Shown here one piece after another: positions 1-64,000 of a DNA stretch of 64,000 bases; within the stretch, counting starts at the first letter, position 1; each line of letters starts with the position of its first letter. The translations under genes were made by a program, and so were the position numbers. The notes beneath the pieces are model-generated. The model ran no database searches and was not told the DNA's origin. It saw only the letters and a program-made list of their open reading frames with translations. This DNA is from Arthrobacter sp. PAMC25284. GTDB taxonomy: Bacteria > Actinomycetota > Actinomycetes > Actinomycetales > Micrococcaceae. The stretch is taken from NCBI RefSeq assembly GCF_019443425.1, contig NZ_CP080382.1, positions 3,819,677-3,883,676 on the forward strand, written 5' to 3'.

Positions 1-15
1 TATCCTCGAATAACC

Positions 16-1029
16 ATGACATCACCATCGAATCTGGACCCGACGGCAGCTGCGGCGAACTCCCCGGCGAGCAGTCCTGAGAGCACACGGATCGGATCCC
101 GGCCCATCGGCGTCTTCGACTCCGGGGTCGGCGGGCTCACCGTGGCGCGGTCCATCATCGACCAGCTCCCCAACGAGTCCATCCTCTATGTCGGGGACAC
201 CGCCCACGGCCCGTACGGACCGCTGCCCATCGCCGAGGTCCGGGCCAACGCGCTCGGCGTAATGGACGAGCTGGTGGATTCCGGCGTGAAACTGCTGACC
301 ATTGCCTGCAACTCCGCGTCCGCCGCCGTCCTCCGTGACGCCCGTGAACGTTACACGGCCCGCTACGGCATCCCCGTGATCGAGGTTATCCAGCCGGCCG
401 TCCGGCGCGCCGTCGCTGCCACCCGCAGCGGCCACATCGGCGTGATCGGGACCTCGGCCACGGTCGGATCCCGGGCCTATGAGGACACCTTCGCGGCCGC
501 CCCGGACCTGGAGATCACCTCGGTTGCCTGCCCGGCGTTCGTTCCGTACGTGGAGGCCGGAATTACCACCGGACCCGAGCTCCTGGCCGTCGCGCGTGAG
601 TACCTTGCGCCGCTCAAGGCCGCCGGCGTGGACACTGTTGTGCTGGGCTGCACGCATTACCCGCTGCTGACCGGCGTGATTTCCTATGTCATGGGTGAGG
701 ACGTCACCCTGGTCTCGAGTGCCGAAGAAACGGCCAAGGACGTCTACCGGGCGCTCGCCTCCCGGGGCCTGGAACGGATGGATGCTGCGGTTCCGGAGCA
801 CAACTTCATCGCCACGGGAGACGCGGCCCAGTTCGAGTCCCTGGCCCGCCGGTTCCTTGGGCCCGAAGTCCTCAGCGTCCGCCACGTGGACCATGTGGCC
901 GCGCAGTACCCCACGGGCAGCCTGGCGAGGATCACCCCCGAGATGATCGCCGCAGCCCAGTCCGCGGCGGGCCGTCCGCGGCTGTCCAACTTCGTGGCAC
1001 CGTCCGCGGTGCGGGGGACCGTCCTGTGA
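16..1029 (+). CDS. murI: Glutamate racemase
   Basis: Interconverts L- and D-glutamate in the cytoplasm, supplying D-Glu for peptidoglycan. The 337-residue protein has the family signature [10 protein letters not shown] at residues 34-43, the first catalytic cysteine in ACNSAS (Cys98) and the second in GCTHYP (Cys212). The first 30 residues are low-complexity and poorly conserved, so a start further in is possible. The stop overlaps the GTG of the next gene by 3 bases, indicating translational coupling with the downstream MBL-fold protein. The order murI, MBL protein, rph, rdgB matches Rv1338-Rv1341 of Mycobacterium tuberculosis. Identification is secure. Confidence 0.96.
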
Positions 1030-1823
1030 AGCTGACCATTGTCGGGTGCACCGGATCCTTCCCCGGGCCGGGATCGCCGGCGTCGTGCTACCTGTTGACG
1101 GCGAACGACGGCGAGCGGGACTGGAAGATCGTCCTTGACATTGGCAGCGGCGCGCTCGGGGCCATCCAGCGGTATACGGATCTTGAGGACATTGACGCGA
1201 TCTTCCTGTCCCACCTCCACCCGGATCACTGCATGGACCTGTGCGGACTGCATGTCGCCGTGCGCTGGCGGCCGGGCGGCTGGGGCCGGGGCCGGATTCC
1301 GGTGTGGGGGCCGGCGGCGACGGCCGACCGGATGGCCACGGCCTACGGGCTGGAGCTCGATCCCGGCATGCACGAGGAATTTGACTTCAGCAACTGGTCG
1401 GAGCGCAAACCGGTGGCCGTGGGCCCCTTCACGGTGACCCCCTACGCGGTCAACCACCCGATCGAGGAATGCTATGCGCTCCGGGTGGAGGCCACGGAAC
1501 CCGGCAAGGACGGCGCTCCGGTGACGCGGGTGCTGAGCTATTCGGGTGACACGGATTCCTGCCGTGCACTGGAGGAATCGGCCCGTGACGCGGACCTGTT
1601 CCTCTGTGAGGCGGCGTTCGAGGAAGGCCGCGACGACGCAATCAAGGACGTTCACCTGACCGGAAAACGGGCCGGGGAAGCTGCCGTGGCCGCGGGCGCC
1701 CGGCGCCTGCTGCTGACGCACATCCCGGTGTGGACCTCCCCCGCGACTGTTATGACCGAGGCCAAGGCCGTCTTCGGGAAGGACGTCGCCGTGGCCGTCG
1801 CCGGAGTGCACTACTCCGTCTGA
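1026..1823 (+). CDS. MBL-fold metallo-hydrolase, Rv1339-like (probable cyclic nucleotide phosphodiesterase)
   Basis: A 265-residue metallo-beta-lactamase-fold enzyme with GTG start. The metal-binding motif [10 protein letters not shown] lies at residues 62-71. A second metal region, YSGDTDSC, is near residue 175, and a late THIP histidine is near residue 238. Its place between murI and rph is conserved with M. tuberculosis Rv1339, which has been reported as an atypical cAMP phosphodiesterase; the RNase Z-like fold is also compatible with tRNA processing. The function is inferred from synteny and fold. Start chosen because GTG 1026 overlaps the murI stop; the first residues ([14 protein letters not shown]) are typical of the family N-terminus. 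Confidence 0.85.
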
Positions 1824-1883
1824 ACCGTCTGACCCGTCAGACCTGTCGTCCGTGCCGGAGCCGGATGTCGATAAGCTGGAGGC

Positions 1884-2642
1884 ATGACTTCCGAAGCTCT
1901 TACTGTCCCCGTCATCCGCGCTGATGGCCGCACCCCTGATCAGCTGCGCCCGATCAGTATCACCCGCGGCTGGTCCAATCAGGCCGAAGGCTCGGCCCTG
2001 ATCGAGTTCGGCAATACCCGCGTCCTGTGCACCGCGTCCCTGACCCAGGGTGTCCCGCGGTGGCTCAAGGGCGAGGGCCGCGGCTGGGTGACGGCCGAGT
2101 ACGCGATGCTGCCGCGGGCCACGAACACCCGGTCCGACCGCGAGTCCGTCAAGGGCAAAGTCGGCGGCCGGACGCATGAGATCTCCCGGCTGATCGGCCG
2201 CTCCCTGCGCTCCATCATCGACACCAAGGCCCTCGGTGAAATCACGATCGTGCTGGACTGCGACGTCCTGCAGGCCGACGGCGGCACCCGCACCGCGGCG
2301 ATCACCGGCGCGTACGTCGCGCTGGCCGACGCCATCCGCTACGCCCGTGAGAACAAGATGCTGGCCCGCAATGCCCAGCCCCTGACCGACACCATCGCAG
2401 CCGTCTCGGTCGGCATCATCGACGGCGTGCCGATGCTGGACCTGCCCTACGTCGAAGACGTCCGGGCCGAAACAGACATGAACGTCGTGGTGACGGGGTC
2501 CGGAAAATTCGTTGAGGTCCAGGGCACCGCCGAGGGCGCACCCTTCGACCGGGATGAGCTGAACAAGCTGCTGGACCTGGCGCTGATGGGCACGGAGCAG
2601 CTCGCCGCCATCCAGCGCGAAACGCTGGCGGAAGCCCCGTGA
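1884..2642 (+). CDS. rph: Ribonuclease PH
   Basis: Phosphorolytic 3'-to-5' exoribonuclease that trims tRNA 3' ends; acts as a hexamer in the cytoplasm. The 252-residue length is normal. Family features visible are [13 protein letters not shown] at residues 12-24, TRVLCTASL near 46-54, EYAMLPRAT near 74-82, and the phosphate-binding arginines of [15 protein letters not shown] near 95-109. The start ATG has a GGAGG sequence just upstream; a TAAGCT box also lies 6 nt before the ATG. The TGA overlaps the GTG start of rdgB (GTGA), so the two are coupled. Confidence 0.96.
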
Positions 2643-3287
2643 CAGGTTCTCCCTCGCCGCGGCTCGTCCTCGCCACGCACAATAAAGGCAAACTCCGGGA
2701 GCTCCGCGAACTGCTGCGCGGCCAGGTGCCCGGACTCGACGTCGACACCCAGGTCGTGGACGCCGCTGCGGTCGGCGCCCCGGACGTGGCCGAAACCGGC
2801 GTGACGTTTGCCGAGAACTCGCTGCTCAAGGGCCCGGGCGGTTGCGGAGGCGACCGGGCTCGTGGCGATCGCCGACGACTCCGGGCTCGCGGTCGACGTG
2901 CTCGGCGGCGCACCGGGAATCTTTTCGGCCCGCTGGGCCGGACGGCACGGGGACGACGACGCCAACCTGCGGCTGCTGCTGGCACAGCTGGCCGACGTGC
3001 CCGACGAACACCGGAATGCCGCGTTCGTCTGCGCTGCTGCCCTCGCCGTGCCCGGTGCTTCACCGGACGGCGGACGGGAAGTGGTGGAATACGGGCAACT
3101 GGAGGGCACGCTGCTGCGCGAACCCCGCGGCGCCGGCGGCTTCGGCTACGACCCCGTGCTCCAGCCGCGCGGACTGGACCGCAGCTGCGCCGAGCTGAGC
3201 CCGGCGGAGAAGAACGGCATCAGCCACCGCGGCCAGGCCTTCCGGGCGCTGCTGCCGGCGATCGTTGAGGCACTGGCAGCCAGCTAG
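2639..3287 (+). CDS. rdgB: dITP/XTP pyrophosphatase (RdgB/HAM1), one-base frameshift
   Basis: Removes non-canonical purine triphosphates (dITP, XTP). The N-terminal part starts at a GTG overlapping the rph stop and shows the substrate motif [15 protein letters not shown] and [12 protein letters not shown]. The reading frame then changes at the G run 2830-2832. In the next frame the protein continues as [18 protein letters not shown] (catalytic Asp), [20 protein letters not shown] and EKNGISHRG up to 3287. Removing one G at 2830-2832 restores 215 residues, a normal family length. The site reads AAGGGCCCG, so the extra base abuts GGCC, as in other broken genes here. I treat the gene as intact with a sequence error. 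Confidence 0.93.
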
Positions 3288-3333
3288 GCGCCCGCGTGGC
3301 CTGGCATCGAACGTGCGGCCAACTAGCGGTTAA

Positions 3334-3372
3334 CGAGCGAAGGCGCCCCATCCTGTGGGGCGCCTTCGCTCG
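3334..3372. terminator. Bidirectional intrinsic terminator between rdgB and dedA
   Basis: A perfect 17-bp stem (3334-3350 pairing with 3356-3372) with a 5-nt loop, located between the convergent rdgB and DedA genes. There is no long T tract, but the stem is exceptionally stable and placed to serve both transcripts. Confidence 0.85.
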
Positions 3373-3390
3373 ATTGTGCGGCCTGACCGC

Positions 3391-4173
3391 CTAGGGTGTC
3401 CGGCGTTCCTCTTCGGGTTCGTGCTCTTCGATGAACTCCTCCACGACGTCCGTGCCGTACTTTTCGGCCTGGCGCTTGGCGATGAAGCCGCGAATCACTT
3501 CGATGCCGATCGGGATGACGGAGACCAGGACGATCACGATGAAGATGATGTCCAGATTCTCGCGGACCCACGGCACTGTGTCGCCCAGCAGGTACCCCAG
3601 CAGGGTCACGCCGCCGCCCCACAGGACGGCGCCGATGACGTTGAAGAGGAAGAACCTGGGCTTGCTCATCTGGGCCACCCCGACGATCACGGGGACAAAC
3701 GTCCGGATGATCGGCACGAAACGGGCCAGGATCAGGGCCTTGCCGCCGTGCTTTTCGAAGAAGGCGTGGGCCTTCTCGACGTTCTCGCGCTTGAACAGCT
3801 TCGAATCGGGTTTGTTGAAGATCGCCGGGCCCACCTTGGAACCGATCAGGTAGCCCGTCTGGTTGCCGACGATCGCGGACACCATGATCAGCGCGGCGAA
3901 GGCCCAGATATTGAATTTGATGGTTTCCGTGGCCACAAGGAGCCCGGCCGTAAACAGCAAAGAGTCGCCCGGCAGGAAGAAGCCGATCAGCAGCCCGGTT
4001 TCGGCGAAGATGATGCCGCAGACCAGCAGCACGACCCACGGCGCGAGGGCGGGGTCGGCCAGGAACACTTGCGGGTTGAGCCATTCCGGGAGGAGGGAGG
4101 ACATACGGGGTTGCACCGGTCCGGCGCCCCCGAGGGCAGAGACGGCAAAATCACTCATTGCTATAAGGTTCAC
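3391..4173 (-). CDS. DedA family (SNARE-associated/VTT) membrane protein
   Basis: Polytopic inner-membrane protein of the DedA family, implicated in lipid carrier recycling and membrane homeostasis. Visible are hydrophobic segments near residues 45-65, the LPGDSLLF motif, a segment around AFAALIMVSAIVGNQTGY, the conserved ARFVPIIRTFVPVIVG stretch with its functional arginines, and two C-terminal helices followed by an acidic tail (EEFIEEHEPEEERR). The longest reading frame starts at a GTG (4173). An ATG at 4158 (MSDFAV) is an alternative, and neither has a clear ribosome site. The gene is monocistronic and convergent with rdgB. Confidence 0.9.
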   Translation of the reverse strand: MNLIAMSDFAVSALGGAGPVQPRMSSLLPEWLNPQVFLADPALAPWVVLLVCGIIFAETGLLIGFFLPGDSLLFTAGLLVATETIKFNIWAFAALIMVSAIVGNQTGYLIGSKVGPAIFNKPDSKLFKRENVEKAHAFFEKHGGKALILARFVPIIRTFVPVIVGVAQMSKPRFFLFNVIGAVLWGGGVTLLGYLLGDTVPWVRENLDIIFIVIVLVSVIPIGIEVIRGFIAKRQAEKYGTDVVEEFIEEHEPEEERRTP

Positions 4174-4280
4174 CCGTTAAGGGTACTGGAACGCCGCCGT
4201 CGGGCGATCGGGTCCGGTCCGGATGCTCAGCGGCGGCTCAGGATGCGGCCGGGTGCGCCAATGGACGGTAAAGTTGACGC

Positions 4281-5306
4281 GTGGGTTTGGACTTTACGGC
4301 GATCGACTTTGAGACCGCGAACGGCTTCCGCGGTTCACCGTGCGCTGTTGGCCTGACCAAGGTCCGTGGCGGCGTGGTCGTGGAGGAAGCCTCATGGCTC
4401 ATGCGGCCGCCGGAAAACCACGACTCCTTCGACCACCACAACGTCCGGATCCACGGCATCCGGCCGGACCGCGTGGCGGGACTTCCCCGGTTCGGTGACC
4501 TGTTTCCGGAGATCGGCGCCTTCATCGGCGGGGATGTGCTGGCCGCGCACAATGCCGCCTTCGATCTCGGCGTGATCCGCTCCGGCCTGGAGGTATCGGG
4601 ACTTGCCGGACCAGCCTACGACTATGTCTGCACGGTCATGCTGTCCCGTCGCTGCTACTCGCTGGTCTCGAACTCCCTGCCCTACGCGGCCGAGGAAGCC
4701 GGCGTGCCCCTGCTCAACCACCACGACGCGGCCGAGGATGCGCGCGCGTGTGCCGGCATCCTGATCGACATAGCCGCCCGTCACGGGGCAGGCAGCATCG
4801 CCGAACTGTACCTGTCCCTGGGGCTGAACGTGTCCCGGCAGCCGGCCTTCGATCCGCGGTGCGATCCACTCTCCAAGGCCACACAATCGGCGCTGGCCGC
4901 GCTCTCCGGCGGACCCGGCGGCGCTGCCGCGCCCGCAGCCCGGGCGTACCTCCCCGGCTGGCCGGAAGAGGGAGCCAACCCGGCGCCCAACGCCGACGCC
5001 GCCCCGGACCACCCGTTATTCGGACAGACGGTCGTTTTCACCGGCGAACTGGCAATTCCCCGGACCGAGGCGAAGATCCGTTCCGCCGAACTCGGCGCCC
5101 GGACCGAAAGCCGGGTCACCTCGCGCACGACGGTCCTGGTGGTGGGGGACGGGTTTGTCGCCGCGGACCTCCGTTCAGGGCGGCTCACCGGCAAGGCCCG
5201 CCGGGTCCTGGGATTGCACGACCGCGGGCAGCCGATCGAGGTGTTGTCGGAGGGCGAATTCCTGCAGATGGTCGGCGGCCACCTGGCGCCGGCTGTCCTG
5301 GCCTGA
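4281..5306 (+). CDS. DEDDh 3'-5' exonuclease with C-terminal BRCT domain (DNA polymerase III epsilon-like)
   Basis: A 341-residue protein with two domains. The N-terminal exonuclease domain (residues 5-165) carries the DEDDh residues: Asp9 and Glu11 in IDFETA, Asp95 in HNAAFD, and His148/Asp153 in HHDAAED. The C-terminal part (about 245-335) is a BRCT domain, beginning LFGQTVVFTGEL. A proline/alanine-rich linker joins them. The architecture is common in Actinobacteria and suggests proofreading or repair end-processing, not replicative epsilon itself. The GTG start at 4281 lies 6 nt after TAAAGT (4269-4274) with no Shine-Dalgarno sequence, consistent with a leaderless mRNA. Confidence 0.9.
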   Translation: MGLDFTAIDFETANGFRGSPCAVGLTKVRGGVVVEEASWLMRPPENHDSFDHHNVRIHGIRPDRVAGLPRFGDLFPEIGAFIGGDVLAAHNAAFDLGVIRSGLEVSGLAGPAYDYVCTVMLSRRCYSLVSNSLPYAAEEAGVPLLNHHDAAEDARACAGILIDIAARHGAGSIAELYLSLGLNVSRQPAFDPRCDPLSKATQSALAALSGGPGGAAAPAARAYLPGWPEEGANPAPNADAAPDHPLFGQTVVFTGELAIPRTEAKIRSAELGARTESRVTSRTTVLVVGDGFVAADLRSGRLTGKARRVLGLHDRGQPIEVLSEGEFLQMVGGHLAPAVLA

Positions 5307-5363
5307 CGTCATAAGGCGCAACAAACATTTACCGGGCGGCCCGCCGGCTCCTAGCCTTGACTG

Positions 5364-5894
5364 ATGAGCGAACTGATGGATGCACAGACCCCGGCCTCAC
5401 GGGGCGGCATCAACTGGGCCGCGGTCTTTGCTTTCCCCAACCCGGTCAATGAATATGCCGCACGGATCACTGCCGCCCTGGTGGTGGCACTGTCCGCCGT
5501 GACGCTGCTGACGGGCTCCGGCTGGGGGCTGGCGGTAATTGCAGCGGGTTTCTGGCTGCGCGTCCTGTTCGGCCCGCGGTTCTCACCGCTCGCCCTGCTC
5601 TCCGTCAAGGTTCTGACGCCCTGGCTGGGACGCACCCGCCTCGTTCCGGGTCCGCCCAAGCGTTTCGCCCAAGGTATCGGCGCGGCGGTGTCGACGGCGG
5701 CTGCGGTGCTGTTCGCGCTCGGCGCCGCACCGGCAGCCTGGATCCTGCTCGCCGTACTGATTGTCGCGGCTTCGCTTGAGGCCTTCGTCGGCTTTTGCCT
5801 GGGATGCACCATCTTCGGTTTCCTGCAGCGCCGCGGCCTCATTCCCGAGGACATCTGCGAAGCGTGCAATAACATCTCGCTGCGACGCGCCTAG
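5364..5894 (+). CDS. DUF4395 domain-containing membrane protein
   Basis: A 176-residue membrane protein. It begins with the DUF4395 hallmark FPNPVNEYAARITAAL, has about four hydrophobic helices (around residues 35-52, 54-70, 105-125 and 125-145), and contains the cysteine pair CLGC near residue 150 plus a third cysteine in EDICEAC. Function is unknown; family members often sit near thioredoxin or sulfur-transfer genes, but no such neighbour is seen here. ATG 5364 follows TAGCCT (5352-5357) by 6 nt with no ribosome site, so the message is probably leaderless. Confidence 0.85.
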   Translation: MSELMDAQTPASRGGINWAAVFAFPNPVNEYAARITAALVVALSAVTLLTGSGWGLAVIAAGFWLRVLFGPRFSPLALLSVKVLTPWLGRTRLVPGPPKRFAQGIGAAVSTAAAVLFALGAAPAAWILLAVLIVAASLEAFVGFCLGCTIFGFLQRRGLIPEDICEACNNISLRRA

Positions 5895-5915
5895 CTGCGC
5901 ACGGCCGGAGGACGC

Positions 5916-7109
5916 TTAGGCTCCGGTAACGGCCGTCAGCTTCCCGGCAAGACCGCGAATGACGTCCACGGCGTCCAACGCTTCAAGCCACTGCGCCGGC
6001 AGGCCTTCCTCGCCGTAGAACGCCCCCAGGATGCTCCCTGCAATTGACGCGGTGGTGTCGCTGCCGCCGCTGTGGTTGACCGCGACGGCCAGGGCCGAGC
6101 GGACATGCGCCTCGGCCGCGCCCGGTGCCGTGGTGGGCTCCGCCGCTCCAGTGGTGGGTTCCGCCGGTGCCGTGGCGAGCACAGCGTAGACGGCGATGGC
6201 GAGCGCCTGCTCGGCGGTGCGGCCCTCGCCCAGTTCGCGAACCATATCCTCCGGGCCGAGCAGGGTGGGCCCTGTTTCGGGCATAGTATCCCGCTCATCT
6301 GCCGGTCCGCTCAGCCGCAGGGCCGCCTCCAACTGCCCGATCAGGGCGGCATCCGGCGCCTCGCCTCGTTGCAGGGGTTCCTCCCGCAGGTGCCGCAGCG
6401 CAAATTCCGCCGCCTCCCGCAGTGCCAGCCCGGCTGTGACGGCGTGGATGAGCAGGCTGAAGATCCCCGCACCCTGCCGCGCCGCAGGGTGGCCGTGGGT
6501 CAGCGCCGCGGCGTCGGCGCTGAGCTTGTAGACCGTCGCCGGTTCGATATGCGGGATCAGGCCGAACGGGGCCGACCGTGCCACAGTGCTGCTGCCGTTC
6601 AGGTCCTGATTGACGGGCCGGAGGACGGTGCCCATTTCGCCGGTTGCCAGGCCGCTCAGGCAGGCCTCGTCCGGCGAGCGGCGGTGCTTGAGGGCCGCAT
6701 GCGAGTCAATCCAGCGTGGCGGCTGGACCGGCGCCGAGGGCGGGACCGCGACGCCCTGGGTGGCGAGCCAGCGCAGGTATGCGAGCCACACGCAGGCGTT
6801 GATGTCCGCCGCCACACCGTCGTTTGCCCATTCCAGCGCCTCAAGGAGACCATCTGCGGTGTACAGCGTCAGTTGGGTGTCGTCCGCGACGTGACTGCCG
6901 CCGTCGAGCGGGCTGAAGTCCCGCAGCCCGCTGGGACCGAACCTGGCCAGGATGGCGTCAATATCGTCAAATTCGACGGCGGACCCCAACGCGTCACCAA
7001 TCGCACCGCCGAGCAGGCAGCCGTGAATCCGGGAGGCAAAGGACGGGGCTGCCGATTCCCGGGACGGTGCCGGTGGCTGTGCAGGGGACGTGCCAGGCTC
7101 AAAGCTCAT
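5916..7109 (-). CDS. ADP-ribosylglycohydrolase family protein
   Basis: A 397-residue member of the ADP-ribosyl-glycohydrolase (DraG/ARH) fold. After a disordered Pro/Ser-rich leader it shows the family start IHGCLLGGAIGDALGSAVEF, the dinuclear metal motif VADDTQLTLYTADGLL, and the C-terminal metal site NHSGGSDTTASIAGSILGAFYG. It is expected to remove ADP-ribose from proteins or small molecules. No ADP-ribosyltransferase partner is nearby. I prefer the ATG at 7109 because a TAAATT box (minus strand, 7122-7117) sits 7 nt upstream; a longer frame to 7292 would cover the divergent DUF202 promoter. Confidence 0.9.
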   Translation of the reverse strand: MSFEPGTSPAQPPAPSRESAAPSFASRIHGCLLGGAIGDALGSAVEFDDIDAILARFGPSGLRDFSPLDGGSHVADDTQLTLYTADGLLEALEWANDGVAADINACVWLAYLRWLATQGVAVPPSAPVQPPRWIDSHAALKHRRSPDEACLSGLATGEMGTVLRPVNQDLNGSSTVARSAPFGLIPHIEPATVYKLSADAAALTHGHPAARQGAGIFSLLIHAVTAGLALREAAEFALRHLREEPLQRGEAPDAALIGQLEAALRLSGPADERDTMPETGPTLLGPEDMVRELGEGRTAEQALAIAVYAVLATAPAEPTTGAAEPTTAPGAAEAHVRSALAVAVNHSGGSDTTASIAGSILGAFYGEEGLPAQWLEALDAVDVIRGLAGKLTAVTGA

Positions 7110-7257
7110 GTCGTCCAATTTACCCCGTGGGTGGACCGCGGATGGTGCTGCGGCCGTCGGGGTGGCTGCGTCGGGTATGGTGCTGTTGAGAACGCCGGGA
7201 TTGGGGCGCCGGGGCTGGGACGCCGGCCGTGGCAGCCGGCCCGAGCAGAGGACAAGG

Positions 7258-7614
7258 ATGCGCGAACCCGCATGGCGCAGGACGGGCAGCACACCGGATT
7301 ACAGGTTCTCCCTCGCCAATGAACGGACTTTCCTGGCCTGGCTCAGGACGTCCCTGGCTCTGATCGCCGGGGCCCTTGCGATAGACCAGCTGGCCCCGGA
7401 TATCGCGCCGGCGCCGGTCCGGATCACCGTGTGCGTCATCCTGGCCGTCCTCGGCGCCGCCCTTGCCACGCTCGCCTACCGGCGCTGGGGACAGATGGAA
7501 GCCGCCATGCGGCACGAACGGGAACTGCCGTTCTCCGGAGTCATGTTGCTGACGACCTTGGGCGTCGCGGCCGCTGCACTGGTTTTCGCGGTCCTGATCC
7601 TGCTGGCACCGTGA
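7258..7614 (+). CDS. DUF202 (YidH-like) small membrane protein
   Basis: A 118-residue membrane protein with the DUF202 signature FSLANERTFLAWLRTSLALIAG, followed by two further hydrophobic helices (about 60-78 and 95-115), giving three membrane segments. Start taken at ATG 7258 because GAGGACAAGG precedes it. Its TGA overlaps the GTG of a second DUF202 gene (GTGA), so the pair is translationally coupled. Function is unknown; family members are usually found as tandem pairs, as here. Confidence 0.88.
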   Translation: MREPAWRRTGSTPDYRFSLANERTFLAWLRTSLALIAGALAIDQLAPDIAPAPVRITVCVILAVLGAALATLAYRRWGQMEAAMRHERELPFSGVMLLTTLGVAAAALVFAVLILLAP

Positions 7615-7968
7615 CTCCGGGGGCCGTGAATCCCGGGCCGGCCCGGGATCCCGGGCTGCAGCCGGAACGGACGTCGCTGGCCTGGCGCCGCACACTGCTG
7701 GCCCTGGTGGTCGTGGACCTGCTGATCTGGCGCAGCTGGGTGCTCGCAGGCAACCGGACGCCCGATCCCGGCGCCGTCGACTATCTCGGAATCTGTGCCC
7801 TCACCGCGGCCCTGGCAACCGTCGTCCTGTGCCTCTGCGTGCTCGAACGCGGCCGGGAACTCCACCGGTCCACGGCGGCCCCCGCGGGCAGTAATCCTGC
7901 GCTGGGCATCAAGTGCCGCCGTCGCGCTGGCCGCCAGCGCCGTCGCCGCCGTGGCGCTGGGCGGCTGA
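7611..7968 (+). CDS. Second DUF202 membrane protein, one-base frameshift
   Basis: Coupled to the preceding DUF202 gene through GTGA. It shows LQPERTSLAWRRTLLALVVVDL and a second helix (ICALTAALATVVLCLCVL) in the first frame. The frame is lost in the C run 7879-7883. In the following frame the expected third helix appears (ILRWASSAAVALAASAVAAV) and ends at TGA 7966-7968. Removing one C gives a 118-residue protein of the same length as its partner. The site reads GGCCCCCG, again next to GGCC. I consider this a sequence error, not gene loss. Confidence 0.8.
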
Positions 7969-8059
7969 ACCCCCGGCTCGGGCGGCCGGACCCGCCGCTG
8001 AAGCCCCGCGAACGGCCCCGCCGTCCGTTCTTGTCGGTGGCAGCCGATACCGTAGGAGC

Positions 8060-9250
8060 ATGCGGTTATTGCACACTTCGGACTGGCACCTGGGCCGGTC
8101 GTTCCACGGCGTCGGGATGCTCGACGCCCAGCGCGCCTTTGTGGACCAGCTCGTCTCGTTCGTCCGGGACGAATCGGTCGACGTCGTCCTGATCGCCGGA
8201 GATGTCTATGACCGCGCCCTGCCCGGAGTGGACGTTGTGAGCCTGCTCGACGATGCCCTGGTGCGCCTCACCGGGACCGGAGCCCAGGTGGTGCTGACCA
8301 GCGGCAACCACGATTCGGCCATTCGGCTGGGATTCGCCTCACGCCTGCTGGAGCGCGGGGGAGTACATCTGCGCACCCGGCTCGCCGAGCTGGAACAGCC
8401 CGTCGTGTTCCCGCTCGGCAATGACCCTGGCGCCGCCGACGATCCTGCCGGTCCCGTCCTTGCCATCTATGGCATCCCCTGGCTGGAACCCCGTCTGGTT
8501 GCCGAGCAGCTGGACGCCGGGACGGCGAGCCACTTTGAGGTCACCCGCGCCGCCACGGAACGGATCCGGGCGGACCTGCTCAACCGGTCCGCGACCCGGA
8601 CCGTCCATTCGGTCGTCCTGGCGCACACCTTCGCCAGCGGCGGGATCAGCTCAGACAGTGAGCGGGACTTGAGTATCGGCGGTGTCGGGGCCGTGCCGCT
8701 GGATCTCTTCGACGGCTTCGGTTACACGGCACTGGGCCATCTGCACGGCCGCCAGGAGCTCTCAGACACCGTGCGCTACTCCGGCTCGCCACTCGCGTAC
8801 TCCTTCTCCGAAGCGAAACACAACAAGGGCAGCTGGCTCGTCGAAGTGGACGCCTCCGGCGTCACCGGTGTCAGCGCGGTGCTCTGGGACGCGCCGCGGG
8901 CCCTGGCGGTGCTGCGGGGGAAGCTGGAGCACCTGCTGTCTGCAGAGGAGTTCGCCTGGGCCGAAAACGCCTACTGCCAGGTCACCGTGACCGATGCCCA
9001 GCGGCCCGCGCAGGCCATGGAACGGCTGCGCCGCCGGTTCCCGGACACCCTGGTCCTCGGCTTCGACCCGGAAGGAGCCGCCACAACGGCGAAGGCCAGC
9101 TACAGCAGCAGGCTCGCCGAGGCCAACGACGATCTCTCGGTCTGCTGTGGATTCCTCGACCACGTCCGCGGTCGCGGCGCGGACGACGCCGAATCCGCCG
9201 TCCTCGCCGAAGCCCTGGAAGCCGTTCGACTCGACGGAGTATCGCTGTGA
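8060..9250 (+). CDS. sbcD: Exonuclease SbcCD subunit D (Mre11-type nuclease)
   Basis: A 396-residue metallophosphoesterase-type nuclease that pairs with the SbcC ATPase to process DNA hairpins and blocked double-strand ends. Metal ligands are visible as Asp8 and His10 in TSDWHLG, Asp48 in GDVYD, Asn83/His84 in SGNHDS, and later LAHTF and LGHLHG histidines. ATG 8060 is preceded by TAGGAG and also by TACCGT 6 nt upstream. A longer in-frame extension upstream would overlap the DUF202 gene and is low-complexity. The stop overlaps the GTG start of sbcC. Confidence 0.95.
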   Translation: MRLLHTSDWHLGRSFHGVGMLDAQRAFVDQLVSFVRDESVDVVLIAGDVYDRALPGVDVVSLLDDALVRLTGTGAQVVLTSGNHDSAIRLGFASRLLERGGVHLRTRLAELEQPVVFPLGNDPGAADDPAGPVLAIYGIPWLEPRLVAEQLDAGTASHFEVTRAATERIRADLLNRSATRTVHSVVLAHTFASGGISSDSERDLSIGGVGAVPLDLFDGFGYTALGHLHGRQELSDTVRYSGSPLAYSFSEAKHNKGSWLVEVDASGVTGVSAVLWDAPRALAVLRGKLEHLLSAEEFAWAENAYCQVTVTDAQRPAQAMERLRRRFPDTLVLGFDPEGAATTAKASYSSRLAEANDDLSVCCGFLDHVRGRGADDAESAVLAEALEAVRLDGVSL

Positions 9251-12200
9251 GAATCCACCGGCTCGAAATCTCGGCGTTCGGCCCCTTCGCCGGGACTGAA
9301 CAAATCGACTTCGACCGGCTTAGCGCCCATGGACTGTTCCTGCTGAACGGGCCCACCGGCGCCGGAAAGACCAGCGTTCTGGACGCCATCTGCTTCGCCC
9401 TCTATGGGTCCGTCCCCGGAGCCCGGCAGGACGGCAAGCGGCTGCGCAGCGATCATGCGGAGACCGGTGCCGAGCCCCGCGTCACCTGCGAATTCTCCGC
9501 CCGTGGCCGGCATTTCGAAGTGTCCCGAGCCCCGGCCTGGGACAAGCCAAGCTCCCGGGGAAAGAACGGCTTTACGGTCCAGCAGGCAAACACGCTGCTG
9601 CGCGAACGCGTTGACGGAGTCTGGGTCGAGAAGTCCGGCCGGAACGATGAGGCCGGAGCAGAGATCACCGACGTCCTGGGCATGAACCGGGACCAGTTCA
9701 CGCGCGTAGTGATGTTGCCGCAGGGCGATTTCGCGGCGTTCCTCCGCTCGAAGGCTGCCGACCGGCTCGACCTGCTGCAGAGCCTCTTCGGCACCCAGCG
9801 CTTTGAGGCGGTGGAAGCGGAGCTCAGCCGGAAGGCCCAGCTCGCCCGCGCCGAGTTAGCCAGCCTCAACAGCCAGTTGGAGCTCCTGCTGGCCCGCGCC
9901 GAGGCTGAAACAGCGGCCCTGGAACTCGACACCGCAGAAGCCCCGGATGGGACCGACGCCGACGGACGGCTGGCGTGGCTGAAAACCCAGACTGCCGCGG
10001 CTGCTGCGGATCGCAAAGAAGCGGCAGTCGCGGCAGAGTTGCTGCGGGCAGGGCACGCGGCCACACTTGACGCCGCCACGTCGCGGGCCGCACGCCAGGC
10101 CAGGCTCGACGCTGCGTTGGCGCGCCGGTCGGCGGCGGAGGCCAGCGCTTCCGCCCTCACCCTGAAGGCCGACCAACTGGGGCTGCACCGCAAAGCCGAA
10201 GTGCTCAGCGGTCAGCTGCAGGCCGTGGTCCAGGCCGAGGCGGCCGAGGAACTCGCGGCTGCCGCCATGGCAGGCGCCGCCCGGGAACTGGACGCCGCGG
10301 CCGCGGCGGACCCGGAACTTGTTGCGCTCCGGACCGCCGGAACGGAAGATGCCACCGGCAGCGGGGCGCCCACTGGGGCCCGCGCCACCGCCGCGCTGCG
10401 GACTGTCCTCGGCGACCTGCGGTCCGTCCGCGCGGTGCTCAACGCGGGGCTCCCGAACGAAGAGAAGCTGTCCGGGCTGAAAGCCCGCGACGCCCGGCTG
10501 AGCCAGGCCCTGGGGGGGTTGCGCGGGGCCAGGGACGCGGCCCAGGGAACTTCGGATGCTCTCCGCGCCGAATCGGAGACGCTGCTGGCGGGACTGCGTC
10601 CGCTTGAGGAACTCGCCGCCGAAGTCCAGTTGCGCGTCAAGGAAGCCGAGTCAGCCGAAGAACTCGTCATCATGGTGGGGCGCTACGCCGCCGCCGAAAC
10701 GGCCTGCCTCGCTGTCACGGAACGCCGTGGCCGGGCCCGGGACGGGCACCAGGAGCGGCGGCAGCACTGGCTTGACCTCCGCGAGGAACGGCTCGCGAAC
10801 GCCGCGGCCGAGCTCGCGTCCCAGCTCCGGGCCGGTGTCCCGTGTGCGGTGTGTGGCAGCACTGATCACCCGCTTCCCGCCCCCGCGGCGGCCTCCGCAC
10901 TGGCCGTCGCCGAAGCCGAGCAGGCGGCAGAGCACGCGTGCGCCGAAGCCGAGGCAGCTCTCGCTGCCGTTGAGCGGGACCTCGCCGACGCGCAGCGGGA
11001 GGTTGCCGTGCTGGCGGCCCAGGGCGGTACCACCGCGGCGGAAGACGCCCGGCTGGACGCTGTCCTCGCCAGGGACCGGGCCGCGGAGGCAGTCCGTGCT
11101 GCCGATGACCTTGCCGCCAGCCGCGCCCGGCAGTCCGCGCTGGAGGAGGAGATCGCCGCGGCGGGACGTGCCGCGGCCGCGGCCGTCTCCGATATTGCCC
11201 AGACGGAGTCAACGATTGTGGCGGTCCGGGAGCAGGCTGTCTCCCTTGAGTTGGCGTTGAATGAGTTGCGTGCCGGACACCCGACCCTGGGGGAGCGCAT
11301 CGCGGCCCTCGACGGGGCTACCGCAGTGCTGGAGCGGACGGACACCGCACGGGCGCGGCTTGAGACGGCCCAAACCCGGACTGCGGAGGCCCTGACATCC
11401 CTGGAACAGGCTCTGCCGGCCGCCGGCTTCGACTCGGCCGGCTCGGCCCGGGCCGTGCTGCTTCCGGCGGACGTCGCAGCAGCACTGGAAGCGGAGATCC
11501 GGGCCGGGCAGGACGAAGCTGCCCGGATCGGAGAGCTGTTCGCCAGCGAAGACGTGACACTCGCCGCGCAGGAGCGTGAGACCGATGGACCCGTCGCCGG
11601 GGATGTCGTCCCGGCGCTCCGGCTCGAGTACGAAGCCGCCGAACGTTTTGCCCGGGACACGGCGCTCGCCTCCGGACTCGCCGGGAAGTCTGTTCAGACC
11701 CTTGGCCGGATCGCGGCCGACTACGCTGCGCTGGCTGAAGCCGGCCGGGCGCCTCGCGACCGTGCGGCGCTGCTCGCCGCTGTGGCCGACGCGGCCCGGG
11801 GCGCGGGGGACAACACCTACCGGATGAGCCTGAACACCTACGTGCTGGCCGCGAGGCTTGAACAAGTGGCGCTCGCGGCCTCCGAACGATTGACCGGGAT
11901 GAGCGACGGACGCTACACGCTGCAGCACACGGACGCGAAGGCCGCACGCGGGGCCAAATCGGGGCTAGGCCTGGAGGTCGTGGACGAGTGGACCGGGCAG
12001 CGCCGCGACACCGCCACGCTGTCCGGCGGCGAGTCGTTCATGGCGTCCCTCGCCCTTGCCCTCGGCCTGGCCGACGTGGTCCAGCAGGAATCAGGCGGCG
12101 TGGATATCGAGACGCTCTTTGTCGACGAGGGGTTCGGAAGCCTCGACGAGCAGGCCCTGGAACAGGTCATGGATGCGCTGGAGGGGCTCCGGGACGGCGG

Positions 12201-12321
12201 TCGCGTTGTGGGGCTCGTGAGCCACGTCGGTGAAATGAAGCAGCGCATCGGGACCCAGCTTCAGGTGCTCAAGGGGCGCAACGGCTCCACCCTGCACATC
12301 GCTGACGACGCGAACGGCTGA
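9247..12321 (+). CDS. sbcC: Exonuclease SbcCD subunit C (SMC-like ATPase with zinc hook)
   Basis: A 1024-residue Rad50-like ATPase. Walker A GPTGAGKT is at residues 35-42. A long Ala/Glu/Arg-rich coiled-coil region follows, with the CxxC zinc hook (PCAVCG, Cys533 and Cys536) at its apex. A second coiled-coil arm follows, then the ABC signature LSGGESFMASLALALG and Walker B TLFVDEGFGSLDE near the C-terminus. It drives SbcD with ATP. GTG 9247 overlaps the sbcD stop, so the two subunits are coupled. It is complete and unbroken, notable given the frameshifts elsewhere in the window. Confidence 0.96.
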   Translation: MRIHRLEISAFGPFAGTEQIDFDRLSAHGLFLLNGPTGAGKTSVLDAICFALYGSVPGARQDGKRLRSDHAETGAEPRVTCEFSARGRHFEVSRAPAWDKPSSRGKNGFTVQQANTLLRERVDGVWVEKSGRNDEAGAEITDVLGMNRDQFTRVVMLPQGDFAAFLRSKAADRLDLLQSLFGTQRFEAVEAELSRKAQLARAELASLNSQLELLLARAEAETAALELDTAEAPDGTDADGRLAWLKTQTAAAAADRKEAAVAAELLRAGHAATLDAATSRAARQARLDAALARRSAAEASASALTLKADQLGLHRKAEVLSGQLQAVVQAEAAEELAAAAMAGAARELDAAAAADPELVALRTAGTEDATGSGAPTGARATAALRTVLGDLRSVRAVLNAGLPNEEKLSGLKARDARLSQALGGLRGARDAAQGTSDALRAESETLLAGLRPLEELAAEVQLRVKEAESAEELVIMVGRYAAAETACLAVTERRGRARDGHQERRQHWLDLREERLANAAAELASQLRAGVPCAVCGSTDHPLPAPAAASALAVAEAEQAAEHACAEAEAALAAVERDLADAQREVAVLAAQGGTTAAEDARLDAVLARDRAAEAVRAADDLAASRARQSALEEEIAAAGRAAAAAVSDIAQTESTIVAVREQAVSLELALNELRAGHPTLGERIAALDGATAVLERTDTARARLETAQTRTAEALTSLEQALPAAGFDSAGSARAVLLPADVAAALEAEIRAGQDEAARIGELFASEDVTLAAQERETDGPVAGDVVPALRLEYEAAERFARDTALASGLAGKSVQTLGRIAADYAALAEAGRAPRDRAALLAAVADAARGAGDNTYRMSLNTYVLAARLEQVALAASERLTGMSDGRYTLQHTDAKAARGAKSGLGLEVVDEWTGQRRDTATLSGGESFMASLALALGLADVVQQESGGVDIETLFVDEGFGSLDEQALEQVMDALEGLRDGGRVVGLVSHVGEMKQRIGTQLQVLKGRNGSTLHIADDANG

Positions 12322-12329
12322 GCTGCGCG

Positions 12330-12390
12330 GCTGGCGGCCGCGGCAGCCGCTGATTGCCGGCGCCGCAATCCCGCGGGCGGCCATGCCAGC
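12330..12390. terminator. GC-rich hairpin downstream of sbcC
   Basis: Imperfect inverted repeat: 12330-12343 against 12371-12390, with a smaller GATTGC/GCAATC hairpin at its centre. It lies 9 nt after the sbcC stop and has no T tract. A terminator role is inferred from position. Confidence 0.4.
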
Positions 12391-12454
12391 CGGCCGCGGC
12401 AGCGTCCGCTACCATGGGAGAGTTACCGGGTTGCGCGCATCGGGAGGAGGGACG

Positions 12455-12520
12455 ATGCGCATCATTGAGCGAACCCGGAAACATGAACACTTCAACGCTT
12501 TCTTCGGCGGCAGTCACTGA
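12455..12520 (+). other. Possible 21-codon upstream ORF overlapping the MFS start
   Basis: ATG 12455 sits 7 nt after GGAGG (12443-12447) and reads MRIIERTRKHEHFNAFFGGSH before TGA at 12518. It overlaps the MFS gene in another frame. It could be a coupled leader peptide. Alternatively, a one-base error between 12455 and 12483 would make this the true MFS N-terminus. Confidence 0.3.
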
Positions 12521-13826
12521 CGCGCCCACCCTCCCACCCGCAGGTTCCAGCAGCGGCGGCCGTTTTGCCCGGCTCCCGCAGCTTGCCGGCCGCAGCTTCC
12601 TGCCGATCGGCCTCTTCGCCCGGCTCCCGCTGGCCATGCTCACCATTGGCGCCCTGACCCTGGTCACGGCCGTTACCGGTTCCTACGCCATCGGCGGCGC
12701 CGCGGCCGGCGCGGTGGGCATCGGCTCCGCCATCGGCTCACCGGTCCTGGGCTATCTCGCAGACCGGCTGGGCCAGCGCGGAGTCCTGTTGGTTGCCGCC
12801 GTCTTCAACACGATCGCCATCGTCGGACTGATCCTGGCCGCCTATGGCATCCCCGGCGGACCGGACCTGTCCGCCGCCGTTCCGGTGCTGGCCGCGGCGT
12901 TCATCGCCGGTGCCAGTTCGCCGCAGGTCGGCCCGTTGGCCCGCGTGCGCTGGATGGCGCTGACTTCCCGTGGCGGCGCGACGAACAGCGGCGCGGCCAA
13001 CAACGACCTCGATACCGCACTGTCCTACGAGAGCACGGCCGACGAACTGACGTTCGTGCTGGGCCCGGCCCTCGTCGGCATCCTCGCCAGCCTCGTCACG
13101 CCCTGGCTTCCGCTCGCGCTGGCGGCCGCCCTGACGCTGACCCTGGTCCCGGCTTTCGCTGTCCACCCCACCCACGCGGTCGTGCCGCCGGCTCCGGCAC
13201 GGTCCAAGCCCGGCTCCGAGCGGGCAGCGGCGGACGCGGGTGGACCGGTGCGCAGCCGGATCGCGTCGACCGCCGCCGTGGCACTCCCCGTTCTGGCCAT
13301 GGTCTGCATGGGGTCCTTCTTTGGCGGCACCCAAGCGGCGTTGAGTTCGTTCTCGGCCGGAGTCGCCACATCGGAGGTGGCCGGCCTGCTGTACTCCGTC
13401 ATGGGACTCAGTTCCGCGGCAGCGGCGCTCTCGGTAGCCTATTGGTCCCGGCGGTTCACCGTCCAGGCCCGCTGGGTGGCGTGCGCCGCCCTGATGATCG
13501 GGCTAGCCTCGCTTCTGCTGCTCCCCACGACGGCATTGTCCATGATCGTGGTGCTGCTGTTCCTGGGCCTGCCCGTCGGTCCACTCATGGTCACCGTCTT
13601 CGCAATCGGCGGCGCCGTCGCCCCGGCCGCGAAGCTCGGTACCGTCATGACCGCCCTGGCCAGCGGCATCGTCGCCGGCCAGGCCCTCGGTTCCTCCGTG
13701 GCGGGCCGGCTGGCCGAGGACCACGGCTCCACCGCGGCCTTTCTTGTTTCGGTCTGCGCCGCGGCCGGGTTGTTCCTGCTCGGGGCCGCGGCCGCCGCGG
13801 TCATCCGGCGGCGGAACCCGGCCTGA
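12483..13826 (+). CDS. MFS transporter (12-helix, DHA1-like)
   Basis: Major facilitator transporter with about 12 hydrophobic segments and a mid-protein loop rich in charged residues near residue 220. The loop between helices 2 and 3 reads GYLADRLGQRGVL, matching the MFS GxxxDRxGRR motif. Substrate cannot be told. Start is uncertain. ATG 12483 (MNTSTLSS) has only a weak ribosome site. An in-frame TTG at 12465 follows a strong GGAGGAGGG by 13 nt. An out-of-frame ATG at 12455 is better placed for that sequence and would translate a 21-codon peptide across the MFS start. Adjacent IclR regulator is convergent. Confidence 0.85.
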   Translation: MNTSTLSSAAVTDAPTLPPAGSSSGGRFARLPQLAGRSFLPIGLFARLPLAMLTIGALTLVTAVTGSYAIGGAAAGAVGIGSAIGSPVLGYLADRLGQRGVLLVAAVFNTIAIVGLILAAYGIPGGPDLSAAVPVLAAAFIAGASSPQVGPLARVRWMALTSRGGATNSGAANNDLDTALSYESTADELTFVLGPALVGILASLVTPWLPLALAAALTLTLVPAFAVHPTHAVVPPAPARSKPGSERAAADAGGPVRSRIASTAAVALPVLAMVCMGSFFGGTQAALSSFSAGVATSEVAGLLYSVMGLSSAAAALSVAYWSRRFTVQARWVACAALMIGLASLLLLPTTALSMIVVLLFLGLPVGPLMVTVFAIGGAVAPAAKLGTVMTALASGIVAGQALGSSVAGRLAEDHGSTAAFLVSVCAAAGLFLLGAAAAAVIRRRNPA

Positions 13827-13839
13827 CGGTCCTGGCGCC

Positions 13840-14565
13840 TCAGCCCAACTGGGTCTCGATGCGCGCGGCACTCGCCGCCAGGGCAGCCGCCACCTCGTCC
13901 GGGTCCTGGTCCGCACGGATGTAGACGACGGCGAGCGCTGCGGGCCGCCCGCCGGGAATCCTGACCGGTACGGCGAGCGAGGAAACCCCGGCAATGACCT
14001 CGTCGTGGCTGGCGGCGTAGCCGCGGCGGCGGGCTTCGGCAGCTTCCGTCCGGTACTCGGTCCCCGGTGCGAGGATGCCCCATTCGGACTCCGAGAGCGC
14101 GGACTGGATGGCAATTCCCGGAGCGCCCCGGTTGATCGGGTGCCGTGATCCCGGGTGCTGCACCACCACGGCCCCGGCGTGGCGGGGATCGACGGTGACC
14201 AGGGTGACGCAGTCCTCGTGATCCCACACCGCCACAAACGCGCTCATCATCAGCGAGTTGGCCAACTGGGTGAGTTCCGGAAGTGCCGCCGTCTGCAGGC
14301 TCCGGGAGACGCCCCTGGCCAGAACGGCGAGGCCGGGTCCGGGCTGGACCCTGCCGGCGTCGTCGCGGACCAGGAGGGAATGGTCCTCCAATGTGCGCAG
14401 GATGCGGTAGGCCACCGAACGATGGACGCCCATGGCGTCAGCCAGCTCGGCAATCGTGAGGGGGCGCTGGACCTCGGCGAGGATCTCGAGGGCGCGGATG
14501 CCGCGGGAGAGCGTCTGGGACGGAGATGCCTGGGCGCTGCCGGCGTTCGTGGTCATGGCTTCCAT
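13840..14565 (-). CDS. IclR family transcriptional regulator
   Basis: A 241-residue DNA-binding regulator. The N-terminal winged helix (about residues 20-75) contains LTIAELADAMGVHRSVAYRILRTLE. The C-terminal effector domain carries the IclR-type GAPGIAIQSALSE and AASHDEVIAGVSSLAVPV stretches. It is divergently oriented from the HpaC/HpaB-type monooxygenase genes, and a palindrome (14659-14673) lies between them, so it probably controls that cassette in response to an aromatic substrate. Start may be 14565 or the ATG at 14556. Convergent with the MFS gene, only 13 nt apart. Confidence 0.9.
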   Translation of the reverse strand: MEAMTTNAGSAQASPSQTLSRGIRALEILAEVQRPLTIAELADAMGVHRSVAYRILRTLEDHSLLVRDDAGRVQPGPGLAVLARGVSRSLQTAALPELTQLANSLMMSAFVAVWDHEDCVTLVTVDPRHAGAVVVQHPGSRHPINRGAPGIAIQSALSESEWGILAPGTEYRTEAAEARRRGYAASHDEVIAGVSSLAVPVRIPGGRPAALAVVYIRADQDPDEVAAALAASAARIETQLG

Positions 14566-14638
14566 CCTAGGTGTGCACTGCCGGTGTACCGGGACGGTCC
14601 CCGGTCAACCCTTGTTTTTCGGAATACCACGGGTTATC

Positions 14639-14685
14639 GTTCTATATATGAAGTTGATGTTCGATTATAGAACACACTTTATACT
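14639..14685 (+). promoter_or_regulatory. Palindromic operator and -10 box, IclR–monooxygenase intergenic region
   Basis: A 15-bp near-perfect palindrome, GTTCGATTATAGAAC (14659-14673), has one mismatched pair. A second copy of the half-site, GTTCTATA at 14639-14646, forms a wider inverted repeat with TATAGAAC at 14666-14673. The -10-like TATACT is at 14680-14685. The size and symmetry fit an IclR-type site; assignment to the adjacent regulator is inferred. Confidence 0.6.
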
Positions 14686-14826
14686 TGAAGTGCAGAGCAG
14701 ACAAGAAGTGGCCCCTGGGACATAAAGACCTTGAGCGGAGATTATCCAGGGAGCATCGTTAATGAACCGCCGCACCCACCGGACCGGATCGAGGTCCGGA
14801 AGCGCCAGACAAAATGCAAGGGATCG

Positions 14827-15366
14827 ATGATGATTGCCAAGCCCCGCGCCGCAGGGCATCTCGATGCCCCGGACCGAATGTCCGGCCCCCGCACCAGCCA
14901 TTTCCGCGGCAGTCTCGGCAGGTTCGCCACCGGCGTCGCGATTGTCACGTTTGACGGGGCAGCCAGACGCCACGGCATCACCGTCAACTCCTTCACCTCG
15001 GTGTCCATGGAGCCGCCGCTGGTGCTCGTGAGCATTGCCCGCTCCGCGAAGGCACACGATGAGCTGGCCGGCCGGCCGTTCAGCGTCAACATCCTCGGCG
15101 CGGAGCAGCGCCGGCTCGCGATGCACTTCGCCGGGAGCCCGGGACCCGAACCGCTGTGGGTCGAAGGCGAGACGGCGCCGCGGCTCTCCAACGTTCTCGC
15201 CTACTTCGAGTGCACCCCGTGGGCGGCGTACGACGGCGGCGACCACACGCTGTATCTCGGCGAGGTCGTGGACTTCAACTACCGCAGCGGGGATGCGCTC
15301 GCCTACGCCAACAGCGCCTTCACGACCATTCCGGAAAGCCAACTGGGTGTGGAAGACCTGCTCTAG
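14827..15366 (+). CDS. Flavin reductase (HpaC-like component of two-component monooxygenase)
   Basis: A 179-residue NAD(P)H:flavin oxidoreductase of the flavin_reduct (DIM6/NTAB) family. Features are FRGSLGRFATGVAIVTF, the flavin-binding GITVNSFTSVSMEPPLVLVSI, and NILGAEQRRLAMHFAG. It should supply reduced FAD or FMN to the HpaB-type oxygenase encoded next. ATG 14827 (followed by a second ATG) has AAGGGA upstream; the longer frame to 14731 would run into the promoter. The two enzymes form a class D flavin monooxygenase system acting on phenolic substrates. Confidence 0.88.
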   Translation: MMIAKPRAAGHLDAPDRMSGPRTSHFRGSLGRFATGVAIVTFDGAARRHGITVNSFTSVSMEPPLVLVSIARSAKAHDELAGRPFSVNILGAEQRRLAMHFAGSPGPEPLWVEGETAPRLSNVLAYFECTPWAAYDGGDHTLYLGEVVDFNYRSGDALAYANSAFTTIPESQLGVEDLL

Positions 15367-15390
15367 GCAAAGCGCAACATCTTGGCCACG

Positions 15391-15438
15391 GCGCAGCACT
15401 TTTGTACAGCGCAGCACTTTTGTACAGCGCAGCACTTT
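15391..15438 (+). repeat. 18-bp tandem repeat between reductase and oxygenase genes
   Basis: Unit GCGCAGCACTTTTGTACA occurs at 15391-15408 and 15409-15426, with a partial third copy at 15427-15438. The 18-bp period equals six codons and reads in frame with the oxygenase gene (AQHFCT repeated), but there is no ribosome site upstream and the true start is downstream, so it is most likely noncoding. Confidence 0.8.
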
Positions 15439-15465
15439 CGACACAGCTCAACGAGGACTGGAGAG

Positions 15466-16926
15466 ATGATCATGGGTATCCGCACCGGCCGGCAGTACCT
15501 GGACAAACTCAACGCCATGACGCCGCATGTCACGATCAACGGCGAGGTGGTGAGCGAAAAGATTGCCGAGCACCCCGCCTTCCGGAACGTGGCGCGTTCG
15601 TACGCGAAGCTCTTCGACATGCAGCATGATCCGGCCTACCAGGGGGCGCTGACGTACACCTCGCCCAGCACCGGCGATCTGGTCAACGCGTCCTTCCTCG
15701 TACCCAGAACAGCCGGGGACCTCGAGCGCCGGCGCCGGGCCATCTCCACCTGGGCGGAATCCTCCCACGGCTTCCTGGGCCGCTCGGGCGACTGCATGAA
15801 CTCCGCACTCACCGCCCTCGGCTCCGCGCAGACATGGTTTACCCAGGCCGGCCCAAAGTACGCCGACAACATCCGCAACTACTACGAATGGGCCCGCGAA
15901 AACGACATTCTGGCCACCCACACCCTGATCCCGCCCCAGGTCAACCGGTCGGTTTCGGGCTCGGAGCAACTCGGCGGGCAGCTCTCGGCCCGGATCGTGG
16001 AGGAGCGTGAGGACGGGATCGTCGTCCACGGTGCCCGGATGCTCGCCACCATCGCCCCGATCGCTGACGAACTGCTCGTCTTTCCTTCCACGGTCCTCCG
16101 CGGGACCCCCGAGGATGCGCCCTACTCCTATGCCTTCGCCATTCCCAATGATGCCCCGGGCCTGCGCTACCTCTGCCGCAGCTCGCTGTATAACGGCGGC
16201 AGTACCCACGACGAACCGCTCGCGTCCCGCTATGAGGAAATGGACGCCGTCGCCGTCTTCGACCACGTCTTTGTGCCCAACGCGCGGATCTTTATGCTCG
16301 GCAACCCCCAGTTGTGCAATGCGTTCTACACAGAAACCGGCGCCGGTGCACTCATGACGCACCAGGTCGTTACCCGGACCATCGCCAAGAGCGAGTTCTT
16401 CCTCGGCCTGGCCTCCGAACTCGCCGAGTCCATCGGCATCGACGGTTTCCAGCACATTCAGGAGGATATCGCCGAGCTCATCGTCGACGTCGAGATCGGC
16501 AAGGCCCTGATCCGGGCCTCCGAGGCCGATGCTGCCCTGAACGAGGCCGGCGTTCTGCTGCCGAAGTGGACCACGCTGAACGCGGCCCGCAACTGGTACC
16601 CCAAGATTGCCCAGCGCTTCCCGCAGATCATCCGCAAGTTCTCGGCCTCGGGCCTCATGGCACTGCCGGGGGAAGCCGATGTCCACAGCGAGGCGCGGGC
16701 GGACATCGACCTGTACCTCCAGGGAAAGACCCTCACCGGTCCGGAACGGGTCAGGCTGTTCAAGCTCGCGTTCGACGCCTCTATTTCCGGCTTCGCCGGG
16801 CGTCAGTCCCTCTATGAGTACTTCTTCTTCGGCGATCCGGTACGGATGGCCGCGGCCATGGTCAACAGCTACGACCGCGAACCGGCCCGGGCGCGCGTCC
16901 GCGATCTGCTTAGCCGTGCGGACTGA
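15466..16926 (+). CDS. 4-hydroxyphenylacetate 3-monooxygenase-type oxygenase (HpaB family)
   Basis: A 486-residue FADH2-dependent oxygenase. It starts with the family opening IRTGRQYLDKLNAMTPHVTINGE and contains the typical stretches AESSHGFLGRSGDCMNSALTAL, ATHTLIPPQVNRS and PGEADVHSEARADIDLYLQG. HpaB-family enzymes ortho-hydroxylate phenolic substrates to catechols. The true substrate could be 4-hydroxyphenylacetate, phenol or a chlorophenol. No ring-cleavage genes are in the window. ATG 15466 has GGAGAG upstream. An 18-bp tandem repeat separates it from the reductase gene. Confidence 0.9.
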   Translation: MIMGIRTGRQYLDKLNAMTPHVTINGEVVSEKIAEHPAFRNVARSYAKLFDMQHDPAYQGALTYTSPSTGDLVNASFLVPRTAGDLERRRRAISTWAESSHGFLGRSGDCMNSALTALGSAQTWFTQAGPKYADNIRNYYEWARENDILATHTLIPPQVNRSVSGSEQLGGQLSARIVEEREDGIVVHGARMLATIAPIADELLVFPSTVLRGTPEDAPYSYAFAIPNDAPGLRYLCRSSLYNGGSTHDEPLASRYEEMDAVAVFDHVFVPNARIFMLGNPQLCNAFYTETGAGALMTHQVVTRTIAKSEFFLGLASELAESIGIDGFQHIQEDIAELIVDVEIGKALIRASEADAALNEAGVLLPKWTTLNAARNWYPKIAQRFPQIIRKFSASGLMALPGEADVHSEARADIDLYLQGKTLTGPERVRLFKLAFDASISGFAGRQSLYEYFFFGDPVRMAAAMVNSYDREPARARVRDLLSRAD

Positions 16927-17029
16927 GACGCGGGGATCGAGGGCACCGCCCCGATTTCTGTGGGTGGCCGCACATTCCCACGGCAAACACGTGCGCCGGA
17001 TCACATTTCCTAGTAGTCTAATTTCAACC

Positions 17030-17049
17030 AACTGACCGTTCGATCAGTT
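17030..17049. promoter_or_regulatory. Inverted repeat upstream of the MHS transporter (TetR-like operator shape)
   Basis: AACTGA at 17030-17035 pairs with TCAGTT at 17044-17049 around CCGTTCGA. It lies 53 nt before the transporter start. The form resembles actinobacterial TetR-family operators. No TetR gene is in the window, so the cognate regulator is unknown. Confidence 0.45.
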
Positions 17050-17101
17050 AATCACCTGCACCCATCCCGGCAGCACCTCTGCCACCAACAACGGAGTTCC
17101 A

Positions 17102-18437
17102 ATGACCGCAACTTCATCCGTCGATCTCGAGGCGGGTCCCAGCAGCAAGCGCGAGGAACGCAAAGTCCTCGCAGGGACCCTGGTGGGAACCACTATCGAG
17201 TGGTACGACTTCTTTATTTTTGCCCAGCTGACCGCAACGCTGCTGTCTCCGCTGTTCCTGGCCCCGCTCAACGCCTCCAATCCGGGCCTGGCTCAGATTC
17301 TTTCCTTCGCCCTCATCGGCATCAGCTTCCTGTTCCGCCCGCTTGGCGCCATCGTCGCCGGCCACCTCGGCGACCGCCTCGGTCGCAAGGCGATGCTGGT
17401 CTTCACCCTCATCATGATGGGTGCCGCCACGGCCCTGATCGGCATGCTCCCGACGTACAACGAGATCGGCGTCTGGGCGCCTATCCTGCTGATCACGCTG
17501 CGTGTGGTCCAGGGCTTCTCGGCCGGCGGCGAATGGGGCGGCGCGGCACTGATGGCTGTGGAGCACGCTCCCAAGTCCAAGCGCGGCCTGTTCGGCGCCT
17601 ACCCGCAGATCGGCGTCCCGGTGGGCATGATCCTCGCCACCGGCCTGCTGTACTTCCTCAACACCAGCATGTCCAAGGAAGACTTCGCAGCCTGGGGCTG
17701 GCGCGTCCCGTTCCTGCTCTCGATCCTCCTGATCGTGGTCGGCTACCTCATCCGCCGCGCCGTGGCCGAAAGCCCGGTCTTCAAGGAAATGACCGAACGC
17801 AAGGCCCAGAGCAAGGCCCCCCTGAGCGAGCTCATCCGGAATCACAAGAAGCCGGTGCTGTTCTCGACCATGATTTTCATCGGCAATAACGCCGCCGGCT
17901 ACCTGCTGATCGCGTTCTTCATCTCCTACGCCACCAAGTCGCTGAAGATGCCCCTCCCGGAGGTCCTGCTCGCCACCACCCTGGCTTCCTTCGGCTGGCT
18001 GATCTTCACGCTGGTCGGCGGCTGGCTCTCGGACAAGATCGGCCGGGTCAAGACGTTCCTTACCGGCTACGCGATTGTCTTCGTCTGGATGATCCCACTC
18101 TTTGCCCTCATCGAGACCAAGAACATCATGCTGTACGGTGTGGGGCCTCTTCGTCCTGACGATCGGCCTGGGTCTTTCCTACGGCCCGATGTCCGCGATG
18201 TACGCTGAAATGTTCCCCGCCCAGGTGCGTTACTCGGGTATCTCGATCGGCTACGCCTTCGGAGCCATCCTGGGCGGTGCCTTCGCCGCGATGATTGCCG
18301 AAGCCCTCCTGCAGACCACCAAGTGGAGCGGCTCGGTCGGCATCTACATCATGGTCCTGTGCGTCATTTCCGCCGTCGGCGTTGTGCTGGCCAAGGAAAC
18401 GAAGGGCAACCCGCTCGGCGTCAGCAGCCACCACTAG
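17102..18437 (+). CDS. MFS transporter, metabolite:H+ symporter (MHS) family, one-base frameshift
   Basis: Corrected length 444 residues. It has the MHS-type opening GTTIEWYDFFIFAQL, the motif GHLGDRLGRKAML after helix 2, RVVQGFSAGGEWGGAALM in helix 4, and GGWLSDKIGRVK. Homologues import organic acids, shikimate, betaine or aromatic acids by proton symport. After the hpa-type genes it plausibly imports the aromatic substrate. The frame breaks at the G run 18142-18145 (GTGGGGCCTC), then resumes as LFVLTIGLGLSYGPMSAMYAE to the stop at 18435. Removing one G restores a full transporter. The extra base abuts GGCC. Confidence 0.9.
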
Positions 18438-18449
18438 AACAACAACAAC

Positions 18450-18503
18450 GCGGGGTCACTTCTCGCCCATCCGGTAGTCCCGGACCGGCGAGGAGTGACC
18501 CCG
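18450..18503. terminator. Bidirectional terminator between MHS transporter and alpha/beta hydrolase
   Basis: Eleven-base arms, 18450-18460 and 18493-18503, with inner pairing of TCTCGCC/GGCGAGG and CCGG/CCGG. The plus-strand side is followed by ATTGTTTT. It sits between two convergent genes. Confidence 0.75.
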
Positions 18504-18510
18504 CATTGTT

Positions 18511-19350
18511 TTAAGACAGGAAGGCGATGGCGCCTTGCTTGAAGGCCCGGCTCGTGACGGCGTTGGTGTGGCTGCGTCCGGGCAGGATGAGCTGCTCAAC
18601 CAGGGTGCCCGCCTTGGCCGCGATCGCGGCCAGCTCCGGCATGGAGGCGGCCCGCTCGTCGCTCTCGCCGGCCACCAGGAGCATTGGCATGTGCGGGACA
18701 GCCTCGGCCGGATCATAGGGTTCGGCCTTGATGGCTTCCACGAGGGAGAGCAGCGCGAAGATATTGTTGCTGGGGAGCAGCTGGGCCATCTTCAGTAGCC
18801 CGGCGGTCGATTCGTCGGTGATCGGCGTGCCGTCGGCGAGGTGCCGCTGGGCGGCCACCAGGTCGAACCGCGCCAGCGGGTCCGAAACGTTGGGTCCGCC
18901 GAGGACCAGCCGGTGCACCAGTTCCGGCTGTGTGGCACCGAACTCCCAGGCCAGCCGGGAGCCCAGCGAGTAGCCGATCACGTCCAGCCCGCTGGAGGGG
19001 TCTCCGTCGCGCAGTGGCGTGGCGCCGGCGTCGACCGACATCTGCAGCAGGTCCGCCCGGATCCGGCTCGGCGAATACGAATCCAGATCCTCGGGGCTGG
19101 CGCTGCGGCCGTGGCCGGGAAGGTCCACGGTTACCACCCGGCGGCCGGCGTCCAGCAGCGCCGAGATCCAGCCGGTGTCCTCCCAATTGAGCTTGCTGGA
19201 GGAGGAAAAGCCGTGCAGCAGCAGGACCGGACGCAGCCCGGCATCGTTCGCGGGCTCGTGGATCCCCACATACAACTGGGGATCGGTTCCCTCCACGGTG
19301 TGGACGTGCTGTTCGCCCGTGTGCCTGCCGCTCATCGTCTCAGTCCTCAT
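18511..19350 (-). CDS. Alpha/beta hydrolase
   Basis: A 279-residue alpha/beta-hydrolase-fold protein. The oxyanion region is LLLHGFSSSSKLNW. The nucleophile elbow is VIGYSLGSRLAWEFG (catalytic Ser). A DLPGHGRS motif follows beta-4, an acidic residue lies in AGESDERA, and the late histidine is in LPGRSHTNAV. It overlaps the end of the lipoyl-domain gene; start may be 19350 or ATG 19335. As last gene of the E1alpha-E1beta-lipoyl cluster, it resembles the C-terminal hydrolase-fold half of AcoC-type E2 components of acetoin dehydrogenase, here encoded separately. Whether it acts as acyltransferase or hydrolase is not known. Confidence 0.85.
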   Translation of the reverse strand: MRTETMSGRHTGEQHVHTVEGTDPQLYVGIHEPANDAGLRPVLLLHGFSSSSKLNWEDTGWISALLDAGRRVVTVDLPGHGRSASPEDLDSYSPSRIRADLLQMSVDAGATPLRDGDPSSGLDVIGYSLGSRLAWEFGATQPELVHRLVLGGPNVSDPLARFDLVAAQRHLADGTPITDESTAGLLKMAQLLPSNNIFALLSLVEAIKAEPYDPAEAVPHMPMLLVAGESDERAASMPELAAIAAKAGTLVEQLILPGRSHTNAVTSRAFKQGAIAFLS

Positions 19351-19669
19351 CAGGTACGGCGCTCAGGCGGACCCGGCGCCGGGGTGGTTCTTCCGTTGGT
19401 ACCGTGCCGACGATGCCGGCGGTGTTGTCCGGCACCTCAAACACAACCAGGGGCTCGCCGACGTTGATTTTGTCACCGGGCCCACCATGGATACGCACCA
19501 CCTTACCCGCCTGGGGGCTGGGCAATTCAAGGGCCGACTTCGCGGTTTCCACCTCGACGAGCGGCTGGTTCCGCTCCACGTGGTCACCGGCGGCCACGAG
19601 CCATTCGAGCACCGTGGCCTCGATCAGCCCCTCGCCGAGGTCGGGCAGGGGAAACGAAATTTCAGCCAC
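19340..19669 (-). CDS. Stand-alone lipoyl-domain protein (E2-like, no catalytic domain)
   Basis: A 109-residue protein starting at a GTG that overlaps the E1beta stop. It consists of one biotinyl/lipoyl domain: ISFPLPDLGEGLIEATVLEW, the lipoylated lysine in VEVETAKSALELPSP, and GKVVRIHGGPGDKINVGEPL, followed by a short charged tail. A normal E2 would also carry a peripheral-subunit-binding domain and a large acyltransferase domain; both are absent. It should accept the acyl group from the adjacent E1 enzyme. The acyltransferase must be supplied elsewhere or by the neighbouring hydrolase-fold protein. Confidence 0.85.
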   Translation of the reverse strand: MAEISFPLPDLGEGLIEATVLEWLVAAGDHVERNQPLVEVETAKSALELPSPQAGKVVRIHGGPGDKINVGEPLVVFEVPDNTAGIVGTVPTEEPPRRRVRLSAVPDED

Positions 19670-20699
19670 GCCGGTACTCCAATACTCGCTGGATCCCGAA
19701 GAGGATCCGGTCAATGTTCGGGATGTATTCGTCCTCCAGGTCCCCGGAGGGGTAGGGCACGTCGAAGCCGGTGACCCGTTCCACCGGCGCCTTGAGGGTG
19801 TCAAAGCAGCTTTGGGTGATCAACTGCGCTACTTCGGCGCCAAGCCCGGACGTCAGCGGCGCTTCATGAACGACGACGGCGCGCCGCGTCTTCCCCACGG
19901 AGGCGGCCAGTGCGGCAGCATCAATTGGTTTGAGCCAGCGCAGGTCCAGGACCTCGACGTCGATCCCGTCCTCGGCGGCAAGCTCCGCCACCTGCAGGCA
20001 GCGGGCCACCATGGCACCCCAGGCCACGAGCGTGACGTGCCGGCCCGTGCGCATGACTTTGGCGCCGGTGGGGGAATCCGCGGCGGCGCCACTCTGGGCG
20101 AGGTCGACCGCACCTTTCTGCCAGTAGCGGGACTTCGGCTCCATAAAGACCACCGGGTCCGGCCGCGTGGCGGCGTACTTGAGCAGGTGGTAAGCCTCGT
20201 GCGGGGTCGACGGCGAGACGACCTTGAGGCCGGGGACGTGGGCGAAGAGCGCCTCCAGGCTTTCGCCGTGGTGTTCGGGGGCGCGGATGCCGCCGAAGCT
20301 GGGCACCCGGAGCGTGACGGGCATCGGCAGGGCGCCGCGGCTGCGGTAGTTCAGCCGGGCGATCTGGCAGATGATCTGGTTGATCGCAGGGTAGGCGAAG
20401 CCGTCGAACTGGACCTCGGGGATCGGGTGGAACCCGGCCATGGCCAGGCCCGCTGCCATACCCAGGATGCCGGATTCGGCCAGTGGCGTGTCGAAGACGC
20501 GGCGCTCGCCGTGTTTGGCCTGCAGCCCGTCCGTGATCCGGAAGACGCCGCCGAGCTTGCCGCAGTCCTCGCCGAAAACCAGTGTCCGGGGATTCTCGGT
20601 GAGGAGTTCGTCGAGGGCCAGGTTGAGGGCCTGCTGCATCGACAGGGTCACGGTGGCCGGATTCACCCCTGCCTCGCTTTCAAGGATCGCATTAGACAT
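19662..20699 (-). CDS. 2-oxoacid dehydrogenase E1 component, beta subunit
   Basis: A 345-residue transketolase-like E1beta. Seen are LNLALDELLTENPRTLVFGEDCGKLGG, the RVFDTPLAESGILGMAAGLAMAG stretch, EVQFDGFAYPAINQI, and RAPEHHGESLEALFAHVPGLKVV. With the alpha subunit it decarboxylates a 2-oxoacid (pyruvate or a branched-chain oxoacid) using thiamine diphosphate. ATG 20699 overlaps the end of the alpha-subunit gene by 8 nt, indicating coupling. The longer frame upstream lies inside the alpha gene. Pyruvate versus branched-chain specificity cannot be decided from sequence alone. Confidence 0.92.
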   Translation of the reverse strand: MSNAILESEAGVNPATVTLSMQQALNLALDELLTENPRTLVFGEDCGKLGGVFRITDGLQAKHGERRVFDTPLAESGILGMAAGLAMAGFHPIPEVQFDGFAYPAINQIICQIARLNYRSRGALPMPVTLRVPSFGGIRAPEHHGESLEALFAHVPGLKVVSPSTPHEAYHLLKYAATRPDPVVFMEPKSRYWQKGAVDLAQSGAAADSPTGAKVMRTGRHVTLVAWGAMVARCLQVAELAAEDGIDVEVLDLRWLKPIDAAALAASVGKTRRAVVVHEAPLTSGLGAEVAQLITQSCFDTLKAPVERVTGFDVPYPSGDLEDEYIPNIDRILFGIQRVLEYRRG

Positions 20700-21750
20700 G
20701 TTCGGACTCCTCGCGCCAGCTGGCGGACTGGGCCTGCAGGGCAGGGGTGGTTTCCTGGAAGACCAGGTCGAACATTTCAGCGCCGGGCCGCGGGCGGAGG
20801 GCCTGGAGGCCGGTCCGGATCTGTTCCTCTTCGGCCCGGGCCGCGGCGTCGGCGGCGTCGAAGAAGGCCGCATCGGCGAGTCCGTCGGCGAGCAGGCGCT
20901 CACGGAGGCGATCCAGCGGATCCTGGCCGGCGCCGTCGCGCTCTTCCGTCAGCGTGCGGTAGCGGCCGGGATCATCGGCGGTTGAATGCGGGCCGCGCCG
21001 GTAGGTCATGGCCTCAATAACCACGGGGCCATGGCCGGCCCGGGCATGGGCGACGGCGCGGCGGGTTGCCATCACGACGGCGGCGACGTCGTTGCCGTCG
21101 ATCTGCAGCGCCGGAATGCCGTAGCCGGCGGCACGTGCGGCGACGGAACCGCCCGCCACCTGGCGTTCGGTCGGGACGGAGATGGCCCAGCCGTTGTTCT
21201 GGATGAAGAACACCACGGGCGCCTTCAGGATGGCGGCGAAGTTCATCGCTTCGTGGACGTCGCCCTGCGAGGAGGCGCCGTCGCCGAAGTAGCTCAGGGC
21301 CACACCGGGTATGCGATCGGCGGTTCCGTCCTCGCACTCCAGCGTCTGGCCGTGGGCCCAGCCGACGGCGTGCAGGACGGATCCGGCGACGACAGCCTGG
21401 ATCGGCGCGAGCCGGGACTCCACGGGGTTGTAGAGGCCGCCATGCCATGTGGCCTTGTGGGTGGCCATGTAGGCGATCATGTCCACACCCAGGGTGCGGG
21501 CAACGCCCATTTCCCGGTAAGTCGGGAAGGCGAAGTCCCGGGTGGTGTCCATGGCGTAGCCGCTGCCGACCTGGGCTGCTTCCTGGCCGTGCTCGGGCGC
21601 GTAGCCGGGAATCAGGCCCTGCCGCTGCCAGGCGACGGCCGAGGTGTCGAGGTGGCGGACAGCCGCCATCAGGGTATAGAGCTCGCGGAGCTCATCGGGT
21701 GTCAGCGGCGGTGCATCAGTACCGGGCGCCAAGGGGAAAAGGGTCTCCAT
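20692..21750 (-). CDS. 2-oxoacid dehydrogenase E1 component, alpha subunit
   Basis: A 352-residue E1alpha with the thiamine-diphosphate motif GDGASSQGDVHEAMNFAAILKAPVVFFIQNN (GDG to NN). It also shows QGLIPGYAPEHGQEAAQVGSGYAM, FPTYREMGVARTLGVD and the phosphorylation-loop-like TYRRGPHSTADDPGRYR. Annotated relatives are called PdhA or BkdA. Start at ATG 21750 is favoured because TAGGGT (minus strand, 21763-21758) lies 7 nt upstream with no ribosome site, a leaderless arrangement. It is first in the operon E1alpha, E1beta, lipoyl protein, hydrolase. Confidence 0.92.
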   Translation of the reverse strand: METLFPLAPGTDAPPLTPDELRELYTLMAAVRHLDTSAVAWQRQGLIPGYAPEHGQEAAQVGSGYAMDTTRDFAFPTYREMGVARTLGVDMIAYMATHKATWHGGLYNPVESRLAPIQAVVAGSVLHAVGWAHGQTLECEDGTADRIPGVALSYFGDGASSQGDVHEAMNFAAILKAPVVFFIQNNGWAISVPTERQVAGGSVAARAAGYGIPALQIDGNDVAAVVMATRRAVAHARAGHGPVVIEAMTYRRGPHSTADDPGRYRTLTEERDGAGQDPLDRLRERLLADGLADAAFFDAADAAARAEEEQIRTGLQALRPRPGAEMFDLVFQETTPALQAQSASWREESEHV

Positions 21751-21909
21751 GCCTGTGACCCTAGTCACCCCAACGCCGCCGTGCAATCAGCTCAGTGATG
21801 GCTGGCCAAGCTGTACAAATATGCGGGAATTGAGCCGCCCAGTCCTGGCAATTTGTAAGATTCCCGATCCGCCACACCGGTTCGGCCGCCGGAGCGGCGC
21901 CGGGCGGAC

Positions 21910-22768
21910 TCAGCTGATTTCGACGGCGTCACCGCTGACGATAATCCCGCCGAGCAGCGGAACCTCGACGGTGAGCACGCTCGGGCGGCCGACGTGGCTG
22001 CCCTGGTGCACGACCACGCGGGCGGGCAGTTCCACGAGTGAGAGCAGGCGGAGGTATCCGCCGAACGACGCGGCGGCCGAACCCGTCGCCGGGTCCTCGG
22101 TGATGGTGCCCACCGGGAAGAGGTTGCGTGAGTCGAACTCGCCCGGTCCCGTCGCGCAGAGCGTTGTGACGGTGCCGGCCCAGTGCTGATCATCCATCAG
22201 CGCGCGCAGCGGAGCCGGGTCGAAGACAAAGGAATCGAAGGTCGTCCGGTCGGCGAAGACGAGGATCGGGTGCCAGTTACCGGCGAACGCGACCATCGGC
22301 GGGTAGCCGGGGTCCAGATCGTCCCGGACCACGCCGAGCAGCCCGAGCAATCTCTCCAGGATGCCGTCGGGAAACCCGGCCAGCTGCGGCTCAACGCTCG
22401 TGAACCGTGCCGTCACCGCGGTGCCCTGGCCTGCGGTCTCGATCACGACCGGCCCCCACCGCTGTGTCGAAGGTGAAGGATCCGGTTCCGTCGCGCCCTG
22501 ACAGCGCCACGGCCAGGGCGATGGTGGCGTGGCCGCAAAATGGAACCTCGGCAATCGGCGAGAAGAAGCGCACCCGGTGCCGCCGGGGGTTTCCCTCAAG
22601 CGCCACTCCGGTGACGAATACCGTTTCGGCGTAGCCGACGTCGGCGGCGATGGCCTGCATAAGGGCGTCGTCCAGACGGGTCGCGTCGAGCACTACCCCC
22701 GCAGGGTTTCCACCGCCGGGGGTAGTGCTGAAGGCGGCGTAACGCAGTACGTCCGTGGCCTGTTCCAT
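21910..22768 (-). CDS. PhzF family isomerase/epimerase, one-base frameshift
   Basis: Corrected length 285 residues. The N-terminal half, to about residue 105, has RYAAFSTTPGGGNPAGVVLDA, DVGYAETVFVTG and RFFSPIAEVPFCGHATIALA. The second half, in another frame, has PVVIETAGQG, LFPVGTITEDPATGSAAASFGGYLR and VHQGSHVGRPS. The shift is in the C run 22453-22457 on the plus strand (GTGGGGGCC on the coding strand); removing one base joins the halves. PhzF proteins are diaminopimelate-epimerase-fold isomerases; the substrate here is unknown. The extra base abuts GGCC, supporting a sequencing artefact. Confidence 0.9.
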
Positions 22769-22798
22769 TCGGACATGGTCGCACATGGCCCGGGAGGG

Positions 22799-24217
22799 TC
22801 AGCCGGCGGAGTCGGCCGGTTCCTTGTCCCGGGCATCCTGCTCCGGGCGGCGCGCGCTGACCCGGGCGCCGATCCAGCAGGCCACGGCGATGCCGGCGAC
22901 GAGCGCGAAGGTGCTGACCAGCTGGCGGCTGCTGTCCGGGTTGCTGAAGCCGACGGCGAAGATCGCAGCCAGGATCACAAGCCCGGCGATGGTCAGTGCC
23001 GGGAAGCCCTTCATCCGCAGCGGCAGGACGGTGCCGTCCCGGTCCGCGCGGCGCCGCAGGATCAGCTGGGATACGAGGGCGGAGCCCCACACCACCAGGC
23101 AGGTGGAACCGACCAGCTGGAACAGGGCCGGCAGGATCCGCTCCGGGAACAAGAGCTCCAGCACGGCGGCAACGAAGCCGAAGGCCACGGAGATGCCCAC
23201 GGCTACGGCCGGCACCCGGGCCGTGTTCAGCCTCGACAGGATGCGGGGTGCCTCGCCGCGCTTGGACAGCGAGTACGCCATCCGGGACGCGCCGTAGAGA
23301 TTGGCGTTCAGAGCCGAGAGGAGGGCGACGACGGCGACCAGCGTGATCGCTGACCCGGCGCCGGGGATGCGGGCCACGTCCAGGACGCCGGCGAACGGCG
23401 ACGCGAGTGCTTCGGATGTCGCGGGCAGGATGGCGGCGATGACGAATACGGAGCCGATGTAGAAGACCAGGATGCGCCAGAGGACCGTGCGGACCGCCTG
23501 ACCGACGCTGCGCGCGGGATTCTCAGTCTCGGCGGCTGCCACGCTGACGATCTCGGTACCGCCGAAGGCGAAGATCACCACAAACAGGGCGGTGGCAATC
23601 CCGCCAAATCCTGCGGGTGCGAAGTCGGTGGTGATGTTGGCCAGTCCGGGCGAGGCGACCCCGGGGAGCCAGCCAAGCAGCAGTGCGGCGCCGATGCCGA
23701 CGAACAGCAGGATCGCGGCGACCTTGAGGATCGCAAACCAGAACTCGAACTCACCGAAGTTCTTCACGCCGGCGAGGTTGATGGCCGTGAACAGTGCCAT
23801 AAACACCAGTGACAGTGCCCAGACCGGGAGGACCGGCCAGACGGTGACGAGCAATGCGGCGGCGCCGAGGGCTTCGGCGGCGATGACCACTACCAGTTGC
23901 AGCCACCACAGCCACCCAACGGTCGCTCCGGCGGTCCGGCCCATGGCCTTCGCGGCGTAGACGGAAAACGCGCCGCTGTTGGGATTGGCGGCGGCCATTT
24001 CCCCCAGCGCCCACATGACCAGAATGATCAGTGTTCCGGCGACCAGGTAGGAGATCAGCACGGCGGGGCCGGCCGCCTGGATGCCGGCCCCGGAGCCGAG
24101 GAACAGGCCGGCGCCGATGGCGCTGCCGAGTCCCATCATGGTGAGTTGGCGCGGTTTCATGCTCTGGCCCTGGCTCCGTGTTGGATCAGGGCGCTGCGCG
24201 GTGGACGTCATTATCAT
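22799..24217 (-). CDS. Amino acid permease (APC superfamily, AAT/GABA permease-like)
   Basis: A transporter with 12 predicted helices. It begins MIMTSTAQRP and shows the APC N-terminal motif LTMMGLGSAIGAGLFLGSGAGIQAAGPAVLISYLVAG. ATG 24217 has AAGG about 9 nt upstream; a longer frame to 24304 lacks support. It lies divergent from an Lrp/AsnC regulator that probably controls it. Homologues import neutral or aromatic amino acids or GABA by proton symport. Confidence 0.9.
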   Translation of the reverse strand: MIMTSTAQRPDPTRSQGQSMKPRQLTMMGLGSAIGAGLFLGSGAGIQAAGPAVLISYLVAGTLIILVMWALGEMAAANPNSGAFSVYAAKAMGRTAGATVGWLWWLQLVVVIAAEALGAAALLVTVWPVLPVWALSLVFMALFTAINLAGVKNFGEFEFWFAILKVAAILLFVGIGAALLLGWLPGVASPGLANITTDFAPAGFGGIATALFVVIFAFGGTEIVSVAAAETENPARSVGQAVRTVLWRILVFYIGSVFVIAAILPATSEALASPFAGVLDVARIPGAGSAITLVAVVALLSALNANLYGASRMAYSLSKRGEAPRILSRLNTARVPAVAVGISVAFGFVAAVLELLFPERILPALFQLVGSTCLVVWGSALVSQLILRRRADRDGTVLPLRMKGFPALTIAGLVILAAIFAVGFSNPDSSRQLVSTFALVAGIAVACWIGARVSARRPEQDARDKEPADSAG

Positions 24218-24403
24218 GCTGGCGAACCTTCGTGTGGTCGTTGTCGGGGGGTCCTTGTGGGACTTAACAAATTTACCGCCTCCGGCACGCCGCAGCCGCC
24301 GCATCCGGCCCGGGGCCGTGAGAGCATGGTGGCAGTTTGCCAGACTAAACAGCGCATTGGCTGACGGTTTGTCCGGTCATGACCGCAGGGAAAAGGAAGA
24401 ACG

Positions 24404-24877
24404 ATGACGGTTGATCCGCTGGACGCGAAAATTGTCCGGTTCTTCACGGATACGCCGCGGGCCTCTGTCCTGGAGGCCTCACGCGTGCTCAAAGTGGCCC
24501 GCGCCACCGTCCAGTCGCGGCTGGACCGAATGCAGGACAGCGCTGTCATCGGTTCCTGGGTGCCGCAACCGGATCCGGCACACTTTGGCTTTCCGGTGGT
24601 GGCGTTCTGTTCGCTGACCATCAACCAGGACCTCGGGCACGACGCCGTCGTCGCTGCCCTGTCCCGGATCCCTGAACTGATTGAAATTCACACGGTCTCC
24701 GGCAGTTCGGACCTCATGGCGAGGGTCGCGGCCCGGTCCAACCCGGATCTTCAACGGGTGCTCGACGCCATGATTGCCACCCGGACCGTGCTGCGCTCCT
24801 CCTCCGTCATAGTCCTCAACACCCACTTCCAGGGACGCACCTTGCCGCTGCTCGAGGCCGCCGCACGGGGGGAGTGA
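24404..24877 (+). CDS. Lrp/AsnC family transcriptional regulator
   Basis: A 157-residue feast/famine regulator. The N-terminal helix-turn-helix (about 5-55) reads LDAKIVRFFTDTPRASVLEASRVLKVARATVQSRLDRM, and the C-terminal RAM effector-binding domain (about 70-150) contains VSGSSDLMARVAARS. ATG 24404 has AAAAGGAAGAACG upstream. Divergent placement next to the amino acid permease suggests it regulates amino acid uptake. The effector is unknown. Confidence 0.9.
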   Translation: MTVDPLDAKIVRFFTDTPRASVLEASRVLKVARATVQSRLDRMQDSAVIGSWVPQPDPAHFGFPVVAFCSLTINQDLGHDAVVAALSRIPELIEIHTVSGSSDLMARVAARSNPDLQRVLDAMIATRTVLRSSSVIVLNTHFQGRTLPLLEAAARGE

Positions 24878-24935
24878 GCCGAAACACGCACGGGACGCAT
24901 TTTGTCCGTCGCGTCCATGGTCGTAGAATGAGTTC

Positions 24936-24954
24936 TAGTCAATATGACTATAAC
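24936..24954 (+). promoter_or_regulatory. Palindromic operator overlapping a -10 box, upstream of nrtR-nadABC
   Basis: Perfect palindrome TAGTCA-ATA-TGACTA at 24936-24950, overlapped by a -10-like TATAAC at 24949-24954. The following gene encodes an NrtR-type regulator of NAD synthesis, so this is the likely autoregulatory NrtR site. That assignment is inferred; the palindrome is seen directly. Confidence 0.65.
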
Positions 24955-25023
24955 TAATCCGGCGGTCGGACCGGAGCCAGCCGGGCCGTTCCGCCAGGAC
25001 CCGCCCGGATCCCTGAAAGCGGG

Positions 25024-25743
25024 GTGAACACCGTGTACATCACAGCAGCCAACGTCTCCGAACGCCAGACGGCACCGCCGACGCTGGCCATTTCCACCGT
25101 GATCTTCGCCCTCCGGCCCAGCGAACGGACCGGCCGTCCCACGCTCTGGATTCCCCTGGTGTGCAGGATCCGGGAACCGTTCAAGGATCTCTGGGCGCTC
25201 CCCGGCGGACCGCTGACGCACTCGGATTCGCTGCAGGACGCCGCTTCCCGGAACCTGCGTGAGACCACCGGGCTCGCCCCGAACTACCTTGAGCAGCTCT
25301 ACGCCTTCGGCGGGCTGCACCGCTCACCCACCCAGCGCGTCGTTTCGATTGTGTACTGGGCCCTCGTCCAGCCCACCGAGGCCGCGCTCGCGGATGAATC
25401 CGAAAACGTCCGCTGGTTCCGCGCCGACAGGCTGGGGGAGTTGGCCTTCGACCACAACGCAATCATTGAGTATGCCCTCTGGCGGCTGCGCAACAAGATG
25501 GCGTACGGCTCGATTGCCTACCACCTGCTCGGTGAATATTTCACCCTGGCCCAGGTCCGCGAAGTCTACGAAGCAGTCCTGGACCGCGAGCTGGATCCGG
25601 CCAACTTCAGACGCCAGATCAAGGCCGCCCCGGAAATCGAAGAAACCGATCAGTACCTGCAGGGCGGCAAACACCGTCCACCCCGCCTCTACCGCTTCAC
25701 CGGCCGCCCCGGCCTCGACCCAGATACCAGGAGCACACCATGA
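25024..25743 (+). CDS. nrtR: NrtR-type NUDIX transcriptional regulator of NAD biosynthesis
   Basis: A 239-residue protein with two parts. Residues about 20-150 form a NUDIX-like domain (WALPGGPLTHSDSLQDAASRNLRETTGL), in which the catalytic GxxxxxExxxxxxREUxEExGU residues are degenerate. Residues 155-225 form a winged-helix domain (YHLLGEYFTLAQVREVYEAVLDRELDPANFRRQI). This architecture defines NrtR, a repressor that binds ADP-ribose or related ligands and controls NAD genes. Its stop overlaps the nadA ATG. Start at GTG 25024 or GTG 25033 cannot be separated; AAGCGGGG lies upstream of both. Confidence 0.88.
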   Translation: MNTVYITAANVSERQTAPPTLAISTVIFALRPSERTGRPTLWIPLVCRIREPFKDLWALPGGPLTHSDSLQDAASRNLRETTGLAPNYLEQLYAFGGLHRSPTQRVVSIVYWALVQPTEAALADESENVRWFRADRLGELAFDHNAIIEYALWRLRNKMAYGSIAYHLLGEYFTLAQVREVYEAVLDRELDPANFRRQIKAAPEIEETDQYLQGGKHRPPRLYRFTGRPGLDPDTRSTP

Positions 25744-27042
25744 GCAGCGTCAACACGGCAATCCAGCTGATTACGCGTGAACAGGCGGAGCGGAAGGTGC
25801 CGGCAGCTTCCACCTGCAGCCCGGCGCTCGCCCGGGGGCCCTGGGATTTCGACGCCGCCGAGTCGCGCGCCGGGGCCCCGGCCTACGGCCCCGGCGCCTC
25901 CTCGGCCGACGTCGCCCCGGCGTCGACGCCGCGCCAAGGCCAGCTCCCTGAGGAGTACAAGCTCGCCAGCGACGCCGAACTGGACGCCCGGATCCGGGCC
26001 GCCAAAGCCACGCTCGGGGACCGCGCCGTCGTCCTGGGCCACTTTTACCAACGCGATGAGGTGATCGAATACGCCGACTTTGTGGGCGACTCGTTCCAGC
26101 TCGCCAACGCGGCCCTGACCCGGCCGGACGCTGAAGCCATCATCTTCTGCGGTGTGCACTTTATGGCCGAGACGGCGGATATTCTGTCCCGGCCGGACCA
26201 GGCCGTCATTCTGCCCAACCTCGCCGCCGGCTGCTCGATGGCGGACATGGCCGACATCGACTCGGTCACCGAATGCTGGGAACAGCTGGAGGAGCTCTAC
26301 GGCACGGAACCCGACGCCGACGGACGGGTACCCGTCATCCCCGTCACCTACATGAACTCCTCGGCAGCACTCAAAGGCTTCTGCGGCGACCACGGCGGGA
26401 TCGTCTGCACGTCGTCCAATGCCGCGACCGTGCTGGAGTGGGCCTTCGAGCGCGGGCAGCGGGTGCTGTTCTTCCCGGACCAGCACCTGGGCCGCAACAC
26501 CGCCAAGGCGATGGGCGTACCGCTGGAGAAGATGCCGATGTGGAACCCGCGCAAAGACCTCGGCGGCAACGACGAGCAGACCCTCCAGGACTCCCGCGTC
26601 ATCCTATGGCACGGGTTCTGCTCGGTGCACAAGCGCTTCAACGTGGGCCAGATCGACAAGGCCCCGCGCCGAGAACCCCGGCGTCCAGGTGATCGTGCAC
26701 CCGGAATGTCCGATGGAGGTCGTTGATGCCGCCGACTCCGCCGGGTCCACCGACTTCATCAAAAAGGCCATCGCCGCAGCCACCGAACCCGCCACGTTCG
26801 CGATCGGGACCGAGATCAACATGGTCAACCGGCTGGCCGCCGAATACCCGCAGCACACGATCTTCTGCCTCGATCCGGTGATCTGCCCCTGCTCAACGAT
26901 GTACCGGATCCACCCCGGCTACCTCGCCTGGGTCCTCGAAGCCCTTGTCCGGGGCGAGGTGCTCAACCGCATCACGGTGGATGACGAGGTCGCTGGCCCT
27001 GCCCGGGTCGCGCTGGAGCGCATGTTGGCCGCGCGGCCATGA
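25740..27042 (+). CDS. nadA: Quinolinate synthase, one-base frameshift
   Basis: Condenses iminoaspartate with dihydroxyacetone phosphate to quinolinate using a [4Fe-4S] cluster. Corrected length is 433 residues. The first frame gives VVLGHFYQRDEVIEYADFVGDSFQLA, FCGVHFMAETADIL, GCSMADMAD, TYMNSSAALKGFCGDHGG and FFPDQHLGRNTAK. The second gives VQVIVHPECPMEV, FAIGTEINMVNRLA and DPVICPCSTMYRIHP. Conserved cluster cysteines are in FCGVHF, HPECP and CPCS. The shift is in the C run 26662-26665 (GGCCCCGC, next to GGCC); removing one C restores the protein. The N-terminal 75 residues are a variable extension. Overlaps nrtR and nadB starts. Confidence 0.94.
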
Positions 27043-28772
27043 CCAGGGCCATCCCGGGGCCGCCCCGCCTCGTGATCGTCGGCAGCGGGATCGCCGGTCT
27101 CTATGCCGCGCTGCTGGCCTCCGACGCCGATGTTGGCACGGGCACGCCGGCCGTCGAGGTCGTGCTCCTGACCAAGGGGACACTGGAGCAGAGCAACACG
27201 TTCTACGCCCAGGGCGGAGTCTCGGCAGTGCTTGCTCCGGCCGAGGCCTCCCCGGGAGACTCCGTGGCGGCCCACATTGCCGATACCCTCGCCGCCGGCG
27301 CCGGGCTGAACGATGCCGAGGCGGTCCGGATCCTCTGCACGGAAGCCGTCCGGGACATCGAGGGCCTGCGCCGCTACGGCGTGCACTTCGATGCAGGCCC
27401 CGGCGGCGCCCCTGCGCTGGGGCTGGAAGCCGCCCATTCAGCCCCGCGCATCCTGCACGCTGGCGGCGACGCCACAGGCACCTGCATCGCCCGGAGTCTC
27501 GTCGCTGCCGTCCTGGACCGCGCTGTCCAGGGCCGGATCCGGGTCGAAACCAGCGCCTTCGTGACCGGCCTGCTGACCGGAACCCCGGAGGGTGGCAGCA
27601 CTGCGGCCGGCCCGGCGGAGCCCCGCATCACGGGCGTCGCGTACCTGTCCAACGGACAGCCGAAGCAGCTCGACGCCGACGCCGTCCTGCTCGCCACAGG
27701 CGGCGCCGGCCGGCTGTTTGCCCGGACCAGCAACCCCTCGGTAGCCACCGCCGACGGCGTCGCGCTCGCCTGGCGTGCCGGGGCGGCCGTACGGGACCTC
27801 GAGTTCTTCCAGTTCCACCCGACGACGCTCGCCGTGGCCGAAGTGCCGGGCGGGCCTCCCGCGCTGCTGATCTCCGAAGCAGTGCGCGGCGAAGGAGCCG
27901 TCCTGCTCGACGCCACCGGCCACCGCTTTATGCCCGGCTATCACCCGGATGCGGAGCTCGCCCCGCGTGACGTCGTATCGCGCAGCATCGCCCTGCACCT
28001 GGCCGCCACGGAAGCGTCCGCCGACAGCCCGGTCTTCCTGGATGCCCGGGGCATTGAGGCGGACCGGGGCGCCGGCTACCTCGCCCGGCGCTTCCCCACC
28101 ATCACGGCCGCCACCCGGGCCGCCGGATACGACTGGACGCGCCAGCCGGTTCCGGTGTCACCTGCCGCGCACTACTGGATGGGCGGCGTGGCCACCGACC
28201 TTTGGGCCCGCACTTCCGTCCCCGGCCTGTACGCCGCCGGCGAAGTCGCCCGCACAGGAGCCCAGGGCGCCAACAGGCTGGCCAGCAACTCACTGCTGGA
28301 AGGCCTCGTGTTCGGCCGCCGCGCCGTAACGGCCTTCCTGCACGATGCCCGGCCGGCCGCCGCCGGACCGGACCGCCGGTGCCCGGTACCGGCGGAACAA
28401 CCGGCCAGCCACAACCCTGCCGGCGATGAGGCCGGTGCCGCCGCCATGGCGGACCCGGCCGGTATTCCGTTCAGCCGGGCCGCCCTGGCGCGCCTCATGA
28501 CCGGCGCCGCCGGCGTACTGCGCAGCGGAGCCCAACTGGAACAAGCCAGGCGACAGTTGGCGCGCTGGGCCGCCGGGATCAACGACGCGGACGACACCGG
28601 CGTGACCCTGGGCCAGGGCGACCACGAGGACCGCAACCTGCTGCTGGCCGCCCAGCTGCTCGTGGCGGCTGCCCTGCAGCGCGCCGGTTCCGCCGGCGCC
28701 CACTACCGGGACGACGCCGCCCCGCCAACGGACCGGCACGCTGCCGGCACCCGACCCATGCAAAGGACCTAG
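27039..28772 (+). CDS. nadB: L-aspartate oxidase
   Basis: FAD enzyme that oxidises L-aspartate to iminoaspartate, the first step of de novo NAD synthesis. The 577-residue protein has the dinucleotide-binding motif VIVGSGIAGLYAALLA, the NTFYAQGGVSAVL and HSAPRILHAGGDATG stretches, DLEFFQFHPTTLA, and GLYAAGEVARTGAQGANRLASNSLLEGLVFGRRA of the succinate dehydrogenase/fumarate reductase flavoprotein family. ATG 27039 overlaps the nadA stop (ATGA). Complete. Confidence 0.95.
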   Translation: MTRAIPGPPRLVIVGSGIAGLYAALLASDADVGTGTPAVEVVLLTKGTLEQSNTFYAQGGVSAVLAPAEASPGDSVAAHIADTLAAGAGLNDAEAVRILCTEAVRDIEGLRRYGVHFDAGPGGAPALGLEAAHSAPRILHAGGDATGTCIARSLVAAVLDRAVQGRIRVETSAFVTGLLTGTPEGGSTAAGPAEPRITGVAYLSNGQPKQLDADAVLLATGGAGRLFARTSNPSVATADGVALAWRAGAAVRDLEFFQFHPTTLAVAEVPGGPPALLISEAVRGEGAVLLDATGHRFMPGYHPDAELAPRDVVSRSIALHLAATEASADSPVFLDARGIEADRGAGYLARRFPTITAATRAAGYDWTRQPVPVSPAAHYWMGGVATDLWARTSVPGLYAAGEVARTGAQGANRLASNSLLEGLVFGRRAVTAFLHDARPAAAGPDRRCPVPAEQPASHNPAGDEAGAAAMADPAGIPFSRAALARLMTGAAGVLRSGAQLEQARRQLARWAAGINDADDTGVTLGQGDHEDRNLLLAAQLLVAAALQRAGSAGAHYRDDAAPPTDRHAAGTRPMQRT

Positions 28773-28774
28773 CA

Positions 28775-29738
28775 ATGACCGCAACCGCCGCCACCATGGC
28801 ACCACGCGCCGCCCTCCCGACCGCCGACGGTTTCGCCGGGACCCTGCCGGAGTCCGCCGTCGATGCCGTTCTCCGCATGGCACTGCAGGAGGACGCCCCT
28901 TACGGCGACATCACGTCCCAGACCCTCATCCCCACCGGCGCGCGGGCGACGGCGGTACTGAACGCGCGCGAGCCCGGTGTCCTCAGCGGCGGGGCGGTCT
29001 TCGCCGCCGCAATGAAGCTGACGGATCCGGACGCCGTCGTGGACCTCCTTGTCCGCGACGGCGAGGCGTTTGCGGCCGGGACGGCGCTGGCGACCGTCAC
29101 CGGCAACGCCCGGGCCGTGCTGCTCGCCGAACGCGTGGCCCTGAACCTGGTCCAGCGAATGAGCGCCATCGCCACCAAAACGGCCGGCTTCGTCGCGCTG
29201 GTGGCGGGCACGAAGGCGCGGATCACCGATACCCGGAAGACGACCCCCGGACTCCGGGTGCTCGAACGCTATGCCGTCCGTTGCGGCGGCGGCGCCAACC
29301 ACCGCTTCAGCCTCTCCGACGCCGTACTCGCCAAGGACAACCACCTGGCCGTGCTCAGTGGTGGCGATCCGGAGAAGCTCACCGCAGTGCTGCGGAACGC
29401 CAAGGCCCAATTGGGCCACACAACGCACTTCGAAGTGGAAGTGGACAGTATGGCGCAGATCGAACCGGTGCTGGCCGCCGGGGTGGACACGATCATGCTC
29501 GACAACTTCACGCTGGCGGATCTGGCAGCCGGCGTGGCGCTGGTGGCGGGCCGGGGCCCGGGTCGAGGCCAGCGGCAACGTCAATGCCGGCACCGTGGCG
29601 GACATCGCCGCCACCGGGGTGGATGACATCTCCATCGGCGGCCTCACCCACAGCGTCATCGCGCTGGACCTCGGGCTGGACATCGGTCTGGACATGGCCC
29701 CCGGGACCGGCTCCGGTGCCGGGCCGACGGCCGGCTGA
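28775..29738 (+). CDS. nadC: Nicotinate-nucleotide pyrophosphorylase (carboxylating), one-base frameshift
   Basis: Converts quinolinate and PRPP to nicotinate mononucleotide. The first frame carries MALQEDAPYGDITSQTLIP, LNLVQRMSAIATKTAGFV, KARITDTRKTTPGLRVLERYAVRCGGGANHRFSLSD, AVLAKDNH and HFEVEVDSMAQIEPVL. The frame breaks at the G run 29553-29556 (CCGGGGCCCG). The next frame gives VEASGNVNAGTVADIAATGVDDISIGGLTHS. Removing one G yields 320 residues, with the C-terminal sequence that completes the barrel. The insertion abuts GGCC. Starts 3 nt after nadB. Confidence 0.94.
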
Positions 29739-29746
29739 GGCACACC

Positions 29747-30907
29747 GTGATCTTCCTCGATGCCGCGGCCACAACGCCGGTCCGCCGCGAGGTGCTGGAG
29801 GCCATGTGGCCCCTCCTCAGCGGCGACTTCGGCAACCCCTCCAGCCACCATTCGCTGGGCGAGGCCGCCGCCGCCGCACTCGCGGGGGCCCGGACCGCCA
29901 CCGCCAAGGCCATGGGCTGCCGGGCGGGGGAAATCATCTTCACCTCCGGAGGCACGGAAGCGGACAACCTGGCGGTCAAGGGTATTGCCCTGGCCCGGCG
30001 TGCGGCGGACCCCCGGCTGGACCGGGTGGTGATCAGCGCCGTCGAGCATCCCGCGGTGGAGGACTCCGCACGCTACCTGGCCCGGATCCACGGTTTCGTT
30101 GTGGACGTGGTGCCCGTGGACGCCTTCGGGCAGGTCACCGTGGAGGCGCTCGCCGCCGTGCTGCGGCCGGAGACGGCCCTCGTCAGCATCATATTCGCGA
30201 ACAACGAGGTCGGCACCGTGCAGCCCATCGCCCGGCTTGCCGGGCTCTGCCGTGCACAGGGGATTCCGTTCCACACCGATGCGGTCCAGGCCGCGGGCTG
30301 GCTGCCGTTGGAGGCGGCTGCGCTCGGCGTGGACGCATTGAGTATTTCCGGGCATAAGCTGGGGGCGCCCAAAGGCAACGGGGCGCTGTTTGTGCGCGGC
30401 CGGACCCGGCTGGAGCCGCTGATCCACGGCGGCGGCCAGGAACGCGGCCGCCGTTCAGGCACGGAAAACGTAGCCGGGGCCGTTGCGCTCTCGACGGCAC
30501 TGACGCTGGCCGGGGCGTCAGGGCGGCAGCCCGCGGCAGCCATTGCGGCGCTGCGTGACACGTTCATCGCCGCTGTCCTGGCCGGCGTGCCCGGTGCCAT
30601 CCTCACCGGCCACCCCACCGAGCGGCTCCCGTCCGTGGCGTCTTTCTGCTTCCCGGGCACCAGCGGCGAATCGGTGCTGCTCGAGCTTGAGCGCCGCGGC
30701 GTCATTTGCTCGAGCGGGTCCGCCTGCGCGGCAGGCTCCGATGCGCCGTCCCCGGTGCTGCTGGCACTGGGCATCAGTCCCGAAGTTGCCCAGACGGCGG
30801 TGCGGTTCAGCTTCGATGCCGCCATTACGGCGGCGGAACTGCGGGAGGCCGCGGAAGCGGTCCGAGCCGCCGTCGGCAGCGTCCGGTCCCTGGCGCAACG
30901 GGGATGA
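29747..30907 (+). CDS. Cysteine desulfurase (NifS/IscS family)
   Basis: A 386-residue PLP enzyme that mobilises sulfur from cysteine. It shows FLDAAATTPVRREVLEAM, SGGTEADNLAVKG, the PLP lysine in ISGHKLGAPKGNGAL, the histidine in EHPAVED, and the active-site loop CSSGSACAAGSDAPSPVL. It begins with GTG 8 nt after nadC. Location at the end of nadABC matches the nifS-nadBCA linkage of Bacillus, where the desulfurase builds the NadA cluster. That role is therefore likely here. Confidence 0.93.
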   Translation: MIFLDAAATTPVRREVLEAMWPLLSGDFGNPSSHHSLGEAAAAALAGARTATAKAMGCRAGEIIFTSGGTEADNLAVKGIALARRAADPRLDRVVISAVEHPAVEDSARYLARIHGFVVDVVPVDAFGQVTVEALAAVLRPETALVSIIFANNEVGTVQPIARLAGLCRAQGIPFHTDAVQAAGWLPLEAAALGVDALSISGHKLGAPKGNGALFVRGRTRLEPLIHGGGQERGRRSGTENVAGAVALSTALTLAGASGRQPAAAIAALRDTFIAAVLAGVPGAILTGHPTERLPSVASFCFPGTSGESVLLELERRGVICSSGSACAAGSDAPSPVLLALGISPEVAQTAVRFSFDAAITAAELREAAEAVRAAVGSVRSLAQRG

Positions 30908-30976
30908 CGGCGAAGACACGGCGGGGCCGGGCAATTAACGAACCAGCCGCCGCTGTTCGTGAGACATGATGAGCAC

Positions 30977-31153
30977 ATGAAAAAAATCCTGCTCATCGTC
31001 CTGTGTTTCTTCCTTCCTCCGGTGGCCGTGTGGCTTCACCAGGGGCTCAACAAAAAGGTTTTGTGGGCATTCCTGTGGCAGCTTCTCGGTCACGTGCCGG
31101 GCGTGATCTACAGCCTCCTGGTGGTGCTGAAAGCCAAACCCGTGAACTCCTGA
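30977..31153 (+). CDS. YqaE/Pmp3 family small membrane protein
   Basis: A 58-residue protein with two hydrophobic helices and the family pattern CFFLPPVAVWLHQGLNKKVLWAFLWQLLGHVPGVIYSL. Pmp3/YqaE proteins sit in the cytoplasmic membrane and influence membrane potential and salt or stress tolerance. ATG 30977 is chosen; an upstream GTG at 30959 would add six polar residues. It may be transcribed alone. Confidence 0.85.
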   Translation: MKKILLIVLCFFLPPVAVWLHQGLNKKVLWAFLWQLLGHVPGVIYSLLVVLKAKPVNS

Positions 31154-31179
31154 CGCACAGCTGAGCGCGGCGCCGCTTC

Positions 31180-31740
31180 CTAGCGGTGCCGTGCCCGGCG
31201 GAAGATCCAGTGCCGCAGGAGGCTGAAACGCACCGCTGTCGCGACAAAACCCGCGAGGGTGGTGGTCCAGAGTTCTTCGGTCACCGTGGCCCCGGGCCTG
31301 AGCCAGTGCAGGAAGGCGAGGCTGCCACCGGTGAGCAGCAGCGCCACAAGGATCACAGTCAGCCCGCTCAGATGATCCCGCTTCATCCGGCGCCGGTCAG
31401 TGATCTTGAAGGTCAGACGCCGGTTCAGGGCGGTGTTCATCACCGAGGTGACAATAAGGGCGGCAGCGTTGGCCGGCTGGGGGCCGATCCAGGGCCTGAG
31501 CAGGGCGTAGAGGGCCAGTGACGTCACCGTGCACACGACGCCGACGCCGGTGAACCGGATCAGCTGTCTGATCAACGGGTAGCGCAGGACCCCGCGGTGG
31601 CGACGGGCAGCAGGCGGGCGGACAACGCCCGCCGCGGCTGTCACGGAGAGAACAGCCGTTGCCGCAGGCAGCAAGGCATCTGAGTCAAGTCCGGGGAGCG
31701 GCCGGCCGGGCACGGTGGCCGGGACGGCAGGGGATTCCAT
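31180..31740 (-). CDS. GtrA family membrane protein
   Basis: A 186-residue protein with about four hydrophobic helices in the C-terminal 130 residues (RQLIRFTGVGVVCTVTSLALYALL, NAAALIVTSVMNTALNRRLTF, and two more), which is the GtrA-like flippase-associated domain. The NTALNRRLTF motif is characteristic. Members translocate lipid-linked sugars for cell-surface glycosylation. The first 55 residues are disordered, so a later start is possible. No glycosyltransferase is adjacent. Confidence 0.85.
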   Translation of the reverse strand: MESPAVPATVPGRPLPGLDSDALLPAATAVLSVTAAAGVVRPPAARRHRGVLRYPLIRQLIRFTGVGVVCTVTSLALYALLRPWIGPQPANAAALIVTSVMNTALNRRLTFKITDRRRMKRDHLSGLTVILVALLLTGGSLAFLHWLRPGATVTEELWTTTLAGFVATAVRFSLLRHWIFRRARHR

Positions 31741-31817
31741 CCGTAAAGACTGTCACACGGGTCCGGGATATCCCGAAACAGACCCGGGCCGCAGTCCCGG
31801 CGCTATGCGGCCCGGAC

Positions 31818-32492
31818 TCAGTACAGCTCGCCCACCGGGATCTCCACAGCCAGCCGGTTGGACGGGCCGGCGAGGGGGCATGCCCACGCCTCGTTGTAGG
31901 CGCAGGAGGGATTGTAGGCAAAATTGAAGTCCAGGACGTACTCAGTCTGCGGCCCGGACCCACGGACCCCGTGGAAGGCGCCCTTGATGGTGTCCACCAG
32001 GTAGCGCCCGGCACCGTAGGTCCCGCCCGGTTGCCCGGCGGTGGCATCCCGGAACGGGACAAAAATGCCGCCCCCGTAGCCGTTCAGCTTCCAGACGGCC
32101 AGCTGCCCCATCTCGGGGAGGTCGAAGGTGCCCAGCCGGACAAACTGGACCGCGCCGTCGGTCCCGGTCTCCACAGTCATCTCCCGGCCTGCCCCCTCCT
32201 TCGTCAGCGGGACGTAGAAGCGGTAGATCGGATCATAGTCGGCGGTCTTGAGCCCGTCGAAGCCTGACTTGGCGGGGGCGGTCAGCGCCGACGCCGGGTG
32301 GGTCCCGAACATGCGGTCCCGCTCCTGGCGCCAATAGGAATGCGCCTCGGCGGGGTTGTCGTCCGCAATTTTCCGGACCGTGGCATACAGCGCGAAAGTC
32401 CGGAGCCGCCAGTCCGCGACGTCCAGGGCGGATATCTCCGCCACGTCATCCGGGTCTCCGACATGCGTTCTGTATAAGTGCTGTTCCGCCAT
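31818..32492 (-). CDS. DUF1684 domain-containing protein
   Basis: A 224-residue cytoplasmic protein. It matches DUF1684 by the opening ADWRLRTFALYATVRK, YWRQERDRMFGTHPASAL, and the C-terminal block GTYGAGRYLVDTIKG, FNFAYNPSCAYNEAWACPLAGPSNRLAVEIPVGE, with its conserved cysteines. Function is unknown. ATG 32492 follows a TACGCT box (minus strand, 32504-32499) by 6 nt without a ribosome site, consistent with leaderless translation. Confidence 0.88.
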   Translation of the reverse strand: MAEQHLYRTHVGDPDDVAEISALDVADWRLRTFALYATVRKIADDNPAEAHSYWRQERDRMFGTHPASALTAPAKSGFDGLKTADYDPIYRFYVPLTKEGAGREMTVETGTDGAVQFVRLGTFDLPEMGQLAVWKLNGYGGGIFVPFRDATAGQPGGTYGAGRYLVDTIKGAFHGVRGSGPQTEYVLDFNFAYNPSCAYNEAWACPLAGPSNRLAVEIPVGELY

Positions 32493-32681
32493 GCCCCCAG
32501 CGTAGCCCGCTTATGCGTGGTCCGGGCTCCCACAAGGGACTCCCGGACAGGGCGTGCCGGGGGTTCTCCTGGCAAGGACTAAATTTTACAGATTACATGA
32601 GATTTCCACAGGCAAATGCTAGTCTCTGAGAAACATTGGTCGCTGGGGTCAATGTGGAGTAGTGCGAGTGGGGGAGCCAAC

Positions 32682-34148
32682 GTGCATTCCGTCAACCGAG
32701 ATCACAATCGTCATGTCGAAAATTCCCGGCCCGGGAAACGCCGCGTTGGTCCGCGCGGCGGCGGGGCTCGGCAGCGCGGCGCTTCGGCGGTCATCGTTGC
32801 CCTGATGGTTCCCGTGCTCTTCGCGGCGGCCGCCATGACCATCGATGTCGGAAAGCTGGTCTACGAGCGGCAACGACTGAACAACGCGCTGGATTCCGCT
32901 GCCCTGGGGGGTGCCTACTTGCTCCCGGGTGATCTGCTCGGTGCCCAGGCCGCCGCGTTAAACCTTGCCAAGTTGAACGATCTGCAAGCGAACCCGGCAG
33001 CGACCTTCTGGTGTGTCATCGCGTCCACGGGCGCCGCCAAAACCCCGGATACCAGCCAAATTCCGGGAGTCTGCAACCCGGGGACGGCCGCCGGCGCCAA
33101 ATGCGACGAGAAGATCTGCGCGGTTCCCTGCTCCATCGGACTCGGCCGCACCTGCAACACGATGACGTTGACCGATGCCAAGGATGTGCCCTTCGCTGTG
33201 GCCCCGGCCATCGGCATCAACAAAGGAAACACCGGTGCGGTCGCCGCCACGGCGTGCGTCGGGTCGTGCGGCGCGGTCACCCCCAACCCCATGGATGTGG
33301 TCCTGGTCGCGGACCGTACCGGCAGCATGAGTACCGCCGATCGAAACCTGATGGTCAGCGGGATCAAGAGCACCCTGCAGACCATGACCAAGGACCAGAA
33401 ATACGTCGCGCTCGGCACGATCCACCGAAGCAGCGCCACTCCCGGACTCTGCATCACCACCGGCTCGGCATCGGCCACGACCGGCCCGTGGATCCCGGTT
33501 CCTTTCTCCAACGACTACACGCTGCTCCCCGCTTTTCCCGGCGCCACGCCCGCTCTGAACCCCATCAGCGCGCTCATCAGTGGTCTGAACTGTCTTCCGG
33601 CGTCGAGTTCAGGCACCTACCTCGCCTCGCCGATGAAGGCCGCCGCGCGGTACCTGCTCGGTCTGGCACCCAACAACCTCGCCAGCCTGCCGGCACGCTC
33701 CCAGCCGGCAAAGAAGGCCATCATCTTCGAGACCGACGGCCAGCCCAACGAGACGGCCATCGTGGGCACCACGTCCTTGAACGACGCCACCGACATCGGC
33801 ACCACCAACGGGACCACCGCGTGCAACAACCTCAAGACGGTGGCGGCGAACGCCAAAGCCCAGGGCATCCTGATCGTGACGGTTGCGTTCGGGGCCGCCA
33901 ACACCGCCCAGTGCGCGGGCGGCGGAGAGTTCGTCCGCAATGTCCTCGCCGCCGCGTCCTCGCCTGACTCGACAGGCAATCCGAGCATCGCCGACAACGA
34001 CTGCGGGACGGCGGCAAAGCGTTCGGCCGAGAATTCCGACGGGGACTTCTTCTTCTGCGCGGCCAGCGGTACAGAGCTCGGCCCGATCTTCGTCTCGGCC
34101 GTGAACGCCATCAGCCCGAACTCCCGCCTGATCCGCATCCCGGGCTGA
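32682..34148 (+). CDS. TadG-like N-terminal anchor with von Willebrand A domain
   Basis: A protein of about 488 residues. After a basic, disordered N-terminus comes the Tad/Flp assembly helix RGASAVIVALMVPVLFAAAAMTIDVGKLVYERQRLNNALDSAALGGA. A cysteine-rich segment follows (several Cys between 100 and 210). Then comes a VWA-like domain with MDVVLVADRTGSMS, a MIDAS variant with Thr in place of the first Ser, followed by FETDGQPNE and VTVAFGA. It should be anchored in the membrane facing outside. GTG 32682 has GGGGGAG 7 nt upstream; an ATG at 32652 or 32616 is also in frame. No other Tad genes are in the window. Confidence 0.75.
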   Translation: MHSVNRDHNRHVENSRPGKRRVGPRGGGARQRGASAVIVALMVPVLFAAAAMTIDVGKLVYERQRLNNALDSAALGGAYLLPGDLLGAQAAALNLAKLNDLQANPAATFWCVIASTGAAKTPDTSQIPGVCNPGTAAGAKCDEKICAVPCSIGLGRTCNTMTLTDAKDVPFAVAPAIGINKGNTGAVAATACVGSCGAVTPNPMDVVLVADRTGSMSTADRNLMVSGIKSTLQTMTKDQKYVALGTIHRSSATPGLCITTGSASATTGPWIPVPFSNDYTLLPAFPGATPALNPISALISGLNCLPASSSGTYLASPMKAAARYLLGLAPNNLASLPARSQPAKKAIIFETDGQPNETAIVGTTSLNDATDIGTTNGTTACNNLKTVAANAKAQGILIVTVAFGAANTAQCAGGGEFVRNVLAAASSPDSTGNPSIADNDCGTAAKRSAENSDGDFFFCAASGTELGPIFVSAVNAISPNSRLIRIPG

Positions 34149-34387
34149 GACCCCGCTCCTCCGCGGGGTCCCTGGGGCCCTGCGCGGTATCCCGCACGGG
34201 GATACCCGCAGGCCCCTTCCCGTCTGCGGTGCGGCTGGATACTCGAGGCCGCCCGCGACGGGGCCATCGGATGCTAATGTCTCTGGAGATCAATAACGAG
34301 TCCCGACCGCCCGTACACCTCCGGGCCAGGCCCCAGCCCTCGCCGGCATCGGGTTTCGTCTGCCGTCATCCCACATTCCGGAGATAC

Positions 34388-35194
34388 ATGGAACGCACCG
34401 TAGCCGCCCGCCTGGCTTTCAAAACCACCGCTGACACCAAGATCGCCCTGGCGGTGGCGGTCGCCCGGAATGCCGGCTATACCTCCCTCGAGGAGTCGCT
34501 GTCCGTCACATCATGCGGCGTCGAGGTGCCGCTCACGGAACTGACGGATCACCACGGCGGGCGCTTCCACTACATGGAATTCACCGACCCTGCCGAGGTC
34601 CTGGTGGACTACGCCGCGACCGTCGCCGGCACCGCTGCGCCCGAAGAGCCGGGACTGATGGAACTCATCCGCTACGTTCGGCCCAGCCGCTACGCCGAAT
34701 CGGACCGGTTGCTTCCCACCGCGTATGCCGAATTCGGCGGACTCCAGGGCTGGGAACTGCTGCTGGCCGTGCGCAACTGGGTGTACAGCGAACTGCGCTA
34801 CGTCAGCGGATCCTCGCGGGGGACCGACGGCGCCGTCGAGACCCTGCTGCACCGTCGCGGAGTCTGCCGCGACTTCGCGCATCTCGCCATCGCGTTGCTG
34901 CGGTCCAAAAACATCCCTGCCCGGCTGGCCGCCGTGTACGCCCCCGGGCTCAGTCCGATGGACTTCCACGCGGTAGCTGAAGCGCACATCAACGGTGCCT
35001 GGCACGTCATCGATCCCACGGGCCTGGCGCCGCGGGAAAGTATGCTGCGGATCACGGCGGGCCGCGACTCCTCGGACACGGCCTTCCTCTCCACCATCGG
35101 TGGCAGCCTCGTCCTGACCGACCTCAGGGTCATGGCCACCGTCTCCGGGGACCTGCCGGAAGAGGATCCGGCCCGGCCCGTCATTATCCGCTAG
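34388..35194 (+). CDS. Transglutaminase-like domain protein
   Basis: A 268-residue cytoplasmic protein. An N-terminal beta domain is followed by the transglutaminase core, with the catalytic cysteine in RRGVCRDFAHLAIALLRSKNIPARL, histidine in MDFHAVAEAHI and aspartate in WHVIDPTGLAPRE. Such proteins are cysteine proteases or amidases. ATG 34388 has CCGGAG upstream. The frame extends further upstream without support. The gene ends 9 nt before the convergent MarR gene. Confidence 0.88.
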   Translation: MERTVAARLAFKTTADTKIALAVAVARNAGYTSLEESLSVTSCGVEVPLTELTDHHGGRFHYMEFTDPAEVLVDYAATVAGTAAPEEPGLMELIRYVRPSRYAESDRLLPTAYAEFGGLQGWELLLAVRNWVYSELRYVSGSSRGTDGAVETLLHRRGVCRDFAHLAIALLRSKNIPARLAAVYAPGLSPMDFHAVAEAHINGAWHVIDPTGLAPRESMLRITAGRDSSDTAFLSTIGGSLVLTDLRVMATVSGDLPEEDPARPVIIR

Positions 35195-35203
35195 CGGAGC
35201 GGG

Positions 35204-35686
35204 TCAGCGCGACGCCACAGACGCGCGCAGTTTCGCGGTCAGTTTCAGCAGTTCCTTTTGCTCGGCGGCCGTGAGAGCCGGTACAACCAGGTCCGCGATG
35301 TCGCGGACGTGTTCCCGGCCAATCTGCTTCTGCAGGTCCCTGCCCTCCGCGGTGAGTCTGATCAGGATCCCGCGTCCGTCCTCCGGTGAAGGCGTCCGCT
35401 CCAGCAGGCCGCGCTTTTCGAGCCGTTCCACGAGCCGGCTGAGGCTCGACTGGCTCAGGAGCACATGGTCATTGAGTTCGTTCAGCCGCAGCCAGCCCGA
35501 CGGGCACCGGGACAGCGTGAACAGGACATCGTACTCATTCAGGGCGAGCTGCTTGAAAGCCGGTGCTGCCTGCAGTTGACGCATGACGGCGACCTGGGCC
35601 CGGAACAGGGATTCCCAGGTCTCGGCGGCCAGCCGGATGCCTGCACCGGCCGTGGCGGCGGGCTCCTGTCCGGAACTGTGGGACAT
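35204..35686 (-). CDS. MarR family transcriptional regulator
   Basis: A 160-residue winged-helix repressor. The DNA-binding region is WLRLNELNDHVLLSQSSLSRLVERLEKRGLLERTPSPEDGRGILIRLT, with the wing DGR motif. It is translationally coupled to the upstream flavin monooxygenase gene; the stop and start share a base (TGATG). It is likely the regulator of that operon, binding the repeat region at 36873-36896. The effector is unknown. Confidence 0.88.
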   Translation of the reverse strand: MSHSSGQEPAATAGAGIRLAAETWESLFRAQVAVMRQLQAAPAFKQLALNEYDVLFTLSRCPSGWLRLNELNDHVLLSQSSLSRLVERLEKRGLLERTPSPEDGRGILIRLTAEGRDLQKQIGREHVRDIADLVVPALTAAEQKELLKLTAKLRASVASR

Positions 35687-36822
35687 CACGCCTCCCGGCT
35701 GCCGGTCGGGCTCAGCTCCGCGGAGACCGTGCTGTTGGCCGCGCTCCCGGCCAGCGATGCGGCGACGCGTCCCGCGTGGGTGGGCGGCGCGGGGATCCCG
35801 GCGGGCGTCAGGGCCGCGTATTCCCGGCGCAGCACCGGCAGGACTTCTTCACCGAACAGGTCCAGTTGTTCCAGCACAGTCTTCAGCGGCAGTCCTGCGT
35901 GGTCGATGAGGAACAGTTGGCGCTGGTAATCGCCGAAAAATTCCCGGAAGGTCAGGGTCTTGTCGATGACTTCCTGCGGGCTCCCGACGGTCAGCGGGGT
36001 CTGCGAGGTGAAATCCTCGAGCGAAGGCCCGTGGCCGTAGACCGGGGCATTGTCGAAGTACGGCCGGAACTCATTGATCGCGTCCTGGGAATTCTTGCGC
36101 ATGAAGAACTGTCCGCCGAGGCCCACGATGGCCTGCGCGGCCGTGCCGTGGCCGTAGTGTTCGTAGCGTTCGCGGTAGAGCCCGATCAACTGCTGGTAGT
36201 GCTCTTTGGGCCAGAAAATGTTGTTGGCGAAGAAGCCGTCGCCGTAGTAGGCAGCAACCTCCGCGATCTGCGGCGTGCGGATGGAGCCGTGCCACACGAA
36301 GGGGGCGACGCCGTCGAGCGGGCGCGGGGTGGAGGTGAAGTTCTCCAGCGGTGTGCGGTGTTTCCCGGACCAGTTGACGGTGTCCTCGTCCCACAGCCGG
36401 CGGAGCAGGCTGTAGTTCTCGACGGCGAGTTCGATCCCGTCCTGGATGTTCTTGCCGAACCAGGGGTAGACCGGCGCCGTATTGCCGCGGCCCAGGACCA
36501 GGTCCACGCGGCCGTCGGACAGGTGCTGGAGCATGGCGAAGTCTTCGGCGATTTTCACCGGGTCATTGGTGGTGATCAGTGTGGTGGCCGTAGAGAGGAT
36601 GATGCGCTCGGTCTGGGCCGCGATGTACGCCAGCGTGGTGGTGGGCGACGAGGAGAAGAAGGGCCGGTTGTGATGCTCGCCGAGGGCGAAGACGTCCATG
36701 CCGATTTCTTCGACTTTGCGGGCAATCGCCACGGCGGCCTTAATGCGTTCACGCTCCGACGGGGTTCGTCCCGTCGTGGGGTCTGTGGTGATGTCGCTGA
36801 CGCTGAATACGCCGATCTGCAT
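35686..36822 (-). CDS. LLM class flavin-dependent oxidoreductase (luciferase-like)
   Basis: A 378-residue luciferase-like monooxygenase. It has the TIM-barrel features MQIGVFSVSD, GMDVFALGEHHNRPFFSSSPTTTLAYIAAQT, LSTATTLITTNDPVKIAEDFAMLQHLSDGRVDLVLGRGN and WHGSIRTPQIAEVAAYYGDGFFANN. It probably uses FMNH2 or F420. The start at ATG 36822 has GGAAAG upstream; the ORF runs further back through the promoter region. It is co-transcribed with a MarR regulator. Confidence 0.9.
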   Translation of the reverse strand: MQIGVFSVSDITTDPTTGRTPSERERIKAAVAIARKVEEIGMDVFALGEHHNRPFFSSSPTTTLAYIAAQTERIILSTATTLITTNDPVKIAEDFAMLQHLSDGRVDLVLGRGNTAPVYPWFGKNIQDGIELAVENYSLLRRLWDEDTVNWSGKHRTPLENFTSTPRPLDGVAPFVWHGSIRTPQIAEVAAYYGDGFFANNIFWPKEHYQQLIGLYRERYEHYGHGTAAQAIVGLGGQFFMRKNSQDAINEFRPYFDNAPVYGHGPSLEDFTSQTPLTVGSPQEVIDKTLTFREFFGDYQRQLFLIDHAGLPLKTVLEQLDLFGEEVLPVLRREYAALTPAGIPAPPTHAGRVAASLAGSAANSTVSAELSPTGSREA

Positions 36823-36872
36823 GATCTTCCTTTCCGTGGCCGGACTCATCCGATGATGATTCCAGCTTATCC

Positions 36873-36896
36873 GATTTGCATGCATTTGCATGTATC
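36873..36896 (-). promoter_or_regulatory. Repeated/palindromic site upstream of the LLM oxidoreductase–MarR operon
   Basis: Two overlapping palindromes (TGCATGCA at 36877-36884 and ATGCA-TT-TGCAT at 36880-36891) formed by a tandem ATTTGCATG motif, 51 nt upstream of the LLM start. A MarR-type operator is a reasonable inference. Confidence 0.45.
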
Positions 36897-36960
36897 GACC
36901 GGTATAACGCAGACATCCCCGAACTATTCCCGCCCCCACGGCGGGCACCGGCGTCCAGGT

Positions 36961-39900
36961 TCAGCGGGAGCCGCTGGGGACCGGGGCTTCTTCGGACAGA
37001 TCGTCGGGGAATCCGTCCTCAACCGCCGGAGCGGCGTGCCGCGCCCGCCGCGCCCGCCGCGGCCGCCGCGGGACTGGGTGGCGCAGCGTTTTGCGCTCCC
37101 GGCGGCCCTCCACGAGCCGGTACAGCACGGGAACCAGGACCAGGGTCAGGGCGGTCGAGGAGATCAGCCCGCCGATCACCACGATCGCCAGCGGCTGGGA
37201 GATGAACCCGCCGCCGCCGGTCAGGCCCAGCGCCATCGGCGTCAGGGCGAACACCGTGGCCAGCGCCGTCATCAGGATCGGTCGGAGGCGCTGCCGTGCG
37301 CCGTGGGTGATGGCATCCGCCACGCTCATCCCGGGCTCGCCGTTGCGGGGCTGGCGGTACTGGTTGATGAGGTCAATCAGCACGATCGCGTTGGTCACCA
37401 CAATGCCCACCAGCATCAGCATGCCGATCAGGGAGGGCAGCCCCAACGGCACGCCGGTCACCAGCAGGAGCGCGATGGCCCCGGTCGCTGCGAAGGGCAC
37501 GGACACCAGCAGGATCAGCGGCTGGATGAGGGACTTAAAGGCGGCCACCATGATCACGAAGACGATCGCGACGGCGGCGAGCAGAGCCAGCCCCAGCTGC
37601 GCAAAGGACTCCGCCTGTTGCGTCGTGGCACCGCCAATCGTGGCTGTCACGCCGGCCGGCAGTTCGACCTCCGCGAGCCGGCGCTGCACTTCGGCGCTCA
37701 CCGCGCCGAGATTGGCGCCCGACGGCGTGACGGAGACCCGGGCGGTGCGCTGCCCGTTGCTGGCCGTGATCGAGACGGGGACGTCAACTTCTTCGACGGT
37801 GGCGATACTGCCCAGCGGGACCGGGCCGGCCGCGGCCGGCAACGGGATATCCCGGACGGCACCGATGCTGGTGAAGCGGGTCCCCTCGCCAATCCGGACC
37901 GGGAAGTCGTCGGTGCCGATGCGCACGGTTCCGGCCGGAATCGGACTGATCGTGGAGGCCAGGATGCCGGCCACTTGATCCTCGTTCAGGCCCGCCGCGA
38001 CGGCCTTGGCGCGGTCCACTTTGACCTGGACGACGGCCTGGCTCGCGGCCAGGTTGGAGGCGACCTCGTTGCTGCCGGGGACATTGGTCATCGCCTTGAC
38101 CATGGCCCCGTTGGCAGTCTTGAGGTCTGCCGAGGTTGCCGCGCGGAGCGTGATGTCCACGGTTGACGAGGTGCCGAATCCGCCCTGCTGGGAACCGACG
38201 GTAATCTTGCCTGCATCGCCAAGTCCGGCGAGTTCGGTCCGGACCGTTTCCTGAAGGGCGGACTGCTTGGCTTTTTCGTCGGTGACGACGGTGAAGCTGG
38301 AATTCGAGGCGCCGGTGGAGCGCAGGGCAGAGAATCCGGACTGGGCGTTCCCGGTGGTGACCTGGACGTCCTTGACGCCGTCGATGGTCCGCAGCACGCC
38401 TTCGACCCTGATGGCCGCCGCGTTGGCTTCGCTGAGGCTGGTACCCGCGGGCAGCTCCTGCTTCACCGTCATGCTGTTCTGGCCGGAGCTGCCGAGCAGG
38501 TCGGTGGCGAGCAGCGGGGTCATCGCGGCGGTGCCGCCGAGGACGAGGACGGCCGCGACGAGGGTGATGACCGGATGCCGTTGGGTCCCGGTCAGGACGG
38601 GAAGGTAACTGCGCTGCAGCCGGCTGCGCTGTTCGGCCGCATGTGCCTTCGCGGCGATGTCGCGGGCGGCGGCCTCGGAAATACCGGAGTCCGCCGGTGA
38701 CTTCAGGAACCAGTACGCCAGCACCGGCACGATGGTCAGTGCGACCAGCAACGATGAGAGCAGGGCGATCGTGACGGTGAGCGCGAAGGGACGAAACAGC
38801 TCGCCGGAAAGTCCCGCGACGAAAGCGATGGGCAGGAAGACGGCCACCGTGGTCAGGGTGGAGGCGGTGATGGCGCCGGCCACCTCCCGGATGGAGGTCA
38901 GGATTGCCGTGATCTTGGCTTCGCCGTAGCTCAGGTGGCGTTTGATGTTCTCGATCACCACGATCGAGTCGTCCACGACGCGGCCAATAGCGATCGTGAG
39001 CGCGCCGAGGGTCAGGATATTCAGTGAGTAGCCGGTGACCGAGAGACCAATGAAGGTAATCAGCAGGGACAACGGGATGGAGATCGCCGTGACCAGGGTC
39101 GAGCGGACGGACATCAGGAACACCAGGATCACGGCGACGGCGAACCCAAGACCCAGCAGCCCTTCGGTGGTGAGATCCTTGATGGACTTTTCGATAAACG
39201 GTGCCTGGTCAAAGATCGGGGTGAACTTGGCGTTGGCGCCAAGCTCGGCCTCCAACTGGGGGATGGCGTCCTTGACTGCCTGCGAGATCGCCACGGTGTC
39301 GCCCTCGGGCTTTTTGGTGACCGACAGGGCCAGTGTTTCTTTGCCGTTGGTCCGGGTGATCGAGGTGCGGGTGTCCTCGGCGATGCTGACGTCGGCCACG
39401 CTTCCAATCGTGGCCCCGGCCTTGGTTCCGGCCAGCGGGAGGCTCTTGACGGTATCGAGGGAGTCCACCGGGCTGCCGATCTGCAGCGAGAGCGTCCTGC
39501 CCTGTTCTTCGACGGTGCCGGCAGGAATGAGCGAGCCGTTATTGGTCAACGCGGTGCTGATGGCCTGGATGCCGGCGCCGGCGGCGGCCATATCGGCGGC
39601 CCGGGGCAGGACCCGGATGTACTGGCTGGCGCCTCCGGTGACGTCTGCGCCGCGCACGCCGTCGAGCTTTTGCAGCATTGGCACGCTGAGGCGGGCGAGA
39701 TCGGTGTTGAGTTCGCTCAACGGCTTGTCCGACGAGACCGCGAGGAAGATGATCGGGAAGTCGCTGATGCTCCCGGCGATCGCCTGGGGCTGGACGTCTT
39801 TGGGGAGAGCCTGCCTGGTATTGGAAATCGCACGGTCGATCTGGTTTCGCGCGCGGTCCAGGTTGGAGCCGTAGGTGAAGACCATGGTGATCTGTGAGAT

Positions 39901-40164
39901 GCCGCTGCGCGACGTTGACGACGTCGATTCCAGCCCTTCGACGCCGTTCAAGGCAGTCTCCAGCGGGGCGCTGACCTGCTTGTCCACAACCTCCGGTGAC
40001 GCCCCCGGCATCGCCGAGAGGACGGTAATCTGGGGAAACTCGACGGACGGGATGAGCTCCTGCTTCAGCGAGGACATCGTGATGACGCCAAAGACGGACG
40101 CGAACACGGTCACAAGCGCGATCAGCGCCCGGTTAGCCAGTGAGAGCTGTGCGAGCCGGAACAT
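36961..40164 (-). CDS. Efflux RND transporter permease (AcrB/HAE1-like)
   Basis: A 1067-residue RND transporter with the classic duplicated layout: an N-terminal helix (LANRALIALVTVFASVFGVITM), a large extracytoplasmic domain, a helix bundle with the proton-relay pair in GRVVDDSIVVIENIKRHL (near residue 395), and a second half ending in VLVPVLYRLVEGRRE. It would export drugs or lipophilic compounds using the proton gradient. ATG 40164 has AGGAG upstream. RND pumps of this type in Gram-positive bacteria have no outer-membrane channel; no membrane-fusion protein gene is nearby. Confidence 0.93.
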   Translation of the reverse strand: MFRLAQLSLANRALIALVTVFASVFGVITMSSLKQELIPSVEFPQITVLSAMPGASPEVVDKQVSAPLETALNGVEGLESTSSTSRSGISQITMVFTYGSNLDRARNQIDRAISNTRQALPKDVQPQAIAGSISDFPIIFLAVSSDKPLSELNTDLARLSVPMLQKLDGVRGADVTGGASQYIRVLPRAADMAAAGAGIQAISTALTNNGSLIPAGTVEEQGRTLSLQIGSPVDSLDTVKSLPLAGTKAGATIGSVADVSIAEDTRTSITRTNGKETLALSVTKKPEGDTVAISQAVKDAIPQLEAELGANAKFTPIFDQAPFIEKSIKDLTTEGLLGLGFAVAVILVFLMSVRSTLVTAISIPLSLLITFIGLSVTGYSLNILTLGALTIAIGRVVDDSIVVIENIKRHLSYGEAKITAILTSIREVAGAITASTLTTVAVFLPIAFVAGLSGELFRPFALTVTIALLSSLLVALTIVPVLAYWFLKSPADSGISEAAARDIAAKAHAAEQRSRLQRSYLPVLTGTQRHPVITLVAAVLVLGGTAAMTPLLATDLLGSSGQNSMTVKQELPAGTSLSEANAAAIRVEGVLRTIDGVKDVQVTTGNAQSGFSALRSTGASNSSFTVVTDEKAKQSALQETVRTELAGLGDAGKITVGSQQGGFGTSSTVDITLRAATSADLKTANGAMVKAMTNVPGSNEVASNLAASQAVVQVKVDRAKAVAAGLNEDQVAGILASTISPIPAGTVRIGTDDFPVRIGEGTRFTSIGAVRDIPLPAAAGPVPLGSIATVEEVDVPVSITASNGQRTARVSVTPSGANLGAVSAEVQRRLAEVELPAGVTATIGGATTQQAESFAQLGLALLAAVAIVFVIMVAAFKSLIQPLILLVSVPFAATGAIALLLVTGVPLGLPSLIGMLMLVGIVVTNAIVLIDLINQYRQPRNGEPGMSVADAITHGARQRLRPILMTALATVFALTPMALGLTGGGGFISQPLAIVVIGGLISSTALTLVLVPVLYRLVEGRRERKTLRHPVPRRPRRARRARHAAPAVEDGFPDDLSEEAPVPSGSR

Positions 40165-40244
40165 CCAAGGGACTCCTGACGGGTCGACGGAGGTACTTCA
40201 ACGGGATTTCAAACGATGGGGTACCGCCGCGACCGGGCCGGGCC

Positions 40245-41750
40245 TCAGCTGTGCGCGGCGTCGACCTGTTCAAGCTGGAGCGCCGTTGTCGTTTCAGCCT
40301 CCAGTTTCGCGGCGAGCTCAGGGTTTTCGTTGAGCTTGACGCCGTAGCCGGGCATCATCTCCTTGAGCTTGGCCTGCCAGCCCTTGAAGTTCTTGGGGAA
40401 AGTCTTCTGCAGCAGTTCGATCATGATCGGAACGGCCGTGGACGCGCCCGGGGATGCGCCGAGCAGGGCGCCGATGGTGCCGTCGCGCCCGGCGATGACC
40501 TCGGTCCCGAACTGGAGCACACCGCCCCTTTTCGGATCCTTCTTGATGATCTGGACGCGCTGGCCGGCGGTAATGAGTTCCCAGTCGCTGTCCTTGGCTT
40601 CCGGGTAGTACTCGCGCAGCGCCTCGACCTTGTCGCCGTGGCGTTTGGCGACTTCCTTGACCAGGTATGCGGTGAGGTCCATGTTGTCCTTGGCCACGGC
40701 CAGCATCGGGATGATGTTCGAGGGCCGGATGGACAACGGCAGGTCCAGGTAGGAGCCGTTCTTGAGGAAGTTGGTGGAGAAGCCGGCATAGGGGCCGAAC
40801 AGGAGGGACCGTTTGCCGTTGACGTAGCGGGTGTCCAGGTGCGGGACGGACATGGGCGGTGCCCCGACCGACGCCTGGCCGTAGACCTTGGCGCTGTGCT
40901 GCGCGGCGAGGGTCTGGTCCGTGCAGCGGAAGAACTGGCCGGAAACTGGGAAGCCGCCGTAACCCTTGCTCTCCGGAATACCGGAGGCCTGCAACAGGTG
41001 CAGGGCTCCTCCGCCGGCGCCGACAAAAACGAACTTGGCGTGGATGGAGCCGTGTTCCCCGGACCTCGGGTGTTTGAGGGCGAGGTCCCAGCCGCCGTCG
41101 GAAGCCCTCGTGATGCCAGTGACGTTGTGGCCGTAGTTGACCTCGACACCATTGTTGCCGAGGTAGCCGGTGAGTTCACGGGTCAGTGCGCCGAAGTCGA
41201 CGTCGGTTCCCTCCGCGGCGCGGGTCGCGGCAATGCGCTGCCGGGGATCGCGGCCTTTCACGATCAGGGGGGCCCATTTGGCGATCTGCGCGTGGTCCTC
41301 GGAGTATTCCATCGACCGGAAGAGCGGGTTTGGCTTGAGTGCCTCGTAGCGGGTACGCAGGAAGTCGACGTTGGAGTCGCCGATGACAAAGCTCATGTGC
41401 GGCACCGTGTTGATGAAGCCCTTGGGTGAGCCGATCAGGGACTTCTCCACCAGGTGGGACCAGAACTGGCGGGACAGCTGGAACTGCTCGTTGATCTTCA
41501 GTGCTTTGCCGGGATCGACTGAACCGTCCTTGGCCGCGGGGGAGTAGTTAAGTTCACACAGGGCGGCGTGGCCGGTGCCGGCATTGTTCCACGGGTCGGA
41601 GCTTTCCAGCCCCGGCTCGTCCAGGCGCTCGAACAGCGAGATGCTCCAGCCCGGCTCGAGCTGCTTGAGGAAGGTGCCCAGCGTGGCGCTCATGATGCCG
41701 CCGCCGATCAGTACGACGTCGGCATGTTGGGTCTTGGAAATGAAAGTCAC
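40245..41750 (-). CDS. mqo: Malate:quinone oxidoreductase
   Basis: A 501-residue membrane-associated FAD enzyme that oxidises malate to oxaloacetate and reduces quinone. Motifs are the FAD-binding [23 protein letters not shown] and [29 protein letters not shown], typical of Mqo, plus [33 protein letters not shown] 41750 is preceded by CGGAG. It appears monocistronic. Confidence 0.95.
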
Positions 41751-41827
41751 ATCAGTCTCCGATAGCAGCGGCTCTGGCTGTCACAGAATATCCCGCAGGG
41801 CTTACTAACTGAAATTGGGCCTGCGCG

Positions 41828-43516
41828 TCAAGGCTTTAGCCGGACCTTTGTAAAAACCTCATCGAGGACCGGCGATGCAGGGTAGGACTCCACCCGGTCA
41901 GAGAGCGCCAGTGCAGAGATGGGAAAAGCAATCGGGATGGCCGGGACGGTCTCGGCGATATGGGTATTGATCGTCCGGTACGCCTCGACGCGTTCCCCAC
42001 CGTCCGGCAGGCCGCGGGCCCGGGCGATCTTGGAGAAGAGTTGCGGGTCCTGCAAGCCGAATTCGCCGTTGTTCTCACCGAAGAGCGGGCCCACGAAATT
42101 GTCCTGGTCCGCGTACGAACCGTTCCACCCGAGCAGGTGGAAGGCATGATCTCCAGGTGAGGTGACTTGTTTCAGGTAGCCTTCCGACCATTCCACCGGG
42201 ACCGGCTTGATGTTCAGCCCGACGGCGGTCAGTTGCCTGCTGATTTCCGCGTAGACCTTCTCCGGTGTGGGCAGATAGGGCCGGGCGACGTTGAGCGGGT
42301 AGTAGAACTTCAGTTCCGCCCCGTCGTAGCCGGCGTCAGCGAGATACTGCTTGGCCTTGGCAGGATCATATCCCAAGGCCGGGGCGTTGTTGTTGAAGCC
42401 GCTGAGCTTCGGCGGGACGAACTGCGAGGCCTTGGCTGTGTTGTCGATGAAAAACCGCCGGATCAGGGTGTCCTTGTCCAGGGCCATTTCGATCGCCTGG
42501 CGGACCTTGATGTTCAGCAGGGCGGGCACGGCCTGGTTCACGCCCAGATACATCACGGAGAACGGGTCGCGCTGAATGATCTGCTGGCCGTTCTTGACGA
42601 GGTCGTCGAAGTTGCCGACCGTCACGGAGTCGTAGACATCGATCTTGCCGTCAAGGAGCGCCTGGAGCCGGCTCTCAGGGTGGTCGTAGGTGACAAAATT
42701 CACCGTACCGATCTGGCCCTTTTCGCCCCAGTAATCCGCGTTGCTGCCCAGTGTAATGCTGTCCCCGTCACGGGCTGTGAAAACGTAGGGACCGGTCCCG
42801 ACCGGGTGGAGCGCATAGGCCGAGGCAGCCAAACCGTTGACGTTCTGGTCCAGAGCATCGGCGTTTTGCGCCGCGAGGGCCTGCGGGGAGGACATTGCGA
42901 ACGCCGGCATGGTCAGGGCCTGGAGGAAGCCGGTGAAGGGTTCGGCCAGGTCGATGCGGACGTTGTCCGGGGCGAGGGCAGTGCAGCTCCGGTAGAGGGA
43001 GAGCTCGGCCTGGTCCGCGTGGGCTTTGAAAACACCTTTGAAGCTGCTTCCGGGGGCCTGGCTGCGGAGGGCATCGGAAAAGTTGAACCAGCGGTTGAAG
43101 TTGGTGCACACGGCGGCGGCATCGAAGGCCGTGCCGTCGTGGAACCTGACGTCGCCGCGAAGCTGGAAGTCGTACGCCTTGCCGTCGTCGCTCTGCTTCC
43201 ATTCCGTGGCGAGCAGCGGTGTCGGCTGGCCGGTGGTCTGGTCCACTCCGACCAGCCCCTCCAGTACCTGCCGGGTGACGCGGTAGGCCTCGATATCGGC
43301 GACGAGGGCCGGATCGAGACCGGGAGCCCGGGCGGCGGTGCCGAACGTGAACACTGCCGTGGGCCCGGCTGCGGGTGTGTCGGACGGAGTGGCTGGAGAG
43401 CTGGCGCCGGGGGCCGGCGTCCCGGTGCACGCGGCGAGCGTCAGCGGAAGGAGGACAGCACAGATACCGGCTGCAATACGGTGCAACCTCTTGCTGGGCG
43501 CTACAGTGCGGGGCAT
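41828..43516 (-). CDS. ABC transporter substrate-binding lipoprotein (peptide/oligopeptide family 5)
   Basis: A 562-residue solute-binding protein. The signal peptide ends in the lipobox LTLAAC with the lipidated Cys at residue 30, then a Ser/Thr/Pro linker. The SBP_bac_5 fold shows LEGLVGVDQTTGQPTPLLATEW, LRGDVRFHDGTAFDAAAV, GTGPYVF and VRQAIEMALDKDTLIRRFF. It captures peptides or other substrates for an ABC importer. No permease or ATPase gene is adjacent, so it works with a system encoded elsewhere. ATG 43516 has GAGGTGA upstream. Confidence 0.9.
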   Translation of the reverse strand: MPRTVAPSKRLHRIAAGICAVLLPLTLAACTGTPAPGASSPATPSDTPAAGPTAVFTFGTAARAPGLDPALVADIEAYRVTRQVLEGLVGVDQTTGQPTPLLATEWKQSDDGKAYDFQLRGDVRFHDGTAFDAAAVCTNFNRWFNFSDALRSQAPGSSFKGVFKAHADQAELSLYRSCTALAPDNVRIDLAEPFTGFLQALTMPAFAMSSPQALAAQNADALDQNVNGLAASAYALHPVGTGPYVFTARDGDSITLGSNADYWGEKGQIGTVNFVTYDHPESRLQALLDGKIDVYDSVTVGNFDDLVKNGQQIIQRDPFSVMYLGVNQAVPALLNIKVRQAIEMALDKDTLIRRFFIDNTAKASQFVPPKLSGFNNNAPALGYDPAKAKQYLADAGYDGAELKFYYPLNVARPYLPTPEKVYAEISRQLTAVGLNIKPVPVEWSEGYLKQVTSPGDHAFHLLGWNGSYADQDNFVGPLFGENNGEFGLQDPQLFSKIARARGLPDGGERVEAYRTINTHIAETVPAIPIAFPISALALSDRVESYPASPVLDEVFTKVRLKP

Positions 43517-43638
43517 CTGGAAATCACCTCGGGGGGAACTGGACGAGCCGATGGCTGCGGACCAGCCCCAGTCTAGTTGACCCTGACGACCCGGGACGTC
43601 GTACCGGGAGCGGGATGAGGGTGTCCGCCACACAAGCG

Positions 43639-43666
43639 AAGGCCCGCACCTAAGGGTGCGGGCCTT
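43639..43666. terminator. Hairpin terminator downstream of the fasciclin gene
   Basis: Twelve-base arms AAGGCCCGCACC (43639-43650) and GGTGCGGGCCTT (43655-43666) with a 4-nt loop. It is downstream of the minus-strand fasciclin gene. No T tract follows on that strand. Confidence 0.6.
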
Positions 43667-43726
43667 GCTTCTCCATGTTGGTCCAGGGAGTCAGGCTGGG
43701 ACCGGATCAGGAGTGCTTGGTGCTGC

Positions 43727-44395
43727 TTACTTCGGCATCAGAACGGAGTCGACGAGGTAAACAGTGGCGTTGGCGGTCATAACGCCGCCGCAGATAACGC
43801 TGGCGTCGTCGACCTTCAGGGCATCCTTGGAGCCGGTGACCGTCACTGAACCGCCTTCAACGGTCTTGTGCGTGCCAACGATGTTGTCCGGGGTGATCTG
43901 GCCGGGGACTACGTGGTAGGTCAGGATCTTGCTGAGCAGGGCGTCGTCCGTCTTCAGCGTTTCGATCGTGGCCGGGTCGATCTTGGCGAACGCGTCATCA
44001 ACCGGTGCGAAGACCGTGAATTCGCTGCCATTGAGCGTGTCCACGAGATCAACCTTCGGGTTGAGCTTGCCGGAGACTGCGGCCGTGAGGGTCGTCAGGA
44101 GCGGGTTGTTCGATGCGGCGACGGCTACCGGGTCAAGGGCCATGCCGGATACCGAACCGGCGCCGGAGGGAACGGCCTCGGCGTATGCGGCACAGCCGGC
44201 GCCGACCAGGTTGGCGGTCGGGTCCATAGCCGCCGCAGAGCTGGTCGCCGGGGCAGCGGCTTCGCTGGTGGCCGGGGTGGTTGCCGGTGCTGAGGAAGCT
44301 GCCGTGGTGCTGGATCCGCCACAGGCAGTCAGGCTGAGCATGGCTGCTGCTGCGATTCCGGCGACGGCGAACGTGGTGCGCTTGATGGTCTGCAT
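43727..44395 (-). CDS. Fasciclin (FAS1) domain lipoprotein, MPT70/MPT83-like
   Basis: A 222-residue secreted lipoprotein. The signal sequence ends in the lipobox LTAC (Cys25), followed by a Thr/Ala/Pro linker and one FAS1 domain from about residue 85 ([55 protein letters not shown]). Such proteins mediate adhesion and are the homologues of mycobacterial MPT70 and MPT83. ATG 44395 has AAGGAGA upstream. A SigK-like promoter lies about 110 nt upstream, suggesting control by an ECF sigma factor as for mpt70/mpt83. Confidence 0.9.
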
Positions 44396-44500
44396 TTCGG
44401 TTTCTCCTTGTTTGTGCCGATTGGTGGCTGCGGTTGACTTCGCCGCTCTAATCCATTTCCGACTGTCGGGCACCTACCCTTGGTTGGTGTCTCAATGGGT

Positions 44501-44527
44501 ATTCGCCGGGTCGATGGAAACGGATGG
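44501..44527 (-). promoter_or_regulatory. ECF sigma factor (SigK-like) promoter for the fasciclin lipoprotein
   Basis: On the minus strand, CCATCC (44527-44522) and GCGAAT (44506-44501) are separated by 15 nt. The mycobacterial SigK consensus is CCATCC with CCGAAT, and its best-known targets are the fasciclin proteins MPT70 and MPT83. The match has one -10 mismatch. It lies 106 nt upstream of the start codon. The assignment is inferred; sigK is not in the window. Confidence 0.55.
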
Positions 44528-44646
44528 GTGAAGATTCCAATTTCTTTTTTCGGTCCCGGAAAGTCCGGTATTCCAGCGTCTTTCGGGGACCGCAGCGCAA
44601 CACCGGTCCGCTGCGCGCGCTGGCTGTTCGTGCGAAGTCCTTAAAC

Positions 44647-44682
44647 CAACGCAACCCCGGCCAAAGGGCCGGGGTTGCGTTG
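44647..44682. terminator. Terminator downstream of tRNA-Leu
   Basis: A 16-bp perfect stem (44647-44662 with 44667-44682) with a 4-nt loop, 17 nt beyond the 3' end of the minus-strand tRNA. Confidence 0.75.
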
Positions 44683-44698
44683 TAGTGCCATCACATTG

Positions 44699-44780
44699 TG
44701 CGCAAGGGGGGACTTGAACCCCCACGCCCGAAGGCACAGGAACCTAAATCCTGCGTGTCTGCCAATTTCACCACTCGCGC
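44699..44780 (-). tRNA. tRNA-Leu (anticodon UAG)
   Basis: On the minus strand the acceptor arms GCGCGAG and CTTGCGC pair with one G-T wobble. The D arm contains GGTGAAATTGGCAGAC. The anticodon stem CAGGA/TCCTG closes a 7-nt loop TTTAGGT with anticodon TAG. There is a long variable arm (class II) and a T arm with GGTTCAAGTCC. The 3' CCA is not encoded (CAA follows the discriminator A). Confidence 0.93.
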
Positions 44781-44899
44781 GCGGCGCCGTCGTCGGAACC
44801 AGTCCCAGACCAGAAGTCTTCAGAGGGCCGACGGCGGATGCCAGCCTCCATTGTACCTATAACAGGATCATGCATCACTGTTGCGGGACGCCTTCAGGG

Positions 44900-45373
44900 C
44901 TACCCGTCCAGCTTTAGGTCGCGGCGGAGTTTGGTGACGTGGCCGGTGGCGCGGACGTTGTACTGCGCCAGCGCCACGGTTCCCCCGGCGTCCACCACCA
45001 CGGTGGAGCGGATGAGTCCCTCATAGGTGCGGCCGTAGTTCTTCTTCTCCCCCCATGCGCCGTACGCCTCTGCGACAGCGTGGTCCTCATCGGAGAGCAG
45101 CGGGAAGTTCAGTCCCTCGGCGTCGGCGAAAGCGGCGAGCTTGGACTGGGGATCCGGGGAGATGCCGAGAACCTCGTAGCCGGCCTGCTGCAGGGAGGAC
45201 AGGGAGTCGCGGAAGTCACAGGCCTCCTTGGTGCAGCCGGGCGTGGACGCCGCCGGGTAGAAATAAACCACCGTGCTCCGTCCGCGGAAGTCCCGCAGGC
45301 TGACGGACTGGCCTGCTGCATTTTGGAGGGTGAAATCCGGCGCCGGGGCGCCGGGGGTGAGTCGTTCCTGCAC
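44900..45373 (-). CDS. bcp: Thioredoxin-dependent thiol peroxidase (peroxiredoxin Q/BCP)
   Basis: A 157-residue peroxiredoxin that reduces hydroperoxides. The peroxidatic cysteine is Cys47 in STPGCTKEACDF, and the resolving cysteine is Cys52, the atypical 2-Cys BCP arrangement. Other motifs are PGAPAPDFTLQNAAG and STVVYFYPAA. The GTG start at 45373 has GGAGAAAC upstream; the longer frame would enter the divergent marR gene. It shares the intergenic region with that regulator. Confidence 0.93.
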   Translation of the reverse strand: MQERLTPGAPAPDFTLQNAAGQSVSLRDFRGRSTVVYFYPAASTPGCTKEACDFRDSLSSLQQAGYEVLGISPDPQSKLAAFADAEGLNFPLLSDEDHAVAEAYGAWGEKKNYGRTYEGLIRSTVVVDAGGTVALAQYNVRATGHVTKLRRDLKLDG

Positions 45374-45445
45374 GGTTTCTCCTTCGGGGTGGCGTAATGT
45401 CCCAGCGTAACCAGCCTGCTGGCGCGCAACGAAACTACTGCTCGC

Positions 45446-45461
45446 TATACTCGTATGTATG
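45446..45461 (+). promoter_or_regulatory. Leaderless promoter of marR
   Basis: TATACT at 45446-45451 lies 7 nt before ATG 45459 with no ribosome site between, so transcription should begin at or near the start codon. Confidence 0.6.
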
Positions 45462-45939
45462 CCTGATATGGATCGCTGGCCTACGGGCCGCCTATTGTCC
45501 ACGGCAGCGCGCCTTGTAGAACACTCCTGGAACGAAAAGCTGGGGGCTATTGGCCTGACCCACGCCGGCGTTATCGCCATGGAGGTGTTGTCCGCCAACG
45601 GACCCATGACGCAGGCTCAGCTGGCCCACCTTGTCCGCGTCCAGGCGCAAACCATGGGGAAGACGCTGAGCCGGTTGGAGGCGCACGGCCATATTTCCCG
45701 GCAACGGAGCGACTCGGACCGCCGGAGCCAGGTGGTGTCGCTGACCGACCGCGGCCGCGAGGCAGTTGGCGAAGCCGCCGATATGGAGCGCTCGGTTCTT
45801 GCTGCAACGTCGATAGACCCGGACGTTCTGCGCCAGGAGCTGCAGTCCGTCGTCCGGGTGCTTGCGATCAGGGGCCTCTGCGGACCTCAAGATCGTCGTC
45901 GACGCCGGATCAGACACCGCGGCCGGGTCCTCTGCCTGA
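45459..45939 (+). CDS. MarR family transcriptional regulator, probable one-base frameshift near the 3' end
   Basis: A winged-helix regulator with GPMTQAQLAHLVRVQAQTMGKTLSRLEAHGHISRQRSDSDRRSQVVSLTDRGREAV. The simple reading frame runs to 46076, across a terminator, with an arginine-rich tail foreign to the family. Removing one G from the run at 45871-45874 (CAGGGGCCTC) switches to a frame ending DLKIVVDAGSDTAAGSSA and a stop at 45937, giving 159 residues. I prefer this version because it ends before the terminator and the site again abuts GGCC. Divergent from the bcp peroxidase gene, which it may regulate in response to oxidants. Confidence 0.8.
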
Positions 45940-46024
45940 GCCAGCCGCTTCGGGCGGCCGCCGTCACGTCCCGACTGTGGACGGACGGGCTGCGGGTCCA
46001 GTCCGAGAACCTGCAGAAGACATC

Positions 46025-46059
46025 CAGCAGAAGGCCCCTCAGTGAGGGGCCTTCTGCTG
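46025..46059 (+). terminator. Terminator downstream of marR
   Basis: A 16-bp perfect stem (46025-46040 with 46044-46059) with a 3-nt loop. Its position inside the uncorrected marR frame supports the earlier stop at 45937. Confidence 0.7.
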
Positions 46060-46085
46060 TTCGGGGCAGAAGTTAATGGGCAAAA

Positions 46086-46133
46086 CAAAACCCCGCCTTG
46101 GCCAGCCGCTAGGCCGGTGAAGACGGGGTTTTG
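46086..46133. terminator. Terminator downstream of tRNA-Lys
   Basis: Arms CAAAACCCCG (46086-46095) and CGGGGTTTTG (46124-46133), with further pairing of TTGGCC and GGCCGG inside. On the minus strand it lies just beyond the tRNA 3' end. Confidence 0.65.
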
Positions 46134-46139
46134 ACTGAG

Positions 46140-46215
46140 TGGTGCACCCCCCGGGACTCGAACCCGGAACCCATTGATTAAGAGTCAATTGCTCTGCCAG
46201 TTGAGCTAGAGGTGC
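46140..46215 (-). tRNA. tRNA-Lys (anticodon CUU)
   Basis: On the minus strand, acceptor GCACCTC pairs with GGGGTGC with one wobble pair. The D arm has AGCTCAACTGGCAGAG. The anticodon stem ATTGA/TCAAT holds loop CTCTTAA, anticodon CTT. The T arm is CCGGGTTCGAGTCCCGG. The 3' CCA is encoded (46142-46140). Confidence 0.95.
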
Positions 46216-46331
46216 ATCTGTTGTTCTTGTTCAGCGCGGGTTTTGTTTCCCTCGTTGTTCTCCGCAACGACATGAAACTCTACACGAGAATTGGTGTTGT
46301 GTGAAATCGGCTCCGCGGGCCTGCTCCTGCG

Positions 46332-47477
46332 TCACTTTGACGGGTCCAAAATCAGCACGAAATCAGGGTTTTTGTTGTTGCTCAGGACCCACAGCAGGCC
46401 GTCCGGGGCCCGTGTGACGCCGCGCAGCCGCCCGTAGGTTCCTGTGAAATGGGCCACAGGATCGGCGGCGAATTCCCCGTTCAATGGGACGACCCACAGC
46501 CGCTGACCGCGCAGGGCGCCCACGTAGGCGGTGTCGCCTGCGATTTCCAGACCGCTGGGAGAGGACTCCGCCGTCGAGGGCCACACCACTTTCGCGTCGA
46601 GAAAACCGGGGCGATGCGGGGCTCCAGTGACTTCGGGCCAGCCGTAGTTTCCGCCGGGGACGATTAAATTGAGTTCATCGTTGACCTCCGGGCCGAATTC
46701 GCTGGACCACAACCGCCCGGCACTGTCCCAGGCAAGGCCCTGCACGTTGCGGTGGCCCAGGCTGTAGACGGGATTGTCGCCGAAAGGATTCCCGGGGGCA
46801 GGATCGCCGTCCGGCGTGAGCCGCAGGATCTTCCCGCCCAGGGCGTTCCTGTCCTGTGGCTGGTCGCGGCGTTGCGAATCGCCCGTTCCCACATAGAGGA
46901 AGCCGTCCGGGCCAAAGCGGATCCTGCCGCCGTTATGCGTTCGGGCCTTCGGGATCCCGGTAAACACAATGTCCGGGGGGCCGAGGATGAGTTGCTGCCC
47001 GCTGCCTTCGAGGCGAAGGCGGGCGATCCGGTTGTCATCGGCCGCCGTGAAATAGGCGTAGAGGTAACGGTCCTGCCCGAAATCCGGGGACAGCGCAATG
47101 CCCAGCAGCCCGCCTTCGCCGCCAGGGACGACGCCGGGTACCTGGCCGATCGTCGCTGCCGGCGCGCTGCCTGCCCCACCGTTGCCGGCCGAGGCGCCGG
47201 GAAGGGATTTGAGCAACGCTGTGTCGCGTTCGCTGATGACGGCAGTGCCGTCCGGCAGGAACACGGTGGACCAGGGCAGTTGCAGCCCGGCGTCGATCGT
47301 CCCGATGACCGCTGGCGGGGCCGGGCCCTGGGCTGCCGTGCTGCCGCCTGTACCGGCAGGTACGGACCCGTTCCCGGTGCAGCCGGCGAGGACGAGCGAG
47401 ACCGCCACTGCTGCGGCGCTCCGGCCCAGCCGCCGGCACACGTGGCCAGGGTCTGCAAGGGTCATCGGATTCGCCAT
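46332..47477 (-). CDS. PQQ-dependent sugar dehydrogenase, lipoprotein
   Basis: A 381-residue secreted lipoprotein with lipobox LVLAGC (Cys33). It has the soluble glucose/aldose dehydrogenase beta-propeller motifs LPWSTVFLPDGTAVISERD, GGEGGLLGIALSPDF, RTHNGGRIRFGPDGFLYVGTGD, NPVYSLGHRNVQGLAWD, SSEFGPEVNDELNLI and GGNYGWPEV. Such enzymes oxidise sugars outside the cytoplasm with PQQ; no PQQ synthesis genes are in the window. Start at 47477 or ATG 47465. Confidence 0.9.
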   Translation of the reverse strand: MANPMTLADPGHVCRRLGRSAAAVAVSLVLAGCTGNGSVPAGTGGSTAAQGPAPPAVIGTIDAGLQLPWSTVFLPDGTAVISERDTALLKSLPGASAGNGGAGSAPAATIGQVPGVVPGGEGGLLGIALSPDFGQDRYLYAYFTAADDNRIARLRLEGSGQQLILGPPDIVFTGIPKARTHNGGRIRFGPDGFLYVGTGDSQRRDQPQDRNALGGKILRLTPDGDPAPGNPFGDNPVYSLGHRNVQGLAWDSAGRLWSSEFGPEVNDELNLIVPGGNYGWPEVTGAPHRPGFLDAKVVWPSTAESSPSGLEIAGDTAYVGALRGQRLWVVPLNGEFAADPVAHFTGTYGRLRGVTRAPDGLLWVLSNNKNPDFVLILDPSK

Positions 47478-47518
47478 CTCGTCAGGGTCCGCGACGGGGC
47501 CGTCCGCGGGGCTTCCGG

Positions 47519-48565
47519 CTACCGGCGGTTCCGGCGCGGGGGCCTGAAGCCGGCCGCCTCGGCGTGGGCGGGGGAGAGGAACCAGACCTCCGCGCGGGTT
47601 TCTTCGAACGAGGGGCTGGACTCGTCGTGGTAGGTCATCGAGGAGGCGTCGCCCTTGACTGAGAAGCCATCGGGTCCGCTGCCGTTGGCAGCGGGTGCGG
47701 CTGATCCCTCGCCGTAGGGCTGCTCAACCGCGAGATGGCCTGCAGGTTCTGCTGGCTGCACCGTCGGCTCCGCCGGCTGATCTGCAGGCCCGGCGGTGTG
47801 GCCGACGGGCTCGGCCGTGTGACTCGCAAATGACTCGGCGGCTGCCGAGGACTGCGTCGTTTGCAGGATTTCAGCTTCCGCCAGCGGGGCCTTCGCCGCG
47901 CTGTCACGTGTATGGTCTCCGGCCGTGGTCGAGACTGCCGCCGGTCCGGCAGCCGGGGTCGAGGCTGCCGACGCAGGGGCGGGTCCGTCCCCGGCTTGCT
48001 CCGGGGTCTCCGCTGCGGCGGACTCCGCCCCGGGCAGGGTCGGTGCGTGGGGTTCTGTGTATTCCGGATGGTGGACCGGGACGTGGGCGTCCGGTTCGGC
48101 GCGGGATTCGTTCGGCGCCTCGGCCGCGGCCCCGACCGGAGCAGCCTCCGCTGCGGCGGATTCCGCCCCGGGCAGGGTCGGTGCATGGGGTTCGGTGTAT
48201 TCCGGATGGTGGACCGGGGCGTGGGCCTCCGGTTTCGTGCGGGCGTCCGGTTCCACGCTGGGTGCGGCGGACGCATCAGCCGTAACAGCATCAACCCCGA
48301 CAGCATCAGCCCTGACCGCTGCAACCGCGTCGGCTTCAGCTTCCGGCTGCCTTGTTCCGTGCGGCGCTTCTGCTGCTGCGCCCCCAGCCGGCACGGAGGC
48401 TGCAGCGGGCGCGGTGGATGCCGGCTCGCCGGGCCCGGACGTGGGAGCAGGGGAGCCGGCGGTGGCGCTCAAGTCTGCGCCGGTGCGGGAGTTGTTGCGG
48501 TTCAGCAGCCACCACACGACGGCGACGATGACGACGATGACGATCAGCCAGACGATCCAATCCAT
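47519..48565 (-). CDS. Sunset-domain membrane protein (ArfC-like C-terminus) with repetitive linker
   Basis: A 348-residue protein. It starts with one membrane helix (WIVWLIVIVVIVAVVWWLL). A long Ala/Pro/Glu-rich linker follows, with a perfect internal repeat, HHPEYTEPHAPTLPGAESAAAE, near residues 117-138 and 163-184. The C-terminus, GFSVKGDASSMTYHDESSPSFEETRAEVWFLSPAHAEAAGFRPPR, resembles the sunset domain described in ArfC channel-accessory proteins of Actinobacteria. Function is unknown. The start has AAGGA upstream. It shares an upstream region with the divergent lysR gene. Confidence 0.7.
   Translation of the reverse strand: MDWIVWLIVIVVIVAVVWWLLNRNNSRTGADLSATAGSPAPTSGPGEPASTAPAAASVPAGGAAAEAPHGTRQPEAEADAVAAVRADAVGVDAVTADASAAPSVEPDARTKPEAHAPVHHPEYTEPHAPTLPGAESAAAEAAPVGAAAEAPNESRAEPDAHVPVHHPEYTEPHAPTLPGAESAAAETPEQAGDGPAPASAASTPAAGPAAVSTTAGDHTRDSAAKAPLAEAEILQTTQSSAAAESFASHTAEPVGHTAGPADQPAEPTVQPAEPAGHLAVEQPYGEGSAAPAANGSGPDGFSVKGDASSMTYHDESSPSFEETRAEVWFLSPAHAEAAGFRPPRRNRR
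48012..48232 (-). repeat. Direct repeat within the sunset-domain gene
   Basis: Two 83-bp copies (48012-48094 and 48150-48232) offset by 138 bp, nearly identical in DNA and encoding the repeated HHPEYTEPHAPTLPG segment. They probably arose by a recent in-frame duplication of 46 codons. Confidence 0.8.
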
Positions 48566-48736
48566 AGCAAAGTCCTTCTGTCGTTAAGGCGGTTGCAGTT
48601 GCTTGACGTTACGACGCGCCCCAGCAGCCTGTCCACCCTTGGAGGACGCACCCGCGGTTGTGGGGCGGGCGCCGGATCAGCCGCAGCGACTGCCGGAGTG
48701 TGTGTAGTAACCGGGAACGGTGCCGGGTCCGCCGTG

Positions 48737-48751
48737 TAGCCTCGCTTCATG
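48737..48751 (+). promoter_or_regulatory. Leaderless promoter of lysR
   Basis: TAGCCT at 48737-48742 lies 6 nt before ATG 48749 with no Shine-Dalgarno sequence. Confidence 0.5.
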
Positions 48752-49717
48752 GATTTCAAGCGACTGCGGATACTCCGCGAGCTCTCCGAACGGGGCACTG
48801 TCGGCGCCACGGCCGAGGCTTTGAAGGTGACGCCTTCGGCCGTGTCCCAGCAGCTCAAAACCCTCCAGCAGGAACTCGGTGTCGTCCTGGTGGAGAAGTC
48901 AGGCCGTGGTGTGCGGCTTACGGAAGCGGGACTGGCCATGGCCGGCGCCGCAGCCGACCTCTCGACGGCGGTGGCGCGCGCGGAAGCCACGATCGACCTG
49001 TACCGGCACGGGCGGCAGACCCACGTCAGGGCCGCTTTCTTCCCCAGCGCGGCAGAAATGTTCTTGCCGGGCCTACTGCACCGGACGAAAGAAATCGACG
49101 GACTCCACTTCGAAGCGCACTTCCAGGACCCGGCCGTTGCCGGATTCGCAGGTCTGACGGCGGACTATGACATCGTGATCGCCCACAGCGTCGATGGCGC
49201 GGACGTGTTCGCCCGCCGAGGCCTCACGGTGGTGCCGCTGCTGGAGGAACCGCTGGACGTGGCACTGCCGGTCGGCCATCCGCTGGCGGAGAAGGAAGCG
49301 CTGACTGCAGCGGACGTCGTGGCCTACCCCTGGATGGGAATGCCGGAGGGGTTTCCCTTCGATACGGTCGTGCGCCGGATCGAACTCCAGGCCGACACTC
49401 CAGTGTTCCGGGCCCAGCTCTTTCCCGATCTGCGGGTGCTGGAAGCGCTGGTCAGTGCCGGGCACGGACTGACAGTGCTGCCCCGTTTTACGGCGCTCCG
49501 GAACCAGGACCGCGGCTTCGTTCTCCGTCCGCTGGAAGGTCTGGAGGCGAGCCGGATCATCGTCGCCCTGGCGCGCCCCGATGTTGCCGCCCGGACGACC
49601 ATCCAGCTGGTTCTGGCCATGCTGGTTGCCGAGGCGCAGTCGGTCGCCGCGGCTCCCGGTTTGAGTGATCCGCCTCACGATGAGGGGCAAAACCAAGAAC
49701 GAAGGTCCAAAATGTGA
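48749..49717 (+). CDS. LysR family transcriptional regulator
   Basis: A 322-residue regulator. The N-terminal helix-turn-helix is FKRLRILRELSERGTVGATAEALKVTPSAVSQQLKTLQQELGVVLVEKSGRGVRLT. The C-terminal substrate-binding domain has VALPVGHPLAE, AYPWMGMPEGFPFDTVVRR and VSAGHGLTVLPRF. Its 3' end overlaps the operator-like sequence at 49705-49723, and ilvD follows 98 nt later. It may control branched-chain amino acid genes, but this is only positional. Confidence 0.9.
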   Translation: MDFKRLRILRELSERGTVGATAEALKVTPSAVSQQLKTLQQELGVVLVEKSGRGVRLTEAGLAMAGAAADLSTAVARAEATIDLYRHGRQTHVRAAFFPSAAEMFLPGLLHRTKEIDGLHFEAHFQDPAVAGFAGLTADYDIVIAHSVDGADVFARRGLTVVPLLEEPLDVALPVGHPLAEKEALTAADVVAYPWMGMPEGFPFDTVVRRIELQADTPVFRAQLFPDLRVLEALVSAGHGLTVLPRFTALRNQDRGFVLRPLEGLEASRIIVALARPDVAARTTIQLVLAMLVAEAQSVAAAPGLSDPPHDEGQNQERRSKM

Positions 49718-49723
49718 GACGGA
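49705..49723 (+). promoter_or_regulatory. Operator-like sequence upstream of ilvD
   Basis: A 19-nt sequence, GTCCAAAATGTGAGACGGA, that recurs upstream of the ilvB leader (51599-51617) with 16 of 19 bases identical. It lies 92 nt before the ilvD start. Confidence 0.55.
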
Positions 49724-49802
49724 TGTCCATTATTTGGTCGAAATATTCAGGAAATCGGCCTTAATCCGGCGGGCCCGGTCGCTGGCACCTTCCGCAGAGC
49801 CC

Positions 49803-49818
49803 TAGACTTTGACCCATG
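49803..49818 (+). promoter_or_regulatory. Leaderless promoter of ilvD
   Basis: TAGACT at 49803-49808 is 7 nt before ATG 49816. No ribosome site is present. Confidence 0.55.
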
Positions 49819-51537
49819 AGTGAGGACACCCAAACAGCGACAGAAACCACGCCGGACATCAAGCCCCGCAGCCGGGTCGTTACCGACGGAATCCATGCTG
49901 CCCCAGCGCGTGGCATGTTCCGCGCGATCGGTATGGGCGACGATGACTTCGCCAAGCCCCAGATTGGCGTGGCCAGCTCCTGGAACGAAATCACTCCCTG
50001 CAACCTGTCGTTGAACAGGCTGGCCCAGGCCGTCAAGGAAGGCGTCCACGCCGGCGGCGGATTCCCGATGCAGTTCGGGACGATCTCCGTTTCCGACGGC
50101 ATCTCGATGGGACACGAGGGCATGCACTTCTCCCTCGTGTCCCGCGAAGTCATCGCCGACTCGGTCGAGACCGTCATGCAGGCCGAGCGGATCGACGGCT
50201 CGGTCCTCCTGGCCGGCTGCGACAAATCGCTCCCGGGCATGCTCATGGCAGCCGCCCGCCTGGACCTCGCCGCCGTCTTCCTCTATGCCGGCTCCATCAT
50301 GCCGGGCTGGGTCAAGCTCGAGGACGGATCCGAGAAGGAAGTCACCCTGATCGACGCGTTCGAGGCCGTTGGCGCCTGCGCCGCGGGCAAGATGAGCCTT
50401 GGGGACCTGGAGCGCATCGAAAAGGCTATTTGCCCGGGTGAAGGCGCCTGTGGCGGCATGTACACCGCCAATACGATGGCCTGCATCGGCGAGGCCATGG
50501 GTATGTCACTGCCTGGTTCCGCTGCACCGCCTTCGGCGGACCGCCGCCGCGACGACTTCGCCCGCAAGTCCGGCGAGGCCGTCGTCAACCTGCTGCGCAA
50601 GGGCATCACGGCCCGCGACATCATGACCAAGAAGGCTTTCGAGAATGCGATTGCCGTCACCATGGCCTTTGGCGGCTCCACCAATGCGGTGCTGCACCTG
50701 CTGGCAATTGCCCGTGAAGCGGAAGTCGAGCTGAGCCTGGATGACTTCAACCGGATCGGTGACAAGATCCCGCACCTGGGCGACCTGAAGCCCTTCGGCC
50801 GTTACGTCATGACCGACGTCGACAAGATTGGCGGCGTGCCGGTCATCATGAAGGCCCTGCTCGACGCCGGTCTGCTGCACGGTGATTGCCTTACCGTCAC
50901 GGGCAAGACGGTCGCGGAAAACCTGTCCACGATCAACCCGCCGGACCTGGACGGCAAGATCCTGCGTGCCATGGACAATCCCATCCACAAGACCGGCGGC
51001 ATCACGATCCTGCACGGCTCGATGGCCCCGGAAGGCGCCGTGGTCAAGACTGCCGGCTTCGACGCCGACGTCTTTGAGGGCTCGGCCCGCGTCTTTGAAC
51101 GCGAAAAGGGCGCCCTGGACGCCCTGGACAGGGGCGAGATCCACAAGGGTGACGTCGTCGTCATCCGCTACGAGGGACCCAAGGGCGGACCCGGCATGCG
51201 CGAAATGCTCGCCATTACCGGGGCCATCAAGGGCGCCGGCCTGGGGAAGGACGTCCTGCTGCTGACCGACGGCCGGTTCTCCGGCGGCACCACGGGACTG
51301 TGCATCGGCCACGTTGCCCCCGAGGCGGCCGACGGCGGACCCATCGCCTTCGTCAAGGACGGCGACCGGATCCGTGTCGATATCGCGGCCCGGTCCTTTG
51401 ACCTGTTGGTGGACGATTCCGAGCTCGAGGCCCGCAAGGAAGGCTGGCAGCCGCTGCCCGCGAAGTTCACCAAGGGCGTGCTCGCCAAGTACGCCAAGCT
51501 CGTTCACAGCGCCTCCACCGGCGCCTACTGCGGGTAG
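49816..51537 (+). CDS. ilvD: Dihydroxy-acid dehydratase
   Basis: A 573-residue Fe-S enzyme that dehydrates 2,3-dihydroxy acids to 2-oxo acids in valine, isoleucine and leucine synthesis. Motifs are [44 protein letters not shown] (cluster cysteine), [20 protein letters not shown] and [19 protein letters not shown]. Length is normal. The gene precedes the ilvBNC leader and is probably transcribed separately, because an independent promoter and operator lie upstream. The window has the whole path from pyruvate to 2-oxoisovalerate (ilvB, N, C, D). Confidence 0.96.
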
Positions 51538-51598
51538 TGCCGATCCTGCGGCGGCGGTCATCCGGCCACCGCCGCAAGATCACTCAGTGGACAATGAT

Positions 51599-51617
51599 GT
51601 CCACATCGTGAGACGGA
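51599..51617 (+). promoter_or_regulatory. Operator-like sequence upstream of the ilvB leader
   Basis: GTCCACATCGTGAGACGGA, matching the ilvD copy. It overlaps a palindrome (GTGGAC-AATGAT-GTCCAC, 51587-51604), and a GTCTCA at 51638-51643 makes a wider inverted repeat with TGAGAC (51609-51614) flanking the -35 box TTGACA (51629-51634). Confidence 0.6.
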
Positions 51618-51628
51618 AGGTGGGCTCG

Positions 51629-51658
51629 TTGACACCTGTCTCACCCAGAGGGAACACT
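51629..51658 (+). promoter_or_regulatory. Promoter of the ilvBNC leader transcript
   Basis: TTGACA (51629-51634) and AACACT (51653-51658), spaced 18 nt. The -10 is weak and lies 6 nt before the leader-peptide ATG, so the leader may be translated from a very short or leaderless 5' end; AGAGGGA also lies upstream. Confidence 0.5.
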
Positions 51659-51664
51659 GAACGC

Positions 51665-51739
51665 ATGATCAAGTTCGTAACCGCCGGCGTCACAGCAGTT
51701 GACATCACCGTCGTACTCACCAAGCGCGTGGCTCAATAG
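51665..51739 (+). CDS. ilvB leader peptide (transcription attenuation)
   Basis: A 24-codon [27 protein letters not shown] split across 51665-51739, with six Val, two Ile and one Leu (9 of 24 branched-chain residues). It is followed by the hairpin terminator at 51768-51806 and then ilvB. This is the arrangement of a ribosome-mediated attenuator sensing charged tRNA-Val/Ile/Leu. It is not long enough for routine gene calling. Confidence 0.75.
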
Positions 51740-51767
51740 CCGGTACTGGTAACGAACCATCACGCGC

Positions 51768-51806
51768 AACCCCTCGAAGAGCCGATCAGGCTGAGGGGTT
51801 TTTTTA
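51768..51806 (+). terminator. Attenuator terminator before ilvB
   Basis: Stem AACCCCTC (51768-51775) with GAGGGGTT (51793-51800), inner pairing AGCC/GGCT, and a run of Ts. It lies 28 nt past the leader-peptide stop and 76 nt before ilvB. Confidence 0.85.
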
Positions 51807-51882
51807 TTCCCGCAACATACGCAGCACCAGCACCATACCGATCGCAGAAGATCCACCAGTAGATCCCCAAAGGAAGAGTCCG

Positions 51883-53781
51883 ATGAGCAAAGGATCGCCG
51901 ATCAGCCCCTCGCTGATGGCCTCAAAGTCCGCTGGAGCCCACAAGGCTTCGGAACGCGTCGACCGTGCGGCTGATGCCGCCGTCGACACTGCCGCCGTCT
52001 CTCCTGTCCTTGGGCCGAACAACGTCGTACCCCCGACGGTGATGACCGGCTCGCAAGCAATCGTCCGCGCGCTCGAAGAACTCGGCGTCGACGACATCTT
52101 TGGTTTGCCCGGTGGCGCGATCCTGCCCACCTATGACCCTCTGATGGCTTCCCGAATGAACCACATTCTGGTCCGTCACGAGCAGGGAGCCGGCCACGCC
52201 GCGCAAGGCTATGCCATGGTCACCGGACGGGTCGGCGTCTGCATCGCCACCTCCGGCCCCGGTGCCACCAACCTCGTTACCGCCATCATGGACGCCCACA
52301 TGGACTCCGTGCCGATGGTCGCCATTACCGGACAGGTCTCCAGCGGAGTCATCGGCACCGATGCGTTCCAGGAGGCGGACATCGTCGGCATCACCATGCC
52401 AATCACGAAGCACTCCTTCCTGGTCACGGACCCGAACGACATCCCGCACGTGATGGCCGAGGCTTTCCACCTGGCGTCCACCGGCCGTCCCGGTCCCGTC
52501 CTCGTGGACATCGCGAAGGATGCCCAGCAGGGCGAAATGACCTTCTCGTGGCCGCCCAAGATCGACCTCCCGGGCTACCATCCGGTACTTCGTGGCCACA
52601 GCAAGCAGCTCCGCGAGGCCGCCCGGCTGATTGCGGCCGCCGTCAAGCCCGTGCTCTATGTGGGCGGCGGAGTGGTCAAGTCCCATGCCGCAGCGGAACT
52701 GCGTGAACTCGCCGAGCTGACCGGCGCCCCTGTGGTCACCACCCTGATGGCCCGCGGCGTGTTCCCGGACTCGCACCCGCAGCACGTGGGCATGCCCGGT
52801 ATGCACGGGACCGTGTCTGCCGTGACCGCCCTGCAACAGTCCGATCTGCTGATCACGCTTGGAGCGCGCTTCGATGACCGGGTGACCGGCATCCTGAAGT
52901 CCTTCGCCCCCTACGCCAAGGTCATCCACGCCGACATCGACCCCGCGGAAATCTCCAAGAACCGCACGGCCGACGTGCCGATTGTTGGTTCGGTCGAGGA
53001 GATCATTCCGGAACTGACTGAAGCCGTCCGACTCCAGTTCGAGGCAGCCGGAACCCCTGACCTGACGAGCTGGTGGGCCTTCCTGAACAACCTCAAGGAG
53101 ACCTACCCGCTGGGCTGGACGGAACCGGAGGACGGCCTGAGCGCCCCGCAGCGCGTGATCGAACGTATCGGTGCCCTCACCGGACCGGAAGGCGTCTACG
53201 TCGCAGGCGTTGGCCAGCACCAGATGTGGGCCGCCCAGTTCATCAAATACGAGCGTCCGCACGCCTGGCTTAACTCCGGCGGGGCCGGCACCATGGGCTA
53301 CGCCGTCCCGGCGGCCATGGGCGCCAAGGTCGGCAACCCGGACCGGGTGGTCTGGGCGATCGACGGCGACGGCTGCTTCCAGATGACCAACCAGGAGCTC
53401 GCCACCTGCGCGATCAACAAGATTCCGATCAAGGTTGCTGTTATCAACAACTCCTCGCTCGGTATGGTGCGCCAGTGGCAGACCCTGTTCTATGAGGGCC
53501 GTTATTCCAACACGGACCTGAATACCGGCCATGACACCGTCCGCATCCCGGACTTCGTCAAGCTGGCGGACGCCTACGGCTGCGCTTCCTTCCGCTGCGA
53601 GCGGGATGAGGATATCGACGCCACCATCCAGAAGGCACTGGCCATTAACGACCGCCCGGTGGTCATTGACTTCGTCGTAAGCCCCAACTCCATGGTGTGG
53701 CCAATGGTCCCCGCCGGAGTCAGCAACGACCAGATCCAGGTTGCCCGCAACATGACCCCGGAATGGGAAGAGGAGGACTGA
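51883..53781 (+). CDS. ilvB: Acetolactate synthase, large subunit
   Basis: A 632-residue thiamine-diphosphate enzyme making acetolactate or acetohydroxybutyrate. Motifs are [33 protein letters not shown] (catalytic Glu in [13 protein letters not shown]), [33 protein letters not shown], and the TPP motif [36 protein letters not shown] 51883 has AAAGGAAGAG upstream. An N-terminal extension of about 45 residues precedes the conserved core. Co-transcribed with ilvN and ilvC. Confidence 0.96.
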
Positions 53782-53783
53782 AC

Positions 53784-55413
<1,630 letters not shown>

Positions 55414-55423
55414 GCTTAACCCG

Positions 55424-55468
55424 GCAGGGAAGCCGGACACCATACTGGGGTCCGGCTTCCCTGCTTTT
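55424..55468 (+). terminator. Terminator downstream of ilvC
   Basis: A 15-bp perfect stem (55424-55438 with 55450-55464) followed by TTTT. Confidence 0.9.
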
Positions 55469-55529
55469 CAGCGTCAACCGTTTCACCAATATCCGCGCCT
55501 GTTATACAAGAGAGCTAAAGAGGTCACCG

Positions 55530-57127
55530 GTGACAAGCACCAAACCTGTTGTACTCCTCGCTGAGGAACTTTCGCCCGCCACCGTCGAGGCCCTCGGCCC
55601 GGACTTCGAGATCCGCCAGACCGACGGCGCCGACCGTTCCCAGTTGCTCTCCGCAATCGTCGACGTCGACGCCATCCTCGTCCGGTCGGCCACGCAGGTC
55701 GACGCCGAGGCCATCGCCGCGGCGAAGAACCTCAAGATCATCGCCCGTGCCGGCGTCGGCCTGGACAACGTCGATATCAAGGCTGCCACGCAGGGGCGGC
55801 GTGATGGTGGTCAACGCCCCGACCTCGAACATCATCTCCGCAGCCGAACTGACAGTCGGCCACATCCTGAGCCTGGCCCGTCACATCCCGCAGGCCAGCG
55901 CCGCCCTCAAGGATGGCGAGTGGAAGCGCTCCAAGTACACCGGTACCGAGCTCTATGAAAAGAAAATCGGCATCATCGGACTGGGCCGGATCGGCGCCCT
56001 CGTCGCGGCCCGGCTCAAGGGCTTCGAGACCCAGATCCTCGCGTACGATCCCTACATCACCGCAGCCCGGGCGGCCCAGCTCGGCGTGCAGCTGGTGACC
56101 CTTGACGAGTTGCTCGCGCAGGCGGACTTCATCACCATCCACATGCCCAAGACCCCGGAGACCGTCGGTATGCTCGGCGCGGACGCCTTCCGGAAGATGA
56201 AGGGCACCGCGTACGTCGTCAACGTCGCCCGCGGTGGCCTGGTGGACGAAGAGGCCCTGTACACGGCGCTGGAGTCTGGTGAGATCGCCGGCGCCGGCGT
56301 CGACGTCTTCGTCAAAGAGCCCAGCACCGACCTGCCGTTCTTCAAGCTCGACAACGTCGTGGTGACCCCGCACCTGGGCGCCTCCACTGATGAGGCGCAG
56401 GAGAAGGCCGGTGTGTCGGTGGCCAAATCCGTCCGCCTGGCACTGGCCGGCGAACTCGTCCCCGACGCCGTCAACGTCGCCGGCGGCATCATCGACCCCG
56501 ATGTCCGTCCCGGCATCCCGCTGATCGAGAAGCTGGGCCGGATCTTCACCGCGCTGACCCACGCCTCCCTGACACAGTTCGACGTCGAGGTTGCCGGCGA
56601 GATCTCAACCCTTGATGTGAAGGTGCTGGAACTCTCGGCGCTGAAGGGAATCTTTGCCGATATCGTGACCGAGCAGGTCTCCTACGTCAACGCCCCCGTC
56701 ATCGCCGAACAGCGCGGTATCAACGTCCGCCTCATCACCACTCCGGACACCGAGTCCTACCGCAATGTGCTGACCCTGCGCGGGGCGCTTAGCGACGGAA
56801 GCCAGATTTCCGTGGCAGGAACCCTGACCGGGCCAAAGCAGATCCAGAAGCTCGTCGGCGTGAACGGCTTCGAAGTGGAAATCCCGATCAGCGAACACCT
56901 CGTGGTGGTCGCCTACGCGGACCGTCCCGGCGTGATCGGTACGATCGGCCACATCCTGGGCATGAACAACATCAACATTGCCGGCATGCAGGTGGCACGC
57001 CAGACCGAGGGCGGCCAGGTGCTGGCGCTGCTCACGATCGACAGTTCCGTGCCGCAGCAGGTCCTTGACGCGATCAAGGGCCGGCATCGGCGCTGACATG
57101 GTCCGCGAGGTTGATCTCGAGGACTGA
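55530..57127 (+). CDS. serA: D-3-phosphoglycerate dehydrogenase, two one-base frameshifts
   Basis: First step of serine synthesis. GTG 55530 follows AAAGAGG. The N-terminus reads PVVLLAEELSPATVEALG to LKIIARAGVGLDNVDIKAATQ. One extra G in 55793-55796 shifts the frame, which resumes GVMVVNAPTSNIISAAELTVGHIL, IGIIGLGRIGALVAARLKGF (NAD motif), VVNVARGGLVDEEAL, HLGASTDEAQEKAG and the ACT domain. A second extra G in 57078-57080 (AAGGGCCGG) spoils the end; corrected, the protein finishes AGIGADMVREVDLED at TGA 57125. Corrected length 531, the long actinobacterial form with ASB and ACT domains. Confidence 0.93.
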
Positions 57128-57136
57128 CACCCGATG

Positions 57137-57172
57137 TGACGCGCGGCGCCTGTCGAACGGTGCCGCGCGTCA
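57137..57172 (+). terminator. Hairpin terminator downstream of serA
   Basis: Eleven-base arms 57137-57147 and 57162-57172. It starts 10 nt after the corrected serA stop, supporting that stop. Confidence 0.6.
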
Positions 57173-57239
57173 TTGAACGGGCAGCTCTCCGCGTACAATG
57201 GCTACGTCCGATACTTCGGATCCGGCCGGTTAACCGGCC
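57173..57239 (+). promoter_or_regulatory. Promoter and palindromes upstream of the ABC exporter
   Basis: TTGAAC (57173-57178) and TACAAT (57194-57199), spaced 15 nt, are followed by two palindromes: TCCGA-TACT-TCGGA (57207-57220) and the perfect 16-mer GGCCGGTTAACCGGCC (57224-57239). These could be a regulator site or 5' leader hairpins. Confidence 0.5.
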
Positions 57240-57327
57240 ATTACTTTTGCGCGCCCGGCAGGGGACGCCCCCACTTCCGCACGGAATATAGGTGGCGTGC
57301 GCACGCAATCCAGCTTTCAGGAGCCCA

Positions 57328-60131
57328 ATGAACGCCGTCCAGAGGTTCATCAGAAGCCGAGTGCTTCTGCTGACCGCGTCCATTTTGATCGTGGCCATGG
57401 GCCTTTCGGTCCTTGTCCAGACCCAGTCGCAGGCAGCACTGAACCGGACTGTGGACCAGAACTCCCGTGGCCTCTACGACATTCTGGTTCACGCCAGCCC
57501 GGGGGATAACGGGGCCCTGATGCAGCCGGATATCGCCACCGGCCAGGGCGGCATCGGCTTCGACCAGCTGGACGCCATCCGCAAGCTCTCCGGCACGTCT
57601 GTTGCCGCTCCCATCAGCCTGGTTTCCCGCGTGACGCAAAACCTCGAGTCCCCGCGGCTCGAAGCCACTGATTACCTCGGCTACAGCGCCGGGCTCGCCG
57701 GCACCGCGGGGGACCCGACCGCCACGGATCCGGGCAAGTGGCCGGCCGCCGAGTCGGTCCTCAACGACGCCGCCACGAAGTACCGGCTCACCGCCCACCG
57801 CCGTCAGCTCAGACGGCCACTCCGAGCAGACGCTCTTCAAAACGACGGCCGAAGGTTCCGTCGGCAAAGCCAAGCTTGTCGAAGAGGAAGTTGCCGGCGG
57901 CAAGAACGTCCGGATCCAGGGCCCCGGCAGGGAGACCGGCATCAAGTTCCCGGCCCCGGCCGGCGGATCAGAGCACACACTCTTCAACCTCGCTGTATCC
58001 CTGCCGATGGCGCCGCAGGTGGACCGAGTCCGTCGTCGCCGTCGATCCCGTCTCCGAGCGTGCGCTGCTCGGTTCCGCGGGTGACTTCCTTGCCCCGCTG
58101 GAGAAGGCTCCGCCCGCTGACGCCCGCAACGCCGGAGCGATCGGGCGTCACTTCGAAAGCCTCTTCACCAGCGGCATCAGCATGGACGAACTCAAGGAAG
58201 CCCCGACTTTCCTGGGCGTTAAGCTCAAGTACTGGGCTCCGCTGATGACCCAGTACCAGCAGGCCAAGCGCAGCGGCCAGCTCACGGACAAATCTCAGGC
58301 GATCCCGCTGATCGTCCGCTCAGGCACGTCCCTGGACCTGACGTACTCGGTCAAGATCGAGAAATCGATGCCGACGGGAACGTCACAAAAGACGTCGGCA
58401 CAGCCACCCGCTCGCTCGGCAAGGACTACCTGCCGTTCGTGTCCAAGTCACCGTTCGCACTTGCCTGGGCCCGGGTCCACAGACCTGACGCAGCTCCTCG
58501 GCGACACCGGCTCGTTCGGCCAGGGCCTCTACAGCCCCGCGAACTGGAGCACCGACTTCGCGGCGGCGCCCCGGTACCAGGACGGCGAAACCCGCCGGCA
58601 ACGGTGCCATGGACAAAAACTGCCACCCCCGGCGAATGGGTCACCGTGAACCGGTTGCCGGAGAAGTCCGCGAGCGGCGAACCCGTGGACCAGACCCAGC
58701 GCGAGCCCGTGGACGAGCGCGCCTACCGGGAGGGACCTGGAGACCGGCAAGCAGCTGGCGAGCCCGCTCGCCATGGTCTATGGCACCTTTGACCCCGAGC
58801 AGGTTAAGGAAGCCGCCGGCGACGTCAACCGTCTGCCGCTCGGCGGCTACGATCCGACTCCGTTCACGCTGACCCGGGATGCCGACGGCAAGGCGGTCGA
58901 AAACACTGAACTCAAGCCGTCGTTGAGCGCCACCGGACTGGCAAGCCAGTCCGCCGGTGCCATCACCCGACTACTACGGCCTCGCCGCCGCGCGCGGTTT
59001 CGAAGCCAACGCCAAGGTCATCGACGCCGTCCGGGTCCGCGCCAAGGCCGCCGGCAGCTGGAAGCAGGCGCAGCCCGAGGTAGAGAAGCTCGCCGACGAG
59101 ATCCGCGGCATGGGCCTGCAGGCCACTGTGGTCGCCGGTTCCGCCCGCGAGGATGCGAACATCGCGGTACCGGGCTACTCCAAGGACGACGCCGCAAGGA
59201 ATCGCCGCTGGGCGTCGTGGAGCAGTCGTGGGTCCGGCAGAACGCCGCCGACGCCGTGTCCTCGTCGCTGACCGCCACCAACCTCACGCTTTTGTTCCTG
59301 ACCCTCTGCGGCGCCGCGCTCCTGACCGGAGCCCTCCACCGTGAGCTTCATCCGGAAGCGCCGCAGTGATGCCGGCATCCTGCGCGCCATGGGCTGGACG
59401 CAGAAGAAGATCCCGCAACTGGGTACTGTCCGAGTTCGGCGTCGGCGCGGTACTGCTCGCCGCCGCCGGAATCATCCTTACCCTGCTCAGCTGGAGCCTG
59501 CCGACGGCCATCGTCTCGGCGTCGGTACTGGCGCTCTACACCGGGGGCCGCACTCGTCGCGGCGCAGCAGCTGCGCCACCGGGACGTGGTGGACCAGGAA
59601 CCGCAGCACGATGAGCGGCTCATTGCGGTCGATTCCCCGCTGACGTTCGCCAACCGGCAGCTGAGCACCAATAAGTTCAACACCATCTCGCTCGCCGTCG
59701 CCGTCGGAGTCTTCGGCTCGGCTGTCGGCGGACTGGCCGCGCTACTGATTGACATTCCGCGGGCAGCCGGCGCGAGCGCGCTGAGCGGGCTGGCCGCAGC
59801 CAGCATCGCCACGCCCAGCATTGTCCTGGGCGTTGCGGGCGTCGCCGTCGGCCTGATCCTGACCCTCGTGACCGGACGCTTTGAACTGCAGTCCAAGCGC
59901 CAGTACCTCGGAACCCTGGCCGCGATGGGCTGGAACCCGGGACATGCTCGGTCAGGTCCGCTTCTTTGAAACTGCCATGGTCGGGACGGTCGGCATTGCC
60001 GCTGGGTGTGCTGGGCGCCCTCGGCATCGGACTGCTCGTTGGCCCCCTATGCCGCACTGTGGGCGGCGCTTGCCGGCCTTGTGGCTGTCATCTGCTGGAT
60101 TCCCATTGCAACGAAAGTGGTCAATGACTAA
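57328..60131 (+). CDS. FtsX-like ABC transporter permease, broken by 14 one-base indels
   Basis: ATG 57328 follows CAGGAG. The N-terminal helix is VLLLTASILIVAMGLSVLVQ, then a long extracytoplasmic region, then FtsX-type helices (NLTLLFLTLCGAALLTGA, RSDAGILRAMGWTQKKI, a repeat of that motif as KRQYLGTLAAMGWN, and IAAGVLGALGIGLLVG). Extra bases are near 57795, 58021, 58468, 58733, 58967, 59333, 59422, 59545, 59941, 60006 and 60046; missing bases near 58363, 58592 and 59195. The net change of +8 gives one continuous 931-residue frame with no stop and a normal terminus at TAA 60129. Every event is a homopolymer length change, so I judge the gene intact in the cell. Confidence 0.8.
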
Positions 60132-60898
60132 CGACCTGAACCCCGACCGGGCGGCACACGACCGGATGACGGCGAGCACCCGCCGCACGGCGCCCACAAG
60201 ACCCGGGCCAACACGATCGTCAAGGTCACGGACCACGCCACACCGCTGGAACTGAGCAATGTCACCATCCACTACGGCGGAGGCAAGGGCGGTGCGGATG
60301 CCGTCGACGTTGTTGATGATTTCAACCTGACGCTGCACGCCGGTGAGATGCACTGCGTCGCGGGCCGCTCCGGCTCGGGCAAGACCAGCATCCTGACGGT
60401 CAGTGCGGGCCCTGACCTGCCGACGTCGGGCCGGGTCTTCTGGGAAGGCGACTCACTCGAGTCGATGGCCGACGACGAAATCGCCGACCGCCGACGCGCC
60501 CTGATCGGCTATGTGGACCAGTGGCGGGGCCTTGATCGACCGGAATGAGCGCGCTGGAAAACGTCCTGCTGCCGGCCGTCCCCGACGGCGAGGTGGACCA
60601 GCGCCGCGACATGGCCAAAGACCTCCTGGACCTCGTGGGGCCTGGGCCGGCGGATGCGGCACCGTCCCGCGCAGCTCTCCGGCGGTGAGCGGCAACGGGT
60701 GGCAATCGCGCGGGGCCCTGATTCTGGGCACCCGCGTCCTGGTGGTCGACGAGCCGACGGCCAGCCTGGACCGGGCCGCGGCGAACCGCATCATCAGCAT
60801 CCTCAAGGACACGACCTCCGGACGGCATCGCCGTGCTGGTGGCATCACATGACCACGAACTCGTCCGACTGAGCGATACCCTCACCGAACTGATCTAG
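60124..60898 (+). CDS. ABC transporter ATP-binding protein (MacB/LolD type), broken by six one-base indels
   Basis: Partner of the upstream permease; ATG 60124 overlaps its stop. Walker A is [14 protein letters not shown], the signature is [13 protein letters not shown], and Walker B is [12 protein letters not shown], followed by the H-loop VASHDHE. A missing base lies at 60179-60181; extra bases are near 60525, 60544, 60638, 60713 and 60820. Three of the insertions are in GGGGCC. Corrected length 256 residues, normal for the family. Together they form an exporter or a mechanotransmission complex; the substrate is unknown. Confidence 0.8.
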
Positions 60899-60936
60899 AT
60901 CAGTCATCCCTTCGCACCAAAGGTAACGTCCCTCCC

Positions 60937-62497
60937 GTGACATTTTCTGAAAAGACCCCGTTCTACATCACCACGGCCATCACCTACCCGAACGGTGTGC
61001 CGCACATCGGCCATGCCTACGAGTACATTGCCACCGATGCGATGGCCCGCTTCAAGCGGCTGGACGGGTTCGACGTCTTCTTCCTGACCGGAACGGACGA
61101 GCACGGAATGAAAATTGCCCAGACGGCGGAGAAGGAAGGGATCACCCCCAAGGAGCTGGTGGACCGGAACGCGGACATCTACAAGGCGGCGCACGCGGCC
61201 CTGGGGATTTCCTATGACCGGTTCATCCGCACCACCGACGCCGACCACTACGCCGCATCGCAGGCCATCTGGAAGAAGATGGAAGCCAATGGCGACATCT
61301 ACCTCTCCAAGTACGAGGGCTGGTACTCCGTCCGGGACGAGGGCCTACTACGTCGCGGATGAGACGGTCGTTAAGGACGACGGCGTCCGCTACTCGCGCG
61401 AAACCGACACTGAGGTGACGTGGACGGCGGAGGAGAGCTACTTCTTCCGGCTCTCCTCCTACCAGGACAAGCTGCTGGCGCTCTATGAAGCCAACCCCGA
61501 ATTCGGCGCCCCGCAATACCGCTTCAACGAGGTCATCAGCTTCGTCCGGAACGGCCTGGAGGACCTGTCCATCAGCCGGACCAGCTTCGACTGGGGCGTA
61601 CCGGTCCCCGGCAACGACAAGCACGTGATGTATGTCTGGGTGGACGCGCTCACCAACTACCTCACCGGCGTCGGCTACCCCGATTTGGAATCGGAATCGT
61701 TTAAGAAGTTCTGGCCGGCCGATGTCCATGTGATCGGTAAGGACATCTCCCGGTTCCACGCCATTTTCTGGCCTGCCTTCCTGATGAGTGCAGGACTGGA
61801 ACTGCCCAAGCGGGTCATGATTCACGGCTTCCTGCAGAACAATGGCGTCAAGATGTCAAAATCCGTCGGCAACGTCGTGGCGCCCGAAGATTTCGTGGCG
61901 CAGTACGGCCTGGACCAGGTGCGGTTCTTCCTCCTCCGTGAGGTCCCGTTCGGCGCGGACGGCAACTACAACCATGAGGCCATTGTGGGCCGGATGAATT
62001 CGGACCTCGCCAACAACTTCGGCAACCTCGCCCAGCGGTCGCTGTCCATGGTGGCCAAGAACTGTGAGGGCCGGGTTCCCGTGCCGGGCACGTTCACCGC
62101 CGCAGACGAGGCGCTCCTGGGCCAGGCCGGCGGCCTCCTGGAGATTGCCCGGGCCGCGTTCGAAAAGCAGGAATTCAGCCGGGCACTGGAAGCGATCTGG
62201 GCCGTCCTGGGGGACACCAACGCGTACTTCGCCGACCAGGCCCCGTGGGTGCTGCGCAAGACCGACGTCGAGCGCATGAACACTGTTCTTTACGTCACCC
62301 TGGAAGTGCTGCGGATCGTGGCCATCCTCGCCCAGCCGGTCATGCCGACCGCCGCCGCGGCGATCCTGACCAGCCTGGGCCAGCCCGAGGGGGAGGCCCG
62401 GCAGTTCGCTGCCATCCCGGCGCCCATCGTTGCCGGCACCAATCTGCCCGCCCCGGCCCCGGTCTTCCCGAAGTACGAGGAGCCCGCGGAGGCGTAG
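60937..62497 (+). CDS. metG: Methionyl-tRNA synthetase, one-base frameshift
   Basis: Charges tRNA-Met. Class I motifs HIGH ([13 protein letters not shown] near residue 22) and KMSKS ([12 protein letters not shown]) are present, with [11 protein letters not shown]. The frame breaks at the G run 61341-61343 (GAGGGCCTAC); removing one G gives SVRDEAYYVADE and a 519-residue protein of the short type lacking the C-terminal tRNA-binding domain. The insertion abuts GGCC. GTG 60937 is the start. Confidence 0.94.
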
Positions 62498-62507
62498 CCC
62501 CGCCACC

Positions 62508-62660
62508 GCGACGCTCCCTCACATCCTGCCGTTCCTGCCGCGACGCTCCCTCACATCCTGCCGTTCCTGCCGCGACGCTCCCTCACATCCTGCAGGTCTT
62601 GCCGCGACGCTCCCTCACATCCTGAAGGTCTTACGGCGACGCTCCCTCACCGCCTCCATC
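62508..62660 (+). repeat. 32-bp tandem repeat array downstream of metG
   Basis: Five copies with an exact 32-bp period beginning at 62508, 62540, 62572, 62604 and 62636. The conserved core is GCGACGCTCCCTCACATCCT; the remaining 11-12 bases vary (CCGTTCCTGCC or AGGTCTTGCC types). The reverse complement of the core start, GGGAGCGTCG, occurs at 62700-62709, so the array and this site could fold together. No ORF in it is credible. The repeat sits between metG and leuB. Confidence 0.88.
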
Positions 62661-62708
62661 GCGGTGCGGAAGCGTTCGCGTGTGGACTGCAGAACGTGCG
62701 GGAGCGTC

Positions 62709-62759
62709 GTCTCAGAAAATGAGACAACTTGACCAGTATGTGGATTCCTTGGCTAACCT
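62709..62759 (+). promoter_or_regulatory. leuB operator palindrome and leaderless promoter
   Basis: GTCTCA-GAAAA-TGAGAC (62709-62725) is a perfect 17-bp palindrome. TTGACC (62729-62734) and TAACCT (62754-62759) follow, with the -10 ending 6 nt before the leuB ATG. TGAGAC is also the core of the ilvD and ilvB operator-like sites. Confidence 0.6.
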
Positions 62760-62765
62760 GACAGT

Positions 62766-63818
62766 ATGAGCGCATCCACGATCGATCTGGCAGTCATCCC
62801 GGGCGACGGCATCGGACCCGAGGTCACGGCCGAAGCCCTGAAAGTCCTCGAAAAGGCCGCCGCCGCGGAAGGACTGGTGCTGCAGCAGACCCACTACGTC
62901 CTGGGCGCCCAGCACTGGCTCGAAACCGGCGAGACCCTCCCGGAAGACACCCTCGCGGACCTCCGCACCCGGGACGCGATTCTCTTCGGCGCCATTGGGG
63001 CGGCCCCCGGGGACACCCGGATCCCCTCCGGCCTGATCGAGCGCGAACTCCTGCTCAAGTTGCGCTTCAGCCTGGACCACTTCGTCAACCTGCGCCCGTC
63101 CCGGCTGTACTCCGGGGTGGGCAGCCCGCTGGCTGATCCCGGCGAGATCGACTTCATCGTCGTCCGCGAAGGCACCGAAGGCCCCTACGTCGGCAACGGC
63201 GGTGTGCTGCGCGCCGGCACCCCGCACGAAGTCGCCACCGAGGTATCGCTGAACACCGCCCACGGTGTCGAGCGTGTGGTCCGGGACGCCTTCCGCCGTG
63301 CCAGTGAGCGTCCCCGCAAGAAGCTGACGCTCGTGCACAAGCACAACGTGCTGGTTTTTGCCGGCCACCTCTGGAAACGCACCGTTGAAGCCGTCGCCCA
63401 GGAATTCCCGGAGGTCACCCACGATTACCTCCACATCGACGCGGCGACGATCTTTATGGTCACCGACCCCTCCCGCTTCGACGTGATCGTTACGGACAAC
63501 CTGTTCGGCGACATCATCACGGACCTTGCGGCGGCCGTGACCGGCGGCATCGGACTCGCAGCCTCCGGAAACATCAACATGGAACGCACCGCCCCGTCCA
63601 TGTTTGAGCCCGTCCACGGGTCCGCGCCGGACATCGCCGGGCAGCAAAAAGCCGATCCCACCGCGGCCATCCTGTCCGCAGCGATGCTGCTGGAGCACCT
63701 GGGCTTCGCAGGTGCCGCCAGGAAGATCGAGACGGCCGTCGTCGCCGACGTCGAAAGCCGAGACGGCGGATTCCGCTCCACCAGCGCGATTGGCGACGCG
63801 ATCGCCGCAGCACTCTAG
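62766..63818 (+). CDS. leuB: 3-isopropylmalate dehydrogenase
   Basis: A 350-residue NAD enzyme of leucine synthesis. Motifs are [42 protein letters not shown] (substrate arginines), [63 protein letters not shown] and [26 protein letters not shown]. The gene is leaderless by the TAACCT-N6-ATG criterion. Confidence 0.96.
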
Positions 63819-63973
63819 GCGCGCCGCACGGCGGACCACCTCATCGGCGACCCGCAGGCCGCACCTGGTAGCCCGCGGCATCAGGCGTAAGCTTGTCTCG
63901 AATCACCAATATGCTGCCGTGGTCCGAGGGTGAACCACGTTCACTGGCCAGGCAGCCGATCGTGGAGGAACCA

Positions 63974-64000
63974 TGACTCAGACTGCCCCTGGCGTCGAAT
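63974..64000 (+). CDS. Start of a gene truncated by the window end, probably branched-chain aminotransferase
   Basis: ATG 63974 follows TGGAGGAA by 3 nt and reads MTQTAPGVE to the window end. leuB is often followed by ilvE in Micrococcaceae, and this opening fits, but only nine residues are visible. An inverted repeat CGTGGT/ACCACG (63918-63939) precedes it. Confidence 0.4.

What the first reader, a model, noticed from the sequence alone, without database searches (positions are those of the whole stretch)
2830..61343. Isolated frameshifts sit almost exclusively at GGCC
Ten single-base insertions break genes outside the ABC exporter: rdgB 2830, DUF202 7879, MHS 18142, phzF 22453, nadA 26662, nadC 29553, marR 45871, serA 55793 and 57078, metG 61341. 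In nine of ten (all but serA 55793) the extra base extends the G or C run of a GGCC site. Each corrects to a full-length protein of normal length. Independent decay would not favour one tetranucleotide or spare protein sequence. A systematic read error at modified GGCC (HaeIII-type cytosine methylation) would explain it and would imply a GGCC methyltransferase in this strain.
Basis: partly seen in the sequence, partly recalled or inferred. Interest (0 to 1): 0.75.

Follow-up and report, generated by a model that had tools for sequence, protein, structure and literature searches.

The report
Sulfur-marked GGCC sites misread as frameshifts
In the parts compared, this soil bacterium's assembly carries an extra base at about 1% of its GGCC blocks, almost certainly read errors and likely caused by sulfur-modified DNA (a rare Dnd system is encoded in its genome), so the broken genes would be artefacts and the errors would map an unusual DNA modification.

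Summary
Frameshift-aware alignment supports all ten reader sites (three weakly); nine are at GGCC. In 564 kb of this Arthrobacter assembly, outside one noisy patch, 36 of 36 single-base insertions confirmed by two or more relatives sit at GGCC (expected 7-17%). They hit secA (twice), gltX and ispH; another, in the patch, splits the only metG, so they cannot be real. No C5 cytosine methyltransferase was found in the assembly, but a DndABCDE phosphorothioation locus was; DndC occurs in 2 of 206 genus genomes. This DndC carries the Arg-Pro-Lys loop published as the mark of GpsGCC specificity. The prediction was tested elsewhere: plasmids of a second Dnd+ Arthrobacter, StoSoilB13, show the same signature (21 of 28 +1 shifts near GGCC, background 16%); plasmids of three strains of the same series show 0 of 5; four Dnd-negative relatives show no +1 at GGCC. 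Three other Dnd+ assemblies show no significant excess (platform unknown). Best reading: phosphorothioated GGCC beside G/C runs was read one base too long. The exporter cluster is a separate low-quality patch.

The parts
2830..2835 (+). GGGCCC block in rdgB where the frame moves by +1
   Evidence: 4 of 4 relatives; family
7877..7883 (+). GGCCCCC block in a DUF202 gene, +1
   Evidence: 1 relative; PF02656
18142..18147 (+). GGGGCC block in an MHS-type transporter gene, +1
   Evidence: 4 of 4 relatives; family
22451..22457 (-). GGCCCCC block (as read on the + strand) in a phzF-like gene, frame change
   Evidence: PF02567 split over two frames; no relative had the gene in the stretches fetched
26660..26665 (+). 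GGCCCC block in nadA, +1
   Evidence: 3 of 3 relatives; family
29553..29559 (+). GGGGCCC block in nadC, +1
   Evidence: 3 of 3 relatives; family
45871..45876 (+). GGGGCC block near the 3' end of a marR gene, frame change
   Evidence: tails of the 3 relatives tried fit only after a frame change at 45874; PF01047
55793..55796 (+). GGGG run in serA, +1; the one reader site NOT at GGCC; assigned to the noisy patch
   Evidence: 3 relatives on the gene strand
57078..57082 (+). GGGCC block in serA, +1
   Evidence: 3 relatives on the gene strand
61341..61345 (+). GGGCC block in metG, +1; splits the only metG of the assembly
   Evidence: 4 of 4 relatives; only copy
55700..61400 (.). Noisy patch (bounds chosen by me after seeing the events) with the ABC exporter genes: 20 insertions and 2 deletions located in 5,213 comparable bases, 6 of 20 insertions at GGCC; read as a separate low-quality consensus stretch 2.6-8.3 kb from the contig end

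Best explanation
The extra bases at GGCC are almost certainly consensus read errors, likely caused by DNA phosphorothioation that the strain's Dnd system is predicted to place at GpsGCC. Shown here: the insertions are at GGCC over the 564 kb examined, they become more frequent with longer G/C runs, they hit essential genes, no C5 methyltransferase was found in the assembly, a DndABCDE locus is present, its DndC bears the published GGCC-type loop Arg-Pro-Lys, and the same signature appears in a second Dnd+ Arthrobacter but not in four Dnd-negative relatives or in plasmids of three strains of the second strain's series. Inferred: DndCDE puts sulfur between the two G of GGCC on part of the sites; the sulfur slows or disturbs a single-molecule sequencer there; beside a run of G or C the disturbance is called as one more base in enough reads to win the consensus, so about 2-8% of GGCC blocks with longer runs and about 0.1% of bare GGCC end up one base too long. 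The dense cluster in the ABC exporter is a different thing: a stretch of poor consensus near the contig end with insertions in any context.
For: 36 of 36 confirmed insertions at GGCC outside the patch. G/C runs of 3+: 34 events among 1432 with GGCC, 0 among 7071 without. Rate by inferred original block length: 4 bases 3 of 2163, 5 bases 19 of 965, 6 bases 9 of 260, 7 bases 4 of 53. Control, same method: four relatives without DndC show 2 confirmed +1 in 433,677 comparable bases, neither at GGCC. Essential genes hit: secA twice, gltX, ispH, dapC, hemC, citrate synthase, 2-oxoglutarate decarboxylase/dehydrogenase twice, nadA, nadC; only metG split. DndC 695.6 bits against a cut-off of 290.4; DndA, B, D, E beside it. 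DndC in 2 of 206 genus genomes. Loop R132-P133-K134 in a GYPAP-RPK-FRW context; [quoted passage not shown] Prediction tested: StoSoilB13 plasmids carry an RPK-loop DndC and show 21 of 28 +1 shifts within 25 bases of GGGCC/GGCCC in 391 kb against 15.8% background; plasmids of NicSoilE8, NicSoilB11 and NtRootA4 show 0 of 5 in 400 kb where 17.4 were expected. A study of NtRoot, StoSoil and NicSoil strains from Kameoka soil names PacBio Sequel II and HiSeq 2500 (PMC8262997 passages). Phosphorothioates change PacBio polymerase kinetics (PMC9521924 passages) and raise nanopore base errors around the site (PMC9069010, section 17).
Against: Three other Dnd+ assemblies show no significant excess with the gene-model method: G717 4 of 11 (background 0.19), G789 3 of 17, Nonomuraea gerenzanensis LT559118 1 of 5, although the DndC of G717 and G789 also has RPK; their platforms and polishing are unknown to me, so the claim is limited to some platforms or pipelines. 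No call measures sulfur. The platform of this assembly is unknown. The StoSoilB13 study lists short reads too; short-read polishing should remove such errors, and I did not see which reads served which strain. The one-study origin of StoSoilB13 and its controls rests on name series and sampling site. One paper passage calls the SMRT signal of phosphorothioates relatively low (PMC9521924). Only about 1% of GGCC blocks are affected (36 of 3452). The flank preference reported for S. lividans (CGGCC or GGCCG, PMC6186775 passage) is not clearly enriched: possible in 24 and certain in 7 of 36 events; the one flank effect, fewer T before the G run (8 of 72 against 652 of 2512, p 0.004), is modest. 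In the relative control one +2 event, in G020, lies beside a GGGCC. The chromosomes of StoSoilB13 and of the three control strains were not examined, so their methyltransferases and, for the controls, chromosomal Dnd genes are unknown; the two StoSoilB13 plasmids and three of the four control plasmids hold no PF00145.
Confidence: 0.78

Rival explanations
1. Cytosine methylation at GGCC by a HaeIII-type (C5) or an N4 methyltransferase disturbs the sequencer.
For: GGCC is the HaeIII target (recalled); modification-driven motif errors are documented for nanopore assemblies (PMC10687267 passages).
Against: No PF00145 and no TIGR00675 match in the 3.88 Mb contig while both models ring in 10 of 14 control genomes; the two PF01555 proteins carry DPPF and match adenine methyltransferases best. 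Two relatives that do have a C5 methyltransferase over the cut-off, of unknown motif (G010, G018), show no +1 at GGCC. The two StoSoilB13 plasmids have no PF00145.
Confidence: 0.08
2. A chemistry or polishing artefact at G/C palindromes that needs no DNA modification.
For: The error rate climbs with G/C run length, as any homopolymer artefact would; three Dnd+ assemblies lack the signal.
Against: 0 of 7071 G/C runs of 3+ without GGCC are hit; four Dnd-negative relatives and 400 kb of plasmids from three strains of StoSoilB13's series lack it.
Confidence: 0.08
3. The sulfur acts by breaking: phosphorothioated GGCC is nicked or cut during DNA handling and end repair or re-ligation adds a base, instead of the sequencer misreading an intact site.
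For: Same Dnd and motif evidence as the main explanation. Sulfur-modified S. lividans DNA is hard to isolate intact and was handled in HEPES in place of Tris (PMC6295645 passages).
Against: Repair of rare breaks would have to dominate the consensus at a site; the dependence on run length fits misreading better.
Confidence: 0.05
4. Real frameshifts: gene decay or phase variation at GGCC.
For: The bases are in the deposited sequence.
Against: The sole metG, secA with two shifts, gltX and ispH are hit; protein identity read across the shifts stays high, 0.82-0.90 in metG and 0.94-0.95 in serA.
Confidence: 0.01

Closest known systems
Dnd phosphorothioation of Streptomyces lividans 1326 and Pseudomonas fluorescens Pf0-1 (GpsGCC)
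   Same: DndA to DndE present; DndC specificity loop Arg-Pro-Lys, the same three residues as R132-P133-K134 of S. lividans (paper passages, ours); the affected motif is GGCC
   Different: Sulfur not measured here; the S. lividans flanks are not clearly enriched; no DndF, DndG or DndH among the nine proteins scanned at the locus
Modification-mediated consensus errors in nanopore assemblies (Listeria, PMC10687267)
   Same: Motif-specific systematic errors in low-quality genomes, four of which carry a methyltransferase-encoding system absent from the good ones (passages)
   Different: There mismatches at two pentamer motifs and nanopore reads; here single-base insertions at a motif tied to a backbone modification, in a second strain whose series was sequenced with PacBio and HiSeq
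HaeIII-type restriction-modification
   Same: Target GGCC (recalled)
   Different: No C5 methyltransferase found in the assembly

Membership tests
Dnd phosphorothioation system | DndC sulfurtransferase | tested here: met
   TIGR03183 695.6 bits, cut-off 290.4
Dnd phosphorothioation system | DndD and DndE | tested here: met
   TIGR03185 589.1 bits (cut-off 245.85), TIGR03184 96.8 bits (cut-off 71.85); PADLOC ranks a PbeC model (677 bits) above DndD (640) for the DndD protein
Dnd phosphorothioation system | DndA or IscS cysteine desulfurase | tested here: met
   TIGR03235 479.8 bits against a cut-off of 480, so just short of it; best PDB match is the dndA entry 3vax; PADLOC ranks SspA (424 bits) above DndA (403)
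Dnd phosphorothioation system | DndB regulator | tested here: met
   PF14072 over its cut-off in both of two overlapping frames that meet at a GGGCCC block; each half is below the TIGR03233 whole-protein cut-off
Dnd system of GpsGCC specificity | Arg-Xxx-Lys/Arg at the DndC specificity loop | tested here: met
   RPK at residues 132-134; rule from PMC12193691 passages
Dnd system of GpsGCC specificity | sulfur at GpsGCC in genomic DNA | not testable with these tools
   needs LC-MS or cleavage mapping
Dnd restriction (DndFGH) | DndF, DndG, DndH genes | tested here: inconclusive
   not among nine proteins of the locus (one protein has a TIGR04095 match of 65 bits against a cut-off of 600); rest of the genome not searched for them
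HaeIII-type restriction-modification | C5 cytosine methyltransferase gene | tested here: not met
   no PF00145 or TIGR00675 match in the contig
Modification-mediated consensus error | errors confined to one motif and tied to a modification system across strains | tested here: met
   36 of 36 at GGCC; Dnd+ StoSoilB13 21 of 28, same-series controls 0 of 5; but three Dnd+ assemblies of unknown platform lack it

The most novel reading that the evidence does not exclude
Phosphorothioate sulfur leaves a readable +1 footprint at its target motif in long-read assemblies, so the presence, the activity and the motif of a Dnd system can be read from deposited genome sequences alone, with no raw data, and hundreds of pseudogenes in Dnd+ genomes are ghosts of this backbone modification.
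Probability: 0.58. Interest if true: 0.75.

Novelty: new variant of a known kind. Interest (0 to 1): 0.62.

Why it matters
If right, pseudogene counts in Dnd+ genomes from some long-read pipelines are inflated (by simple extrapolation of 36 per 250 kb of coding sequence, some 500 false frameshifts in this genome), and such genomes need short-read polishing or reads from amplified DNA. It also gives a free assay: the motif and activity of a backbone modification could be read from assemblies already deposited. Among the papers listed by my searches I saw none that reports assembly errors from phosphorothioation; I read passages of some of them only. The nearest is PMC5760749, a Dnd+ Halobacteriovorax assembled from PacBio reads and polished with short reads, whose passages do not link errors to Dnd. 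The library lacks most subscription journals.

Tried and rejected
HaeIII-type methylation: no gene found. Other methyltransferases: two PF01555 genes, both DPPF; three weak PF02384 hits not pursued, as GGCC has no adenine. Plain homopolymer error: 0 of 7071 runs without GGCC. Real decay: essential genes hit. S. lividans flank rule as a further fingerprint: not clearly enriched. Gene-model frameshift calls without relatives have many false positives (43 of 141 calls near a confirmed event, 44 of 60 events recovered), so I required coding support on both sides (threshold 12, chosen by me) and judged by the GGCC share. Dnd+ genomes G717, G789 and Nonomuraea gave no signal. The single-contig Dnd+ genome G765 was examined at its dndC locus only, since I could not tell whether it belongs to a pathogen genus. 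A paper that names the strain of this window was not found; Cao et al. 2014 is not held.
Full report
WHAT IT IS. The window is the last 64,000 bases of a single 3,883,676-base contig of an Arthrobacter; a conserved gene of the window matches Arthrobacter records at up to 95% protein identity. I located the syntenic stretches of four relatives at 71 to 87% DNA identity and wrote a protein-to-DNA aligner that allows frameshifts.

THE OBSERVATION. All ten reader sites are frame changes. Seven have three or four relatives behind them (2830, 18142, 26662, 29553, 55793, 57078, 61341). Three are weaker: 7879 has one relative and a Pfam match, 22453 has a Pfam family split over two frames, and 45871 lies near a gene end where the three relatives tried fit only after a frame change. 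Nine of ten are in a GGCC block.

TEST BEYOND THE WINDOW. I extended the comparison to 500 kb more of the same contig with 600 kb each of two relatives and 140 to 160 kb of two more. In 250,026 coding bases comparable with two or more relatives, and leaving out the noisy patch at 55.7-61.4 kb, 36 insertions and 2 deletions are confirmed. All 36 insertions lie at GGCC; a random interval does so in 6.8% of cases and a G/C run of three or more in 16.8% (1432 of 8503). Events backed by one relative only were dropped; of the 13 such insertions outside the patch where only one relative was comparable, 7 are at GGCC (my count). The rate rises with the length of the G/C block: bare GGCC about 0.1%, inferred original blocks of five, six and seven bases about 2%, 3.5% and 7.5%. 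So GGCC was present in every case, and a longer run makes the error more likely.

CONTROLS. The same method applied to the four relatives finds 2 confirmed +1 events in 433,677 comparable bases, neither at GGCC; one +2 event in G020 lies beside a GGGCC. DndC is absent from all four.

NOT BIOLOGY. The confirmed insertions hit secA (two), gltX, ispH, typA, dapC, hemC, citrate synthase, the 2-oxoglutarate decarboxylase/dehydrogenase (two), nadA, nadC and a recG-like gene among others (the 36 events fall in 33 reference genes, of which 18 were given to the family search, 2 of these without a match at the threshold used). The only metG of the assembly is split as well. A living cell cannot carry these. 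They are errors of the sequence.

WHY GGCC. None was found in the contig: no PF00145 and no TIGR00675. The two PF01555 proteins have DPPF motifs and match adenine methyltransferases best, N4-cytosine ones more weakly; the motif rule is recalled. What the genome does have is a dnd locus at 1,667,839-1,675,324: a phosphorothioation-associated methyltransferase, DndA, DndB (itself split at a GGGCCC block), DndC, DndD and DndE. DndC occurs in 2 of 206 genus genomes searched, in 2 of 396 genomes of an order sample and in 8 of 394 of a class sample, this genome counted in each. [quoted passage not shown] lividans (PMC12193691). The DndC here reads GYPAP-RPK-FRW with RPK at 132-134. So the genome predicts sulfur at GGCC by a rule that has nothing to do with the errors.

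A PREDICTION TESTED. If sulfur is the cause, another Dnd+ strain sequenced in a similar way should show it. A search of plasmid records gave one Arthrobacter record with DndC, StoSoilB13 (67.1% identical DndC, also RPK). I take it for a different genome, since it has two large plasmids that the single-contig assembly here lacks and a different DndC. In 391 kb of these plasmids, gene-model frameshift calls give 21 of 28 +1 shifts within 25 bases of GGGCC/GGCCC against 15.8% background, 1.5 per 100 coding sites. Strains of the NtRoot, StoSoil and NicSoil series from Kameoka soil were sequenced with PacBio Sequel II and Illumina HiSeq 2500 (PMC8262997, passages); that the records used here belong to that study is inferred from series name and sampling site, as the passages do not name these strains. 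Plasmids of NicSoilE8 (two), NicSoilB11 and NtRootA4 (400 kb; StoSoilB13 is the only Arthrobacter plasmid record with DndC at E 1e-60) give 0 of 5 where 17.4 were expected. On the same measure this genome, patch included, gives 38 of 53 and the four Dnd-negative relatives together 8 of 41.

AGAINST. Three other Dnd+ assemblies show no significant excess (G717 4 of 11, G789 3 of 17, Nonomuraea LT559118 1 of 5). Their platforms and polishing are unknown to me; short-read polishing would remove the signal, but I could not show that, and StoSoilB13's own study lists short reads. The S. lividans flank preference is not clearly enriched. No call measures sulfur, and the platform of this assembly is unknown.

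MECHANISM. Shown: motif, dependence on run length, gene set, correlation with Dnd in Arthrobacter. Inferred: sulfur between the two G of GGCC disturbs the polymerase or the pore, an extra base is called within the adjoining run, and the consensus follows where many molecules carry the sulfur. Published support for the single steps: phosphorothioates alter PacBio polymerase kinetics, with a relatively low signal (PMC9521924 passages), and raise base errors around the site on nanopores (PMC9069010 section 17); modification is partial, about 10-12% of sites in the systems quoted (PMC9069010 and PMC6186775 passages). That an excess of insertions points to PacBio and not to nanopore reads is recalled knowledge about error types.

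THE EXPORTER CLUSTER. Between 55.7 and 61.4 kb there are 20 located insertions and 2 deletions in 5,213 comparable bases, 28 times the outside density, only 6 of 20 insertions at GGCC. Protein identity of the two exporter genes read across the shifts stays at 0.83 to 0.93, so this is poor consensus, not decay. The patch lies 2.6 to 8.3 kb from the contig end, which joins the contig start inside one reading frame (read by eye).

Noticed in passing
window 55700-61400: Dense patch of insertions in any context in the ABC exporter genes, near the contig end: low-quality consensus, separate from the GGCC errors.
   Followed up: partly
L199:7839-15324 (G000:C1:1667839-1675324): A dnd locus in a stretch of lower GC (mostly 56-59%) than the 60-71% on its left, next to a transposase-like gene (name from its sequence, recalled); dndB is itself split at a GGGCCC block.
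   Followed up: yes
L199:15418-19879, minus strand: Beside dnd: a GmrSD N-terminal domain protein and a large helicase-type protein that matches PADLOC's type IV modification-dependent restriction model (1031 bits); possible partners or rivals of the sulfur mark.
   Followed up: no
window 64000 / contig start: The contig is cut inside a gene (looks like ilvE, recalled) and its end joins its start in frame: a circular chromosome opened at an arbitrary place.
   Followed up: partly
window 25026: A one-base deletion supported by two relatives near a gene start, not at GGCC; could be a start-site difference.
   Followed up: no
NZ_AP024648.1 and NZ_AP024649.1 (L237, L239-L242, L247, L248, L257): StoSoilB13 plasmids carry the same GGCC insertion signature, and their records hold almost no annotated genes in the plasmid collection (0 and 1 features).
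   Followed up: partly
L201-L209: The nine other actinobacterial DndC genes examined all have the RPK loop, so GGCC-type phosphorothioation may be the rule in this class.
   Followed up: no
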